Below are positions 1 through 64,000 of a stretch of DNA of 64,000 nucleotides, piece by piece. The stretch is from Haemophilus pittmaniae (GTDB taxonomy: Bacteria; Pseudomonadota; Gammaproteobacteria; Enterobacterales; Pasteurellaceae): positions 1,860,001 to 1,924,000 of the forward strand of contig NZ_LT906463.1 of NCBI RefSeq assembly GCF_900186995.1, read 5' to 3'. Position 1 is the first letter of the stretch; each line of letters starts with the position of its first letter. Below the pieces are notes generated by a model. The model had not been told where the DNA came from, did no database searches, and saw only the letters and a list, made by a program, of their open reading frames with translations. The position numbers and the translations under genes were made by a program.

Positions 1-2
1 AC

Positions 3-77
3 CATATTTTGGTCATGTCTAACGGCAGCTTCGGCGGTATCCATCAAAAATTATTGGATAAATTAAAAGATGCATAA
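3..77 (+). CDS. mpl: UDP-MurNAc:tripeptide ligase Mpl, C-terminal end only
   Basis: Only the last 24 codons are present; the gene enters from the left edge. The visible end reads HILVMSNGSFGGIHQKLL and then a short lysine-rich tail, which matches the C-terminus of Mpl, the Mur-ligase-family enzyme that reattaches recycled murein tripeptide to UDP-MurNAc in the cytoplasm. It converges on ftsH and is followed immediately by a strong hairpin. The identification rests on a short but distinctive tail. Confidence 0.8.
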   Translation, partial: HILVMSNGSFGGIHQKLLDKLKDA

Positions 78-80
78 CAA

Positions 81-116
81 AACGGGAGGACGCGCTCAAA
101 ACGCCCTCCCGTTTTT
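81..116 (+). terminator. Rho-independent terminator after mpl
   Basis: A hairpin with arms CGGGAGG and CCTCCCG is followed by a T run. The right arm lies inside the tail of dispersed repeat copy 1, so the repeat contributes half of the terminator. Confidence 0.75.
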
Positions 117-167
117 CAACGTTTTGCCCAAAATAGCAGCTAACTCATTGATTTTATTATAGTTGCC
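98..167 (-). repeat. Dispersed ~70-bp intergenic repeat, copy 1
   Basis: On the minus strand this reads head AATAAAATCAATGAGTTA, an AT-rich middle, then a CGGGAGGGCGTTTT tail. The tail faces the 3' end of mpl. See the finding on the repeat family. Confidence 0.7.
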
Positions 168-203
168 TTTAAAACCTATAATGCATTGATTTTCTTAAAT
201 AAA

Positions 204-233
204 AAAGAAGCCCCGAAAACTCGGGGCTTTTTC
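204..233. terminator. Bidirectional terminator after ftsH
   Basis: The GC-rich inverted repeat AAGCCCCGA / TCGGGGCTT has A and T flanks and ends next to the ftsH stop codon. Confidence 0.8.
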
Positions 234-2141
234 TTAGACATCTTGTTGATTATCGTCTTGCGCTTTATCTGTCGGTTGCTCTGCTTCCGTACGTTGGGCT
301 TGGCCATTCTCTTGAACCTCTTCCCAACCACTCGGTGCGGTCACCGGACGACGTTCCATCAATTGTTTGATTTGCTCTTCTTCGATGGTTTCATATTTCA
401 CCAAAGCATCTTTCATGGCATGTAGAATATCCATATTATCAAGCAACAATTGACGCGCTCGATCATAATTGCGGGCAATTAGCGCTCGCACTTCTTCATC
501 GATCAAATGAGCGGTTTCATCGGACATATGTTTCGCTTTCGCCATGGAGCGGCCAAGGAATACTTCGCCTTCATCTTCCGCATATAGAATCGGGCCAAGT
601 TTTTCCGAGAAGCCCCATTGGGTCACCATATTACGGGCAATATTAGTTGCCACTTTAATATCATTGGATGCACCCGTGGAAACATTTTCCTCGCCATAAA
701 TCAATTCTTCCGCCAAACGTCCCGCATACATGGTGGACAATTTGCTTTCCAATTGTTTTTGACTAATGCTAATTTGATCGCCTTCCGGTAAGAAGAAGGT
801 AACCCCTAAAGCGCGGCCGCGTGGAATAATGGTCACTTTGTGCACCGGATCGTGTTCAGGTACTAAATACCCCACAATCGCATGTCCAGCTTCATGATAA
901 GCCGTAGATTCTTTTTGTTTCTCGGTCATCACCATGGTACGGCGTTCCGGTCCCATGTTGATCTTATCCTTGGCTTTTTCAAATTCCAACATAGTCACTG
1001 TTCGTTTATCGGAACGTGCAGCAAACAATGCGGCCTCATTCACCAAGTTGGCTAAATCCGCACCGGAGTACCCCGGTGTACCACGTGCTAAGGTCATTGC
1101 ATTAACATCCGGAGCAACCGGTACTTTACGCATATGCACTTTAAGGATCTGTTCACGACCTTTCACATCCGGTAAACCAACCACAACCTGACGGTCAAAA
1201 CGTCCCGGACGGGTTAATGCTGGGTCCAAGACATCCGGTCGGTTGGTTGCAGCAATCACAATAACGCCATCATGTCCGCCGAAACCATCCATTTCCACCA
1301 ACATTTGGTTTAGGGTTTGTTCGCGTTCATCATGTCCACCGCCTAGGCCTGCACCACGTTGACGACCAACTGCATCGATTTCATCGATAAAGATTAAACA
1401 AGGCGCATTTTTCTTCGCCTGTTCAAACATATCACGAACCCGTGAAGCACCAACCCCGACAAACATTTCCACAAAATCAGAACCGGAAATGGTAAAAAAT
1501 GGCACTTTGGCCTCACCGGCAATGGCTTTTGCCAATAAGGTTTTACCGGTTCCCGGCGGTCCTACCATCAAAATACCTTTTGGAATGCGGCCACCGAGTT
1601 TTTGGAATTTATTTGGATCACGTAAGAAATCAACAATTTCGCCCACTTCTTCCTTCGCTTCATCACAACCGGCCACATCGGCAAAGGTGACTTTGATTTG
1701 ATCCTGGGTAAGCATCTTGGCACGGCTTTTCCCAAAGCTCATGGCCTTGCCGCCACCACCTTGCATTTGACGCATAAAGAAAACCCACACCCCAACCAAG
1801 AACAACATCGGGAACCAGGAAATCAAAATTTGTGATAAAAGACCGCGACGTTCAATCGGAGTACCTTCCACTTTGACTTTTTTGCTTAATAAATCGTCGA
1901 GCAATTTATTATCTTCTAATGGTGGCATCACTGTAGTGTATTTAGCACCATCGGTTTTGGTCACGGCAATCTCATTGGCATCAAAGCGCACTTCTTTTAC
2001 CTGACCATTACTCACATCATAAGCGAATGTGGTGTAATCCGTCGTATCTCCCGATGCCGATGAATTGAAACTTTGGTATGCAGTCATCATGACAACCGCA
2101 ACCACAATCCACAAGACGAGATTTTTGACCATATCGTTCAA
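234..2141 (-). CDS. ftsH: ATP-dependent zinc metalloprotease FtsH
   Basis: FtsH is a membrane-anchored AAA+ protease that degrades misfolded membrane proteins and short-lived regulators. The 635-residue protein has two N-terminal membrane segments (about residues 5-22 and 104-123), a Walker A GPPGTGKT (194-201), Walker B FIDEID (about 251-256) and the zinc site HEAGH (416-420). The C-terminus is polar and Q/D/E-rich. The start chosen is a TTG at 2141, seven bases after an AAGGAAGG ribosome site; an ATG at 2132 aligns better with E. coli FtsH (MAKNLILW) but lies too far from that site. It follows rlmE on the same strand with about 108 bp between, the usual rlmE-ftsH order. Confidence 0.97.
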
Positions 2142-2249
2142 AGTAAAACCTTCCTTAATTAATCAATAAAAACGCGTAAAAAGATACTATATTTACCCGC
2201 TAAGAAAAAGCGATTAATGCAATCAGCCTTTCGGCAATAACACGAACCA

Positions 2250-2882
2250 CTAACAGCCCTTAAAGCCCGAAGCGACAATATAAACCTCGCGCGAACGACC
2301 TCGGGAAGCCTCGGGTTTGCGCACCTTCACTGCATTAAACAGCGAACGGATTTCTTTTAAATAGTCATCAAAGCCTTCCCCTTGGAACACTTTCACAACA
2401 AAGGACCCTTTCAAGGCCAACACTTGACGGCACATATCCAAAGCTAATTCCACCAAATACATAGCGCGTGGAATATCCACCGATGGCATACCGCTAAAAT
2501 TCGGTGCCATATCAGACATCACCACATCAACCTTAGCTTCGCCTACCCGCTCTAATAAAGCATTTAGGACATTTTCCTCGCGAAAATCACCCTGTAGGAA
2601 ATCTACTCCGACAATGGGTGACATTTCCAAAATATCACAGGCAATTACCCGACCTTTGGAACCGATTTGGCTTACTGCGTATTGCGACCAACCACCCGGC
2701 GCTGCACCTAAATCGACCACAGTCATTCCCGGTTTAAATAAACGATCCGTTTGCTGAATTTCATCAAGTTTAAAATAGGCTCGTGAGCGCAATTTTTGTT
2801 TATGCGCTTTTTGTACAAACGGATCCTTAAAATGTTCGTTTAGCCAACGTGAAGAACTCGCCGAACGTTTTTTCTTTCCCAT
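2250..2882 (-). CDS. rlmE: 23S rRNA 2'-O-ribose U2552 methyltransferase RlmE
   Basis: RlmE (RrmJ/FtsJ) methylates the ribose of U2552 in 23S rRNA in the 50S subunit. The 210-residue product matches the usual length of about 209. It begins with a basic stretch ([13 protein letters not shown]) and has the SAM-binding motif [15 protein letters not shown] at about residues 55-69 and the acidic MSDMAPN motif around residues 122-128. K38, D~124, K~164 and E~199 equivalents of the K-D-K-E catalytic set appear conserved by eye. It lies directly upstream of ftsH and divergent from yhbY. Confidence 0.96.
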
Positions 2883-3030
2883 AATCTTTATCTTTTGTTC
2901 TATTTTTTGTAGTCGTTTCGTCTATATTTGGGTACAATTCGCCAAATTCAAGACGGTCGGTTGCGGAAGTTGATGAAATATCGAATATTTTCTGCGATAC
3001 CCACCACTCATTTCATTTAAAGGGTTTCTT

Positions 3031-3330
3031 ATGACAACTTTATCAACCAAACAAAAACAATATTTAAAAGGCCTAGCACATCACCTTAATCCGGTGGTTA
3101 TGCTAGGTGCCAATGGCCTTACCGAAGGTGTTTTGGCAGAAATCGATAACGCGCTCAATCACCATGAACTAATTAAAGTCAAAGTAGCCGGTGCCGATCG
3201 CGACACCAAACAGCTAATTATCGATGCCATCGTGCGCGAAACCAAGGCTTCTAACGTACAAACCATCGGCCATATTTTAGTGCTGTATAGACCGAGTGAA
3301 GAGGCAAAAATTCAACTGCCCCGCAAATAA
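3031..3330 (+). CDS. yhbY: Ribosome-assembly RNA-binding protein YhbY
   Basis: This is a 99-residue single CRM-domain protein that associates with pre-50S ribosomal particles in other bacteria. It shows the family pattern: the N-terminal segment LSTKQKQYLKGLAHHLNPVV, the GANGLTEGV loop and the central HELIKVKV strand. It is divergent from rlmE and convergent with greA, with a terminator shared between yhbY and greA. The length and the start, with GGGTTTCTT before the ATG, are typical. Confidence 0.95.
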   Translation: MTTLSTKQKQYLKGLAHHLNPVVMLGANGLTEGVLAEIDNALNHHELIKVKVAGADRDTKQLIIDAIVRETKASNVQTIGHILVLYRPSEEAKIQLPRK

Positions 3331-3335
3331 TAGTT

Positions 3336-3363
3336 ATCCCCTCCACACGGAGGGGATTTTTTA
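3336..3363. terminator. Terminator between convergent yhbY and greA
   Basis: The perfect hairpin ATCCCCTCC-ACAC-GGAGGGGAT is followed by a T run on the plus strand and touches the greA stop codon. Confidence 0.85.
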
Positions 3364-3840
3364 TTAGAGATAATTAACTTCGAGAATCTCGAATTCAACG
3401 GAGCCGCCCGGTGTAGCGATGGTTACGCTATCATCCAGCTCTTTACCAATCAAACCACGGGCAATCGGTGAATTAACTGAAATTAATCCTGCTTTAATAT
3501 CGGCTTCATCATCACCGACGATTTGATAAGTCACTTCCTCATCCGTATCGACATTCACCAATACAACCGTCGCCCCAAAAATCACCTTACCGTTATTTGG
3601 TAATTTAGTGACATCAATTACTTGGCAGTTAGCCAGTTTACCTTCGATTTCCTGAATACGACCTTCACAAAAACCTTGTTGCTCACGGGCTGCATGATAT
3701 TCGGCATTTTCTTTCAAATCGCCGTGCTCACGAGCTTCGGCAATTGCTTTAATGATTTCGGGACGGCGGGTATTTTTTAAGAAATCCAGTTCTTCACGCA
3801 GTAGCTCCGCACCACGCACCGTCATTGGAATCTGTTTCAT
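3364..3840 (-). CDS. greA: Transcription elongation factor GreA
   Basis: GreA binds in the RNA polymerase secondary channel and stimulates cleavage of backtracked transcripts. The 158-residue protein has the standard length. It has an N-terminal coiled coil (about residues 10-75) whose tip carries the acidic pair in the [12 protein letters not shown] region, and a C-terminal FKBP-like domain ending [11 protein letters not shown]. An AAGGAAAAG ribosome site precedes the ATG. It is divergent from dacB, as in related genomes. Confidence 0.97.
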
Positions 3841-3994
3841 TACGCTTTTCCTTAAAATTTAACAAAAAGAAAACCACGGCAGCGCAACCGCGTTGCCGTA
3901 GTCATTAAGCTTTTATGAGAAAAATCATTTACTCATATTCAATCGGGGCTTATTATTATGCGCCTTAAGAAAAATAGCAACCCAAAGCCGTAAA

Positions 3995-5431
3995 ATGATT
4001 AAATTTTCTTCACGTTCCTTACAATTTTCTGCCGCCCTACTTGGCGGACTCGCTTTTAATGCCGCTGCTGATGTCGATGTTTCCCAATATGCCAAATTAT
4101 TACCGGAAGGGGCTTCCGTCGGCTTTATTGCAGAAAACATCAATCAACAAAAAATTATTGCCGACAATAATGGAGCTACCTTTATGTTGCCGGCCAGTAC
4201 TCAAAAGGTATTTACGGCTGTCGCCGCCAAGTTGGTGTTGGGAGATGATTTTAAATTCAAAACCTCCCTACTAACCAATGGCCAAATCGCCAACGGCGTA
4301 TTAAATGGTAATCTCATTGTACAATTCACCGGCGATCCTGATCTCACCAGTGGCCAGCTGTATAGCCTATTGGCCGAATTATCCAAACAGGGAATCAATA
4401 AAATCAACGGTGATCTGATCCTAGATACCTCCGTATTCGCTAGCCATGACCGCGGTTTGGGTTGGATTTGGAACGATCTGACTATGTGTTTTAATTCTCC
4501 GCCGGCAGCCGCAAATATCGACAATAACTGTTTCTATGCGGAATTGGATGCGAATCAACCGGTCGGAGAAACCGTCAAAATCAATGTGCCGGCTCAATAC
4601 CCAATTCAAGTATTCGGCCAAGTTTATATTGCCGATGCTCAGGAAGCGCCTTATTGCCAATTGGATGTTGTGGTGCATGACAACAATCGCTATCAGGTCA
4701 AAGGCTGCTTGGCTCGTCAAGCTAAACCCTTTGGCTTAAGTTTTGCGGTGCAGGATACCGATGCTTACGCTGCGGCAATTATTCAACGCCAATTGAAACG
4801 TTTGAATATCGAATTTAATGGCACCGTCAAACTGCCACAAAAACCGCAACAAGGCACCTTATTAGCCGAACATTTTTCCAAACCGTTGCCGGAATTACTG
4901 AAAAAAATGATGAAAAAATCCGACAACCAAATTGCTGACGGGCTATTCCGTGCCATCGCCTACCATTATTACAAACGCCCAGCGTCCTTCCAGCTTGGTA
5001 CCATGGCGGTGAAATCGGTATTACAAAAACAAGGCATCAAATTTGGTAACAGTATTTTGGCCGATGGTTCCGGTTTATCCCGACATAATTTGGTGGCACC
5101 GAAAACCTTACTCTCGGTGCTCGAGTACATTGCTAAAAACGAAGACAAACTACATTTAATGGAAACCTTCCCGATTGCCGGGGTAGACGGTACTATCAGC
5201 GGCCGTGGCGGCTTGATCAACGCACCATTGGTAAAAAATGTTATCGCCAAAACCGGTTCTCTAAAAGGGGTTTACAACTTAGCCGGCTTTATGACTAACG
5301 CCCGCGGTGAAAAAGTCGCCTTCGTACAATTTATTAACGGCTACTCCACCGGTGAATTGGAAAGCAAAACCAAACGCGGCCCATTAGTACAATTTGAAAG
5401 CGGCGTATATAATGCCCTGTATAAGGAATAA
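3995..5431 (+). CDS. dacB: D-alanyl-D-alanine carboxypeptidase/endopeptidase PBP4 (DacB)
   Basis: DacB is a periplasmic class C penicillin-binding protein that trims and cleaves peptidoglycan cross-links. The 478-residue product starts with a signal peptide cleaved near NAAADV. The three active-site motifs are present: SxxK as STQK (68-71), SDN (about 310) and KTG in AKTGSLKG (about 418-420). The large insert domain between motifs 1 and 2 is present, as in E. coli PBP4 (477 residues). It is divergent from greA and followed by a hairpin made partly from repeat copy 2. Confidence 0.96.
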   Translation: MIKFSSRSLQFSAALLGGLAFNAAADVDVSQYAKLLPEGASVGFIAENINQQKIIADNNGATFMLPASTQKVFTAVAAKLVLGDDFKFKTSLLTNGQIANGVLNGNLIVQFTGDPDLTSGQLYSLLAELSKQGINKINGDLILDTSVFASHDRGLGWIWNDLTMCFNSPPAAANIDNNCFYAELDANQPVGETVKINVPAQYPIQVFGQVYIADAQEAPYCQLDVVVHDNNRYQVKGCLARQAKPFGLSFAVQDTDAYAAAIIQRQLKRLNIEFNGTVKLPQKPQQGTLLAEHFSKPLPELLKKMMKKSDNQIADGLFRAIAYHYYKRPASFQLGTMAVKSVLQKQGIKFGNSILADGSGLSRHNLVAPKTLLSVLEYIAKNEDKLHLMETFPIAGVDGTISGRGGLINAPLVKNVIAKTGSLKGVYNLAGFMTNARGEKVAFVQFINGYSTGELESKTKRGPLVQFESGVYNALYKE

Positions 5432-5456
5432 CAGGCATTGGCAAACGCCATGCCAT
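5432..5456 (+). terminator. Hairpin after dacB
   Basis: The inverted repeat GGCATTGGC-AAAC-GCCATGCC lies right after the stop codon and is followed by ATTTTC. Its right arm is the tail of repeat copy 2. The T run is weak. Confidence 0.5.
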
Positions 5457-5509
5457 TTTCCGGAGTTTTCTTTAAAACAACAGCTAACTCATTGATTTTA
5501 TTATGGTTG
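5441..5509 (-). repeat. Dispersed ~70-bp intergenic repeat, copy 2 (contains the dmsD start codon)
   Basis: On the plus strand the sequence runs from the AAACGCCATG tail, through GGAGTTTT, to the head TAACTCATTGATTTTATT followed by ATGGTTG. That ATG (5503-5505) is the start codon of the downstream gene. Confidence 0.7.
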
Positions 5510-6126
5510 ATTTAAAAAACGAATTACCGGCCGAAATTGCGCTCTGCGGACGTTTGTTAGGTGCATTATTATACTATCCACCGCAAGATGAACGCCTTGC
5601 GCCAATGCGTGATTTTTTCCAACACACTGATTGGCCTGCGGCTTGGCCTTTTCAACAGGATCAAGCACTGTTAACAGAAGCTGCTGCACTACTAGCAAAA
5701 GATCCTCAAGATGCACTTGATGAGCAATATCAACGCCTGTTTATTGGCCCGAATGCGCTACCTGCGCCGCCTTGGGGATCGGTTTATTTGGATAAGGAAT
5801 CGGTGATTTTTGGCGATTCATTATTGGAATTACGCGCCTTTATGCGTCAGCACGGCATTCATTTTGAGACAGCCTTGGATGAACCGGAAGATCATATTGG
5901 ACTGATGCTAATGCTAAGCGCCTACTTAGTAGAAAATAATCCTTCGCTGCTCCCAGAATTCTTCAGCCAACATCTGCTGACTTGGGCACCTCACCAATTA
6001 AGCTTACTGGCTGCACAACAGGATTGTCCATTTTATGCAGCGCTAGCATTGCTAGCCAAACAAGCACTCAATGAATGGCAGCAGGCATACCGACTTGAAG
6101 TTCCCGAACGGACCTTTTATCGCTAA
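5503..6126 (+). CDS. dmsD: Tat proofreading chaperone, DmsD/TorD family
   Basis: This 207-residue cytoplasmic protein resembles DmsD, which binds the twin-arginine leader of DMSO-reductase-type catalytic subunits until cofactor loading is complete. The diagnostic block LFIGPNALPAPPWGSVYLDKESVIFGDS (about residues 81-108) and the later EPEDHIGLML segment are conserved. Its likely clients, DmsA and the broken YnfE-like protein, are encoded 14-20 kb away. The ATG lies inside repeat copy 2, an in-frame TAA sits just upstream, and I see no good ribosome site, so the start is fixed by the repeat but initiation may be weak. Confidence 0.9.
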   Translation: MVDLKNELPAEIALCGRLLGALLYYPPQDERLAPMRDFFQHTDWPAAWPFQQDQALLTEAAALLAKDPQDALDEQYQRLFIGPNALPAPPWGSVYLDKESVIFGDSLLELRAFMRQHGIHFETALDEPEDHIGLMLMLSAYLVENNPSLLPEFFSQHLLTWAPHQLSLLAAQQDCPFYAALALLAKQALNEWQQAYRLEVPERTFYR

Positions 6127-6130
6127 ACTC

Positions 6131-6173
6131 AAGGCGTGCATCTTGCAATCTGCGATGCACGCCTTATTTTTCC
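6131..6173 (+). terminator. Rho-independent terminator after dmsD
   Basis: The long hairpin AAGGCGTGCATC / GATGCACGCCTT is followed by ATTTTT. Confidence 0.85.
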
Positions 6174-6204
6174 TTTAAGCTTGTCATGAAATGAAAGGAA
6201 AACC

Positions 6205-7263
6205 ATGGAAAAACAAATTTTTGACATCCCAATGCAGAGCGAAGCGCCTAGCGAATTTCGACGCAAACAAACCTTTGATGATGCACAAATCAGTCCCGAT
6301 GAGCCGCTAGAAGGTGAATTGTTGGAAGAACACATCGATGAAGCGCTTGCGCCACAAAAGAGCCGTTTAGGCAAAATATTCGCAGGGCTAACGGCTCTCT
6401 TTGGAATCGCCTGCTTAGCCCAAACCATTCAATGGATTTACGATGCGATCGTCAATCATCAATGGATCTATTTAGCTTTTTCCTTGATTGGACTCGCCGT
6501 AGTGCTCGTCGCCTTTACCGAAATTATCGCGGAACTGCATCGTCTGCGCGCCCTCAAGCGACGCCAGCAACTGCGCGACCAAACCGCGGCGCTTTGGGAT
6601 CGCCAACAAGCCTTAGAACCTTCTGCAGCACAGGTACAGCAACAATGTTTAGATATTGCCGACAATTTGCAACTCAATCCGCAATCACCGGCAATTCAAC
6701 AATGGCAACAAAGCCTTAATGAGGCCTATTCACCACAAGAAGTCGCACAGTTATTTTCCCAACAAGTGCTCTCAACATTTGATAAGCGGGCAAAGAAACT
6801 GATTAGCCAAATGGCCGCCGAGTCGGCTGTATTAGTGGCTATCAGCCCTTTGGCTTTAGTTGATATCTTATTTGTTGCTTGGCGCGGTATTCGCCTCATC
6901 AATAAAATCGCGCAAATTTACGGTATTGAATTAGGCTATTTCACACGCATCCGCCTGTTGCGTTTGGTATTGGTCAATATGGCCTTTGCCGGTGCTACCG
7001 AATTGGTTCAGGATTGGGGAATGGACTGGTTATCACAGGATTTAAGTGGCAAACTCTCTTCCCGCATCGCCCAAGGCTTAGGCGTTGGTTTATTAACCGC
7101 ACGATTGGGCATCAAAGCTATTGAATTTTGTCGCCCACTCACTTTCCGAAGTGAGGAAAAACTCAAACTCAAACACATTCAAAAAGAGTTGCTTGGCGTC
7201 TTGAAAGAAACCGTACTCGGTAAAACGCCAAGCAAGCAGCCGGAAAAAAATCTATTTGAATAA
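6205..7263 (+). CDS. ycjF: YcjF/UPF0283 family inner-membrane protein
   Basis: This 352-residue protein of unknown biochemical role belongs to the YcjF family. It has an acidic N-terminal tail of about 55 residues, two adjacent membrane helices (about 58-80 and 88-110), a charged, Q-rich, probably coiled-coil stretch (about 110-160), and a C-terminal domain with a hydrophobic ISPLALVDILFVAWRGIRLI segment. In E. coli ycjF follows ycjX directly; here ycjX lies at 28.7 kb on the other strand, so the pair is split. A good ribosome site (GAAAGGAAAACC) precedes the ATG. Confidence 0.9.
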   Translation: MEKQIFDIPMQSEAPSEFRRKQTFDDAQISPDEPLEGELLEEHIDEALAPQKSRLGKIFAGLTALFGIACLAQTIQWIYDAIVNHQWIYLAFSLIGLAVVLVAFTEIIAELHRLRALKRRQQLRDQTAALWDRQQALEPSAAQVQQQCLDIADNLQLNPQSPAIQQWQQSLNEAYSPQEVAQLFSQQVLSTFDKRAKKLISQMAAESAVLVAISPLALVDILFVAWRGIRLINKIAQIYGIELGYFTRIRLLRLVLVNMAFAGATELVQDWGMDWLSQDLSGKLSSRIAQGLGVGLLTARLGIKAIEFCRPLTFRSEEKLKLKHIQKELLGVLKETVLGKTPSKQPEKNLFE

Positions 7264-7266
7264 TCT

Positions 7267-7291
7267 TAAAAACCGCCCTTCGGCGGTTTTT
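7267..7291. terminator. Terminator after ycjF
   Basis: The hairpin AAAAACCGCC-CTTC-GGCGGTTTTT is near-perfect, with A/T flanks on both sides. Confidence 0.85.
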
Positions 7292-7344
7292 CTTTATGCG
7301 AACCGATAACTGAACTGAAAACCCGAACTCAATCTCACTTCTTA

Positions 7345-7414
7345 AACTATCCATAATAAAATCAATGAGTTATATGCATTTTATGGAAAAACTCTGAAAA
7401 TCGGAGGGGCGTTT
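7345..7414 (+). repeat. Dispersed ~70-bp intergenic repeat, copy 3
   Basis: The head AATAAAATCAATGAGTTA, then AAAAACTCTGAAAAT, then the tail CGGAGGGGCGTTT. The copy sits between convergent ycjF and pykA with the tail facing the pykA 3' end. Confidence 0.75.
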
Positions 7415-7462
7415 GATAAACAGCTCCAAGATGAAAAGATCAAAATAGTCAAAAAGGAAATA

Positions 7463-7492
7463 AAAAACGGTGGCATCAAGCCACCGTTTTTA
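7463..7492. terminator. Terminator after pykA
   Basis: The hairpin AAAAACGGTGGC-ATCAA-GCCACCGTTTTT lies just past the pykA stop and can work on either strand. Confidence 0.88.
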
Positions 7493-7511
7493 GTCAACAT
7501 TAAACCTTAAA

Positions 7512-8948
7512 TTATTCAACGATTAAGGTACGGCAAACATTAGTTTGACGGGCAATATCATCACCTTGAGTGAGAAGTACTAAATCGCCAGAAACCAAGT
7601 AGCCTTTTTCTTTTAATAAGCTAATTGCAGCTTGTGCACCTGCTGCACTACGGCTTTCACCCTCGTAACGAACCGGAGTAACACCACGGTACAATGCACA
7701 ACGATTTAAGGTTTGTTCTTCACGGGAAAGTGCGAAGATCGGCAAACCGGAACTGATACGAGACATTAGCAGTGGAGTACGGCCGCTATGGGTTAAGGTG
7801 ATAATTGCAGACACACCTTTCATATGGTTAGCAGAATACATCGCAGACATCGCTACAGATTCATCAATGCTATCAAACTGACGATCTAAACGGTGGTGAG
7901 AAACATTGATGCTTGGCATTTTTTCTGCACCTAAACACACACGTGCCATTGCAGCAACGGTTTCAGCCGGATATTGACCAGCAGCAGTTTCCGCAGAAAG
8001 CATTACTGCATCAGTACCGTCCAATACCGCATTCGCGACGTCCATTACTTCCGCACGGGTTGGCATTGGGTTGCTGATCATAGATTCCATCATTTGAGTT
8101 GCAGTGATAACTGCACGGTTCAATTGGCGAGAACGACGGATTAATTTTTTCTGTACGCCGACTAATTCCGGATCACCAATTTCTACCCCCAAGTCACCAC
8201 GGGCAACCATGATCACATCGGAAGCTAAAATGATATCGTCCATTGCTTCATCAGTAGAAACCGCTTCAGCACGTTCTACTTTAGCAACGATTTTCGCATT
8301 AAGACCGGCTTGTAGAGCCAATTCGCGAGCGTAGTTCAAATCTGCACCGCTGCGAGGGAAAGAAACCGCTAAGTAATCTACACCGATACGTGCTGCGGTA
8401 ATGATGTCCGCTTTATCTTTATCGGTTAATGCATCGGCAGATAGACCACCACCTAATTTATTAATCCCTTTATTGTTGGAAAGTGGGCCGCCCACAGTCA
8501 CTTCAGTGAATACTTTTGTACCTTCGGTGGACAACACTTTTAATTGCACACGACCATCGTCAAGTAACAAAATGTCGCCTGGAACAACGTCTTGTGGAAG
8601 GGTTTTATAATCTAGGCCTACAGCTTCTTGGTTACCTTCACCTTTTGGCAAGTCTGCATCAAGAATGAATTTATCGCCGATGTTTAAGAAAATTTTGCCG
8701 TCTTTAAAAGTGGATACACGGATTTTAGGACCTTGTAAGTCACCTAAAATCGCCACGGTTTTACCTAGTTTCTTGGCAATCGCACGTACGCGCGCAGCAC
8801 GTTCGATATGATCGTCCGGGGTACCGTGGGAAAAGTTCATACGCACCACGTTAGCACCGGCTGCGATAATTTTCTCAAGATTGTTATCGCGGTCAGTTGC
8901 TGGGCCCATAGTACATACAATCTTTGTTCTTCTCAGTCTTCTAGACAT
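7512..8948 (-). CDS. pykA: Pyruvate kinase, PykA (type II)
   Basis: Pyruvate kinase converts phosphoenolpyruvate and ADP to pyruvate and ATP, the last step of glycolysis. The 478-residue protein begins [22 protein letters not shown] and follows E. coli PykA (480 residues) closely, not PykF. The PK signature [11 protein letters not shown] (about residues 221-231), the metal-binding [17 protein letters not shown] stretch and the [11 protein letters not shown] segment are intact. It is a single gene with its own terminator, facing ycjF. Confidence 0.96.
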
Positions 8949-9129
8949 TAATTACTCCGTCAAAAATGATAATTTAAAAGGAAATATTTTTATTCTCCGG
9001 GGTTCTCCCGAAAATAAGCCGCGCGGATTATACGCTTAATGCCGCTCAAAAGCAAAAACGACACATGCTCTTTTTTTCTACAAGAGCGGTTAAATTTTTA
9101 GCAGTTGTTTACGCTTTGCAAAAATGGGC

Positions 9130-9158
9130 TTGTCATCAAGTCAAAAAAACTTTATTAT
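9130..9158 (+). promoter_or_regulatory. Sigma-70 promoter of the tRNA-Val gene
   Basis: TTGTCA and TATTAT are separated by exactly 17 bases. They are followed by a GC-rich discriminator (GCGCCG), typical of stringently controlled stable-RNA promoters, about 15 bases before the tRNA. Confidence 0.75.
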
Positions 9159-9173
9159 CTGCGCCGTTTTTAC

Positions 9174-9250
9174 GCGACTATAGCTCAGTTGGTTAGAGCA
9201 CCACCTTGACATGGTGGGGGTCACTGGTTCGAGTCCAGCTAGTCGCACCA
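9174..9250 (+). tRNA. tRNA-Val (anticodon GAC)
   Basis: This 77-base cloverleaf has acceptor arms GCGACTA / TAGTCGC, a D-loop with AGTTGG, the anticodon loop TTGACAT (anticodon GAC, reading GUC and GUU), the T-arm with GGTTCGAGTCC and an encoded CCA end. It has its own promoter and a terminator directly downstream, so it is a single-gene unit. Confidence 0.95.
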
Positions 9251-9262
9251 TTTACCCTAAAC

Positions 9263-9298
9263 ACAACCCCGCGAAACTCACCGCGGGGTTTTGTTTTT
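9263..9298 (+). terminator. Terminator of the tRNA-Val gene
   Basis: The hairpin AACCCCGCG / CGCGGGGTT is followed by TTGTTTTT. Confidence 0.9.
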
Positions 9299-9575
9299 CC
9301 TAGTGTTTTCAAGGCTTTTCAGCCCTTTTGCTTATCGCCACTAATCAGATTTAATCGTCTTTAACCGCATTTTTTAGTAACAAGCTTAGTAACACGCTAG
9401 TAAATAGGCATTAAGCGGTGTTACTACGCGAGAAAAACGATGCCTAGCCCCCCCCTACAAAGACCGAGGTTGACTGGCTTAAGAAAAAGAATACTCCCTA
9501 CAATCCCGCTCTACGGTTCAAGCCAAATGACTGGTTTTTTTATTGTCATAAATACTTGCTGATCGGAGCAATCGA
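9299..9575. other. Gene-poor stretch downstream of tRNA-Val; possible scar of an integrated element
   Basis: No intact gene is visible. Three TAGTAA motifs spaced 13 bases apart lie at about 9379-9410, and an ATG is followed by a run of eight C at about 9438-9445. Downstream of that run one frame ([20 protein letters not shown] and on to [16 protein letters not shown]) reads like real protein and continues open into the receptor frame. It would join that ATG if the run had nine or six C. I do not recognise the peptide. The position beside a tRNA gene suggests element debris, but no second copy of the tRNA 3' end was found. Confidence 0.35.
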
Positions 9576-9594
9576 AATAGAAATAATTTCTATT
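9576..9594. promoter_or_regulatory. Putative Fur box upstream of the TonB receptor
   Basis: AATAGAAATAATTTCTATT is a 9-1-9 inverted repeat, the architecture of a Fur site, and matches the classical Fur consensus at about 11 of 19 positions. It lies 73 bases before the chosen receptor start. Iron repression fits the gene's role. Confidence 0.5.
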
Positions 9595-9666
9595 GAGCAA
9601 ACGATTGCATTTCCTGTATACTGCCGCTCCTTTTTATATTTACATGTGTTTATAGGAAAGCTATTT

Positions 9667-11853
9667 ATGAAATTTCGCTTAAACCTCATTTCCACGGCCT
9701 TATTAGCCGTCCTATCCTACTCCGCCTACGCTGAAGAAAAATCGGCCGATACGGAAAAACTGGAACAAATCAACGTTAATTCCGAAGAATTACAACAACT
9801 TGGCTATCATGCTATTGGTACATCTTCCGTATCAAAAGTAAATGTACCGATTATCGATACCCCAACGACCGTGAATGTAGTGACCTCCAAATTGCTAGAA
9901 GATCGCAAACCTAATGATTTAGTCGATGCCCTTTCTAGCGTCAGTGGTGTCAGCCAAGCCAATACCTTAGGAGGCGTATTCGATGCCGTGCAAAAACGCG
10001 GCTTCGGCGGCAATCGCGATAATTCAATTATGCGTAATGGTATTCAAGCAGGGCCTTCCCATAACTTTGGTGCAACCACCGAAACCATTGAAGTATTAAA
10101 AGGCCCGGCTTCGGTACTGTATGGCATCCAAGATCCGGGCGGTATCGTCAATGTCATCACGAAAAAACCACAACAACAAAGCAAACATGTCATTGGTGGC
10201 AGCGTGGGCAACAATAGTATGTGGGGAACTCAATTGGATTCTACCGGTGGCTTAGGGAATGGCTTTGCTTACCGCTTTATTTACGATAAGCAGGAAAAAA
10301 ATTACTGGCGTAATTTCGGCAAAATCAAAACAACAACTTATGCGCCATCCCTTTCTTGGGAAGATGATAAGACTAAAGTCTTGGTAGCCTATGAACATTT
10401 AGATTATACCCAACCGTTTGATCGTGGTACCCAGCTAGTAAATGGCACTGTGGTGAATATTCCTGCGGAGCGCCGTTTGGATGAACCGAACAACCAAACC
10501 ACAGGCAAAACCGATAATATCCAAGTAAAAATCGAACGTAAGCTTAACGACCAATGGAAATTGAATTTTGCCTACGGCTACGCCCGCGATAAATATTTCT
10601 ATCGCCAAACCCGCGTTGTGGCTGTGAATACCGATTACACCAATTCTCTCAGATATACATCAGGTGCAACAACACGCACTGTGGCTCCTCGTACAGCATT
10701 ACGTCGTTTAGAAAAACAAGCGGCGGATCAACGGCTACATAGCGCTTCCTTAAATTTAGTTGGTGAATTTGCTATCGGCAATGTGGCGAACCGCTTTATC
10801 GTAGGTGTTGATGCCTCACGCAATTACCGCACAACAGGTCCGGTGTATAACAATGGCGGTTGGAGCAACTTGAATATCGATAACCCGGTTTATACGGATC
10901 CTAATGCTAAAGAAACCCTCGCAGCCAACAACTATCAGATCAACAATGTGAAAACTCTTGGCGTCTTTATCCAAGATACCGCTTATTTGACCGACAATCT
11001 GATTGTAACCGGTGGTTTACGCTATGAATATTTCGATCAAGTGGCCGGTCGCCATCGTATTGGTGCAGCATTTAAACCGAATACCGATCAGCATGATGGT
11101 AAATTACTCTATCAATTTGGAACCGTCTATAAATTCACTCCGAATTGGGCGACCTATGTGAATTATGCGGAATCCTTCCGTCCACAATACAGTATTGCCA
11201 GCCAAGTGGATTCCAACTTAAAACCGGAAGAAGGCAAATCCATTGAAATCGGTACCAAATATGAAAGTGCCAACATCAATGCAACCTTGGCATTATTCAA
11301 TATCAACAAAAAGAATGTGGCCGAATCCTCTACCATCAATGGTGATAGCTACTTGAATGTTGTCGGCAAACAACGCTCCCGTGGTTTGGAATTGGATGTC
11401 AACGGCTCCTTAACGGATAAACTCAGCGCTTCCCTCACCTACACTTTCACCAAGGTGAACAGTCGCGAAAATTCCCTTTATCCGGTCGCAATTGGCAAAC
11501 AACTTAACGGTGTTCCAAAACATCAAGCGGCGTTATTCTTAAGCTATGATTTGGGCGAAATGTTGAACGGCCATTGGCGAATTGGCGGTGGAGCTCGTTA
11601 TTTGGGTTCCTGGTATGCCTATACCGCAAACTACAAAACGGCTTATAAAATCCCACATGCTACGGTTTATGATGCTTTCTTAGCTTATGAAACCAAGCTT
11701 GCCGGTAAGAAGTTAAGCCTCCAATTAAACGGTAAAAACCTTTCCGATAAAGTGTATTACCAATCCACCTCCGGCAATGCGGATAAGTATATCGTGCCGA
11801 TTTCCTTAGGTTATGGTCGAGAAGTGGTACTTAATGCAAAATTAGAATTCTAA
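9667..11853 (+). CDS. TonB-dependent siderophore receptor
   Basis: This outer-membrane receptor probably imports a ferric siderophore using TonB energy. The 728-residue precursor starts [24 protein letters not shown], a signal peptide with cleavage after AYA. A plug domain follows ([25 protein letters not shown] and the [25 protein letters not shown] segment at about residues 135-165), and then a long beta-barrel ending in the terminal aromatic pattern VVLNAKLEF. The start at 9667 is chosen because the signal peptide begins there; the frame is open further upstream. No siderophore transporter genes are adjacent, so the ligand is unknown. Confidence 0.88.
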
Positions 11854-11869
11854 TATTCCAAGCCCAAAC

Positions 11870-11899
11870 AAAACGCCCGCAAATGCGGGCGTTTTTTTA
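11870..11899. terminator. Terminator after the TonB receptor
   Basis: The hairpin AACGCCCGC-AAAT-GCGGGCGTT is followed by a T run. Confidence 0.9.
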
Positions 11900-11905
11900 T
11901 TTTTA

Positions 11906-11974
11906 AATCAATTGTAATAAAATCAATGACTTACATGTTGTTTTTGAGAAAACTCTGAAAATCAATAGGGCGTT

Positions 11975-11976
<2 letters not shown>
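11906..11976 (+). repeat. Dispersed ~70-bp intergenic repeat, copy 4
   Basis: The head AATAAAATCAATGACTTA, then GAGAAAACTCTGAAAAT, then the tail TAGGGCGTTTT. The tail runs into the cysB stop codon at 11975. The neighbours are convergent. Confidence 0.75.
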
Positions 11977-12958
<982 letters not shown>

Positions 12959-12962
12959 CTAC

Positions 12963-13892
12963 TTATTTTTTATAGCGTTTATTAAGTTCGGTATAACGTT
13001 TCACCGCTTTACGAATTTGGCTGGATTTCGGGCGACGCGCTGCCTGGGTCACATCCAATTTGGTTTCGGTTTCCGGCGCAAGCCCCACCAGTTCACGTAA
13101 ATAATTAACATTAGCAAGATCCAATTCCTGCCAGCCGCCACGCGGTAAACCTTTAATCAACTTAATATTTCCATAACGAATACGAATTAAGCGGCTCACC
13201 TGAATCCCTTGTGATTCCCATAAGCGACGAACTTCGCGATTGCGTCCTTCCATTAGTGTGACATCAAACCATTGATTGATCCCTACACCACCGCCAAATT
13301 TAATCTCTTTAAAGGAAGCCGGCCCATCTTCCAATTGCACGCCCTTACGTAATCGGTGCAACATAGCCTCGTCAACTTGGCCAAATACCCGCACCGAATA
13401 CTCCCGCTCCACTTCGCGGCTTGGATGCATTAAACGATTTGCTAATTCACCATCAGTGGTAAATAACAACAAACCGGATGTATTGATATCTAAACGGCCA
13501 ACTGCAATCCAACGGGCTCCGGTAAGACGCGGCAAACGGTCAAATACGGTAGCGCGCCCTTCCGGATCATGGCGGGTACAAAGTTCACCTTCCGGTTTGT
13601 AGTACATCAACACGCGACATACTTCTTTTTGCGCTACGGTCAGATTGATTTGACGACCATCAATACGCACTTTCACGCCGGAATGCACATCAATCCGATC
13701 GCCAAGTGTCGCGATTTTGCCATCAACACTAATGCGTCCTTCGCTAATCATGGTTTCAATTTCGCGGCGAGAGCCCTGTCCGGCACGCGCGAGTACTTTT
13801 TGTAATTTTTCACTTTCGCCTTTTGCAGTGGATTTGACCGGATTTTTGGCAACAGAAGAATTACGGGATTGGGTATTTTTAATGGGTTTCAT
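12963..13892 (-). CDS. rluB: 23S rRNA pseudouridine-2605 synthase RluB
   Basis: RluB isomerises U2605 of 23S rRNA. The 309-residue protein has a lysine-rich N-terminus, an S4 RNA-binding domain ([22 protein letters not shown] at about residues 27-48) and the RsuA-type catalytic block [20 protein letters not shown] (about residues 129-148) with the catalytic Asp in RLD. The C-terminal tail is basic. The ATG at 13892 follows AAAGGACA, so I prefer it to the upstream extension. It is probably cotranscribed with yciO, whose gene ends 31 bases before it. Confidence 0.93.
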
Positions 13893-13923
13893 AAAGTGTC
13901 CTTTGTCGCTTTCCCAAGCGTCG

Positions 13924-14550
13924 TTATGCAATAAATGGAGAGGTCGGCCCACTACCTTGGCGGAGAATAATTGGTGTATCTTCCGTTAAGTCCACCACCG
14001 TGGTCGGTTCCTGACCGAGATAACCGCCGTGAATGATCAGTTCAACCTGATGTTCCAAACGGTCGCGAATTTCTTCCGGATCAGCCTGAGTAATATGATC
14101 TTCGTCCGGCAACATTAAGGAGCAGGAAAGAATCGGCTCACCTAAGGCATTCAGTAAATCCAATGCAATTTGATTGTCCGGTACACGAATGCCGATGGTT
14201 TTACGTTTTGAGGTCATCAAACGACGTGGCAGTTCTTTGGTTGCGGTCAAAATAAAGGTATATCGTCCCGGGGTATTATTTTTAATTAACCGATATGCAC
14301 TATTACTCACTTGAGCATAGTTGGAAAGCTCCGATAAATCGCTGCAAACCAAGGTAAAATTATGCCCTTCCGGTAACTTACGAATTGCCACAATGCGATC
14401 CATCGCGTGTTTATCGCCGATCATACAACCTAAGGCATAGCCGGAATCGGTTGGATAGACGATAACCCCGCCATTACGTAAAATTTCAACCGCTTGATTA
14501 ATCAAACGGATTTGCGGGTTTTCCGGATGGATATAAAAGAATTGACTCAT
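13924..14550 (-). CDS. yciO: YciO, TsaC/YrdC-domain protein
   Basis: This 208-residue YrdC-fold protein is related to the threonylcarbamoyl-AMP synthase TsaC but of the YciO branch, whose function is not settled. Visible family features are [15 protein letters not shown] (about residues 33-47), the KxR-type ATP/RNA-binding residues in [20 protein letters not shown], and [13 protein letters not shown]. It precedes rluB in a likely two- or three-gene unit with cysB. I see no TsaC-specific evidence for a role in tRNA t6A. Confidence 0.9.
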
Positions 14551-14636
14551 TACGCTTATCCTTTAGAAAATTTGCGCAAATTATACAGGATTTTGGATCT
14601 AGGTTATATGATTTCGTTATAAAAAATAACGAGCAA

Positions 14637-14674
14637 ATAAAAATCCGGTTCGATTCAAACAATCAAACCGGATT
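14637..14674 (-). terminator. Terminator after sucD
   Basis: On the minus strand the hairpin AATCCGGTTTGATT / AATCGAACCGGATT is followed by TTTATTTG. Confidence 0.85.
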
Positions 14675-14696
14675 GAATTCGCATAACGGCTGATAT

Positions 14697-15566
14697 TTAT
14701 TTTAATAGCCCGCGCAAGGCTGCACCAATTTCCGCTAAACTTCTTACGGTTTTCACGCCTGCCGCTTCAAGTGCATTAATTTTGTCTTCTGCAGTACCTT
14801 TGCCACCACTAATAATCGCGCCGGCATGCCCCATACGTTTGCCTTTTGGGGCGGTAATTCCCGCGATATATCCAACAACCGGTTTAGTCACATGGTCTTG
14901 AATAAAGGCTGCTGCTTCTTCTTCCGCACTACCGCCAATTTCACCAATCATAACGATCGCTTCGGTTTCCGGATCCGCTTGGAAACGCTGCAAAATATCA
15001 ATGAAACTAGAACCCGGAATCGGATCGCCTCCAATGCCAACACAAGTGGATTGACCAAACCCTTCATCGGTGGTTTGTTTGACCGCCTCATAGGTTAATG
15101 TACCGGAACGGGAAACAATACCAACTTTCCCTTTTTTGTGGATATGTCCCGGCATAATACCGATTTTGCATTCTCCTGGTGTAATGATACCCGGACAATT
15201 TGGCCCAATCATCACCACATCGGTTTGTTCTAATTTGGCTTTTACTGCAAGCATATCTAAGGTTGGAATACCTTCGGTAATACAAACAATCAACTTAATA
15301 CCGGCTTCAATGGCCTCTAAAATAGCATCCTTACAAAACGGAGCCGGTACATAAATCATGGTCGCTGTAGCACCGGTTGCCACGACTGCATCCGCTACCG
15401 TATCAAATACCGGTAAACCTAAATGGGTAGTGCCGCCTTTATTCGGTGAAACACCGCCAACTAATTTAGTACCGTATGCAAGCGCCTGTTCTGAGTGAAA
15501 GGTTCCTTGTGAACCGGTAAAGCCTTGGCAAATAACCTTGGTGTCTTGGTTGATTAAAATCGCCAT
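14697..15566 (-). CDS. sucD: Succinyl-CoA synthetase alpha subunit
   Basis: This is the CoA-binding subunit of the enzyme that interconverts succinyl-CoA and succinate with ADP or GDP phosphorylation. The 289-residue protein has the N-terminal CoA-binding fold ([14 protein letters not shown]) and the active-site phosphohistidine in RMGHAGAII at H247. It follows sucC with 3 bases between. No sucAB genes flank it in this window. Confidence 0.96.
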
Positions 15567-15569
15567 GTC

Positions 15570-16736
15570 TTACTCTCCTTTTACTGCAGCCACAACCGCT
15601 TGCGCCGCTTCTTGTAAACTATTCGCGGCAATAAGATTCAAATTACTTTGAGCTAAAATTTTTCGTCCTAATTCGGCATTAGTGCCCTCTAAACGCACTA
15701 CCACCGGTACGGCCACGCCAACTTCATTAACTGCAGCGATGACGCCCTCCGCGATCAAGTCGCAACGTACAATACCGCCAAAAATATTCACCAACACTGC
15801 TTTTACCGCTTTATCGGTCAAAATAATCTTAAAGGCTTCAGCTACCCGTTCCTTAGTCGCACCGCCGCCCACATCAAGGAAGTTAGCCGGTTCACCACCA
15901 TAAAGTTTAACAATATCCATGGTTCCCATAGCCAAGCCGGCACCATTCACCATGCAACCAATATTGCCTTCTAAAGCAACATAATTTAACTGATGCTGTT
16001 CCGCTTGGGCTTCGCGAATGTCACTTTGGGTGAAATCACGCAAGGCACTTAAATCCTGATGACGATACAGTGCATTATCATCAATCGTAATTTTGGCATC
16101 CAAGCATAATAACTGCCCTTCTTGAGTAACGACCAACGGATTGATTTCCAACAACGAAACGTCTTTTTCTACAAAAAGTTTGGCTAATTGGGTGAATATA
16201 TGGGTGAATTGTTTATTCTGCTCATCGCGTAAACCTAATTTAAAGGCCAATTCGCGACCTTGATAAGCGGATGCTCCCAATAATGGATCGAGTGGCATTT
16301 TATGGATTAGGTGCGGCGTTTCACGTGCCACATCTTCAATATTCATTCCACCGGCACTTGATGCCATAAAGACAATTTGGCGGGAGCTACGATCAATAAC
16401 CGCGCCTAAATACAATTCACTAGCAATATTGCAGGTTTCTTCCAGATAAATCGCATTAACCGGTTGGCCATGCTTATCGGTTTGGAAAGTTACTAAATTT
16501 TTTCCCAACCACTGTTCAGTAAAAGCGCGAGCTTCCGATTTGTTATGCACCAAACGGACTCCGCCAGCCTTACCACGGCCGCCGGCATGAACCTGACACT
16601 TGATGGCCCAACAATCACCGCTGAGGGTATCGATAGCTGCTGCCGCTTCATCGGAACTACGACACACTACGCCGCGGCTAATCGGTAAGCCGTAATCCTT
16701 AAATAACGCTTTCGCTTGGTATTCATGTAAATTCAT
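15570..16736 (-). CDS. sucC: Succinyl-CoA synthetase beta subunit
   Basis: This is the ATP-grasp subunit that determines nucleotide specificity. The start at 16736 ([18 protein letters not shown]) gives 388 residues, equal to E. coli SucC, and is preceded by an AAGGCGGA ribosome site; the frame is open further upstream but that extension is not part of the family. Motifs [15 protein letters not shown] (about 46-60), the EINPL metal site and [10 protein letters not shown] (about 320) are intact. The promoter probably lies in the 101 bases before 16838, where a CRP-like site is seen. Confidence 0.96.
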
Positions 16737-16814
16737 TGCTCGTCCGCCTTGGTAAAAAAATTGGGGAAAATGTAACCTATTTTTAACAAATAAAAAAATT
16801 ATTTTCAATTTGAA

Positions 16815-16830
16815 TGAGAGTTCGATCACA
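16815..16830. promoter_or_regulatory. Possible CRP site upstream of sucC
   Basis: TGAGAGTTCGATCACA has one perfect and one 4-of-5 CRP half-site with a 6-base spacer, 79-94 bases before the sucC start. This is a weak prediction from pattern alone. Confidence 0.3.
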
Positions 16831-16837
16831 AAAATTC

Positions 16838-17527
16838 TCACTCCTCTTGCGCAATCGATTCCGTTTGTGTAACAAATCCCATTTCCTGTATTTTTTCTTT
16901 CACTGCTTGACGATGCCAATATTCACCTTCACGTGGCAATGCACAAACCTGAATGCGTTGTTTTTGATAAACAAATTCTAAACGGGTGGCATGTAAATAT
17001 ACCCGATCCGCTATTTCCTCTTTTTTGCCATACAACAGATCGCCGAGAATTGGGCTTCCCAAACTTTTCATCGCGACCCGCAGTTGATGGGTTTTCCCCG
17101 TTTCCGGATAGAGCACAAAAAGCCGCAAATGAGGCTCACAACCGACGCTAATAAAACGGGTTTTCGCCGGATTCTCATGACTTTGACAAAGTTTCCAAGC
17201 GCCATCCCGCGCCTTTTGCATATCCCCGACAATTCTTCCCTGTTTTTTCTTCGGCTTATGTCGAGTTAAGGCCAAATAGGTTTTATCAACCTGACGATTA
17301 GCGAACAATTGCGATAATTCGGCAGCGCTTTGGCTATTGGTAGCTAACATTAATAAACCGGAAGTCACCTTGTCTAAACGGTGAACTAACCATAATTTAG
17401 CTAACCTCAATTGCTTAGCTAAATGCGCGGTTAGACCTATGGCCTCGTTATCTTTGTGGACACTGAGGCCACAAGGTTTGTAAATAATGATAAAATCTCG
17501 ATGCTGATAAATAACGTCTATTTTCAT
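16838..17527 (-). CDS. RluA-family pseudouridine synthase, substrate unassigned
   Basis: This 229-residue protein has the RluA catalytic motif [14 protein letters not shown] (about residues 49-62, catalytic Asp 52) and the downstream [19 protein letters not shown] block (about 145-163). It has no S4 domain. It belongs to the short RluA-like group, for which I do not know a confirmed RNA target; tRNA (TruC-like) or rRNA are both possible. Its start lies only 14 bases from the divergent clsA start, so the two promoters must overlap the neighbouring coding regions or each other. Confidence 0.85.
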
Positions 17528-17541
17528 AAAAGCGGTAAAAC

Positions 17542-19002
17542 ATGAATTTTGAGCACATTATACTGGTTTATATCATTCCCGTGGTTATTTGGATTGCGGT
17601 AATTTCCGTAACCCTACGTTTACTGATACGCAAACAGGCTGTATCCGTCACCTTAGCCTGGCTAATGATGATTTATTTGTTACCCGTAGTCGGTGTATTG
17701 GCTTATTTAATCTTAGGTGAAGTCAACTTAGGTAGTCGCCGCGCTAATGCATTTCGTATGCTCCATCCCAAATATCTCAACTGGCTCTCGCGCTTGAGTG
17801 AAGAGCGTCCGCTGATTAGTGCTCCACAGGATCTTCAATTTAGCCCTGTATTTAATTTGGCCTATCGACGTTTAGGTATTCCTTGTGTACGCGGTAATGA
17901 ACTGCATATTTTGGATACGCCAGATAGCATTATTGACAGTATTATCAATGATATAAAGCAAGCTGAACACAGCGTACATATGCTGTTTTATATTTGGGCA
18001 GAAGCCGGAAGGGTTGAAGAGGTTGCCAGCGCCTTAAAAGAAGCCGTGGATCGCGGGGTTAAAGTCAAAATCCTGCTAGATTCTGTGGGAAGTAAACATT
18101 TTCTGAAAAGTGTCGCCTGTCGATCCATGAAAGCGAATGGCATCGCGATTATTGAGGCTCTGCATGTGAATCTGCTACGGATGTTTTTTAGCCGCATCGA
18201 TTTGCGTCAACACCGAAAAATCGTGGTTATCGACAATCAAATTGCCTATACCGGCAGCATGAACATGGTCGATCCTAAATATTTCAAACAGGACAGCGAT
18301 GTCGGTGAATGGGTTGATATGATGGTACGCATCAATGGCCCGGTATCCCCCGTGCTGAATAGTCTGTTTGCCTGGGATTGGGAAATCGAAACCCGCCAAG
18401 AAATTTTACCAACATTGCCGGCAGTACAACCGCCGAGTGTTGACGATAACGATACCCATTCGGTACAAATTATCGGTTCCGGACCGGCATTCCCAAATGA
18501 TCTGGTGGCGCAAACCCTAGCTTGTGCAATCTTTAGTGCGCGCGAAAGTATTGTTATTACCTCGCCTTATTTCGTACCAAGCCATAACATTGCTGAAGCC
18601 TTACAAATTGCTGCCCTGCGTGGCGTAGATGTGTCCCTTATCGTGCCCTATAAAAATGATTCACTCATGGTGCATTGGGCCAGTTGTACCTTCTTTGATG
18701 ATTTACTGGATGCCGGTGTGAAAATTTATGGCTTTAAGGCAGGGCTACTACACACTAAAAGCGTGCTGATCGATAACCGTCTAGCCTTGGTTGGCACGGT
18801 TAACATGGATTTACGCAGTTTCTTACTGAATTTTGAAGTGATGATGGCAGTGGAAGATCGTGCTTTTGCGAATGAAGTCTCACTATTACATGACAATTAT
18901 TTGCAAAAATCCGAGCGCTTAGATCCGGCTATTTGGTCCAAACGGCCGTTCTATCATCGAATTATCGAAAAATTGTTTTTCTTCTTTAGTCCATTGCTCT
19001 AA
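17542..19002 (+). CDS. clsA: Cardiolipin synthase A
   Basis: ClsA makes cardiolipin from two phosphatidylglycerol molecules at the inner membrane. The 486-residue protein has two N-terminal membrane helices (about residues 6-28 and 37-60) and two phospholipase-D HKD motifs: HRKIVVIDNQIAYTGSMN (about 219-236) and HTKSVLIDNRLALVGTVN (about 399-416). The length agrees with E. coli ClsA (486). It is followed by a terminator built from repeat copy 5. Confidence 0.95.
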   Translation: MNFEHIILVYIIPVVIWIAVISVTLRLLIRKQAVSVTLAWLMMIYLLPVVGVLAYLILGEVNLGSRRANAFRMLHPKYLNWLSRLSEERPLISAPQDLQFSPVFNLAYRRLGIPCVRGNELHILDTPDSIIDSIINDIKQAEHSVHMLFYIWAEAGRVEEVASALKEAVDRGVKVKILLDSVGSKHFLKSVACRSMKANGIAIIEALHVNLLRMFFSRIDLRQHRKIVVIDNQIAYTGSMNMVDPKYFKQDSDVGEWVDMMVRINGPVSPVLNSLFAWDWEIETRQEILPTLPAVQPPSVDDNDTHSVQIIGSGPAFPNDLVAQTLACAIFSARESIVITSPYFVPSHNIAEALQIAALRGVDVSLIVPYKNDSLMVHWASCTFFDDLLDAGVKIYGFKAGLLHTKSVLIDNRLALVGTVNMDLRSFLLNFEVMMAVEDRAFANEVSLLHDNYLQKSERLDPAIWSKRPFYHRIIEKLFFFFSPLL

Positions 19003-19053
19003 ACCGTTCAAAAGAAAAACGAAAAGAAATCAACACCTTATATATTTTCAAAG

Positions 19054-19121
19054 CAACTCTAATAAAATCAATGAGTTAGATTCAATTTTTTGCAAAACTC
19101 TAAAAAACAAGGGGGCGTTTT
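19054..19121 (+). repeat. Dispersed ~70-bp intergenic repeat, copy 5
   Basis: CAACTCT, the head AATAAAATCAATGAGTTAG, then CAAAACTCTAAAAAAC, then the tail GGGGGCGTTTT. The tail is one arm of a terminator and faces the dmsC 3' end. Confidence 0.8.
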
Positions 19122-19139
19122 GCCCCCTTTTATTTTTTC
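19111..19139. terminator. Bidirectional terminator between clsA and dmsC
   Basis: The perfect hairpin GGGGGC-GTTTT-GCCCCC has T runs on the plus strand and, read from dmsC, TTGTTTTTT on the minus strand. The left arm is the repeat tail. Confidence 0.9.
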
Positions 19140-19157
19140 TAAAAACCAACTATTAGT

Positions 19158-19973
19158 CTAAAAAGCCATGCCTAATGTCATATGCATTGCGTAGAACAGG
19201 CTACGGCCAATCATTTCCGCCAGCAAGGTTAAGCATAATGCTACCACTGCACCACCAACTTTACGCCGCCATAGCAAACAGGCCGCGACGGCTAATAAGC
19301 AAAGACGCAATGCAGTTAAGTACGCATAATCCGGCACCAATGCCGCAAAAGATGTCACACCGGTACGCAATTGGGCAAACTCAAATCCTTGATAAACAGC
19401 AACAATCGCCGCAACGCCCAAACCACATAGGAAAAGCTTTGGTAATAATGTGGCTTTGTCGCCCACGCGCCATAATAACGGCGCCGCTAATGCCGTACCA
19501 CCAAGCACCACGGTTAAATAGAAATTAAATGTTGTAAATAGATTATCCCATGTCGGCACGGTTGGGATGTGATACACCCGATTCATCACATACATAAATG
19601 CCAAACCGGCTAGTCCGCTTAACGGTAACCATAAACGCCCTAAACCTTTCGGCATTTTTTCCATTAAGGCCAATAACCAATAGCCACCCGCTAAGGCAAA
19701 AAACAGCGCGCCGCAAGCAATTTCATTACTTAACATCGACTGTCCAACCCGATTTAGCGAGTTAAATGCCCGCCAAGGGCTCCCCAAGTGCATGATAGAC
19801 GCGGCAAAACCAATAGCTAAAAACAATAAAATTGGCCATAAACCACGTTGTAATTGACGTTGTTTGTCCGCAAATGCACCGGCTACCGGAAACAATAACA
19901 ACAACCAGGCACCGGCTGCGACCTGTGCCAATACGGTAAATAAAATTAGCGGAAATTCATGTAAACCGTTCAT
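19158..19973 (-). CDS. dmsC: DMSO reductase membrane anchor subunit DmsC
   Basis: DmsC is the integral membrane subunit that oxidises menaquinol and passes electrons to DmsB. The 271-residue protein has about eight hydrophobic helices, beginning MNGLHEFPLILFTVLAQVAAG and including the conserved MHLGSPWRAFNSLNRVGQSMLSNEI segment (about residues 61-85). E. coli DmsC is slightly longer (287). It is the last gene of dmsABC, one base after dmsB. Confidence 0.94.
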   Translation of the reverse strand: MNGLHEFPLILFTVLAQVAAGAWLLLLFPVAGAFADKQRQLQRGLWPILLFLAIGFAASIMHLGSPWRAFNSLNRVGQSMLSNEIACGALFFALAGGYWLLALMEKMPKGLGRLWLPLSGLAGLAFMYVMNRVYHIPTVPTWDNLFTTFNFYLTVVLGGTALAAPLLWRVGDKATLLPKLFLCGLGVAAIVAVYQGFEFAQLRTGVTSFAALVPDYAYLTALRLCLLAVAACLLWRRKVGGAVVALCLTLLAEMIGRSLFYAMHMTLGMAF

Positions 19974-19974
19974 C

Positions 19975-20592
19975 TTAAACCTCCCGCGGATTACCTAAGA
20001 ATCCGCTTTGATCGCCGCTTGGTCGGGCATTTTTATTAGGTTTAACCACCAAGTTCGGATGAGTATTATCCGCTGACGGTAACGGTGCGATCGATGCTTG
20101 AGAGCCATATTTGGCACGTAATTCATCAATCGGAGCGAAATCCAAGGCGCGCAATGGACAAGCTTCTACGCAAATTGGTTTATGGCCTTGGCCAATACGC
20201 TCATAGCAACCATCACATTTAGTCATATGCCCTTTGCGCGCATCAAATTGTGGTGCGCCATAAGGACAAGCCATGTGGCAATAACGACAACCGATACAAG
20301 TATCTTCATCCACAATGACAAAACCATCGGCATTTTTATGCATAGCGCCCGTTGGGCAAACTGCGGTACATACCGGATTGTCACAATGGTTGCAGGAAAT
20401 CGACATATAGTAGGCGAACACATCCTGGTGCCAACAACCGTTGTCTAAGGCCGTCCAATTACCACCGGTATATTCATAAATACGACGAAAATTTACCGAG
20501 CTGTCCAAATCTTTGTAATCCTTACAAGCCATCTCACAGGTTTTGCACCCCGTACAGCGTTCGGAATCAAAATAAAAACCATATTGTTTCAT
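19975..20592 (-). CDS. dmsB: DMSO reductase iron-sulfur subunit DmsB
   Basis: DmsB is the electron-transfer subunit, with four cysteine clusters for four [4Fe-4S] centres: CTGCKTCEMAC, CNHCDNPVCTAVCP, CIGCRYCHMACP and CDGCYERIGQGHKPICVEACP. The start at 20592 (MKQYGFYFDSERCTGC) follows an AAGGAC site and gives 205 residues, the E. coli length; the upstream in-frame extension is not used. It lies 10 bases after dmsA. Confidence 0.96.
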   Translation of the reverse strand: MKQYGFYFDSERCTGCKTCEMACKDYKDLDSSVNFRRIYEYTGGNWTALDNGCWHQDVFAYYMSISCNHCDNPVCTAVCPTGAMHKNADGFVIVDEDTCIGCRYCHMACPYGAPQFDARKGHMTKCDGCYERIGQGHKPICVEACPLRALDFAPIDELRAKYGSQASIAPLPSADNTHPNLVVKPNKNARPSGDQSGFLGNPREV

Positions 20593-20602
20593 GGAAAAGT
20601 CC

Positions 20603-23017
20603 TTATAAACGTTCAACCTGAACTAAATTGGAGTGTTGCGGATTGCCTTTGGCCAAGGGTGATGGCCGTTGTGTAGTGAGCACGTTAATACAGCCCGCAT
20701 GATCAATCTTATCGCCGAACATATCAGCATCGTGCCAAGCACCTTCGCCCAGTCCGACAACCCCCGGCATAATCCGCGGAGTCACTTTGGCATCAACCCG
20801 CACTTCACCGCGATCATTAAAAATACGTACCTTGTCTCCATCTTTAATTTGACGGGAAGCTGCATCAAGCGGATTAATCCACATTTCCTGAGGATTCGCT
20901 GCCTGTAAAACATCGACATTACCGTAAGTGGAATGGGTACGCGCTTTATAATGGAAACCGCTTAATTGCAATGGATATTTTTCCATTAAAGGATCACCAT
21001 AATGCTCAAAACTTTGTACATGAATCGGTAGCGGATCGATCACATCCCCCTCAGCCAATTGCCAGGTTTTAGCAATTTCCGCTAAACGGGAAGAATAGAT
21101 TTCAATTTTGCCGCTTGGCGTTTGTAATGGATGTTTTTCCGGATCACGACGGAAGTCCTCATAAGCGACAAAACAGCCATTCGGGTCGACCTTCTTGAAA
21201 ATACCTTGCGCGCGGAACTCTTCAAAACTTGGCAGTTCCGGCAATGCCTCACGGGATTGTGCGTAAATATGACGCAACCATTCTTCCTGTGTACGACCTT
21301 CGGTAAATTGTTCTTTAACGCCCAATTTCTCGGCCAAATCACTTAACATTTGATAGATATTGCGGCATTCAAAGGATGGTTGAATTACTTTATCTGCGAA
21401 GATCACATAGTTCATGTTCGCAACATAAGCATCCAAGGCAAAATCCATTTGCTCCGAAGCGGTACAGTCTGGCAATAAAATATCGCTGTATTTGGCCGTT
21501 GAAGTCAGATGATTGTCGATGGTAACAATCATTTCGCATTGGCTTTCGTCCTGTAAAATCTCGTGAGTACGATTGATTTGTGCATGTTGATTAATCAGAC
21601 AGTTACTGGCGTAGTTCCAAATAAACTTAATCGGAGCGGAAAGTTTTTCCACACCACGAATACCGTCAGTTAAGGCTGTCATTTGCGGTCCACGTACAAT
21701 AGCATCAGTCCATAAGAACATTGGAATACTGGCCTGCACCGGATTAGTGAGAGTCGGCATACGTACAAATGGCAATCCATAAGCACTTTCCCTTGCCCCA
21801 GTATTTCCCCCATGGATCCCCACATTACCGGTAAGAATCGGCAACATCGCAATCGCCCGCGAAATAAATTCGCCGTTACTGCGTCGTTGTGGTCCCCAGC
21901 CCTGGGCGATAAAAGCAGGTTTGGTCGTAGCAATTTCACGCGCCAAACTAATAATGCGAGAAGCCGGAATGCCGGTAATTGCTGAGGCCCAGTCCGGCGT
22001 TTTCGCAATACCATCGGCACCTTCACCTAAAATATAAGCTTTATAATGGCCGTTTTTCGGTGCATCGGTTGGCATAGTGACTTCGTCGAAACCAACACAA
22101 TATTTATCTAAAAATGGCTTATCGATCAGATTTTCGGTAATCATCACATAGGCCATGGCAGCGACTAAGGCAGCATCAGTACCCGGACGAATTGGGATCC
22201 ATTCGTCTTCACGTCCTGCACCGGTATCGTTATAGCGTGGATCGATAATAATCAGCTTCGCATTAGAACGCGCCTTGGCTTGTTCGATACAGTAAGTTAA
22301 ACCACCGCCACTCATACGGGTTTCTGCAGGGTTGTTACCGAACAACACTATCAATTTGGTGTTTTCGATATCCGCCATACTGTTACCCAAGGCCCAACCA
22401 CCGCCATAGGTGTAATCTAAGGCCACAGCGATTTGCGCAGTACTGTAATCGCCATAATGGTTTAAATAGCCGCCGATACAGTTCATCAAGCGCGCAACCA
22501 TTGTTGCACCCGGTGGCCAGGAACGGGTCATGGTGCCGCCCAACGTTCCTGTGCCATAGTTGAGATAAATCGACTCGTTACCGTAAGCCTCAATATTTTT
22601 ACGTAAGGATCGCGAGATTTCGGTTAAGGCCTCATCCCAGCTGATGCGTTTAAATTTGCCTTCCCCCCGTTTACCCACGCGTTTCATTGGATATTTCAAA
22701 CGATCCGGGTTATATACCCGACGACGCATCGAACGTCCGCGTAAACAGGCTCGGACTTGATGATCCAAATTATAGGTTTCAGTTCCTGTGTTATCGGTTT
22801 CCACATAGGTGATGCGATTGTCCTTCACGTGCATACGCAATGGACAACGGCTACCACAGTTTACCGTACAGGCACTCCATACCACTTTTTCTTCTTCTGC
22901 CTTTTCACCGGGTGCCGCCAATGCTTTAAAAGGCAGCGCCAAATCGGTGGCGGCTAACGCGCTGGCAAGCGATGAAGTTTGTAAAAATTTACGCCGGCTT
23001 AATTGATTTAATGCCAT
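20603..23017 (-). CDS. dmsA: DMSO reductase catalytic molybdopterin subunit DmsA
   Basis: DmsA reduces dimethyl sulfoxide and related S/N-oxides as a terminal electron acceptor in anaerobic respiration. The 804-residue precursor has a Tat leader (SRRKFLQ, residues 7-13), an N-terminal [4Fe-4S] site (CTVNCGSRCPL) and the E. coli DmsA-specific active-site stretch YGTGTLGGTMTRSWPPG (about residues 150-166), including the Mo-ligand serine region. The start at 23017 gives a 6-base spacing from GGGGG; an ATG two codons earlier abuts the ribosome site. It heads dmsABC, and a perfect FNR box lies 130 bases upstream. Confidence 0.95.
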   Translation of the reverse strand: MALNQLSRRKFLQTSSLASALAATDLALPFKALAAPGEKAEEEKVVWSACTVNCGSRCPLRMHVKDNRITYVETDNTGTETYNLDHQVRACLRGRSMRRRVYNPDRLKYPMKRVGKRGEGKFKRISWDEALTEISRSLRKNIEAYGNESIYLNYGTGTLGGTMTRSWPPGATMVARLMNCIGGYLNHYGDYSTAQIAVALDYTYGGGWALGNSMADIENTKLIVLFGNNPAETRMSGGGLTYCIEQAKARSNAKLIIIDPRYNDTGAGREDEWIPIRPGTDAALVAAMAYVMITENLIDKPFLDKYCVGFDEVTMPTDAPKNGHYKAYILGEGADGIAKTPDWASAITGIPASRIISLAREIATTKPAFIAQGWGPQRRSNGEFISRAIAMLPILTGNVGIHGGNTGARESAYGLPFVRMPTLTNPVQASIPMFLWTDAIVRGPQMTALTDGIRGVEKLSAPIKFIWNYASNCLINQHAQINRTHEILQDESQCEMIVTIDNHLTSTAKYSDILLPDCTASEQMDFALDAYVANMNYVIFADKVIQPSFECRNIYQMLSDLAEKLGVKEQFTEGRTQEEWLRHIYAQSREALPELPSFEEFRAQGIFKKVDPNGCFVAYEDFRRDPEKHPLQTPSGKIEIYSSRLAEIAKTWQLAEGDVIDPLPIHVQSFEHYGDPLMEKYPLQLSGFHYKARTHSTYGNVDVLQAANPQEMWINPLDAASRQIKDGDKVRIFNDRGEVRVDAKVTPRIMPGVVGLGEGAWHDADMFGDKIDHAGCINVLTTQRPSPLAKGNPQHSNLVQVERL

Positions 23018-23146
23018 ACTCATCCCCCACAGTTGAGTAACTCCAAAAGAGATAAGATTGTAAAATCCACTACCCTAAATTAGCTATCCCATAAGCATGA
23101 CCCCGATCAACAAATAACCTTGCAAATTTTAATGAAAAACAAAAAA

Positions 23147-23160
23147 TTGATAAAAATCAA
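23147..23160. promoter_or_regulatory. FNR box upstream of dmsA
   Basis: TTGATAAAAATCAA is a perfect TTGAT-N4-ATCAA FNR palindrome, 130-143 bases before the dmsA start. It implies anaerobic activation of dmsABC. The 311-bp gap from 23018 to 23328 otherwise holds repeat copy 6 and the ynfE-like terminator. Confidence 0.75.
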
Positions 23161-23244
23161 TGGTTAAGATTAACAAGAATTATTCTCACGGAATTTTAGT
23201 CACTATTCTTCAGGTTATTTGTCGGGGAAATCGCATTTTTCAAC

Positions 23245-23312
23245 CAACTTCAATAAAATCAATGACTTAGCTTTATTTTTAGGAAGAACATCTAAAATCA
23301 GAGGGGCGTTTT
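23245..23312 (+). repeat. Dispersed ~70-bp intergenic repeat, copy 6
   Basis: CAACTTC, the head AATAAAATCAATGACTTAG, then GAACATCTAAAATC, then the tail AGAGGGGCGTTTT. The tail faces the 3' end of the ynfE-like gene and its AGAGGGG pairs with CCCCTCT downstream. Confidence 0.75.
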
Positions 23313-23325
23313 ATTTCCCCTCTAA
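23299..23325 (-). terminator. Terminator after the ynfE-like pseudogene
   Basis: On the minus strand AGAGGGG and CCCCTCT pair over a 10-base loop, followed by GATTTT. One arm is the repeat tail. Confidence 0.6.
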
Positions 23326-23328
23326 TAT

Positions 23329-25746
23329 TTAGCCAACCAACTCGATCTGCACCAAATTAGATTGCTGTGGATTTCCCTTGGCTAATGGCGATGGGCGTTG
23401 GGTAGTAATCACATTCATAGAGCCGTTATGATCGATTTTATCGCCTGCCATATCGGCCTGGTGCCAAGCGCCCTGTGGAATGGCTAGCACGCCCGGCATA
23501 ATGCGTGGCGTAACCTTAGCCGGCAGGCGGGTTTCACCATGTTCATTGAACAGTCGCACAAATGCTCCATCAGTAATATTTTTGGCTGCTGCATCAAGCG
23601 GATTGAGCCATACTTCTTGAGGATTTGCGGCCTGTAGAATGGCCACATTGCCATAGGAGGAATGGGTACGGCCTTTGTAGTGGAAGCCGACCAATTGGAA
23701 CGGATATTGCTGCCGTTTAGGATCTTCATAACCATTAAAACCATAATGGTAAATCGGCAACGGATGGATGATATCAGGCGCCTCCAACTGCCAAGTAGCA
23801 GCTAGCTTGGCCAAGCTTTCGGAATAAATTTCAATCTTGCCACTCGGGGTTTTGAGCGGATTTTTTTCAGGGTCTTCGCGAAATGCCTTATACGCCACCA
23901 AATGTCCCTTCGGATCGCGTTTTTTGAATATGCCTTGCGCTTTCATTTGTTCATATTCCGGAAAATCCGGTAATTTTTTGCGCATATCTTCATATACAAA
24001 TTTAAGCCAATCCTCTTGGCTACGACCTTCGGTAAATTGTGCTTCAATACCTAGGCGTTTGGCTAATTCGCTCATCATCCAATAAATTGAGCGACGCTCA
24101 AATTTCGGCGTGGTCGCTGGTTGGCCGAAAATTAAATAGCCCATATTACCGGCATATTCGTTTGGCGTGAGATCGGCCTGCTCAGCCACCATCAAATCAG
24201 GTAACAATAAATCCGCGTAGCGGGCCGAACTGGTCAAGAAATTATCGATGACCACGATCATTTCGCATTTACTTTCATCCTGCAAAATATCGTGGGTACG
24301 GTTGATATCGGAATGCTGGTTTACCAGGGTATTGCCGGCATAATTCCAAATAAACTTAATAGGTACATTCAGTTTATCCTTTCCTTTGATGCCGTCGTGT
24401 AAGGCGGTCAATTCAGATCCACGCGCAACGGCATCAGTCCACATAAAGACAGGAATTTTGGTTTTCACCGGATTTTTTCCTGCCGGAAAATAGGTAAACG
24501 GAATCTTATAGGTTTCTTCACGAGCGCCGGAATTACCACCATGGATCCCCACATTGCCGGTTAAAATTGCTAGCATTGCCACCGCTCGTACGGAAAGTTC
24601 ACCATTAGATTGACGTTGAATTCCCCAGCCCTGGGTAATGCAGCACGGTTTGGTGGTGGCAATCTCCCGTGCTAAGCGGATAATTGTCTCTTCCGGAATA
24701 CCGGTAATTGGTGCCGCCCATTTTGGCGTTTTGGCAATGCGATCATCTCCATCACCTAAGATATAAGCTTTGTAATGGCCATTTTTAGGTGCACTCGGCG
24801 GTAAGGTTTTCTCGTCATACCCCACGCAATATTTATCCAAGAATGGTTGATCCACTAAATTTTCGGTGATCATTACATAAGCCATAGCAGCCGCTAATGC
24901 CGCATCAGTCCCTGGACGAATCGGAATCCATTCATCTTCCCGGCCCGCAGCCGTATCAGAATAACGCGGATCGATAATAATCATCTTGGCGCGAGAAACC
25001 TCACGAGCCTACTCCAAATGATAGGTCACACCGGCACCGCTGCTACGATTTTCCATTGGGTTATTACCGAAATAGACAACTAACTTCGAATTGATAATAT
25101 CCGAGGTGCTATTGCCCTGATTGGTACCGTAAGTGTAAGGCATTGCGGTGAGAATCTGGGCTCGGCTATACGTACCGTAATGACTTAAAAATCCGCCATA
25201 ACAGTTCATTAAACGGGCTACCATCGAGGTTGAGGCTGAGGAACGAGTAATATTCCCCGCGCTGATGCCTGAGCTGTAATTGATGTACACCGCTTCGTTA
25301 CCATATTCCTGGACGATGCGTTGCAGATTCGTTGCAATCATGTCTAAAGCCTCATCCCAACTGATACGTTCAAATTTGGCCTCTCCTCGCTTGCCCACCC
25401 GTTTCATCGGATATTTCAAACGATCAGGATGATTCATCACCCGCCGAATAGAACGCCCCCTCAGACAGGCTCGGATCTGATGATTACCGTAAATATCTAG
25501 GCCGGTATTATCGGTTTCTACCCGATACACCTCGTTATCGCGCACCTTTAAACGTAGCGCACAACGACCATGGCAATTGCCGGCACATACATTCCATACG
25601 CTGGTTTCTTGAATTTCCTTAGCCGGTTTAGCTAAGGCATTGAAAGGTAAAGTGAATTGACTGATGCCTGCAATACTGCCGGCTACACCCGCCGCCTGTA
25701 AGAAACGACGACGGCTAAGGGATAGATCTGTTGAATGCCCCACCAT
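23329..25746 (-). pseudogene. YnfE/YnfF-type DMSO-reductase-family catalytic subunit, interrupted by one amber codon
   Basis: The reading frame is full length (806 codons) but carries one TAG at 25009-25011 (codon 246), where DmsA next door has Gln and, as I recall it, E. coli YnfE has Lys; a single base change explains it. Upstream are the Tat leader (SRRRFLQAAG), the [4Fe-4S] site (CAGNCHGRCAL) and a GNITRSSASTSMVARLMNC active-site region that resembles YnfE/YnfF (selenate-reductase type) more than DmsA. Downstream the frame is intact to KGNPQQSNLVQIELVG. A restart at 24984 would lack the iron-sulfur domain. It could be a recent pseudogene, a sequencing error or suppressed; GGGAGA precedes the start. 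Confidence 0.85.
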
Positions 25747-26005
25747 CATATTCTCCCGGAATAATGAATGAATAAACAAAAAAACAAACTAAAAATGAAA
25801 AAAATTCACGACGCAGTTTATCGATAAGCCCAAATGAGAAAAATGACGTAAATCAAAATAATCTAAATTCGCTTAAAAAAGCCTTTTCTGCCAGGATTTG
25901 TGCATTGACTATCCACTAAAAGCCGCTATGCTAGCGGCGTCCATTATTGGACTCGATATAATGTGTTAAGGCTTTAACTATTAACGTCTCATCAAGGATA
26001 GAAAC

Positions 26006-27118
26006 ATGAAAAAATTGCTTTTCACGGCAACCCTTGCCGCGACCACCGTTTGGACCGGCGCTGCAACTGCTCAAACCAATCCGAACAGCACCGTTCACCA
26101 ATACGAATTCACACAAACCTACCATTTGAATGCGCCGAAAGGCTCGGAAGGCCAAACCAATTTATGGATTCCGATTCCCTTTAGTAGCGACTATCAAAAA
26201 TTAAAATCCATTGAATTCAGCGGTGATTATCAACAGGCTTATCTCACCAACAATAACCAATATGGTGCACAAACACTGTTTGCAACCTGGGATAAAAGTG
26301 CATCAAGTCGTGCGCTCAGCCTAAAAATGGTGATCGAAACCCAAGATCGTGAACCTGCGGTACTAGGTTTATTAAAGGATTATCAACCACCAAAAGAAAT
26401 TCATTATCCGATTGATGTGGAACCGTTCTTAAAAGCAACTAAACACATTAAAACCGACGGTATTGTGAAACAATTTGCCGATAAAATTGTTGGTAACGAA
26501 ACTAATCCGCTGAAAAAAGCTGAATTAATCCACCAATGGATCGTCAATAATATGGAACGGGATAATTCCGTCTTAGGCTGTGGCGACGGGGATGTGGAAA
26601 AGATCCTAACTACCGGTGTATTAAAAGGAAAATGTACCGATATTAACTCTGTCTTTGTTGCATTGGCACGCGCTTCCGGTATTCCGGCACGAGAAATTTT
26701 CGGTATTCGTTTAGGCGCAGCAGAAAAAATGGCGAAATATTCAAAATCAGCCTTTGGTGGCGCAGATGAACATGGTGTTGCCAATGAAAATGGTGGGCAA
26801 CATTGCCGTGCCGAATTCTATCTAGCCGGTTTCGGTTGGGTACCGGTTGATTCTGCGGACGTTGCCAAAATGCGTTTAACCGAGAAAAAATCCGTTGAAG
26901 ATAAGGATACGCAAGCCGTAGCGCAATATCTTTTCGGTAACTGGGAAGGCAACTGGGTTGGCTTTAACTATGCACGTGACTTCAACCTTTATCCGCAACC
27001 TGAATTAACGCCAATCAACAACTTTGGTTATCCTTATGCCGAAGTGGGTGGCGATCCGCTAAACTCTTTCGATGCGAAAAGCTTTAGTTATGACTACGTC
27101 TCCAAAAAGCTCAACTAA
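26006..27118 (+). CDS. Exported transglutaminase-like (cysteine protease fold) protein
   Basis: This 370-residue protein has a signal peptide (cleavage near TAQTNP, about residue 23) and a transglutaminase-core domain with a recognisable triad: Cys210 in [24 protein letters not shown], His266 in [10 protein letters not shown] and Asp282 in WVPVDSAD. It is probably periplasmic. The substrate is unknown; the fold covers peptidases and cross-linking enzymes. It overlaps the merT-like gene by 29 bases, so the three genes form one unit. The same trio sits by dmsABC in Haemophilus as far as I recall. An AAGGATAGAAAC site precedes the ATG. Confidence 0.85.
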
Positions 27119-27452
27119 ATCCCTTTGGTTGGCCGTGGCTACCGCGCTTAGTGCGGCGGTAGCCTCAACTCTTTGCTGCATCGCGCCATTAATCTATCTG
27201 GCCTTTGGCATTTCCTCCAGCACCTTGATTGCTTTTGGCGAATACGATTACTTGCGTTTGCCAATGCTGTTGATATCGCTGGTGGCCTTTAGCTATGGTT
27301 TTTGGTTGCTATTTTTTTCTAAAAAAATTATTTGTAGCAAATATTTATCGCGTCGCACCTTACAGATTTTGTATCTATTGGTGTCCTTGGTGATTTTGTT
27401 CTTTCTCACCTATCCGACGCTACTACCTTGGATTCTAGAAATGGGAGCTTAA
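27090..27452 (+). CDS. MerT-like small inner-membrane transport protein
   Basis: This 120-residue protein has three predicted membrane helices (about residues 14-40, 49-70 and 87-108) and the MerT-type vicinal cysteines in [15 protein letters not shown] near the first helix. In mercury operons MerT carries Hg(II) from MerP into the cytoplasm, but there is no merA or merR here, so the cargo is likely a different thiophilic metal or is unknown. The start at 27090 lies inside the end of the transglutaminase-like gene; a longer in-frame start at 27072 is possible. It is translationally coupled to its neighbours. Confidence 0.75.
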
Positions 27453-27728
27453 ATGAAAATAAAATTACTGGGCGCAGTATTAGCCCTCGGATTGGCGACT
27501 TCAAGTTTGGCAGCCGAACGAACTGTTATGCTGAAAGTGGCTGAAATGAACTGTCAATTATGTGCCTATTTAGTGAATCGGGAATTGCGCGAAATCGATG
27601 GAGTCATCAGCACAAAAGCAGCCATTGATAATGGTATGGTGAAAGTCGTCGCTGAGGATAAAGTTAGCAATCAACAATTACTCGATGCCATTGCCAAACT
27701 TCAATATCACGCTGAAGTGATGCAATAA
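27453..27728 (+). CDS. MerP-like periplasmic heavy-metal-associated (HMA) protein
   Basis: This 91-residue protein has a signal peptide ending near SLAAE (residue 21) and a single HMA ferredoxin-like domain. The metal-binding motif is MNCQLC (Cys34 and Cys37) instead of the usual GMTCxxC. It starts immediately after the MerT-like stop codon and is followed by a terminator. It probably hands a metal ion to the MerT-like protein. Confidence 0.8.
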   Translation: MKIKLLGAVLALGLATSSLAAERTVMLKVAEMNCQLCAYLVNRELREIDGVISTKAAIDNGMVKVVAEDKVSNQQLLDAIAKLQYHAEVMQ

Positions 27729-27742
27729 AACTACTTAAAATA

Positions 27743-27768
27743 AAAAAGCGGCCAATCGGCCGCTTTTG
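27743..27768. terminator. Terminator after the MerP-like gene
   Basis: The perfect hairpin AAAAGCGGCC-AATC-GGCCGCTTTT. Confidence 0.85.
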
Positions 27769-27778
27769 CGTGAAAAGG

Positions 27779-27842
27779 AAGTGCGGTGACTTTTACTACA
27801 GAGTTTTTGCCACTTAAAAAAGCTCTAAAAGTCACCGCACTT
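27779..27842. repeat. Inverted pair of Hin-type uptake signal sequences
   Basis: AAGTGCGGTGACTTTTA and its reverse complement TAAAAGTCACCGCACTT face each other about 30 bases apart, forming a stem of about 17 bp with T-rich ends. Paired uptake sequences often act as terminators in Pasteurellaceae; this one lies after sodC. Confidence 0.85.
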
Positions 27843-27856
27843 TATTCTTAAAAAAA

Positions 27857-28411
27857 TTATTTAATTACCCCACAGGCCATTCTAGCACCGCCACCGCCCA
27901 ATGGTTTTGGATGGTCAGAATGGTTATCTCCGCCTTCGTGGATCATCATCGAATGACCAACAACTTCCGTCAAACTCTTAATGCGTGGTGCTAACACCGG
28001 GTTAGTTGCCGTACCATCAGCCAACACGATCAATGCCGGTAAATCGCCTAAATGGGCGTCATCCTGCCAAGGATAACCGTGTTTTTTAGCTTCTTTCGGA
28101 TCCCAGTGACCACCGGCCGCCAAACCTGCTGTCAATTTACCGTCTTTTTCTTTCGGATCACAGCTTGGATTTTGGTGAATGTGGAAACCATGTACACCGG
28201 CAGCTAAACCATGTAAGTCCGGAGTAAACACCAAACCGTAAGGCGATTCGCTGATGGTTACAGTTCCCACATCACGATTACCATTGACCGGATCCAACTG
28301 CTCAATCTTAACGACAACAGTCGCGCCCTGAGGGGCATGGGCTTCATGTGCCATTGCGGTGGCTGCGAGAGTACTTCCGATAGCGATAGCTAATAAGGAT
28401 TTTAATTTCAT
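27857..28411 (-). CDS. sodC: Periplasmic Cu/Zn superoxide dismutase SodC
   Basis: SodC dismutates superoxide in the periplasm and protects against host oxidative burst. The 184-residue precursor has a signal peptide cut near AMAHEA and the Cu ligands in [10 protein letters not shown], the Zn-loop histidines and Asp ([16 protein letters not shown]), the conserved disulfide cysteines and the C-terminal [11 protein letters not shown]. It is a single gene; its terminator is probably the uptake-sequence inverted pair. Confidence 0.95.
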
Positions 28412-28629
28412 AAATTGCTCCTTTGTTGATAAAAACCACTTTCATTCTACTGAAATTTATAGTGACTTTGTTTGATATTAACAATCAGAGCAATCGCTAT
28501 ATCTTGCTTATAAAAAAATCGGCGCGGATTCTACCCAAACCTGAAATAAAAGGCAATCCTTCAGGCTGGTTAGCCTTAATTTTTTAGCTTTTTAACAAAA
28601 AATGTCACATTTCTTTGTGATTTAAAAAT

Positions 28630-28698
28630 CAACATTAATAAAATCAAATACTTACAATCTATTTTAGATAAAACTTTTAAAAGCAAGGGGGCGTTTTT
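28630..28698 (+). repeat. Dispersed ~70-bp intergenic repeat, copy 7
   Basis: A more diverged head (AATAAAATCAAATACTTA), then AAAACTTTTAAAAG, then the tail GGGGGCGTTTTT, facing the ycjX 3' end. The rest of the 312-bp gap (28412-28723) is AT-rich; I see no gene in it, and the short plus-strand reading frame starting at 28699 runs antisense into ycjX. Confidence 0.65.
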
Positions 28699-28723
28699 AT
28701 GTCACATTTAACGTACCATTCAA

Positions 28724-30133
28724 CTAAACCAAGCGATCCGCCAATAAAAATTGCAATACAGCGTCCATACGCAAATGCGGAATCCGACCTTCCGGAGCGA
28801 GCGGTTGTGGATCGAAACTATCGAATTCAAACGGCCGTTTATCCCAAAATTCCGCTTCCGGTAATTTGGCCGGCACACTACCGGGATATAGAGTTATCGG
28901 CTTTTTATCGCGAGAACGAATACCCTGCAAGGCCTTAATGGTTCGTCCCTGTGTTGTCACATTCACTTGTTTAGTCGCGCGAATTGCCGCGATCGCGCCA
29001 TAATCCACATGAATTCCGGCAAATGCCGCGTGGCGCCCTCCTTGCTGTACCAATTGACGCATTAGGCTTACCAGATTAGGCAATTGCTCAGCAGTAATAT
29101 GATCCGCTTTACTGGCAGCAAATAACAACTTATCAATACAAGGCGAAAATAGCCGATTCAGTAAACTCCGTTTTCCGTAGTGAAAATTGCCAAATAATTG
29201 ATTCAACCCGGTTTGCATATCAATAAATGCCTGCCGACTATGATTCAGTGGCGTTAAGCAATCGGCCAAAATCACTTGGCGATCAAAGGTAGCAAAGTAA
29301 TCTTGATAAAAGCGTTTAACAATTTTATGGCGATAATAATCGTAGCGTTTACGCAACAGGGCAAAATAGCTATTGGATTTTGCATGCTCTGCCAATTGAC
29401 TTAACTGCGCATCGGAAAGATGTAGTAATGGGAAAAATTGTAGTGCCGGAGCTCCAGCCAATTCGCCCGGCAACACAAAGCGCCCCGGTTGAATAAATTG
29501 CATTCCACTAGCTTTACAGGCGTTGAGGTAATCCGTGTAACTCTCCGCAATATCGGCCAGTACATCTTCATTGGCCGGTGCAGTTAAATCCAAGCGTGCG
29601 GCTTTAGCTTGCCATTGATGCGCTAATTGTGCACGGGTTCCCACAGTTACGGCACGTTGGCTTTGACCCCAGGTTATAAAATCCATCTCCAGCAATGGCA
29701 AATCCAGCAACCATTCGCCTGGATAATCAACAATATCCAAATACAATGTCGCCTGCTCTTTTAAATGGCGTAAGAGTCCTGTTTGACGTTGATAACGAAT
29801 TGCCAATCGGGTCTCGCTGACACCACGAGTGGATTGACACCATTGTGGTGGATTTTGCTGCAGATCGGCTAAATTGGCCTCATAGTCAAAACGCGGCACG
29901 CTTAAATTCAATTGCGGAATTCGTTTCACCGCCAAAATACTGCCATCTTGGGCCGCGTGAAATAATCCCAGATGCCGGTTTTCACCAGGTCCAATATGTA
30001 ACAATTGATTAATTAAGCTAGTTATAAAGGCAGTTTTACCGCTACGACTAAGCCCTGTCACGGCAAGTCGTAATTGGCTATCAAAACCGCGTTGCACAAA
30101 TTGCTGAATTTCGCGTTGCAGGCTGTTAAACAT
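28724..30133 (-). CDS. ycjX: YcjX-family (DUF463) P-loop ATPase
   Basis: This 469-residue protein of unknown function has a Walker A GLSRSGKT at residues 27-34 and the family's YLDIVDYPGEWLLDLPLL segment (about 133-150). It is usually co-inherited with ycjF, which here lies at 6.2 kb. It is divergent from sapA with 87 bases between, the same neighbour as I recall in H. influenzae. I cannot say more about its substrate. Confidence 0.9.
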   Translation of the reverse strand: MFNSLQREIQQFVQRGFDSQLRLAVTGLSRSGKTAFITSLINQLLHIGPGENRHLGLFHAAQDGSILAVKRIPQLNLSVPRFDYEANLADLQQNPPQWCQSTRGVSETRLAIRYQRQTGLLRHLKEQATLYLDIVDYPGEWLLDLPLLEMDFITWGQSQRAVTVGTRAQLAHQWQAKAARLDLTAPANEDVLADIAESYTDYLNACKASGMQFIQPGRFVLPGELAGAPALQFFPLLHLSDAQLSQLAEHAKSNSYFALLRKRYDYYRHKIVKRFYQDYFATFDRQVILADCLTPLNHSRQAFIDMQTGLNQLFGNFHYGKRSLLNRLFSPCIDKLLFAASKADHITAEQLPNLVSLMRQLVQQGGRHAAFAGIHVDYGAIAAIRATKQVNVTTQGRTIKALQGIRSRDKKPITLYPGSVPAKLPEAEFWDKRPFEFDSFDPQPLAPEGRIPHLRMDAVLQFLLADRLV

Positions 30134-30220
30134 TCAAAAAAATTCCTTTGCAGGGCCTAGGCTGGCCATTTTGAGCGAGATATTTTACAATCCGCGTAAT
30201 TTATCACAATTCTATCGGTT

Positions 30221-31918
30221 ATGTTTCGTCGAACACTTGCTTTTTGCTGTCTTATGAGCGCTCCGTTGCTGTCCTTTGAGGCGGCTGCGGCGCCACGCGT
30301 ACCGGAAATTCTAACCGATAACGGCATTACTTACTGTACCAACGCCTCGGGTTTTTCCTTTAATCCACAAACCGCTGATGCCGGTACCAGTATGAATGTG
30401 GTCACCGAACAGGTATATAACAAACTGTTTGAAATCAAAGATCATAGTGCCATGCTCAATCCAGCATTGGCACTTTCCTACTCTATTGCTGCCGATGGCA
30501 AAAGCATTTTGATTAATTTGCGCAAAGGGGTGAAATTTCACCACACGTCTTGGTTTACACCGACCCGCGATTTCAATGCTGAAGATGTGGTGTTCTCACT
30601 TAATCGGGTATTGGGCCATGATACCTACTTACCAACGCTAAACGAAACGGATGTGAATTATAGCAATCCGCAATACCGAATTTTTCACGAGCAAGCGAAG
30701 AAGGTTCATTTTCCATACTTTGACAGTATCCGTTTAAACCGCAAAATTAAAGCGGTCACAGCGATTAATCCATATCAGGTCAAAATTGATTTATTCGAAC
30801 CCGATGCTTCAATTTTGTCTCATTTGGCCAGTCAATATGCGGTTATTTTCTCACAGGAATATGCCTACCAATTAAGTGCCGATGATAACCTAACACAGCT
30901 AGATACCCACCCTGTTGGCACCGGCCCTTATCAGGTGAGGGACTACGTATATAACCAATATGTCCGCCTGATTCGTAATGAGGATTACTGGAAAAAAGAG
31001 GCTAGAATCCAAAATATCGTGGTGGATCTATCCGCCGATCGCAGTGGCCGTTTGATCAAATTCTTTAACGATGAATGCCAACTGGCTTCCTATCCGGAAG
31101 TGAGCCAATTGGGCTTATTACGCAATAAAGACGAACGTTATTATTTAAAATCTGCCGATGGCATGAATTTGGCCTATTTAGCCTTTAATTTCCAAAAACC
31201 GTTGATGCGTGATAAAGCCATACGCCAAGCGATTAGCCAAAGCTTAAATCGTTGGCGGATTGTGAAAAACATCTATCACAACACAGCTTCGGTTGCCAAT
31301 AATATTATTCCGAATGTGTCTTGGGCTTCCTCCATCAATACGCCGGATTTTGCCTTTGACTACAACCCTGATGAAGCCAAACAAAAATTACAGGACAAGC
31401 AATTAACTCTCAACTTATGGGTGATGAATGAAGAGCAGGTCTTTAACCCCTCCCCAATTAAAATGGCTGAATTAATTAAATGGGATTTAGCTCAGGCCGG
31501 TGTGCAGGTGAATGTACGTTCGGTCACCCGTACCTTTTTAATTGAACAGCTACGCAATAATGCCGAGGATTATGATCTCATTCTGACCGGTTGGTTGGCC
31601 GGAAATTTAGACCCCGATGGATTTATGCGACCGATTCTCAGCTGTGGGACCAAAAATGAAATCACCAACCTGTCCAATTGGTGTGATGATCGATTTGATC
31701 AGATTATGGACAAAGCAATTGCAACCAATCATTTATACGAACGCTCAAAGGCCTATAACCAAGCGCAGGAACTTATTTTGGATGAACTACCAATCATTCC
31801 ATTAGCCAATGTAAAACGTTTATTGGTCGCCAACGGTAAGGTACTGGGCGTTGAAATGACACCGTTCGGTTCAATTAATTTTGCCACATTACATTTCACT
31901 GCGAAGGAGAAAAAATAA
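30221..31918 (+). CDS. sapA: Peptide ABC transporter substrate-binding protein SapA
   Basis: SapA binds antimicrobial peptides and haem in the periplasm, and the Sap system is linked to peptide resistance in Haemophilus and Salmonella. The 565-residue precursor has a signal peptide (MFRRTLAFCCLMSAPLLSFEAAAA) and the DppA/OppA-type fold with LRKGVKFHHTSWFTPTRDFNAEDVVFS (about residues 102-128). It is the first gene of sapABCDF; its stop overlaps the sapB ATG in TAATG, showing translational coupling. Confidence 0.94.
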   Translation: MFRRTLAFCCLMSAPLLSFEAAAAPRVPEILTDNGITYCTNASGFSFNPQTADAGTSMNVVTEQVYNKLFEIKDHSAMLNPALALSYSIAADGKSILINLRKGVKFHHTSWFTPTRDFNAEDVVFSLNRVLGHDTYLPTLNETDVNYSNPQYRIFHEQAKKVHFPYFDSIRLNRKIKAVTAINPYQVKIDLFEPDASILSHLASQYAVIFSQEYAYQLSADDNLTQLDTHPVGTGPYQVRDYVYNQYVRLIRNEDYWKKEARIQNIVVDLSADRSGRLIKFFNDECQLASYPEVSQLGLLRNKDERYYLKSADGMNLAYLAFNFQKPLMRDKAIRQAISQSLNRWRIVKNIYHNTASVANNIIPNVSWASSINTPDFAFDYNPDEAKQKLQDKQLTLNLWVMNEEQVFNPSPIKMAELIKWDLAQAGVQVNVRSVTRTFLIEQLRNNAEDYDLILTGWLAGNLDPDGFMRPILSCGTKNEITNLSNWCDDRFDQIMDKAIATNHLYERSKAYNQAQELILDELPIIPLANVKRLLVANGKVLGVEMTPFGSINFATLHFTAKEKK

Positions 31919-32883
31919 TGCTCTCTTCCGCTATTCGCCATCTTTTTTGGATGCTGATTTTACTGCTGATTTTATCTCTATTAAGTTTCAGTATTTTGTT
32001 ACGCGATCCGTTAAATGCTGAACTAGTGACCAATAGCCTGTTACATTCCTATTGGAATTACGTAAAAAGATTATTACATGGCGACTTCGGTATCACTTAC
32101 AACGGTGGCGAATCCCTGTGGGGACTGATTTCTACCGTATTGCCTCCAACACTAGAACTTTGTAGCACGGCGTTACTGCTGGCATTTCTCTTTGCCATTC
32201 CGTTGGGAATTATCAGCGCAATAGAAAATCAACGATTCTTTGCTCGTGCACTACAAGGCTTTTCCGCATTCGGGCTATCGATCCCGGTATTCTGGCTGGC
32301 TCCGATTCTGCTTTATTTTGCTGCGATTTATCATTGGGAAATTGCTGCTAGCGGTCAATATAACCTGCTTTACGAGATTCCTACAGTAAGTGGTTTCCCG
32401 GTGATTGATGTGTGGTTTGTGGATGCACCTTATCGTATAAAAATCGTACAAAATGTATTGCAGCATTTGGCCTTGCCAAGTTTGATCCTATGCATCTTAC
32501 CGGCGATGGAATTTATTCGCATTATCCAAGCGCGTAGTGAATTTTTGCTTAATCAAAACTATGCCAAAATTGCTGTCACCCGCGGTTGGTCAAAATGGAA
32601 AATTCTGCATCGCTATGTTTTCCGCAATACCTTCCCATTATTGCTACCGCAATTAACCCGCGTATTCACTTTAGTACTCACCCAATGTATGCTGGTGGAA
32701 ACCGTACTGAGCTGGCCGGGGATTGGGCGTTGGTTAATCGATGCGGTAACTCAACAGGACTACAACAGTATTGCGGCTGGAGTGGTTGTAATCGGGATTT
32801 GTATCATCATTATTGACACCTTCTCCAAAAGCGTGATGTTTATTTTAGATCCATATAATAAGAAGGGCTGGTATGCACGATAA
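31918..32883 (+). CDS. sapB: Sap transporter permease SapB
   Basis: SapB is the first of two inner-membrane permeases of the Sap peptide importer, a 321-residue DppB-type protein. The usual features are an N-terminal helix (about 9-29), a segment with GDFGITYNGGESLWGLI, and an EAA-type loop before the last helices (NYAKIAVTRGWSKWKILHRYVFRNTFPLLLP). It overlaps sapC by 11 bases. Confidence 0.93.
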   Translation: MLSSAIRHLFWMLILLLILSLLSFSILLRDPLNAELVTNSLLHSYWNYVKRLLHGDFGITYNGGESLWGLISTVLPPTLELCSTALLLAFLFAIPLGIISAIENQRFFARALQGFSAFGLSIPVFWLAPILLYFAAIYHWEIAASGQYNLLYEIPTVSGFPVIDVWFVDAPYRIKIVQNVLQHLALPSLILCILPAMEFIRIIQARSEFLLNQNYAKIAVTRGWSKWKILHRYVFRNTFPLLLPQLTRVFTLVLTQCMLVETVLSWPGIGRWLIDAVTQQDYNSIAAGVVVIGICIIIIDTFSKSVMFILDPYNKKGWYAR

Positions 32884-33760
32884 AGAAGCTGATGAATTCC
32901 GCGAAAGTACCTCCCTTTATCAAATCTGGTTGGCCTTTCGGAAAAAACGTATTGCCTTATTTAGTTTTTACCTTTTCTGTCTCTTGGCGTTGGTAAGCGT
33001 GTTCCCGACCCTACTCATGCCCTATAGTGATTCACAACAATTTGTCGGCCTAGAATTGATACCGCCATCTTGGGTTGCAGAAGGGAAAATCGCCTTTTTC
33101 TTCGGTACCGATGACCTAGGTCGCGATCTGCTAAGCCGTCTGATTATGGGCACCCGTTATACCCTCGGTTCATCTCTGGTTGTCGTATTGCTGGCCGCAC
33201 TAATTGGTGGTTCTTTAGGCATTTTGGCGGGCATGACCGGTGGCATTAAATCGCGGATCTTGGGACATATTTTCGATGCCTTTCTATCGATTCCAATTTT
33301 GCTTATTGCCATTATTATTTCAACACTAATGGAACCGAGCCTGATTAATGCCATGTTCGCAACCTTATTGGCGATTCTACCTTACTTTATTCATGCCATT
33401 GCGCAGGCAGTACAACAGGAATTAAGCAAGGATTATGTGCTAACCTTAAAACTCGATGGCATTTCTAAATGGGAGCTGATTAAAAGTACTATTTTGCCAA
33501 ATATCACCGTTCCTTATATTCAGGAAATTGCCCGCGCACTCACGGTCGCGATTTTGGATATTAGCGCGCTGAGCTTTATTTCCCTTGGCGCCCAACGTCC
33601 ACTACCTGAATGGGGAGCGATGATCAAGGATTCCCTCGAACTACTCTATCTAGCGCCTTGGACGGTACTACTGCCGGGCATTGCGATTATTGTAACGATT
33701 TTGCTATGCATCATTTTTACCAATGGCTTATGCAAAGCCATCAATCAATATTACGGATAA
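32873..33760 (+). CDS. sapC: Sap transporter permease SapC
   Basis: SapC is the second permease, a 295-residue DppC-type protein. It has an N-terminal cytoplasmic tail, one helix (about 30-52), the FGTDDLGRDLLSRLIMGTRYTL motif typical of the family (about residues 80-101), and an EAA loop (DYVLTLKLDGISKWELIKSTILPNI). It begins inside the end of sapB and ends 3 bases before sapD. Confidence 0.93.
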   Translation: MHDKEADEFRESTSLYQIWLAFRKKRIALFSFYLFCLLALVSVFPTLLMPYSDSQQFVGLELIPPSWVAEGKIAFFFGTDDLGRDLLSRLIMGTRYTLGSSLVVVLLAALIGGSLGILAGMTGGIKSRILGHIFDAFLSIPILLIAIIISTLMEPSLINAMFATLLAILPYFIHAIAQAVQQELSKDYVLTLKLDGISKWELIKSTILPNITVPYIQEIARALTVAILDISALSFISLGAQRPLPEWGAMIKDSLELLYLAPWTVLLPGIAIIVTILLCIIFTNGLCKAINQYYG

Positions 33761-33763
33761 ATT

Positions 33764-34816
33764 ATGGCGCTCTTGGATATTCGCAATCTTAATATTGAAG
33801 TCGATACCCCCAATGGCCGGGTGAAAATTATCGACGGGCTGAATTTAACCTTAAATGAAGGGGAAATCCTTGGATTGGTAGGTGAATCCGGCTCAGGAAA
33901 AAGTTTAATCGCGAAGGTGATCGGCAACTCCATTAAGGAAAGCTGGATCATCACCGCCGATCGTTTTCGCTTTAACGATGTGGAATTACTCAAGCTCTCT
34001 CCGGCTAAGCGCCGCAAAATTGTCGGTAAAGAAATTTCGATGATTTTCCAAGATCCCTTAAGTGCTCTCGATCCTAGCCGCCCGATCGGTAAACAACTTA
34101 TTCAAAGCATTCCCAACTGGACATTCAAAGGCCGTTGGTGGCAATGGTTTGGTTGGAAAAAACGGCGTGCCATTGAACTATTGCACCGTGTTGGGATTAA
34201 GGATCACCGCACTATTATGGCCTGCTATCCGAATGAGTTAACCGAAGGCGAAGGGCAAAAGGTCATTATTGCTACCGCCGTCGCCAATCAACCACGACTC
34301 TTAATTGCCGATGAGCCAACCAATGCCCTCGAGCCAATTACTGCGCTTCAAGTATTCCGCCTACTGGTCAGCATGAACCAAAACCAAGGCACCACCATTT
34401 TATTGGCCAGTAATGACCTCAAAGGAATCAGCGAATGGTGTAGCAACATCAGCGTATTATATTGCGGACAAAACGCTGAAAGCGGGCCCACCGCCCAATT
34501 GCTGGAAACACCACATCATCCCTATACACAGGCATTACTTTACTGCCAACCTGATTTTACCCAACCCTTGGCATTTAAAAGTAAATTGGGCGCCTTAGAA
34601 GGCACCGTCCCTATTTTGGAACAACTACCGATTGGCTGTCGGTTGGGGCCGCGTTGCCCCTTTGCGCAACGGGAATGTATCGTAAAACCTAGTCGCTATC
34701 GCATCAAACAACATGAATTTTCCTGCCATCATCCGATTAATTTGCGGGAAAGCCGTTTTAAAGATAAGGCTGCCATCACGCCGCTGACCTTAAGCGACAA
34801 CAAAGGAGCCGAATAA
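33764..34816 (+). CDS. sapD: Sap transporter ATP-binding protein SapD
   Basis: SapD is one of two ATPases of the Sap importer, 350 residues, OppD-like. It has Walker A GESGSGKS (about 43-50), the Sap-typical divergent signature LTEGEGQ in place of LSGGQ, and Walker [12 protein letters not shown]. The C-terminal extension carries a four-cysteine cluster ([16 protein letters not shown] and then C-H-H) as in other oligopeptide ATPases. Its stop overlaps the sapF ATG (TAATG). Confidence 0.93.
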
Positions 34817-35616
34817 TGTCATTATTGGAAGTTGAAGATCTATGCAAAACCTTTGAAGGGCCGGCTCACTTTTTCGGCAGTCAACGCTTTAACGCAGTGG
34901 ATAATGTCAGTTTTACCCTTGCACCGAAGCAAACGCTCGCAATTATTGGCAAAAACGGTTCGGGCAAATCGACCCTGTTGAAAATGATCGCAGGTATTAC
35001 CCCGCCCACATCGGGGCAAATTCGATTTAACGGCAAACCATTGAGTTATGCCGATTCCTGCTTTCGCGCCCAACATATCCGAATGCTTTTTCAGGATGCC
35101 AATTCGGCCTTTAATCCACGCCAAAATATCGGTCAAATTTTAGATGCACCGTTACGTCTGCTGACTGATTGGGATGAAGAAACGCGCGATAAAAAGATTT
35201 TTCATACCCTACAGTTGGTCGGTCTGTATGCCGATTACACCAATTTAAAAATCCATCATTTACCGGCCAGCCAACGCCAACGGGTAGCTCTAGCGCGTGC
35301 ATTGATTTTAGAACCGGAAATTATTCTAATCGATGATGCTCTGAGTGCCGCCGATGCCAGCGTACAGATACAATTACTTAATCTAACCCTCGATCTACAA
35401 ACCCACTTTGGGCTCTCCTATATTTATGTGGGGCAAGATTTAGGGTTAATCAAACATATGGCGGATTATTTATTGGTGATGGATGAAGGGAAAATGATCG
35501 AGTTCGGCACGCCCCATGAACTATTCACTAATCCCAAAACCACCGTTACCCGCCTAATGGTCGAAAGCTATTTTGGTCACTTATTGGACGATAGTGCCTG
35601 GGCACAGACAAGTTAA
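34816..35616 (+). CDS. sapF: Sap transporter ATP-binding protein SapF
   Basis: SapF is the second Sap ATPase, 266 residues, OppF-like. It has Walker A GKNGSGKS (about 43-50), a degenerate signature [16 protein letters not shown] and Walker [13 protein letters not shown]. The Walker B reads D-D where most ABC ATPases have the catalytic D-E, which may lower hydrolysis at that site. It ends the sap operon here; I do not see a sapZ-like gene after it, only repeat copy 8 and the BASS-type gene. Confidence 0.92.
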
Positions 35617-35631
35617 TTATTAATTTTCAAA

Positions 35632-35700
35632 CCAATCTCAATAAAATCAATGGCTTACATATTGTTTTAGCAAAAACTTTTATTTTCAAAGGGGCGTTTT
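35632..35700 (+). repeat. Dispersed ~70-bp intergenic repeat, copy 8
   Basis: CCAATCTC, the head AATAAAATCAATGGCTTAC, then AAAAACTTTTATTTTC, then the tail AAAGGGGCGTTTT, which pairs with AAAACGTCCTTT to 35712. This is the one copy whose tail does not face a gene 3' end; the next gene starts at 35805. Confidence 0.75.
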
Positions 35701-35804
35701 AAAACGTCCTTTTGCGCCGTATAGAAAACCTCTGGCCCTCAGCCATCGACAAGCGCCGCAAGAGCAATTAAAATCCGCGCATCATTTTCATTTTAAAAAA
35801 CATT

Positions 35805-36740
35805 ATGCAAGCGCTGCTTACTCTCACCAATTTTATCAATAAAACCCTTGGCATTTGGGCGATTTTCATCGTCCTGTTGGCATTCCAATATCCCACTCAA
35901 ATTAGAACGTTAGCGCCATTCTCCAATTATTTACTCGGATTCGCGATGTTCTGCATAGGTATGAGCCTAAGGTTTCACGATTTCGGCAATCTCATCAAAT
36001 ATCCCAAGACACTTTTTATCGTCATTATTAGCCAATATATAATTATGCCGTTGATTGCCTTCGGATTATCGAAAGCATTTACCTTACCATCGAATTTCGA
36101 GATCGGTATCATTTTACTTGGTTGTAGCCATAGCGCTTTCTCCTCCATTCTCATGACCTATTTAGGTAAAGGTAACACCACCCTTTCCGTTGCCAGCACC
36201 GCCATTTCAAGCCTGCTTGCGCCATTTCTGATACCAATTATTTTCTATATTTTGGGAGGCCAATGGTTGAATGTTGTGGTGGGAAGCATGCTTTTCACTG
36301 TACTAAAATGGGTGCTTGCCCCTATTTTTCTTGGTTTAGTAGTTAGTGCAATGCTTAAAAAACAAATCAGACCGATAACAAAAATCCTACCACTAATAGT
36401 CGCCATATCGATGCTAGTCATTTTTGCAATATTATCGGCTGCCCGAAAGGATAAACTCTTGGAATTCGGCTCCTTAATCTTAAGCCTGGTTGTATTACTC
36501 AACTGCTTAGGCTATGCCATCGGCTTCTTCACCGCCCGTTTCTTTAAACTGAGTATCGCCGACAGCAAAGCGATCGCCTTCCAACTAGGCATGAAAGATG
36601 CCGCTCCTGGTATTGTATTAAGCATCTACAACTTCAAATCGATTGCCACAGCAACACCAAGTTTTCTATTCAACTTCTGGCAAAACTTTTCTGCGCTGTA
36701 CTTAGCGGATATTTTCGTCAATAAGAAAGACAAAAAATAA
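35805..36740 (+). CDS. BASS-family (bile acid:sodium symporter-like) membrane transporter
   Basis: This 311-residue polytopic protein has about nine or ten hydrophobic helices and the overall layout of the BASS/SBF family. The usual substrate-site signature around CxPGGxxSNxxTYLAKGN is recognisable but changed to GCSHSAFSSILMTYLGKGN (about residues 106-124), and the second motif ELGMQNxxL appears as QLGMKDAAPG. Family members carry bile acids, pantoate or other organic acids; I cannot assign a substrate. It stands alone between sap and the type III restriction locus, with its own terminator. Confidence 0.8.
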   Translation: MQALLTLTNFINKTLGIWAIFIVLLAFQYPTQIRTLAPFSNYLLGFAMFCIGMSLRFHDFGNLIKYPKTLFIVIISQYIIMPLIAFGLSKAFTLPSNFEIGIILLGCSHSAFSSILMTYLGKGNTTLSVASTAISSLLAPFLIPIIFYILGGQWLNVVVGSMLFTVLKWVLAPIFLGLVVSAMLKKQIRPITKILPLIVAISMLVIFAILSAARKDKLLEFGSLILSLVVLLNCLGYAIGFFTARFFKLSIADSKAIAFQLGMKDAAPGIVLSIYNFKSIATATPSFLFNFWQNFSALYLADIFVNKKDKK

Positions 36741-36751
36741 TCTCATCCGCA

Positions 36752-36784
36752 ATAAAAAAGCGACTTAAAAAGTCGCTTTTTTAT
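36752..36784. terminator. Bidirectional terminator between the BASS-type gene and res
   Basis: The hairpin AAAAAAGCGACTT-AAA-AAGTCGCTTTTTT. Confidence 0.88.
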
Positions 36785-36821
36785 TTTATGGTGAATACCT
36801 TAAGACAATTAATAAATCTAA

Positions 36822-39425
36822 CTAAATAGCTAGTTCCTCCACCTTTTCTACCACGCGATATTCCAAATCATCATAATCTTTATGCAAATACTCAAAATTC
36901 TTTCTTGCATAAGTAATTTTCATTTGTTCTGAAATATCTAATTTGCCTTCATCAACACCACGCTGAATACCTTTGCCGGTATTTTTAGTTTCTGCCACAA
37001 AATAAACTTTATTCTGACCTTTAAACACTACCGCCCAGTCGGGATTATAATTCCCCAATGGCGTTGGAATTTTAAATTTTTTCGGTAACTTAAAATAAAA
37101 CTCGACATCTTCACTGCTTTCACAATGGCGGGCAAACGTATTTTCCGTGTTGGAATCTAGGGCAATATAGCCCTCATAAATGGTTTTTGATTGCTTACTC
37201 ACAGAAAAACTGTATTGATTAAGATAAAACTCAAAATCCTTAAATAACGTCATTTCATAGGTGCGATCGGCAATGCGGTGATATTCCACACCATCTGCCA
37301 TAATTTGACTTAATGCTTCATTAATTTTTTCTGCAACCAAATCAATAAAACGTTGTGGATTATGATAAATCTCTGCCAATCGTTCTAATTTTTGCAAAAT
37401 ACGGCAAATGGTTTGACGGGTTAGCCCGGTTTTCTTCTGTAATTCCCCCAACACATCAGGAATATCCCAGCGAGTTTTTGAGGTTACCTGATTGGAAGAA
37501 CGATATTCGGTCGTCACACCTTTTTCATTAATCGCAAAGGCAACCTTTTCATGTCGAATTTTTACCTCATCAATACGTGGCATTTTGACTAAATTGTTGA
37601 CCGCACTTTCGATTAAATCATCCTGTGAAAAATTGACCCGATAAGTCGTTTGGTGCTTAATGCGTTCCCAAATCGCGGCAAATTCAGGGTGTTGGCTAAA
37701 ATCTTTGCGATAACGCACATATTTTCGATCCTGCTTATTTTTAATTTGTCCTTTATCAAAGGACACACCGCAATCTTCTTCAATTTCCCGTTGTAATTTG
37801 GTCGCAAATTCCTCATAGCTTTCATTGGCAATCACTGTCAGGATATTTTTATCCCGCTCATGGCTTCTTACGCCAAGCTGATTCACCGGCAAGCGCAATC
37901 CACGTCCAATTTCTTGTCGCTTTTTAATTTCCGAATGGGTATCGTTTAACGTACAAATTTGAAACACATTCGGATTATCCCAGCCCTCACGCAAAGCAGA
38001 GTGAGAGAAAATAAAACGTAAGGGCTTATCCAAAGACAGCAAGGTTTCTTTATCCCGCATAATTAAATGATACGTGTCATTATCCGCCTGTGTCGTGCCG
38101 TTAGTATCTTTCAAGACGCCTTTTTTATCTTTGGAAAAATAACCTTCATGCACGCCAACGGGATCTTTTCCATGGGTTAATTCACGATAAATTTCCTCAA
38201 ACCATTGATAAAATTTGCCGTCGTTGCGGTAATTATCCACTTTATCTATAAAAAATAGCGACAACACTTTTATACCTAGCGTATTTAAACTTTTTTCCTT
38301 GCGTAAATGCTCTTCAATAGTTCGGCGAATTTGCATTTTTTGAATGTCGTCCTTCAATAATGAATTATCAACGCCTTTCGTCACTTTTAATCCGCCGGAA
38401 AACTCAATCTGTTGTTCCTCAACATTCATTCCTTCCAAAATATAACCACTGCGATAAACGTCATTTTGTCTGGAAAGATCAAATAAGTCTTGATTCGGCT
38501 TAACGGTGACGACTTTCTTCTTCATCGACTTATCATTTACCAAGATTTCCACTTTTGCCGACCAACTTTTCGCGCCGGCGTTAATTTCTTTTAACGCCAC
38601 ATAAGCGCCATTCACATCATTATCCGCCAATACGCTGTCCACTTCGATTTGCTTCACTAAGCCCAATTCGTACGCCTGCACAGGATTGAGGCGAAAAATC
38701 GGGTTGTAGGCGTTTTTATGGGTTGCCGAATAGCGCAGAGTGAATAAAGGATTGAGACTTGCGATAGCATGACGGCGAATATCCGTTTCCATATTCTGCG
38801 GTTCATCAATAATCACAATAGGATTGACGTTTTGAATATAACGAATGGGCGCATCGCCACTTTCATTTTGTGTATTAATCACATTGCTTTCTTTGGCAAA
38901 GGCATCAATATTCATCACCAAAATTTCAATATGATTGCCGGTAGCAAAGGCTTTTAAGCGGGAAAGTTGATTACTCTTATATTCATATTTCGGATTTACG
39001 CTCGGGTTATCAAACAGGGTGGCAAAGTGGCTACGCGTTGTTTCCAAGGTATGCAATACGCCCTCACGAATAGGCACGCTCGGCACCACAATCACAAATT
39101 TCTGCCAACCATATTGACGATTCAATTCAAAAATCGTGCGCAAGTAAACATAGGTTTTTCCCGTGCCGGTTTCCATTTCTACGGTAAAATTTCTACCCTG
39201 TTCCTCAATGAAAGTGCGGTAAAAATTAAACTTGTTTTGTTGCTTAGCCAAGTTTTGTTGTAGCTGTTCATCATTAATTTGTAACGGCAAATTCGCCACG
39301 AAACGCATATCATTCTGCGCTTTCAAACCGAATTCCGTTTGCTGATTAGGCTGTCCGATGAACAAATCCACCGCTACTTGAATCGCATGCATTTGGTAAT
39401 CCAAGGTTTCAAATTGAAGTTCCAT
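36822..39425 (-). CDS. Type III restriction enzyme Res subunit
   Basis: Res is the ATP-dependent translocase and endonuclease of a type III system and needs Mod for site recognition. The 867-residue protein has the SF2 helicase motifs: Walker A METGTGKT (84-91), DEPQ box IIDEPQNM and motifs V/VI in LREGWDNPNVFQICTL and QEIGRGLRLP. Near the C-terminus is a PD-(D/E)xK nuclease motif (NPDWAVVF, then VAETKNTG). It is somewhat shorter than the EcoP15I Res I remember but looks complete. It starts 9 bases after mod with AGGAGG before the ATG. Uptake-signal cores occur at 37600-37608 and 39212-39220. Confidence 0.93.
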   Translation of the reverse strand: MELQFETLDYQMHAIQVAVDLFIGQPNQQTEFGLKAQNDMRFVANLPLQINDEQLQQNLAKQQNKFNFYRTFIEEQGRNFTVEMETGTGKTYVYLRTIFELNRQYGWQKFVIVVPSVPIREGVLHTLETTRSHFATLFDNPSVNPKYEYKSNQLSRLKAFATGNHIEILVMNIDAFAKESNVINTQNESGDAPIRYIQNVNPIVIIDEPQNMETDIRRHAIASLNPLFTLRYSATHKNAYNPIFRLNPVQAYELGLVKQIEVDSVLADNDVNGAYVALKEINAGAKSWSAKVEILVNDKSMKKKVVTVKPNQDLFDLSRQNDVYRSGYILEGMNVEEQQIEFSGGLKVTKGVDNSLLKDDIQKMQIRRTIEEHLRKEKSLNTLGIKVLSLFFIDKVDNYRNDGKFYQWFEEIYRELTHGKDPVGVHEGYFSKDKKGVLKDTNGTTQADNDTYHLIMRDKETLLSLDKPLRFIFSHSALREGWDNPNVFQICTLNDTHSEIKKRQEIGRGLRLPVNQLGVRSHERDKNILTVIANESYEEFATKLQREIEEDCGVSFDKGQIKNKQDRKYVRYRKDFSQHPEFAAIWERIKHQTTYRVNFSQDDLIESAVNNLVKMPRIDEVKIRHEKVAFAINEKGVTTEYRSSNQVTSKTRWDIPDVLGELQKKTGLTRQTICRILQKLERLAEIYHNPQRFIDLVAEKINEALSQIMADGVEYHRIADRTYEMTLFKDFEFYLNQYSFSVSKQSKTIYEGYIALDSNTENTFARHCESSEDVEFYFKLPKKFKIPTPLGNYNPDWAVVFKGQNKVYFVAETKNTGKGIQRGVDEGKLDISEQMKITYARKNFEYLHKDYDDLEYRVVEKVEELAI
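37600..37608 (-). repeat. Hin-type uptake signal core in res
   Basis: ACCGCACTT, the complement of AAGTGCGGT, inside the res coding region. Confidence 0.8.
39212..39220 (+). repeat. Hin-type uptake signal core in res
   Basis: AAGTGCGGT followed by AAAAATT, the extended uptake-signal pattern, near the 5' end of res. Confidence 0.85.
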
Positions 39426-39434
39426 TTTGCCTCC

Positions 39435-41301
39435 TTAAAGCACAAAGAAGGCAATGCCTGCATCATTCATTTGCAACTCGGCATTTTTCTTTAAGGCATC
39501 ATCGCCATTAAACAACGAATCTAACGTCACGACTTTTTTCGGCTGGGCAGAAATCACCTGATCCAATAAATCCGCACTCAGGGTTTCAAGCAACAAGGCA
39601 AACTGTTGCCCGCTTTCATCACTCACCCAAAACACCTGATTTTCCAACCGCACTTTTGCCGTTAATTTCAAGCCCAAGCGTAATAAAATTTCATAAAGCA
39701 TGGCGTCAGGCGTTGCCTCTTTCCGTACGGGATCCACAAACAATTCGATTTGTTGCGCTAAATTTTCTGCCGACGGCGATTGCCATTGTTTAAAGTGGCT
39801 GTCGGTCAGCTTGAACGCTTTAAAACCGGTATCCAACTGTTTATCAGGATGATTTTCGGCAATTTGTTTGCCTGCACGGCGGATACGTTCTTTGGATATT
39901 TCAGCGATGTTTTTAAAACCGCCTTTTTCTGTTGGCTCAGGTAGTTGAATCATAATAAATTTTCTATTGGAGTTATTTTTTGAATTAAGCTCCATTACAG
40001 AATGAGCCGCAGTAGCTGAACCGCAAAAGAAATCTAAAATAATATCTTCATTACCTGAACCTAATTTTAAAATTTTCTCTAATAAACGTACCGGTTTTGG
40101 CGTGTCAAAAGGTGGAATTTCAAATAAGTCACGAATATTTTTAGCTGCTTCTTGGTTATCTCCTACATCATCTCTAAATAGTATTGTAGATGGTGTAATT
40201 CCTTGTTTTACTTCAGTAAGGAACTTTTTGATTGCAGGGACATTATTTCCATTGGTCCCAAACCACACTCGATTATCGGCTAATAATTTTTCAAAATTTT
40301 CTTTTGATGTTCGCCAACAACGACTTGGTGGCGGATTCACTATTCTTCCGGATGGAGTTTTAATTGGATAATCATAATTTGCTGAATATGTTTTTACAGA
40401 GAAATCCGTTGCTTTCCAAACTCCACGTTCATCATTATCCGGATTTGAATAACGTGCATTTTGTTCTTCTGTTCTTTCTAGTAAATTTGGTCTCCAAATT
40501 TCTTTATTTTTGGCATAACAGAAAATGTAATCATGCATCGTAGAAAACCATTTAGCATCATTTTGTGGACTATATTTTTTCTGCCAAATTAAATCAGCTA
40601 CAAAATTCTCCTCCCCAAACACCTCATCACATAACAACTTCAACTGCGCCTGCTCATTGTCATCAATGGAAATAAAAATCACACCATCGTCTTTCAGTAA
40701 ATTCTTTGCCAAATGCAAACGGGGCAACATCATATTTAGCCATTTGCTGTGGAAGTGCCCGTTTTCCTTACTATTTTTCTTGAAAGCCAGTTTGAGTTTG
40801 CCTGCCTCATCTAATTCGCCGCTTTGTTCCTGGTAATCTTTAAGATCCTGCTTAAAATTGTCGTTATAAACAAAATCATTACCGGTGTTATAAGGCGGAT
40901 CGATATAAATCATTTTGATACTATTGAAATAGGATTTTTGTAACACTTTCAACACATCCAGATTTTCCCCTTCAATAAAAATATTTTCAGTGGAATCAAA
41001 GTTGACACTTTCTGCAGGTTGCGGTGTAAGGGTTTTACAAGTTTGTGCTTGTAATATGCGATAGGCTTCCGATTTTCCCGCCCAGTTCAACATATAACGC
41101 TCGGGGTCAGAAGTGATGTGTTCAGAGAAAAGTTGTTGGAATTTTTGGAAATCAATTTGCTCTTCGCAAAAAATTTCAGGTAATAAAGCTTTTAGTTGAG
41201 AAAGTTGTTGCGCTTTAAGTGAAAAGTTAGCAAGGCTGTGCTGTGCTGTGCTGTGCTGTGCTGTGCTGTGCTGTGCTGTGCTGTGCTGTGCTGTCAGGCA
41301 T
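39435..41301 (-). CDS. Phase-variable type III DNA methyltransferase Mod, out of frame in this sequence
   Basis: Mod is an adenine-N6 methyltransferase and the specificity subunit of the type III system. The methylase frame contains DPPY (IDPPYNTGNDFVYND) before FxGxA (DFFCGSATAAHSV), the beta-class order. Translation should begin at ATG 41301 after AAGGA, but the GCTGT tract (41235-41294) puts it one base out: it ends at TAA 41227-41229 after 24 codons. The frame resumes right after the tract (LANFSLKAQQLSQ, on to HITSDPERYMLNWAGK). Thirteen or ten units would restore one 623- or 618-residue protein. An internal ATG at 41093 could give a 552-residue form lacking the N-terminus. A third uptake-signal core lies at 39647-39655. 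Confidence 0.92.
39647..39655 (-). repeat. Hin-type uptake signal core in mod
   Basis: ACCGCACTT inside the mod coding region. Confidence 0.8.
41235..41294. repeat. Pentanucleotide tract (GCTGT x12) within the 5' end of mod
   Basis: Sixty bases of perfect period 5, reading ACAGC x12 on the coding strand, begin 7 bases after the A of the mod ATG. Since 5 is not a multiple of 3, slippage by one unit changes the frame, the classic phase-variation arrangement of Pasteurellaceae and Neisseria mod genes. Confidence 0.97.
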
Positions 41302-41322
41302 GATAATGTTCCTTTTGATTAA

Positions 41323-41338
41323 CTCAATAATAATTGAG
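41323..41338. promoter_or_regulatory. Inverted repeat upstream of mod
   Basis: CTCAAT-AATA-ATTGAG is a perfect 6-4-6 palindrome 22-37 bases before the mod start, where an operator or promoter would sit. No binding protein can be named. The rest of the 255-bp gap up to 41556 is AT-rich with no gene seen. Confidence 0.35.
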
Positions 41339-41556
41339 CATTTTTAAAATTAATAAATCCAGTGTCAAGGACATACTCAATGAAATTCCCTTAATCTAAA
41401 GATAAAAGTAAACGCTTTTTACTAGATATTATATTTCTTCATAGGCAATGTATGATTTTTAAGGGGGCAAGGGAAAGAATGAATGGGAAACAAAGGTAAC
41501 TAAAAAAGTTACCCTTGTTTAGAATGGATTTTATACAACAAATTAATATCATCTAT

Positions 41557-43419
41557 TTAGTTTAATTTTCCGCAGCTAAGGCAATAGAGATACTGTCCTT
41601 GTGGATCATTGAACTGGCGTAAAAAGGATAGCGGCCGTTGAGCTTGTGTAAACACGTTTGATAAACCAAACCATTCGGCTAAATAGCTTTGACTCTTTTC
41701 TTTAAAGCGGCGATCCAAACGGCCAAGCCAACTATCATCTTCCTCGACTAACCATTCCACAGAAAAATCTTCCATTGCACGTTCCGGTTGTTGGTTTACT
41801 AATTCGCCCGCTTTCTCTACTGCTGCATCAAAATCCCCCAATTCATCCACTAGGCCGAGTTTTAACGCATCACTTCCCAACCACACCTGTCCTTGGGCTA
41901 TTTTATCCACAGCTTCCGGTAATATTTGGCGGCCACGGGAAACGATATTTAAAAAACGTTGATAGCCATTTTCAATGGCCAATTGATAAATTTCTTCACG
42001 ACTTTTATTCATTGGGCTGAATGCCGAACTTTCTGCCAATTCTCCGGTAGAGACACCATCGGCATACACGCCCCATTTTTTGATACTGTTTTCAAAGGTT
42101 GGCGCTAAGGCAAAAATCCCAATGGAACCGGTAATGGTATTTTTATCGGCCATAATGTAATCCGCGGTGGAAGCAATCCAATAACCACCGGAGGCCGCCA
42201 TTCCGCCCATGGAAACCACCACCGGTTTACCGGCTTTCTGTAGATTTTCGGTTTCTTGGCGAATCAATTCGGAAGCAAAAGCACTCCCGCCCGGTGAATT
42301 GATACGTAATACTACGGCTTTCACCCGTGGTTCATCGTAAGCCTTGCGTAATAAGGTAACCACGCTATCACCGCCGACATTATCCGAATCACTGTCACCA
42401 TCAATAATTGCACCTTCCACATTCACTACAGCAATCAAATTTTGTGCCTGCTCCTGGCCTTCTAAACGATCCGGCAAGGCATCTAAATAATCCTCATACG
42501 CCAATAATTTCGGTGCGCCTTCTTCATCTTTGCCAAATAGCTCGCGTAATTTGTCATCCACTTCTAAACGGGTGGCAAAATCCGTCACTAATTGACGCTG
42601 TTTCACATAGGCCGTTTCATCACCGCGTAAGGCCTTAAGTTCTGCAATATATTGACGTGGTGCCGGCAATAATTGGGTTGACGTAATATGTCGATTGGCC
42701 ATAACCGTTTGCTGATAATGTTGCCACATGCCGCTTAACCATTTTTGAGCGTTGGCTTTGGCTTGAGGTGACATATCATTGCGTAAAAATGGTTCTACTG
42801 CGGCTTTGTAGGTGCCTACACGGAATACGTGCGGTTCTACTGCCAAATTATCGAGTAATTCTTTGTAGTACAGGGTTTCTTGACGTAGCCCGTGAATATC
42901 CACCACACCAAGACCGTTTAAATAAATCTGATCGGCAAAGCTGGCTAAGAAGTACTGGCCTTGCGAATAATTATCCGCATACACAATCACCGGTTTCGTG
43001 GATTCTTTAAAATTACGGATAGCCTGCCCAATATATTCTAAGGATGGTAAATCGCCGCCCTCAAAGTAATTGAGATCCAATACTAAACCACGAATACGTT
43101 CATCATCTTTGGCATTTTCTATCGCATAAACTACATCAAAGGTCGAAATTTTGCCCGCCACACGACGATTATCCAAGCGTAGCAATTCATCCTGCCAGCG
43201 CGGCATCATTTCCCGATTATCCGCTAGATAACCATCAAGGTTTAATAGCAAGGCACCTTGATCGCCGGATAACAATGTATGGCTTTTCGAGGCAGCAAAC
43301 AGCCCGATAAATGTGAGTAAGCATAGAGTGAAAAGAATAAAAACGGCATTCATCACCAGATTGCGCACAAAATTAAGCACCATCCAGCAGCCCTTAAGGA
43401 GTTTAAAAAAAGGATTCAT
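41557..43419 (-). CDS. sppA: Signal peptide peptidase SppA (protease IV), long form
   Basis: SppA is an inner-membrane-anchored serine protease that digests cleaved signal peptides. The start at 43419 (MNPFFKLLKGCWMVLNFVRN) gives 620 residues, close to E. coli SppA (618). It has one N-terminal membrane helix (about residues 20-45) and the two tandem S49 domains; the Lys of the Ser-Lys dyad lies in GTYKAAVEPF in the first half and the Ser in NSPGGSAFASEL in the second. It is divergent from ydjA. Confidence 0.95.
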   Translation of the reverse strand: MNPFFKLLKGCWMVLNFVRNLVMNAVFILFTLCLLTFIGLFAASKSHTLLSGDQGALLLNLDGYLADNREMMPRWQDELLRLDNRRVAGKISTFDVVYAIENAKDDERIRGLVLDLNYFEGGDLPSLEYIGQAIRNFKESTKPVIVYADNYSQGQYFLASFADQIYLNGLGVVDIHGLRQETLYYKELLDNLAVEPHVFRVGTYKAAVEPFLRNDMSPQAKANAQKWLSGMWQHYQQTVMANRHITSTQLLPAPRQYIAELKALRGDETAYVKQRQLVTDFATRLEVDDKLRELFGKDEEGAPKLLAYEDYLDALPDRLEGQEQAQNLIAVVNVEGAIIDGDSDSDNVGGDSVVTLLRKAYDEPRVKAVVLRINSPGGSAFASELIRQETENLQKAGKPVVVSMGGMAASGGYWIASTADYIMADKNTITGSIGIFALAPTFENSIKKWGVYADGVSTGELAESSAFSPMNKSREEIYQLAIENGYQRFLNIVSRGRQILPEAVDKIAQGQVWLGSDALKLGLVDELGDFDAAVEKAGELVNQQPERAMEDFSVEWLVEEDDSWLGRLDRRFKEKSQSYLAEWFGLSNVFTQAQRPLSFLRQFNDPQGQYLYCLSCGKLN

Positions 43420-43521
43420 AAACTTGATTTGGTTAGCAAAAAAGTGCGCGTAGCGTATCACAAGCAGGCGTTAAAAACTATGCTATAATCCACCGTCTAT
43501 TTGCTTAATTAAGGATTTATT

Positions 43522-44079
43522 ATGGATGCTTTAAGCCTTTTAACGAGCCGTCGCTCGACTAAAAAACTGAGCGCACCGGTACCGAATACCGAGCAACTCA
43601 ATGCATTATTTGCTGCCGCACAACGCGCGCCCGATCACGGTAAATTACAGCCTTATCACTTTGTCGTTATGCAAGGCGCCGGCCTGCAACGTTTGGGCGA
43701 ATTATTGAAAGCCGCAGTAGAAGAATTCGAACTGGGTGAGGAGCGCTTAAAGAAAGCAGAAAATTTCGCTGCTCGTGCACCTATGGTCATTGCGGTAATT
43801 GCGAAAATTAACCAAGAAGCGGAAAAAGTGCCGGGTTGGGAACAGATGCTAACCGCCGGCTGCGCCACCTATGCCTTGCAATTGGCTGCTGCGGCGCAAG
43901 GCTTCAGCAGCTTTTGGGCGAGCGGTCCCTTTGTCAATGGTAGTGCTTTACGTCAATCCTTGGGCTGTCGGGAGCAGGATAAAATTGTCGCCCTATTACA
44001 GCTTGGTACGGCAATCGAGCCTTCCGATAAGCCATTACGAACTACTAATCTAGAAGAACTGGTCGACTACTGGGAATAA
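43522..44079 (+). CDS. ydjA: NAD(P)H nitroreductase family protein YdjA
   Basis: This 185-residue flavin-dependent nitroreductase-fold protein starts MDALSLLTSRRSTKKLSAPVP and is collinear with E. coli YdjA (183). The FMN-contact stretch RRST near the N-terminus, RAPDHGKLQPYHF and the GCREQDKIVALLQLGT block are conserved. The physiological substrate is unknown. It is divergent from sppA and convergent with fdhD; repeat copy 9 follows. Confidence 0.9.
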   Translation: MDALSLLTSRRSTKKLSAPVPNTEQLNALFAAAQRAPDHGKLQPYHFVVMQGAGLQRLGELLKAAVEEFELGEERLKKAENFAARAPMVIAVIAKINQEAEKVPGWEQMLTAGCATYALQLAAAAQGFSSFWASGPFVNGSALRQSLGCREQDKIVALLQLGTAIEPSDKPLRTTNLEELVDYWE

Positions 44080-44093
44080 TTTCATTTTAAAAT

Positions 44094-44160
44094 CAACTCT
44101 AATAAAATCAATGACTTAGAATTGATTTTTGAGAAAACTCTAATAATTAAGGGGGCGTTT
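44094..44160 (+). repeat. Dispersed ~70-bp intergenic repeat, copy 9
   Basis: CAACTCT, the head AATAAAATCAATGACTTAG, then GAGAAAACTCTAATAATT, then the tail AAGGGGGCGTTT facing the fdhD 3' end. This copy is closest to my consensus. Confidence 0.8.
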
Positions 44161-44171
44161 GGCCGGCGGAC

Positions 44172-44975
44172 TTAGTCCTTGGTTAAACGCTCACTACCGC
44201 AATAAACATTGGCTCGACCCGGACGAACAAAACCAAGCAGGGTCAAATGATAGCGCTCAGCCATAGCGACTGCTAAATCAGTGGCGGCAGAAATTGCTGC
44301 TAACATTTCAATCCCGCAACTAATGCTTTTCTGTACCATTTCATAACTGGCTCGACTGGACACCAATACAAAGCCTTGCGGCTTGCCTGCTTTAGCATGC
44401 CAACCAAGTAATTTATCCAACGCGACATGCCGCCCCACATCTTCGCGAATCGCCAACATTTCACCTTCAGCCGTAAAAAACGCTGCAGCATGAGTAGCGC
44501 CGGTAATCTGCGCCAATTCCTGATGCGCTTGTAATGTTTCTAAGCATTGATCTAACTGCTGTGGATTGACTTTTAAATGCTGCTCGAGCGGAGTTAATTT
44601 TTTATATACCTGATCGATTTGCTCGGTGCCGCAAATACCACAACCGGTGCGTCCGGTTAAGGTGCGCCGATGCTCCTTGAGCGCCATAAAACGACGCGAG
44701 GAAAGCTCAATTTGCACTTCAATACCATTACATACTTCCACCACATCAATACCATAAATCTCCTGTGGTTGCTCAATAATACCTTCGGTAAGGGAAAAAC
44801 CGAGGGCAAAATCCGCCAAATCCTGAGGTGTGGCCATCATCACGGTATGGGCAATGCCGTTATATACCAAAGAAATTGGCACTTCACAGGCGAGGTTATC
44901 GGTTTTGTCGGTTAAGGAAAATTCTTCGTCAGAACGACGAAAAAATTGGATATTTTTTTCGAGAAATCGATTCAT
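44172..44975 (-). CDS. fdhD: Formate dehydrogenase sulfur carrier FdhD
   Basis: FdhD transfers sulfur from IscS to the molybdenum cofactor before its insertion into formate dehydrogenase, and is essential for FDH activity. The 267-residue protein has the reactive CGIC motif (Cys112 and Cys115) and the conserved [30 protein letters not shown] segment (about 161-190). It is divergent from fdnG with 278 bases between, so both can be controlled together. Confidence 0.95.
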
Positions 44976-45134
44976 AACAATGGTTAATATTGAGAGCTAT
45001 TTTCATTTAACGAGGTATTTACTTTTTTTTAACAAAAATAGGTAAATTTGTGATCTAACGCAAACTTTTCCCCCGAACTACCCCGTAATGATTGTAGATT
45101 TTTGGTTAAAAAATAAGTATTCTGAGCCACCTTT

Positions 45135-45176
45135 AATTGGTTTATATCGACCAATTGGGCGTTACAATATTGTAAC
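45135..45176. promoter_or_regulatory. Two palindromes between fdhD and fdnG
   Basis: AATTGGT-N8-ACCAATT (45135-45156) is followed by the perfect 16-bp palindrome GTTACAATATTGTAAC (45161-45176), 78-119 bases before fdnG. They look like operator sites for an unidentified regulator. Confidence 0.4.
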
Positions 45177-45253
45177 GAAATTCAATCATTTAGTCAGACG
45201 AATTTTTACTATCTAATACTCTAACGTCAATAGTCGTTGGAAAAGGAGTGATT

Positions 45254-48200
45254 ATGCAGGTCTCCAGAAGAAAATTCTTTAAGATCTGTGCAGGTGGTAT
45301 GGCGGGAACTTCTGCCGCGATGCTGGGTTTTGCCCCGGCTACGGCATTGGCAGCACCACGCGAATATAAACTTTTGCGTGCTTTTGAATCCCGTAACACT
45401 TGTACTTATTGTGCGGTAAGCTGTGGTATGTTGCTATATAGTACCGGCAAACCTTACGATACCTTAAGCAGCCATACAGGCACCAATGTCCGTTCAAAAT
45501 TATTCCACCTCGAAGGTGACCCAGACCATCCAGTAAGCCGTGGTGCACTCTGTCCTAAAGGTGCGGGCGCATTGGATTACATCAACAGTGAAAGCCGTAA
45601 TCTATATCCAGAATACCGCGCGCCGGGTTCCGATAAATGGCAACGTATTTCTTGGGAAGATGCAATTAAACGCGTTGCTCGTTTACTCAAAGATGACCGT
45701 GATGCTAACTTTGTTGAAAAAGACGCAAGTGGCAAAACCGTTAACCGTTGGACAACTACAGGTATTATGACCGCCTCCGCCATGAGCAATGAGGCTGCAC
45801 TTCTTACCCATAAATGGGTGCGAATGTTAGGCATGGTGCCGATGTGTAACCAAGCGAATACTTGACACGGACCAACGGTAGCAAGTCTTGCTCCATCATT
45901 TGGTCGCGGTGCGATGACAAATAACTGGGTTGATATCAAAAACGCCAATCTTATTCTTGTGCAAGGTGGTAACCCTGCTGAAGCTCACCCTGTTGGCTTC
46001 CGTTGGGCGATCGAAGCGAAGAAAAACGGTGCAAAAATCATCGTGGTTGATCCTCGCTTTAACCGTACAGCTTCTGTTGCTGACCTTCATGCACCAATTC
46101 GTTCCGGTTCTGATATTGCATTCTTAATGGGTGTGATCCGTTACCTATTGGAAACCAATCAAATTCAACACGAATACGTAAAACACTATACCAATGCTTC
46201 ATTCTTAGTTGATGAAGGCTTCAAATTTGAAGATGGTTTATTCGTTGGCTTTGATGAAGAAAAACGTGCTTACGATAAATCTAAATGGAATTACCAATTC
46301 GATGAGAATGGTTTCGCTAAACGTGATATGACCTTACAAGATCCACGTTGTGTAATTAACATCTTGAAAGACCACGTTTCTCGCTATACGCCAGAAATGG
46401 TTGAACGTATCACTGGTGTAAAACAAAAAACCTTCTTACAAATCTGTGAAGAAATTGGTAAAACCTCTGCGCCAAATAAAACCATGACGCACTTATACGC
46501 GTTAGGTTTTACGGAACACACAATCGGTTCACAAAACATTCGTTCAATGGCGATGATCCAATTACTCTTAGGTAATATGGGTATGCCGGGGGGCGGTATT
46601 AATGCATTACGTGGACACTCAAATGTTCAAGGTACTACAGATATGGGCTTATTGCCGATGTCTTTACCGGGTTATATGCGTCTACCAAATGACAAAGATA
46701 CCTCTTATGAGCAGTATATCAATGCGATTACGCCAAAGGATATCGTACCAAACCAAGTAAACTACTATCGTAATACTTCGAAATTCTTCGTCAGTATGAT
46801 GAAAACGTTCTACGGTGATAAAGCCACCAAAGAAAATGGTTGGGGCTTCGATTTCTTACCAAAAGCAGACCGCTTATACGATCCTATCACTCATGTTAAG
46901 TTAATGAATGATGGCAAATTAAACGGTTGGATCTTACAAGGTTTCAACGTATTGAACTCATTACCAAACAAAAACAAAACTGTTGCAGGTATGAGCAAAT
47001 TGAAATTCTTAATCGTAATGGATCCGCTTCAAACTGAATCCTCTGAATTCTGGAAAAACTTTGGTGAATCAAACAATGTAAACCCAGCAGATATTCAAAC
47101 TGAAGTATTCCGTTTACCAACCACCTGTTTCGCAGAAGAAGATGGTTCTATTGCTAACTCAGGCCGTTGGGCACAATGGCACTGGAAAGGCTGTGACCAA
47201 CCGGGTGAAGCCTTACCAGATGCTGAAATTCTTTCTATGATTCGTGAAGAAATGCATCATCTTTATCAAAAAGAAGGTGGTCGCGGTATCGAATCATTTG
47301 AAGCTATGACTTGGAACTATGCTCAACCGCATTCGCCAAGCGCTGTAGAATTAGCGAAAGAGTTAAATGGTTATGCACTTGATGACCTTTACGATTCTAA
47401 TGGCAACTTAATGTATAAAAAAGGCCAATTACTCAGTGGTTTTGCCCATTTACGTGATGACGGTACCACCTCATCGGGTAACTGGATCTACGTTGGTCAA
47501 TGGACCGAAAAAGGTAACCAAACCGCAAACCGTGATAACTCTGACCCATCGGGTTTAGGTTGTACATTAGGTTGGGGCTTCGCCTGGCCGGCAAACCGCC
47601 GTATTCTTTATAGTCGCGCATCACTTGATATTAACGGTAATCCTTGGGATAAAAACCGTCAATTAATCAAATGGAATGGTAAAAACTGGAACTGGCATGA
47701 TGTAGCTGACTATGGTACACAACCACCGGGTAGCGATACGGGGCCGTTCATTATGTCTGCAGAAGGTGTAGGCCGTTTATTCGCTGTAGATAAAATTACA
47801 TCAGGTCCATTACCGGAACACTATGAACCAATTGAAAGTCCGATTGACACAAACCCACTACATCCAAATGTAGTCTCCGATCCGACTGTTCGTATTTATA
47901 AAGAAGACCGTGAATTTATCGGCTCAAACAAAGACTTCCCTTATGTGGCAACGACTTATCGTTTGACCGAGCACTTCCACAGTTGGACAGCTCAATCTGC
48001 ATTAAATATCATCGCGCAACCACAACAATTCGTGGAAATCGGTGAAAAATTAGCTGCAGAAAAAGGTATCCAAAAAGGTGATATGGTGAAAATTACTTCT
48101 CGCCGTGGCTACATCAAAGCCGTTGCAGTGGTAACGAAACGTTTGAAAGATTTAGAAGTCGACGGACGCACCGTACATCACGTGGGTATTCCAATTCACT

Positions 48201-48337
48201 GGAACATGAAAGCCTTAAATGGTAAAGGTAATCGTGGTTTTGCGACTAATACCTTAACGCCTTCTTGGGGTGAAGCGGTCACTCAAACACCGGAATATAA
48301 AACATTCTTGGTAAACATTGAGAAAGCGGAGGCATAA
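45254..48337 (+). CDS. fdnG: Formate dehydrogenase-N major subunit FdnG (selenocysteine at UGA 45863-45865)
   Basis: FdnG oxidises formate to CO2 in the periplasm and feeds electrons through FdnH and FdnI to menaquinone. The 1027-residue product (counting Sec) starts at ATG 45254 after AGGAG. It has a Tat leader (SRRKFFK, residues 4-10), a [4Fe-4S] site (CTYCAVSC plus the later ALCPKG), and an in-frame TGA at codon 204 in NQANT-U-HGPTVA, the known Sec position of this family. A SECIS hairpin follows at the right distance. The frame then runs open to 48337. It is not a frameshift or nonsense pseudogene. It heads fdnGHI. Confidence 0.97.
45863..45900 (+). promoter_or_regulatory. Bacterial SECIS element
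   Basis: Eleven bases after the UGA, GGTAGCAAGTCTTGCTCC (45877-45894) folds as GG-(bulged U)-AGCAA, loop GUC, UUGCU-CC. The bulged U, GU in the loop and 11-base spacing are the known SelB-recognition features. Confidence 0.9.
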
Positions 48338-48338
48338 C

Positions 48339-49274
48339 ATGGCAGGAAATGGTCAAGGCGTTCAAACGCAAGACATTATTAAGGTCTCCGCTACGTCAGG
48401 CTTAACGCCGGCACCTCAAGCGCGAGATCATAAAGTTGAAGTAGCAAAATTAATCGACGTATCCACCTGTATCGGTTGTAAAGCCTGTCAGGTGGGCTGT
48501 TCAGAGTGGAATGACATTCGTTCTGATGTTAATGCTCAATGTGTGGGGATCTACGATAACCCAGTAGATCTCAATGCAAAAGCATGGACTGTGATGCGCT
48601 TTAACGAAGTGGAAGAAAACGATCGTTTAGAATGGCTAATCCGTAAAGATGGCTGTATGCACTGTTCCGAACCAGGCTGTTTGAAGGCCTGCCCTTCACC
48701 GGGTGCGATTATCCAATACAAAAATGGTATCGTAGATTTCCAATCGGATAAATGTATCGGCTGTGGCTACTGTATTGCTGGCTGTCCGTTCAACATTCCA
48801 CGTATGAATCCAGACGATAACCGTGTGTACAAATGCACTCTTTGTGTGGATCGTGTTTCTGTAGGCCAAGAACCGGCCTGCGTGAAAACCTGTCCAACCG
48901 GTGCAATTCGTTTTGGTTCTAAAGAGGAAATGAAGGTTTATGCAGAACAACGCATCGCCGAATTAAAATCCCGCGGTTACGAAAACGCAGGACTTTATGA
49001 TCCGGAAGGTGTTGGCGGTACACATGTTATGTATGTATTACATCATGCCGATAAACCAGAACTTTATAGCGGTCTACCGAAAGATCCACAAATCGACCTC
49101 ACAGTAACCTTGTGGAAAGATATCTTGAAACCGGTAGCTGCGGTAGCAATGGGTGGTTTAGCACTTGCTGAAATCGGCCACTACTTAGCTGTAGGTCCAA
49201 ACGTTGAAGAAGACGTAGAAGATCATCACCATAAATTTGAAGAAGAAGATAAAAAAGGGGGCAAAGATGAGTAA
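48339..49274 (+). CDS. fdnH: Formate dehydrogenase iron-sulfur subunit FdnH
   Basis: FdnH is the electron-transfer subunit with four [4Fe-4S] cysteine clusters: [37 protein letters not shown] and [21 protein letters not shown]. It has a C-terminal membrane anchor helix ([20 protein letters not shown], about residues 256-275) and an acidic/histidine-rich tail. The ATG at 48339, after AGCGGAGG, is preferred to the upstream start inside fdnG. The 311-residue product overlaps fdnI by 8 bases. Confidence 0.95.
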
Positions 49275-49983
49275 GATTGAGATTAGCAATGATACTCGAA
49301 TCATTCGTCATAGAACGCCTGCTCGTTTCAGCCACTGGTTACTCGTAATCTGCTTTTTTATGACGATGTTCACTGGTGTGGCATTCTTCTTCCCAGATTT
49401 TGCGTGGTTAACTGAAATTTTAGGTACTCCGCAACTGGCTCGAGCAATTCACCCATTCACCGGTATTATTATGTTCGCTGCCTTTATTTTCCTTGGCTAT
49501 CTTTACTGGGATCACAACATTCCAGAGAAAAACGATATCCGTTGGTTAAAAGGCATGCTTGAAGTATTAAAAGGAAATGAACACGCTGTTGCTTATAACG
49601 GTAAGTATAACCTTGGTCAAAAAATGTTATTCTGGACATTGAACTTGGCGATGGTTACCTTGCTTGTAACTGGCATCATTATGTGGCGTCAATATTTCTC
49701 GCACTACTTCTCTATTCCAGTATTACGTTTTGCGATTTTACTTCACTCTTTAAGTGCATTCATGTTGTTTACCGGTATCTTGGTACACATGTACATGGCA
49801 TTCTGGGTGAAAGGCTCCATTCGTGGTATCGTGGAAGGTTGGGTAACCGTTCGCTGGGCGAAAAAACACCACCCTAAATGGTATCGTGATGAAGTCCTTC
49901 CTGAATTGGAAAAAGATCTCCAAAACGAAGCTGAAGGCAAACATGTCAAAACAAAAGCTTTATTTAAAGGCATCAATGGCTAA
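49267..49983 (+). CDS. fdnI: Formate dehydrogenase cytochrome b556 subunit FdnI
   Basis: FdnI is the membrane dihaem cytochrome b that passes electrons to menaquinone. The 238-residue protein has four membrane helices and the histidines expected for haem ligation ([40 protein letters not shown]). The start at 49267 lies inside the fdnH end, after GGGGG. It is the last gene of fdnGHI; I see no fdhE next to it. Confidence 0.94.
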
Positions 49984-49995
49984 AAACTAAAGCTT

Positions 49996-50025
49996 AAAAG
50001 AGCGACCAATTGGTCGCTCTTTTTA
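49996..50025. terminator. Terminator of fdnGHI
   Basis: The perfect hairpin AAAAGAGCGACCAATTGGTCGCTCTTTT. Confidence 0.9.
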
Positions 50026-50049
50026 TTATCGACAATATTTTTTCTAAAT

Positions 50050-50117
50050 AATACGCCCCACTATTTTCCAGAATTTTTCTAAAAATACAATATAAGTCAT
50101 TGATTTTATTATGGTTG
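50050..50117 (-). repeat. Dispersed ~70-bp intergenic repeat, copy 10
   Basis: On the minus strand: CAACCAT, the head AATAAAATCAATGACTTAT, then AGAAAAATTCTGGAAAAT, then the tail GTGGGGCGTATT facing the fdnI 3' end. Confidence 0.75.
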
Positions 50118-50171
50118 TCTAAAAATATCCTTTATACAAAAAAATAATGGCAGTATTTAAATCCAAGACAT

Positions 50172-50210
50172 AAAAAAACCGCAAACTAATAAACAGATTG
50201 CGGTTTTTTT
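50172..50210. terminator. Terminator after nlpC
   Basis: AAAAAAACCGCAA and TTGCGGTTTTTTT form a hairpin 11 bases past the nlpC stop. Confidence 0.85.
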
Positions 50211-50221
50211 ATATAAACAAT

Positions 50222-50707
50222 TTAAATACGACGTACTTGCCAAAAAGTTTTCGTCCAATAAGGACTATTCATTGAAGAATAAATCACTCCACCTTTAGTT
50301 GATGCGTGCAAGAATTTATCTTCTTTAACATAAATTCCTACATGGTATCCATTTGGCCCTCGGCCGGTTTTAAAGAATACCAAATCGCCAGTTTGAATGT
50401 CCTGTTTACGCACCAATTTACCGTATCCGGCCTGATCACTGGTTGTTCGCGGTAAACTGATATTAAAACGATCCATAAAGGTTTTTTGTACGAATCCGGA
50501 ACAATCAATACCATTACGCGATTGCCCCCCCAGCACATATGGCGTTCCAGCCCACTCGTATTGCTGCTCACTCAACATCGCGATCGCCATAATAGGATCA
50601 TCAATTCGTCCTTTATAGTTCATTGCATATTGATTGCCACCAAGCCCAGAACAGGCCGTTAGACATAAGAAGCCACCGACTAATAGAAAATGCTTTAATG
50701 ATTTCAT
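50222..50707 (-). CDS. nlpC: NlpC/P60-family lipoprotein, probable peptidoglycan endopeptidase
   Basis: This 161-residue lipoprotein has a lipobox LTAC with acylated Cys19 and a full NlpC/P60 domain. The catalytic Cys69 (NGIDCSGFVQ), His122 (GYHVGIYV) and His134 (KFLHAST) are present. Members of this group cleave D-Glu-mDAP-type bonds in murein peptides. It precedes nothing else on its strand; ihfA lies 49 bases upstream, an arrangement I recall from H. influenzae. Confidence 0.92.
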   Translation of the reverse strand: MKSLKHFLLVGGFLCLTACSGLGGNQYAMNYKGRIDDPIMAIAMLSEQQYEWAGTPYVLGGQSRNGIDCSGFVQKTFMDRFNISLPRTTSDQAGYGKLVRKQDIQTGDLVFFKTGRGPNGYHVGIYVKEDKFLHASTKGGVIYSSMNSPYWTKTFWQVRRI

Positions 50708-50756
50708 TGCATGCCTAAAAAATGCGGTTCGATAAAACCGTCCCGCATCTTTATTG

Positions 50757-51053
50757 CTAAGGTTTAACCTTTACATGTTCAAGGCGGCCGCGTAATTTTT
50801 GTCCTGGTTTAAAGGAAACAACACGACGTGCTGAAACCGGTACGCTTTCCCCGGTTTTTGGATTGCGTCCTGGGCGCGAAGCCTTATTGCGCAATTCAAA
50901 ATTGCCAAAGCCTGATAACTTAACTTCTTCACCAGAAGCCAACGCAATACGGATTTCTTCAAAAAAGCCCTCAACCAGCATTTTTGCATCGGCTTTATTC
51001 AAATTGTGTTTTTTACTTAAAAACTCAATGATGTCGATTTTGGTCACTGTCAT
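50757..51053 (-). CDS. ihfA: Integration host factor alpha subunit
   Basis: IhfA is the alpha chain of the DNA-bending heterodimer IHF, used in transcription, recombination and competence. The 98-residue protein has the HU/IHF signature around [22 protein letters not shown] (about residues 46-67) and the IhfA-type tail. It starts 3 bases after pheT, the usual pheST-ihfA cotranscription. Confidence 0.96.
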
Positions 51054-51056
51054 AAT

Positions 51057-53447
51057 TTACTCTCTTAACTCCGCATTAAAACGTTGTTTCACTTCTTTTA
51101 AAACTGCTGAAATCACAGTATTGATTTCTTCGTCAGATAAGGTTTTTTCATTATCCTGGATTGTTAGGCCGATTGCTAGGCTCTTATAACCACTTGGCAC
51201 ACCAATACCTTGATAAACATCAAATAAATTAACTTGGACAAGTTTCTCGCCACCTGCAGCTTGGCATGCTGATAGTAAATCACCTGCCGGCACATCTTCA
51301 GCAACCACTAATGCCAGGTCACGACGGTTCGCAGGGAAGCGGGAAATTTCTTTCGCAGTTATGACTTCACGCACAGCTAGAGGTTCCACTAACACTTCAC
51401 AAACGAATGCTTTACCATTAATACCGATTTTTTGTGCGATAGTCGGATGTAATTGACCAATAAAACCAATTTCTTGCCCATCCAATTCAATTGAGGCTGA
51501 TTGTCCTGGATGGAGTGCGGCAAAGCTTTTCGCAACAAATTTTACCCGTTTGCCCGCAGCACTCAACGCAAAGAGATTTTCCACATAGCCTTTCAGATCG
51601 AAGAAATCTGCAGGTTGGGATTTTTCTCCCCAAGATTCGTTGTTTTTCGCACCAGTCATTACCGCAGCGAACACCGCTTCTTGACGCACTCCGAACTCAG
51701 CTTGACTATCCGGAATAAAACGAAGTCCGTGTTCAAATAAACGGATACGGCTTTGTTGACGATTTTGGTTGTATAACACCGCCCCTAATAAGCCTGTCAA
51801 AAGTGACACTCGCATTGCAGACATTTCTGAGGAAATCGGATTTGGCAACACAATCGGCTTAATTTCCGGATGTAACAAGCTCTGGATTTTCGGATCAACA
51901 AAACTATAGGTAATCGCCTCATAGAAATCGCAACTAACTAATGCGGTTTTGAAGGTTGAAATTTCAACATCGGACTCCCGATGCTCACGCATTCTTAAAT
52001 GTGCTAATGGCGCATTGTTTGGAATGCTGTTGTAACCATAAATTCGTGCAACTTCTTCAATCAAATCTTCTTCAATTTCAATGTCAAAACGCCAGCTAGT
52101 CGATGTTACCGTCCATACATTATCCGCGTAATCTACGGCAAAACCTAATCGATTGAAAATATCGGTGACGGTTTCAGTCGGAATGTGGTGACCTAATAAT
52201 GCATCTAATTTTTCGCGACGTAAGCTAACGGTATTGACTTTCGGTAGATAGGTTTCATCCACAACCTCACAAATCTCACCGGCTTCCCCACCACAAATTT
52301 CCAATAATAATGCCGTAGCCCGTTCCATTGCCTGACGCTGTAAATTGAAATCCACACCACGTTCAAAACGATGGGATGAATCCGTATGTAAACCATATTG
52401 TCTAGCACGGCCGGCAATAGCCAACGGAGCAAAAAAGGCGGCTTCAAGGATAACATCTTTAGTTGTTTCAGCATTCACGCCACTGGCTTGTCCACCAAAA
52501 ATACCCGCCATAGCCAATGGACCGTTGCAATCAGCAATGACCAACGTATTGGCTTGTAATTTTGCCGTAGAGCCATCGAGTAAAACCAAACTTTCACCTT
52601 CTTTGGCTAAACGCACCTGTACCGGCTGAGCAACTTTTGCTGCATCAAATGCATGCATCGGTTGACCTAATTCAAGCAATACATAGTTGGTAATATCCAC
52701 AATCGGATCTATTGAGCGAATATCGCAACGGCGTAATTTTTCCTGCATCCAGATTGGTGTTGGCGCTTTTACATTGACATTTTTCACCATACGCAACAAA
52801 TAGCGCGGACAGGCTTCTGGGGCTTTTAACTCAATAGAAACTTTATCGCTAATCGTAGCAGCAACCGGTGTAATTGAAGGTTCTTTCATTGCTTGTTGAT
52901 TGATTACTGCAACCTCACGAGCAATACCCGCAATACTTAAGCAATCAGCCCGGTTTGGCGTCAAACTGATTTCAATGGCTTTATCATCCAAATCTAAGTA
53001 TTGACGTAAATTCATGCCAATCGGCGCATCCTGTGGTAATTCGATAATGCCATCTGCATCAACATCGATACCTAATTCACTGAAAGAACAAAGCATACCT
53101 TCGGACGGTTGGCCACGCAGTTTAGTTTTCTTAATTTTGAAGTCACCTGGTAATAAGGCACCTTCGGTTGCACAAGCTACTTTTAGTCCCTGACGACAAT
53201 TAGGTGCACCACAAACAATATCTAATAAACGTTCGCCACCGACATTAACTTTTGTCACTCTTAATTTATCGGCATCCGGATGTTGTGCACACTCAACAAC
53301 TTCACCTACAACCACGCCATTAAACTCACCAGCAATTACATCAACACCATCGACCTCTAGGCCAAGCATGGTAATTTGTTCACATAATTGCTCAGTTGTT
53401 ACCGCCGGATTTACCCATTCTCTTAACCAATTTTCACTAAATTTCAT
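51057..53447 (-). CDS. pheT: Phenylalanyl-tRNA synthetase beta subunit
   Basis: PheT pairs with PheS to charge tRNA-Phe; the beta chain carries tRNA-binding and editing domains. The 796-residue length agrees with E. coli PheT (795). The N-terminal EMAP-like tRNA-binding domain (about residues 39-150, [22 protein letters not shown]), the B3/B4 editing region and the C-terminal anticodon-binding fold ([12 protein letters not shown]) are all visible. It lies 49 bases after pheS and 3 bases before ihfA. Confidence 0.96.
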
Positions 53448-53496
53448 ATTTTATCCTTTACTCATTAACGCAATGTGCTTTCTTATTCACTGTCGA

Positions 53497-54540
<1,044 letters not shown>

Positions 54541-54679
54541 CTACGCCCTAAAAAATCACGTTTTTATTTTATAATTCAATATGTTTCATCAGTTTATCCG
54601 TTCATCTAAAAACAAATATTTAATCATTTTTTAAACGCCTAGTTATAAAGTCTCGCATCATATCCTATTAAGCTCAGTA

Positions 54680-56635
54680 TCATTTATTCAATTGAATTGG
54701 AAAAAATAAGCTCAATGGGCGCTTTTTCACAATTTGACAAACTTCATGCCAAATTGGCCACCAGCTATCAATTTCCGCATTCAAAGAACGCAATGCCACC
54801 CAAAGCGTTAATGAAAAACTGACAATTAAATTCACTAAACCAATCAACAATACAAAACCAATGCATTGTAAAAGCAATGAATAGGCGAATTGTCCGCTCA
54901 CTGCAATATAGCCTACATTCGCAGATGAAAATGCCACATGACGAATATCTAACGGAAGATGCGTTAAGTAACCTACCACACCGGTAATCCCAAGCAACAT
55001 ACCAAAACAAAGGTTACCGATAAGCGAGCCATAATTCTCATGCATATAATTAGCAAATTTAACGCGAGACTTCTCCGACATCAATTTTTTCAATAACGGA
55101 TGTTGCGTTAAACGCATACGCATATTCAAATAATTGCTACGGTTATCAAAATACCCCGAAATAATCCCCGAGCAGAATAACCATACACCCGCAATGGCTG
55201 CAAACCATAAGGTTCCCGCAAAAGGATCAATACTATGCAACTGATAAGCGATTTGATCAGCATTCATCAACGGCTCACCTGTTTTATATTGGTAACCAAA
55301 AGCAATCAATGCGGCCAATCCCATCGCTATGAGCACATTGCCTAGCACTGCAATACTTTGAGAGCGAAATACATCCACTAATAATTGGGCTAATTTCATA
55401 TTGACGGTTTTACCTTGAGGCGTTTTCTCGACGGCCTCAGCAAAACGAGCGGCTGTCATGGCAGGCTGTTTCGTTGCAACAGTAAAATGCAACATAAAGA
55501 TCACCATAAAACCTAAGCCGTAATTCAAGCCTTCTGCAATGCCTTTCCAGACTTTGTCATCAATGATACTGCCTAGATAGGTTTTAAATAGCGCCATCAA
55601 TGCAATTAATACTCCACCACCTGCGGCAGAATAAAACATTGCCCAATACTCTTTTTTATCTCGAGTAATGTAATGCTCACCATGATCGCCTGCATTCTGC
55701 GTAACACTACGAGCCATTAATCCTGAGCTTTGTTTCCATAGTCGCGAAATACTATGACGTTCTGCTGCCGCACGGGCAAAACAACCGGTTAATAATAAGA
55801 TTCGACGCGGCAAATAGCGATTTGAAACAAAAATCGCCATCAACGTTTCTAATCGTTCTAAAGTCTGGGAAAGACGTTCCAATAAATACGCCGTATTTAA
55901 GGACGATCCCACTACCGCTCCTCGTTTTTGCAAACGCTCAACTAATTTTTTACATTGGCTAAACATTACCTGTAAATGGCCATCATCAAAAATCGTTGAT
56001 TGGCGACGCGCCTGCAGCCAATCCACCACTTCACGGTGTAATGCCACAAAAGGAGAATCGGCATTCAACAGAGATGGTTCCATTCGCATCAGTTCAGGAT
56101 CCATATCTTCAGCAGCAATCCAAATTGAAAGCATTTCAATGGCAAATAATCCTTCACTTTCAATATGGTTTCTTAAACGTTCACGATCTTTTTGTTCTGT
56201 ATAACGGGTTAAAATACCAAATACGCCTCGCCACGTTTTTAAGGGAACGGCATCAATCCAACGAGCATCATTTTTATCGCTAAACAATAAATAGAAAATA
56301 TCACGTAAATCATTAATATCTTTAAAAGACGGATTGAAACGCTCATAAATACGCGTTTTCATTTCTTGTCCAAAACCGCCACGTGTAAGAATGCCGCTAC
56401 TAATAAACAACGGGTAAAGGCGTAAGTCACATAACCAACCACATAATAATTTCGAAACAGAACAGCCTAATTCTTTATCGTTCTTTAAGATAAACTTAAA
56501 CAAATGCAAGGTTGGAGAAATTTTTTCTGTGGGGCTATTACGTAATAATTGGCATAGCCCTTCCACAAGACCAAAGGCATCGTTTTCCTCGACTTTATTA
56601 CGCAAAAATTGCGGTAAAGTATCAGGTTTTATCAT
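54680..56635 (-). CDS. PF10136-type membrane protein ('site-specific recombinase' Gcr family)
   Basis: This 651-residue protein appears to match the family annotated as gonococcal Gcr-like site-specific recombinase. What the sequence shows is different: a soluble alpha-helical N-terminal half (about 1-330), then five or more membrane helices (about 340-365, 380-395, 430-455, 480-505, 555-575 and 595-625), and no recognisable serine or tyrosine recombinase catalytic motif. A direct recombinase role is therefore doubtful; a role in membrane or envelope biology is as likely. The ATG at 56635 follows AAGGAGGAAAG. Confidence 0.75.
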   Translation of the reverse strand: MIKPDTLPQFLRNKVEENDAFGLVEGLCQLLRNSPTEKISPTLHLFKFILKNDKELGCSVSKLLCGWLCDLRLYPLFISSGILTRGGFGQEMKTRIYERFNPSFKDINDLRDIFYLLFSDKNDARWIDAVPLKTWRGVFGILTRYTEQKDRERLRNHIESEGLFAIEMLSIWIAAEDMDPELMRMEPSLLNADSPFVALHREVVDWLQARRQSTIFDDGHLQVMFSQCKKLVERLQKRGAVVGSSLNTAYLLERLSQTLERLETLMAIFVSNRYLPRRILLLTGCFARAAAERHSISRLWKQSSGLMARSVTQNAGDHGEHYITRDKKEYWAMFYSAAGGGVLIALMALFKTYLGSIIDDKVWKGIAEGLNYGLGFMVIFMLHFTVATKQPAMTAARFAEAVEKTPQGKTVNMKLAQLLVDVFRSQSIAVLGNVLIAMGLAALIAFGYQYKTGEPLMNADQIAYQLHSIDPFAGTLWFAAIAGVWLFCSGIISGYFDNRSNYLNMRMRLTQHPLLKKLMSEKSRVKFANYMHENYGSLIGNLCFGMLLGITGVVGYLTHLPLDIRHVAFSSANVGYIAVSGQFAYSLLLQCIGFVLLIGLVNLIVSFSLTLWVALRSLNAEIDSWWPIWHEVCQIVKKRPLSLFFPIQLNK

Positions 56636-56712
56636 GCTTTCCTCCTTCAATCGTTTATATTCAAAGGGCAAATATTATACAGTTCTGTTGAGGAAAATAA
56701 AAATGAGAGGAA

Positions 56713-56721
56713 AAGTGCGGT
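56713..56721 (+). repeat. Hin-type uptake signal core
   Basis: AAGTGCGGT followed by CAATTTT, in the gap between the PF10136-type gene and afuC. Confidence 0.8.
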
Positions 56722-56740
56722 CAATTTTGAAAGGATTTTA

Positions 56741-56768
56741 AAAGAAAAGGCGTATGTTTCCATACGCC
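56741..56768 (-). terminator. Terminator after afuC
   Basis: On the minus strand GGCGTATG-GAAA-CATACGCC is followed by TTTTCTTTT. Confidence 0.88.
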
Positions 56769-56780
56769 CTTAGATTGACA

Positions 56781-57833
56781 TTATTTCTCTTTTTTCAACA
56801 AGAAAATACCTTGTTCAGAGAAGTTCACATAAGCGTGTTTGAGATTAGCATTGAAGTCTTCTGGTTTGGTGTTAATGAGCAATTCTTTGCCAGCCCAAAT
56901 TGCCACCACTTCCCAATGGTTACCCATATAGACTGCACTCTTAATTTCACATTGTTGTGCTGCCTCGCCTTCTGCTTTTAAGTAAATCGCTTCAGGACGT
57001 ACGCCCACTAAGCATTCGCCATCGGGTAAATTAAATTGCGCGGCATTACTTAATGGCAATTTGTAACCATTAACATCAATAGTGTTATTTTCCAATTTAG
57101 CTTCAAAGATACTCGATTCGCCCATGAAGTTTGCTAGGAATAAAGAGTTTGGACGCAAATAAAGCTCTTTTGCAGGTGCCTTTTGCATGATTTTACCTTT
57201 ATTCATGACGATAACTTCATCGGATACCGCAAATGCTTCAGTTTGGTCATGAGTCACATAAAGTGAGGTAATGCCTAAACTTTGTTGCAGTTCACGAATT
57301 TTTTCACGCATAGAACGACGTAAGTTGGCATCTAAGTTACTTAATGGTTCATCAAAAAGTAATACTTTGGGTTTTAACACTAATGCACGCGCTAATGCCA
57401 CACGTTGTTGTTGACCACCTGAAATTTGATCCACGAAACGATCTTCAAAACCTGCTAAGTCAACCAACTCTAATGCTTCTTTTACACGTTTAGCGCGTTC
57501 TTCTTTGCTCACGCCTTGCATACGTAAACCATAGCCTACGTTATCACCGATACTCATATGTGGGAACAACGCATAAGATTGGAATACGATACAAATATCA
57601 CGATTTTGAATAGATGATTTGGTTACGTCTTCACCATCAATAAAAATCTGACCTGAAGTTGGGTTTTCTAAGCCAGCCACTAAACGTAACACAGTAGTTT
57701 TACCACAACCAGATGGCCCTAATAAGGTCACCATGGTGCCACGTTTAATAGTTAAATCTAAATTATCAATGACTGTGGATTTACCAAAAGATTTAGTGAT
57801 ATTTTTTAATACTAAGAAATCATTATTACTCAT
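56781..57833 (-). CDS. afuC: AfuC/FbpC-type ABC transporter ATPase
   Basis: This is the ATP-binding subunit of the Afu importer, 350 residues. It has Walker A GPSGCGKT (about 39-46), the Q-loop [11 protein letters not shown], signature ISGGQQQR, Walker [13 protein letters not shown], the H-loop VTHDQ and a C-terminal TOBE-like regulatory domain ([10 protein letters not shown]). It is the last gene of the cluster, 24 bases after afuB. By homology alone it is often called a ferric-ion transporter; see the afuA entries for why sugar phosphate is a better guess. Confidence 0.9.
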
Positions 57834-57857
57834 AATATTTACCTACAACTTAACGAG

Positions 57858-59915
57858 TTAATTCATTTTTTTCGCTTTAGAACGGGAAATTCGGGTATCA
57901 CCCACAATCCAGTCAAAGAATAAAATAATGGCCATCATAACTACTATCAGAATTGAACCATACGCAATTGCTATGCCATATTCACCATCTTCTACACGAT
58001 TTAGAATATAAGATGTGGCAACACGAGTATCTGCTGTAACTAAAAATACAATTGCACTTACTGTAGTCATTGCTCGAACAAAACTTGTGACAAGGGCTGA
58101 AAGTAAAGCCGGCTTCAATAAAGGGAAAACAATAAAACAAATCGTTTTAAAGGAACTACCTTTTAACGATAAGGACGCCTCATCTAAAGATTTGTCTAAT
58201 TGCCCCAATCCTGCAATAGCCGCCCGCATACCTACAGGCATATTACGCATAACCATTGATAAAACTACAATTAATGCTGTTCCTGTTATATAAATTGGGG
58301 CATCATTAAAGGCCAATATATAAGATACCCCAGCAACTGTACCTGGTACGGCAAAACATAACAAAGTGAGAAACTCTAAAGTTTTTTTGCCTTTAAACTC
58401 CCGTCTCACTGTAATATAAGCAATAAGCAAGCCAAATAATGCTGTTATTGGTGCTGCTGTTGCAGCAAAAATAACTGTTTGAATTAGAGATGGCCATGCA
58501 CCATCACTAAAGCCTTGACCAAATAACGTAATATAATTTTTAAGTGTTAAAGTATAATCAACACCCCAATTCACCGTAAAACTACCGTAAAAAATACTAC
58601 CATATAACAGTACATTAAATACTATCCAAAATGCTAACACAAAAGTAATAGCGTACTTCATGGTTACAGGAAGATCTTGCACATCACCACGATAAGACTT
58701 ACCCGACACAGTAGTGTATGAGCGATTACCAATCCACCAATATTGAATAATAAAAATACCCAATGAGAAAATAAGAAGGATTGTTCCCAATGTACTTGCA
58801 GATGCATAATCTAGCTGAGACCCCGCTATATAAAAGTAAATTTGAGAAGAAATAACATCAAAGCTTCCGCCCAAAACTAATGGCGTACTGAAATCTGCTA
58901 TAGACTGAATTGCAACAACTAAAAAAGAATTTGCTAATGCAGGTTTAAGTAATGGAAAAATGATATTGAAGAAAGTTTGGTAACGATTTGCACGCAAGGT
59001 GTAAGAAGCTTCTTCAATTGATGGATGGATAGACTTTAAAGCGCCTTCCAATATCATGAAAGACATTGGCGTCAGAGCAAGTGTATGTGCAATTACAATC
59101 CCTGTAAAACCATATAACCAGTTACTTTCAAATCCCAAATACTCAACTAAATAATGGGTAATATATCCTGAACGACCAAGCATTAATGTCACCCCCAAGC
59201 CAACAACAAATGGAGGGGTCACAATTGGAAGAATAGAAAATATTTTACCAATAACTGCACTACGCTTTGCAATTCTAGTGGTATAAAGAGCAAATACTAA
59301 ACCAAACGCTGTTGCCAGAATACCTATTGTCCCTGCTACAGCAAGTGAGTTTAAAATGATACGTACAACATAAGGCTGTTTAACAATATCGAGTACCTGC
59401 CCAGGAACAAATTCATCTCCTTTATAAAACATAGAGATAAAAATGGCTAAAGTAGGATAAACAATAAAGAAAAATATAAGTAAAACAATACTCAGTAATG
59501 ATGCGATAACAAATTTATCACTTTGCATTACTTTCATTTTTGCAAGAGCGTTCGTTGAAATACCTATTAAGGCAATTGTAAGAATAAATTCAGAATAACC
59601 TAGACTGAATTTTTCAACACTTGCAGAAATCATTACAAAAGAAAAAATTAAGCAAGCTAAGAAAAACTCTACTTTACCTTGTAGTACGGTTCCTCTTCCT
59701 CTATATAAAAAAGAAAATATTGGAATAAGAAACAAAGAACCAAACCAAAACCAACTCAAATTTATTGAACTCCATCCCATGGCCGCAAGGATTTCATCTT
59801 CTGTTGAATCAAAAATACCATAATATAATGCCATAGAAGGTAAAAGGGCAAAGCCTGCCATAGCAAGCATTACCCAAAATAGATTGGAATTGAGAAAATA
59901 ATACTGCTTTCTCAT
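57858..59915 (-). CDS. afuB: AfuB/FbpB-type fused double permease
   Basis: This 685-residue permease holds two homologous permease halves in one chain. Each has an EAA loop: EEASYTLRANRYQTFFNIIFP in the first half (about residues 300-320) and DEASLSLKGSSFKTICFIVFP in the second (about 580-600). An extra block of N-terminal helices precedes the first half. GGAGGC lies before the ATG, and it starts 11 bases after the second afuA. The DNA of this gene and the second afuA looks more AT-rich than the flanking genes, by eye. Confidence 0.9.
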   Translation of the reverse strand: MRKQYYFLNSNLFWVMLAMAGFALLPSMALYYGIFDSTEDEILAAMGWSSINLSWFWFGSLFLIPIFSFLYRGRGTVLQGKVEFFLACLIFSFVMISASVEKFSLGYSEFILTIALIGISTNALAKMKVMQSDKFVIASLLSIVLLIFFFIVYPTLAIFISMFYKGDEFVPGQVLDIVKQPYVVRIILNSLAVAGTIGILATAFGLVFALYTTRIAKRSAVIGKIFSILPIVTPPFVVGLGVTLMLGRSGYITHYLVEYLGFESNWLYGFTGIVIAHTLALTPMSFMILEGALKSIHPSIEEASYTLRANRYQTFFNIIFPLLKPALANSFLVVAIQSIADFSTPLVLGGSFDVISSQIYFYIAGSQLDYASASTLGTILLIFSLGIFIIQYWWIGNRSYTTVSGKSYRGDVQDLPVTMKYAITFVLAFWIVFNVLLYGSIFYGSFTVNWGVDYTLTLKNYITLFGQGFSDGAWPSLIQTVIFAATAAPITALFGLLIAYITVRREFKGKKTLEFLTLLCFAVPGTVAGVSYILAFNDAPIYITGTALIVVLSMVMRNMPVGMRAAIAGLGQLDKSLDEASLSLKGSSFKTICFIVFPLLKPALLSALVTSFVRAMTTVSAIVFLVTADTRVATSYILNRVEDGEYGIAIAYGSILIVVMMAIILFFDWIVGDTRISRSKAKKMN

Positions 59916-59926
59916 AAAGCCTCCAT

Positions 59927-60964
59927 TTATTTATTTAATTTAACTTCTCTAACCCAGCGATCAATTAAGCCACTACGAACATCTGATGCACCAAATTTAT
60001 TAAAATCATAATTAATTAAATTTAACTCATTAGATTTCAATGCATAGGGAGAAGATGTAGCATTTACATTTGTAAGAATGTGGTGAGATTGTGCTTCTTT
60101 CCAGGAAATTTCTTGTGCTTCTTTAGACATAACCCAGTCAACAAACAATTCTGCATTTTTTAAATTTCTAGCATTCTTAATTACACTCACCCCACCCAAT
60201 TCATAACCGGTACCTTCGCAGGGAACAACAACTTCAATTGGGGCGCCATTCTGTTTCTCAAAAGAATAGTTTTGTAAAAAGCCAATACCAATTGTAGTTT
60301 CACCCCGAGCTAAGTTATGAGCAGGTGCTGTTCCAGCTTTAGGATACTGTGAAATATTTTTATCTAGTGCTTTTAAATAATTAAATGCCTCATCCTCTCC
60401 CCAAAGCTGTACAAATGTTGCTATTGCGGTATACGCCGTTCCAGCACTTTGGGGATCTGAAATTTGAATTTCGTTTTTAAATTTAGGATTAAGTAAATCT
60501 TTCCAACATTTTGGAATTTCAGTAATTCCTAATTTTTTCAGTTTTTCTGTATTAACTCCAAAACCTAATACCCCCATATAAACTACTGAGCTATAGTTTC
60601 CCTTACGGCGCCCAGGATCTTTAAATTGAGGCATAACTTCTGCCAACATTGGTGATTGATATGCAGTTAATAAATCCATCTCTGCTGCCTGAGAATGGGT
60701 ATCAAATGTTCCGCCATACCATACATCAGCCTGAGGATTATTCGTCTCAGCCTTTATTTTCGCTAAGGTACTCCCTGAACTGTTGCGAATAAAACTAGCA
60801 TCCACATTGTATTTTTGAGCAAAAGATTGCACTTGTTTTTCACATACTGAGTTTTGGGCGCTGCAATACACCACTAAACGGCCTTCAGCAATTGCTGAGC
60901 TATTAAAAAAGATTCCACTAAATAAAACTGCTGACAGACTCAAAGATATAGTTGATTTTTTCAT
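59927..60964 (-). CDS. Second AfuA-like periplasmic binding protein (paralogue with altered ligand residues)
   Basis: This 345-residue binding protein has a signal peptide ending AIAEG (about residue 27) and is similar to the upstream AfuA along its full length. The binding-site Ser63 and Glu255 equivalents are kept, but the His-Asp pair of AfuA (GFLHDYALEK) is Gln231-Asn232 (GFLQNYSFEK). In the Actinobacillus AfuA sugar-phosphate complex, as I recall, that pair contacts the ligand. It may bind a different ligand or have lost function. It lies directly before afuB; a hairpin separates it from the first afuA. Confidence 0.88.
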   Translation of the reverse strand: MKKSTISLSLSAVLFSGIFFNSSAIAEGRLVVYCSAQNSVCEKQVQSFAQKYNVDASFIRNSSGSTLAKIKAETNNPQADVWYGGTFDTHSQAAEMDLLTAYQSPMLAEVMPQFKDPGRRKGNYSSVVYMGVLGFGVNTEKLKKLGITEIPKCWKDLLNPKFKNEIQISDPQSAGTAYTAIATFVQLWGEDEAFNYLKALDKNISQYPKAGTAPAHNLARGETTIGIGFLQNYSFEKQNGAPIEVVVPCEGTGYELGGVSVIKNARNLKNAELFVDWVMSKEAQEISWKEAQSHHILTNVNATSSPYALKSNELNLINYDFNKFGASDVRSGLIDRWVREVKLNK

Positions 60965-61003
60965 CGATTCACTCCCTTTTATATTTTTAGCTACAAACTA
61001 AAC

Positions 61004-61032
61004 AAATTAGGCGGGCATCACCCCGCCTAATT
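61004..61032 (-). terminator. Hairpin between the two afuA genes
   Basis: On the minus strand AATTAGGCGGG / CCCGCCTAATT is followed by TGTTT. It probably allows partial read-through so that the first binding protein is made in excess over the rest. Confidence 0.75.
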
Positions 61033-61042
61033 CATCTGTAAA

Positions 61043-62083
61043 TTATTTCGCTAACTTAACATCTTGAACCCATTTTTCAATTAAGGCTTTGCGTTGTTCG
61101 GTCGCACCATATTTTTCAAAGTCGTAATTGATCAGGTTAAGTTTATTTGGATCAAATGCGGTTGGCGATTGCTCTGCTGTGGTATTAGTTAAGATTTGTA
61201 AGGAGTCACCTTGTTTCCATGCTAACTCTTGACCTTCTTTAGATAATGCCCAATCCACGAATAATTTTGCATTATCGATATTACGCGCACCTTTTAAGAT
61301 ACTCACGCCACCTAATTCATAGCCGGTACCTTCACAAGGTACAACTAATTCCAAAGGCGCACCTTGACGTTTTTCAAGCGCATAATCGTGTAAGAAACCA
61401 ATACCTACAGCGGTTTCACCACGTGCCGCATTGCGAGATGGAGTTACACCTGATTTAGTGTATTGAGATACATTTGGATGCAATGCTTTCAAGAAATCAA
61501 ATGCTTTTTCTTCGCCCCAAAGTTGGACGAATGTAGCAAGAGCCGTGTACGCTGTACCTGCACTTTGTGGGTCCGCAATTTGCACTTCACCTTTTAAGCG
61601 AGGATCTGTTAAATCTTTCCAGCATTTTGGTACTTCTTTAATACCTAATTTTTCTAAGCGTTCGGTATTCACTCCGAAACCTAAGATTCCCATATAAATA
61701 GCTGATACATAATGCCCTTTGGTCTTAGCTGGATCACGGAAACGCTCTATGATTTCATCAATATGTTTTGATTTATAAGGTTCTATTAAACCTAATTCTG
61801 CAGCTTGAGCTTGCGGGTCGAATGTACCGCCAAACCAAACATCTGCCTGCGGATTATTTTTTTCAGCTTCAACTTTGGCAAAAGTACTGCCAGAACCATT
61901 ACGAATAAAAGATGTTTTTACATCGTATTTTTCACCAAACGCTTTTGTGGTTGTCTCACATAAGATGTTGGTTGCACTACAATACACAACCAAACGACCT
62001 TTAGCGGCAGCATTACCGGAAAAAGCTAATCCGGCTGTCAATAAAGCGGTAGATACGGCAAAAGAAACTCTAGCTAATCGCAT
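61043..62083 (-). CDS. afuA: AfuA-type periplasmic substrate-binding protein (probable hexose-phosphate binder)
   Basis: This 346-residue binding protein has a signal peptide (cleavage near NAAAKG, residue 27). Homologues were first called ferric-ion binding (AfuA/FbpA), but Actinobacillus AfuABC was later reported to import cyclic hexose phosphates. The residues I recall as ligand contacts there (Ser37, His205, Asp206, Glu229, mature numbering) correspond at a constant offset to Ser64, His232, Asp233 and Glu256 here, all present. The tyrosine pair that binds iron in FbpA is not evident. A CRP-like site upstream and the udk-dcd neighbours also fit sugar or nucleotide use. Confidence 0.88.
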   Translation of the reverse strand: MRLARVSFAVSTALLTAGLAFSGNAAAKGRLVVYCSATNILCETTTKAFGEKYDVKTSFIRNGSGSTFAKVEAEKNNPQADVWFGGTFDPQAQAAELGLIEPYKSKHIDEIIERFRDPAKTKGHYVSAIYMGILGFGVNTERLEKLGIKEVPKCWKDLTDPRLKGEVQIADPQSAGTAYTALATFVQLWGEEKAFDFLKALHPNVSQYTKSGVTPSRNAARGETAVGIGFLHDYALEKRQGAPLELVVPCEGTGYELGGVSILKGARNIDNAKLFVDWALSKEGQELAWKQGDSLQILTNTTAEQSPTAFDPNKLNLINYDFEKYGATEQRKALIEKWVQDVKLAK

Positions 62084-62152
62084 AACAATAACCTCAGTGT
62101 TAATTTAATAAATAAAAACGTGCTGATCCTAAAAGAAAAAAGCCCAAAATAC

Positions 62153-62168
62153 CGTGAGCTCGTTCACA
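62153..62168. promoter_or_regulatory. CRP-like site between afuA and udk
   Basis: CGTGAGCTCGTTCACA contains GTGA-N6-TCAC, the CRP core, about 70-85 bases before the afuA start and 83 before udk. No Fur-like palindrome is visible here. Confidence 0.5.
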
Positions 62169-62250
62169 AAATAAAAATTTTCCAAATAATGAATTCCTAG
62201 CAATTTTTCTTTATAATTACTTCTAATTTTTCTTGAAATTAGGTCGCTCT

Positions 62251-62892
62251 ATGTCCAATCAATCCTGCATTATCATTGCAATTACCGGCGCTTCCGCCTC
62301 TGGTAAAAGCTCCATTGCCTCCACCGTCCACAAAGAACTTTGTCACGAATTGGGTTGTCAAGAAATCGGTATTATCGCCGAAGACAGCTACTACAAAGAT
62401 CAAAGTCATTTGGAAATGAGCGAGCGGATAAAAACCAACTACGACCATCCAAATTCAATGGACAGGGATTTACTAATTCAGCATCTAAAATTCCTCAAAA
62501 ACGGACAAGCCGTAGATATCCCGGTATATAGTTACGTGGAACACACCCGCACCAATGAAACCAACCACTTCACACCTAAACGAATTGTTATCCTGGAAGG
62601 CATATTGTTATTGACCGATGAACGGGTTCGTCAATTGGCCGATATTTCTGTATTCGTTGATACTCCGTTAGATATTTGCTTTATCCGCCGTTTGCAACGA
62701 GATATGGAAGAACGTGGACGTTCATTACAGTCAGTAATTGATCAATATCGCGCGACCGTGCGGCCGATGTTTTTACAATTTATTGAACCATCCAAACAAT
62801 ATGCCGATATTGTGATTCCTCGAGGCGGTAAAAACCGGATTGCGATCAATATGCTGAAAGCTCAGATTCTTCACTTACTTAACCAAAAATAA
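62251..62892 (+). CDS. udk: Uridine kinase
   Basis: Udk phosphorylates uridine and cytidine to the monophosphates in pyrimidine salvage. The start at ATG 62251 ([21 protein letters not shown]) gives 213 residues, the E. coli length; an earlier in-frame TTG is not needed. It has Walker A GASASGKS (13-20), the EDSYYKDQ substrate loop (about 40-47) and the [10 protein letters not shown] strand. It is followed 9 bases later by dcd. Confidence 0.96.
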
Positions 62893-62901
62893 GGACATCA
62901 T

Positions 62902-63486
62902 ATGCGCTTGTGCGATACTGATATTGAACGCTATCTGGACGAAGGAACTATCTCACTAACCCCTCGCCCGGCCAATGACAAAATTAACGGAGCAACCATC
63001 GATGTTCGCTTAGGTAATTCCTTTCGAGTGTTTCGTGATTATTCTGCACCTTATATTGACTTAAGTGGCCCAAAAGAAGAAGTTTCCGCACAATTAGAAT
63101 CAGTGATGAGCGAAGAGATTATCATTGCCGATAACGAAGCCTTCTTTCTTCATCCTGGCGTGTTAGCGCTAGCAACAACCTTAGAATCTGTCAAACTACC
63201 AGACAATATTATTGGTTGGCTTGATGGTCGTTCTTCGCTTGCCCGATTAGGTTTAATGGTGCATGTCACCGCCCATCGCATAGACCCAGGTTGGGAAGGC
63301 AAAATCGTACTGGAATTCTATAACTCCGGTAAGCTTCCATTAGCATTACGCCCTAACATGGTAATTGGCGCACTTAGTTTTGAAGTGCTTAGCGGACATG
63401 CTGCACGGCCTTATAATCGTCGCCAAGATGCTAAATACCGTAACCAACAAAGCGCTGTTGCTAGTCGTATCGATAAGGATGAGTAA
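62902..63486 (+). CDS. dcd: dCTP deaminase
   Basis: Dcd deaminates dCTP to dUTP, the main route to dTTP in many Gram-negatives. The 194-residue protein (E. coli 193) carries [17 protein letters not shown] (about 27-43), the [26 protein letters not shown] block with the catalytic Glu (about 110-138) and the ALRPNM segment. It lies between udk and the asmA-like gene with short spacers, as in E. coli and Haemophilus. Confidence 0.96.
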
Positions 63487-63489
63487 AAA

Positions 63490-64000
63490 ATGAAAAAGAT
63501 CGCAATCGGCCTTTTGATCGTGCTAATTGCGGTCTTTGCCTTTTTTTATCTGCGTCTTAACGGCTTCGTTAATCAAATCAATGAACAGCTAAGTCGTCGT
63601 CAAATAGCCGTACAGTCCATCGAGCTATCGTTCATACCAACTCCGGCAATTACCCTTAGCAAGGTAAAATATCAACAATTTTCAATGGCATCGCTAAATG
63701 CCCGTTTAGATCTTGGCCAATTTATTCAAGGTCATGCCATCTTGCGGGAACTATCCATTCACGAGGCCAAATTTAGCGATGATGCCATCAATAGTATCGA
63801 TGTTGATGCGCAATTTAGCGGGCTTTATCTCAATAATTTATTGACCCGTAATTTACCTTTTAAGAGCAACGGAGAAATTCATATCAATCTGGCCAAGCCG
63901 GTTTATGGTAACAATCGCAAATTTGTGTTTGCTTTCAATAAAGGCAATATTTCCAGCCAACAAAACGGCCACTATTTATTGCAATTTGTTGATAGTCGTT
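63490..64000 (+). CDS. AsmA-family protein, N-terminal part (runs off the window)
   Basis: An open frame starts at ATG 63490 three bases after dcd and continues for 170 codons to the right edge. The N-terminus is a single membrane helix (IAIGLLIVLIAVFAFFYL), followed by a beta-rich domain with the AsmA-like pattern VQSIELSFIPTPAITLSKVKY. AsmA-like proteins span the inner membrane and periplasm and are linked to envelope lipid transport. The dcd-asmA adjacency matches E. coli. The C-terminus is not available. Confidence 0.8.
   Translation, partial: MKKIAIGLLIVLIAVFAFFYLRLNGFVNQINEQLSRRQIAVQSIELSFIPTPAITLSKVKYQQFSMASLNARLDLGQFIQGHAILRELSIHEAKFSDDAINSIDVDAQFSGLYLNNLLTRNLPFKSNGEIHINLAKPVYGNNRKFVFAFNKGNISSQQNGHYLLQFVDSR

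Follow-up and report, generated by a model that had tools for sequence, protein, structure and literature searches.

The window analysed here, by which we mean the whole 64-kb stretch of the Haemophilus pittmaniae genome, carries ten copies of a dispersed repeat situated in the gaps behind genes (Table 1). The original prediction, made from the letters of the window, described a ~70-bp repeat, and all ten of its copies were found where it had placed them. However, the real unit is longer: it measures ~93 bp with nearly constant length, spans -34 to +59 relative to a conserved core, and includes an upstream TTTT/AAA block, which belongs to the repeat as well.

Table 1. Copies of the repeat in the 64-kb window and the direct repeats that frame copy 7.
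Feature	Coordinates	Strand	Remarks
Copy 1	99..192	-	Unit -34..+59 from core; flanked by convergent gene ends
Copy 2	5443..5536	-	
Copy 3	7321..7414	+	Convergent genes on either side
Copy 4	11882..11975	+	Convergent gap, siderophore receptor / cysB
Copy 5	19027..19120	+	Convergent gap, 3' of cardiolipin synthase gene
Copy 6	23218..23311	+	
Copy 7	28603..28696	+	In the subset framed by direct repeats
Left direct repeat ATGTCACATTT of copy 7	28602..28612	+	
Right direct repeat ATGTCACATTT of copy 7	28699..28709	+	
Copy 8	35606..35699	+	Sole window copy with tail toward a gene start
Copy 9	44067..44160	+	Convergent genes on either side
Copy 10	50051..50144	-	Convergent genes on either side

The repeat family is genuine and genome-wide. 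Its core, AATAAAATCAATNNNTTA, has 299 exact matches in the 2.18-Mb genome, and the GAS form of the core, with at most two mismatches allowed, has 339 (152 + 187) compared with a single match for the reversed pattern, in agreement with the ~300 copies that had been predicted for a 2-Mb genome. The search of other Pasteurellaceae that was proposed along with this prediction revealed only 0–2 matches in each of ten congeners, as against ~340 in H. pittmaniae, and a single full-length copy was detected in 139 other genomes of the family. Searches of plasmid and phage collections with one copy as the query gave nothing beyond partial matches of 30–36 bp.

The detailed reading was carried out on sampled stretches totalling 864 kb (40% of the genome). 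These contain 183 core matches, of which 149 count as having the tail under the criterion applied, and in 140 of the latter it lies at exactly +51. In these 140 copies, core columns 0–10 and 15–17 show one base in 98–100%, a figure that is slightly biased because the copies were chosen by having at most two core mismatches. Half elements are rare, the core being present at 84 of 94 GGGGCGTTT sites and missing at 10, compared with 3–5 for unrelated 9-mers of similar composition. Seven head-to-tail neighbour pairs were observed, with a spacing of 91–95 bp except for one of the seven at 106. The consensus of the core agrees at all defined bases with the IHF consensus, WATCAANNNNTTR.

The A/T tracts of the repeat are phased at ~10.5 bp in register with the core and extend past the conserved unit on both sides, a periodicity of 10–11 bp being seen across about -95 to +98. 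The phasing is locked to the core from -95 to -50 (p = 0.0035), from -50 to -17 (p = 0.0005) and from +65 to +98 (p = 0.0005), and it is not significant farther out, from -140 to -95 (p = 0.17), +98 to +143 (p = 0.26) and +143 to +188 (p = 0.79). The symmetry of the A/T pattern has r = 0.42 near +6 (offsets 20–75) as against r = 0.51 at +24.5 (offsets 12–50); the GC-rich tail coincides with neither of these candidate centres, and no firm centre emerges.

Among intergenic gaps of at least 100 bp in the sampled stretches, an element is held by 60 of 83 convergent, 60 of 146 tandem and 5 of 62 divergent gaps, and just 5 of 154 copies overlap an ORF by more than 45 bp. The gene-end placement seen in the window is thus borne out in the sampled genome, and the avoidance of divergent gaps is equally expected of a harmless insert. 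A fixed orientation relative to genes had also been proposed. Within the window, the tails of nine of the ten copies do point toward a 3' end according to the ORF lists (copy 8 being the exception), yet the heads of seven of the ten do so too, and between co-directional genes in the wider sample 28 antisense and 37 sense copies were counted (p = 0.32). Fixed orientation is therefore rejected. Of the two outcomes that had been named as speaking against the prediction, random orientation relative to stop codons is what was found genome-wide and a scarcity of further copies is not; the family is real regardless.

With respect to terminators, 157 spacers between stop codon and element were considered. 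A terminator-like hairpin is present in 78 of the 117 spacers of at least 25 bp, compared with 117 of 523 when 80-bp 3' flanks served as controls, and in none of the 40 shorter spacers, where there is little room for a terminator. The element tends to sit past the terminator, not to make it. That the repeat is itself a transcription terminator or a structured 3'-UTR element appears extremely unlikely: although its tail forms a stem of at least 6 bp with downstream sequence in 31% of the 140 copies, as against 22% with flanks swapped among copies, RNAalifold identified no conserved pair among 47 copies, the roomy spacers mostly have their hairpin ahead of the element already, and both orientations are similarly frequent among tandem genes. 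Of the earlier proposals, the tail as an arm of the terminator fits some copies only, a structured 3'-UTR element finds no support in the RNAalifold result, and a terminator-linked binding site comes near to the reading preferred below, except that the element lies mostly beyond the terminator. An RNA hairpin of the form GAGTT..AACTC with covarying NNN variants was likewise ruled out by the lack of any RNAalifold pair, and a search of the window against Rfam at the gathering score yielded one tRNA and one SECIS, with no match to the repeat. A coding origin was also rejected. All ten copies of the window keep open the frame NKIN(D/E/G)L, which reads NKIKYL in copy 7, yet this frame is not constrained; stops occur in the single near-open forward frame in 29 of 140 copies compared with 25.9 when columns are permuted, and therefore the open frame just mirrors the consensus.

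In comparisons with relatives, all seven orthologous gaps contained 58–233 bp more DNA (~95 bp) where H. pittmaniae has a copy, the added length being less than 200 bp in six and 233 bp in the seventh, and therefore the copy arrived as an insert. Repeated insertion of the ~93-bp unit behind genes, in the lineage that gave rise to H. pittmaniae, is supported, as is the near-invariance since then of the core and A/T tracts while the remaining columns were randomised. Ten copies are flanked by TGTCACA near -34 and +63 (exact on both sides in six and on one in four), and 13 of the 15 occurrences of ATGTCACATT in 864 kb are located at copies. For the remaining 130 copies target-site duplication is at chance level, and terminal inverted repeats in the flanks of 140 copies are not clearly above chance. 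The nearest-neighbour similarity of copies has a median of 0.82 versus 0.81 in simulation and a 95th percentile of 0.88 versus 0.83, and a few pairs reach similarities (up to 0.92) beyond what independent columns predict.

These results bear on the possibility, which we regard as real but doubtful, that the repeat is a selfish non-autonomous mobile element of ~93–97 bp for which gene ends are harmless landing places, and whose IHF site and phased tracts would serve its own transposition or integration. The unit insertions, the head-to-tail arrays with their 91–95 bp period, the near confinement to one species, the TGTCACA flanks with the associated ATGTCACATT sites and the unusually similar pairs are all consistent with such an element, and an IHF site is also described for the Correia/NEMIS elements of Neisseria (PMC2229807). 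However, the excess of similar pairs is modest, half elements are few, no fold was found in 47 copies, and the mobile element that had been guessed at from the window is upheld in its insert origin but not in its terminal structure: the syntenic loci showed an insert-sized gain in every case, whereas terminal inverted repeats are absent and flanking duplication is confined to some ten copies. By the characteristics of MITEs (Correia, ERIC, RUP), an inserted unit of less than 200 bp is present in six of the seven gaps and terminal inverted repeats are lacking. The Correia/NEMIS elements resemble the repeat in their length (~107–155 bp) and, as reported for the 155-bp form, in being almost solely intergenic and binding IHF in vitro (PMC2229807), where here an IHF site is predicted; they differ in that they end in 24-bp inverted repeats, duplicate their target and fold as RNA into stable stem-loops, whereas neither inverted repeat nor fold was detected here. 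REPIN/RAYT systems are described as intragenomic repeat populations of long standing (PMC8049555), to which the present family is comparable, but REPINs are able to form hairpins and the repeat has no conserved pair. An origin from an integrase arm or att site was rejected: 16 viral contigs match the left-half pattern, which by our estimate is about the chance number, the tail was found by eye in L192 alone among them, and ten chosen ORFs near the sites (L181, L184, L185, L190, L194) gave no integrase-family matches, three being matchless.

The explanation that we favour, at a probability of roughly 0.45, is that the repeat is a BIME/RIP-like protein-wrapping site, putatively for IHF and perhaps gyrase, located outside transcription units and acting at the DNA level as a nucleoprotein site, not as an RNA or coding element. 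Judging from the consensus match, IHF would bind the core and bend the DNA, and the helically phased A/T tracts on either side would let ~140–190 bp wrap round a protein, perhaps gyrase. Wrapping would occur in gaps past terminators, chiefly between convergent genes, where positive supercoils gather, and the array would work, by analogy with BIME/RIP of E. coli, as topological sites absorbing supercoils or insulating adjacent transcription units. Both families consist of hundreds of scattered extragenic copies behind genes, and RIP variants contain an IHF site; however, BIMEs are made of palindromic REP units, whereas the H. pittmaniae unit is asymmetric with no palindrome (0 conserved pairs in 47 copies). 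The strong gyrase sites of Mu and pSC101 share an extended A/T-phased wrapping pattern (10–11 bp here versus ~10.75), but these are known as single strong sites and are defined without reference to an IHF core, and in the repeat no symmetry around a cleavage centre is evident. For E. coli gyrase, a 130-bp motif with flanks periodic at 10.75 bp is described, together with a preference for BIMEs and action at BIME-2 and downstream of transcription units (PMC6379681).

An IHF or gyrase role leaves the lack of such a site in sister species unaccounted for, and the wrapping model does not account for the tracking of replication strand by the free columns of the repeat. With leading and lagging strands assigned by GC skew alone, the leading:lagging counts among 156 copies are 14:58 for the AAC/GAC variants, 29:9 for GGG and 8:17 for GAG (p = 8e-9 for the first two), and for tandem genes only they are 5:32 for AAC/GAC and 11:2 for GGG (p = 7e-6). 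The 37 free columns predict the strand with an AUC of 0.92, compared with 0.57–0.74 by composition for six flank windows of equal size. A strand-dependent site, read directionally by a fork- or recombination-linked protein, would produce such a split, including that among tandem genes alone, but we consider it very unlikely. The shift is in the direction of the usual leading-strand G/T excess, longer flanks of 120–179 columns reach an AUC of 0.76–0.80, the strand difference in G/(G+C) for the pooled free columns (0.15) resembles that at 4-fold sites (0.14), though it is above that of element-free intergenic DNA (0.08), and the bias in copy orientation is itself mild (61 copies on the leading and 95 on the lagging strand; p = 0.008). 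Mutation by itself may account for much of the strand split.

Lastly, H. pittmaniae has 205 copies of the uptake signal sequence (USS) AAGTGCGGT (reversed control 36) versus 1276–1481 in each of ten congeners, a loss of ~85% that is seen in coding (33 vs 298) and non-coding DNA (23 vs 243) alike when 864 kb of this genome are compared with 800 kb of the congener G073. The competence genes examined, viz. those for ComEC, DprA, ComN-Q and RecC, are all open. That the repeat is an uptake signal replacing the lost Hin-type USS, its core being preserved by biased uptake without any function of individual copies, is an unlikely explanation, although these facts agree with it. The repeat resembles the Pasteurellaceae USS in its abundance, in the many copies at gene ends and in having a core with phased A/T tracts; the USS differ in their 9-bp core, mutational origin and presence in both coding and non-coding DNA, whereas the repeat is a far longer, ~93-bp intergenic insert nearly missing from coding DNA. 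We know of no precedent for an uptake signal spread by insertion instead of point mutation. USS are described as originating by mutation rather than copying (PMC1626085), in contrast to the insertions of 58–233 bp in the seven gaps. The consensus of the repeat has neither the Hin core AAGTGCGGT nor the Apl core ACAAGCGGT.

Replacement of USS by the element at the same sites was rejected, as the overlap with congener USS sites (26/51 vs 51/190, p = 0.002) fades once gap size is matched (25/48 vs 43/120, p = 0.058, for congener gaps of at least 15 bp; 23/43 vs 42/101, p = 0.20, for at least 40 bp). A new short uptake motif was also rejected: no coding 9-mer exceeds its expected frequency by more than 15-fold, compared with 73-fold for the USS in G073, which is in keeping with the uptake explanation. 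Of the most enriched 9-mers, the one inspected in its context sits in a repetitive protein, the others being counted only. ComN has been proposed as the USS receptor (PMC12616744). Its identity to the G073 protein is 46%, and 80 of 128 matching other-genus genomes score higher against the latter, which also favours the uptake explanation. However, in the same congener comparison ComO, ComP and ComQ (32–45%) are as diverged as ComN or more, with RecC at 53–54%, and therefore ComN is not singled out; additionally, ComEC scores 653 bits compared with 760–782 in congeners. The boldest proposal, in which a mobile wrapped ~93-bp unit took over self-recognition as the species' own uptake signal while ComN changed faster than phylogeny predicts, is raised because ~85% of the USS were lost while the checked competence genes are open, and we consider it quite unlikely.

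If the protein-wrapping explanation is true, one species has re-formed many of its spacers around a single wrapped-DNA element, and because its sister species are ready negatives, this would provide a natural test of IHF/gyrase-type extragenic sites. The extensive USS loss alongside open competence genes likewise makes a change of uptake specificity directly testable in one organism.

The repeat described here is a unit of near-fixed length (~93 bp, from -34 to +59, numbered from the core start) that has spread through the genome and shows a conserved core, phased A/T runs and a characteristic placement relative to genes. All ten copies originally noted in the window were confirmed in place. 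The genome of Haemophilus pittmaniae is a single contig of 2,181,355 bp, of which the window spans bases 1,860,001-1,924,000; for one gene, the closest named matches belong to the H. parainfluenzae group (70–71%). A search of the whole of it for the core pattern AATAAAATCAATGASTTA, allowing at most two mismatches, yielded 152 forward and 187 reverse sites, compared with one for the reversed-pattern control. The exact string AATAAAATCAATNNNTTA occurs 299 times in this genome, and it is found only 0–10 times per genome in 139 other genomes of the family (0–2 times in the ten from the same genus).

The organization of the element was studied in 864 kb of sampled DNA (40 stretches and the window), where densities are biased because many stretches were chosen to include known copies. 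Of the 183 core sites with at most two mismatches, 149 possessed a tail by the criterion used, which in 140 cases began exactly 51 bases past the core. In these 140 copies the core occupies columns 0–17; it is preceded by TTTT and AAA within -16 to -9 and by CAAC at -7, and followed by TTTT (25–28), AAAA (33–36), AAA or TTT (43–45) and GGGGCGTTT (51–59). TTA follows AATAAAATCAAT in 152 of 154 occurrences, and GGGGCGTTT is accompanied by the core in 84 of 94. The core agrees with the IHF consensus WATCAANNNNTTR. A/T frequency has maxima near -45, -34 and -23 upstream and near 71, 82 and 92 past the tail; when the copies were shifted at random, the phasing proved to be tied to the core from -95 to -17 and from +65 to +98, with no significance farther out. 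Seven neighbouring pairs are arranged head-to-tail with a spacing of 91–95 bp (106 bp in one), and two more close pairs are inverted. No conserved base pair within the element was found in 47 copies, nor was stop-codon avoidance found in its sole near-open forward frame.

With genes taken as ORFs of at least 60 or 80 codons, without a gene finder, a copy was present in 60 of the 83 convergent gaps of at least 100 bp, in 60 of the 146 tandem ones and in 5 of the 62 divergent ones; these shares are inflated, as the copy itself lengthens the gap and the stretches were partly picked for copies, but the contrast between classes should not arise in this way. The fixed orientation to genes that had been proposed was not borne out, as the two orientations in tandem gaps (28 vs. 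37) are equal within error. Spacers between stop codon and element that measure at most 200 bp number 157; a terminator-like hairpin is present in 78 of the 117 that are at least 25 bp long and in none of the 40 shorter ones; in control 3′ flanks of 80 bp, a length differing from that of the spacers, it is present in 117 of 523.

The origin of the copies was examined by comparison with 800 kb of the 2.09-Mb genome of the congener G073, which yielded 243 reciprocal best pairs with proteins at a median identity of 86%. Seven pairs of neighbouring genes that are conserved between the two, every one of them tandem, have a copy in their H. pittmaniae gap, and each of these gaps is longer than its counterpart (by 58, 93, 94, 95, 116, 116, and 233 bp), whereas, among element-free pairs whose gap in the congener measures 15 bp or more, only 8 of 77 are longer by 50 bp or more (p = 1.5e-5). 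Nearest-neighbour identity among the 140 copies has a median of 0.82 and a 95th percentile of 0.88, vs. 0.81 and 0.83 for independent columns. Due to this extra gap length and the near-independent similarity of the copies, the unit has spread through insertion, and most insertions are old enough that the free (unconserved) columns were randomised while the core persisted. Direct repeats around TGTCACA bracket ten copies at nearly fixed spacing and are exact on both sides in six; 13 of the 15 occurrences of ATGTCACATT in the 864 kb are at such copies. The bracketed copy of the window is listed below with two other features of this region.

Features of the window other than the element
Feature	Position	Strand	Remark
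Direct repeats of window copy	28602-28612 and 28699-28709		Flank one of ten bracketed copies
Second DMSO/selenate-reductase-like gene	23329-25779	-	One in-frame stop in first third; intact paralogue adjoining
Bacterial SECIS element (Rfam SECIS_3)	45860-45918		Between ORFs 45248-45865 and 45914-48337

The placement of the SECIS element would fit a selenoprotein gene with UGA read-through.

A sequence-only profile model, for which one in three of the 140 gap-free copies was taken (47 in all), detected a single full-length match beyond this genome, although at most 33 candidates per genome were scored under strict filters and weak relatives could escape. This match lies between hisD and hisC on contig 51 of G070, a genome of another genus; no his genes were found in the sampled H. 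pittmaniae stretches. Other pieces of this contig are 94.7–95.7% identical to two separate regions of the H. pittmaniae genome and one is 92.7% identical to G073. Transfer is the likely source of this copy, and assembly contamination a possible one. Separately, a prophage-like IMG/VR contig (L192) carries a full copy at position 92, close to its left end, and a viral contig of no obvious relation (L184) has four dispersed, core-like AATAAA(A/T)TCAATAACTTA strings.

The copies also differ by replication strand. GC skew changes sign near 0.6 and 1.66 Mb, and the AAC and GAC variants of the variable triplet are mostly on the lagging strand and GGG on the leading strand, regardless of neighbouring gene direction. 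The free columns predict strand with an AUC of 0.92, whereas flank windows of equal length give 0.57–0.74 from their composition, and flanks of 120–179 columns 0.76–0.80. Given strand, dependence between column pairs was absent at p < 0.05 in 23 of 28 tested. As the bias of the free columns runs with the ordinary leading-strand G/T excess, and their pooled skew resembles that of 4-fold sites, the pattern is possibly mutational in origin, though it is sharper in the element than in equal-length flanks.

The boldest reading, but not the best, is that the element serves as an uptake signal. The Hin-type uptake signal sequence (USS) AAGTGCGGT occurs 205 times in H. pittmaniae vs. 1276–1481 times in each congener, and its depletion is similar in coding and non-coding DNA; ~85% of Hin-type USS have thus been lost here and kept by all ten congeners. 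No substitute short motif of USS-like strength was found in the sampled H. pittmaniae stretches. One of the most enriched coding 9-mers, AGAGCTTGC (55 places), falls nearly always within a repetitive protein that looks rich in Ser and Ala, in units that are almost the same. In Haemophilus ducreyi, weak USS accompany broken competence genes (PMC1626085), whereas in H. pittmaniae none of ComEC, DprA, ComN-Q, and RecC is broken, their reading frames being open, with ComEC scoring below those of congeners. ComN, ComO, ComP, and ComQ (C1:1242102-1244305) and the adjoining RecC diverge from congeners far more than the median protein. Identity to congeners is 43–46% for ComN (95–99% among the congeners themselves), 32–45% for ComO-Q and 53–54% for RecC; outside the genus, 128 genomes match congener ComN, and 80 of these do so with a higher score than H. 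pittmaniae.

Judging by titles and abstract openings, none of the papers listed in the literature searches (12 of 21 matches in one of them) seems to describe a repeat of this kind for this bacterial group. In the library searched, the longer core strings are printed in no paper and the 12-base AATAAAATCAAT in five; by the same criterion, none of the five seems to deal with a bacterial repeat, and one concerns Fur binding. The papers drawn on were PMC12616744, PMC6379681, PMC1626085, PMC2229807, and PMC8049555. For the element itself, we infer that IHF binds it, that gyrase wraps it and that its role is topological.
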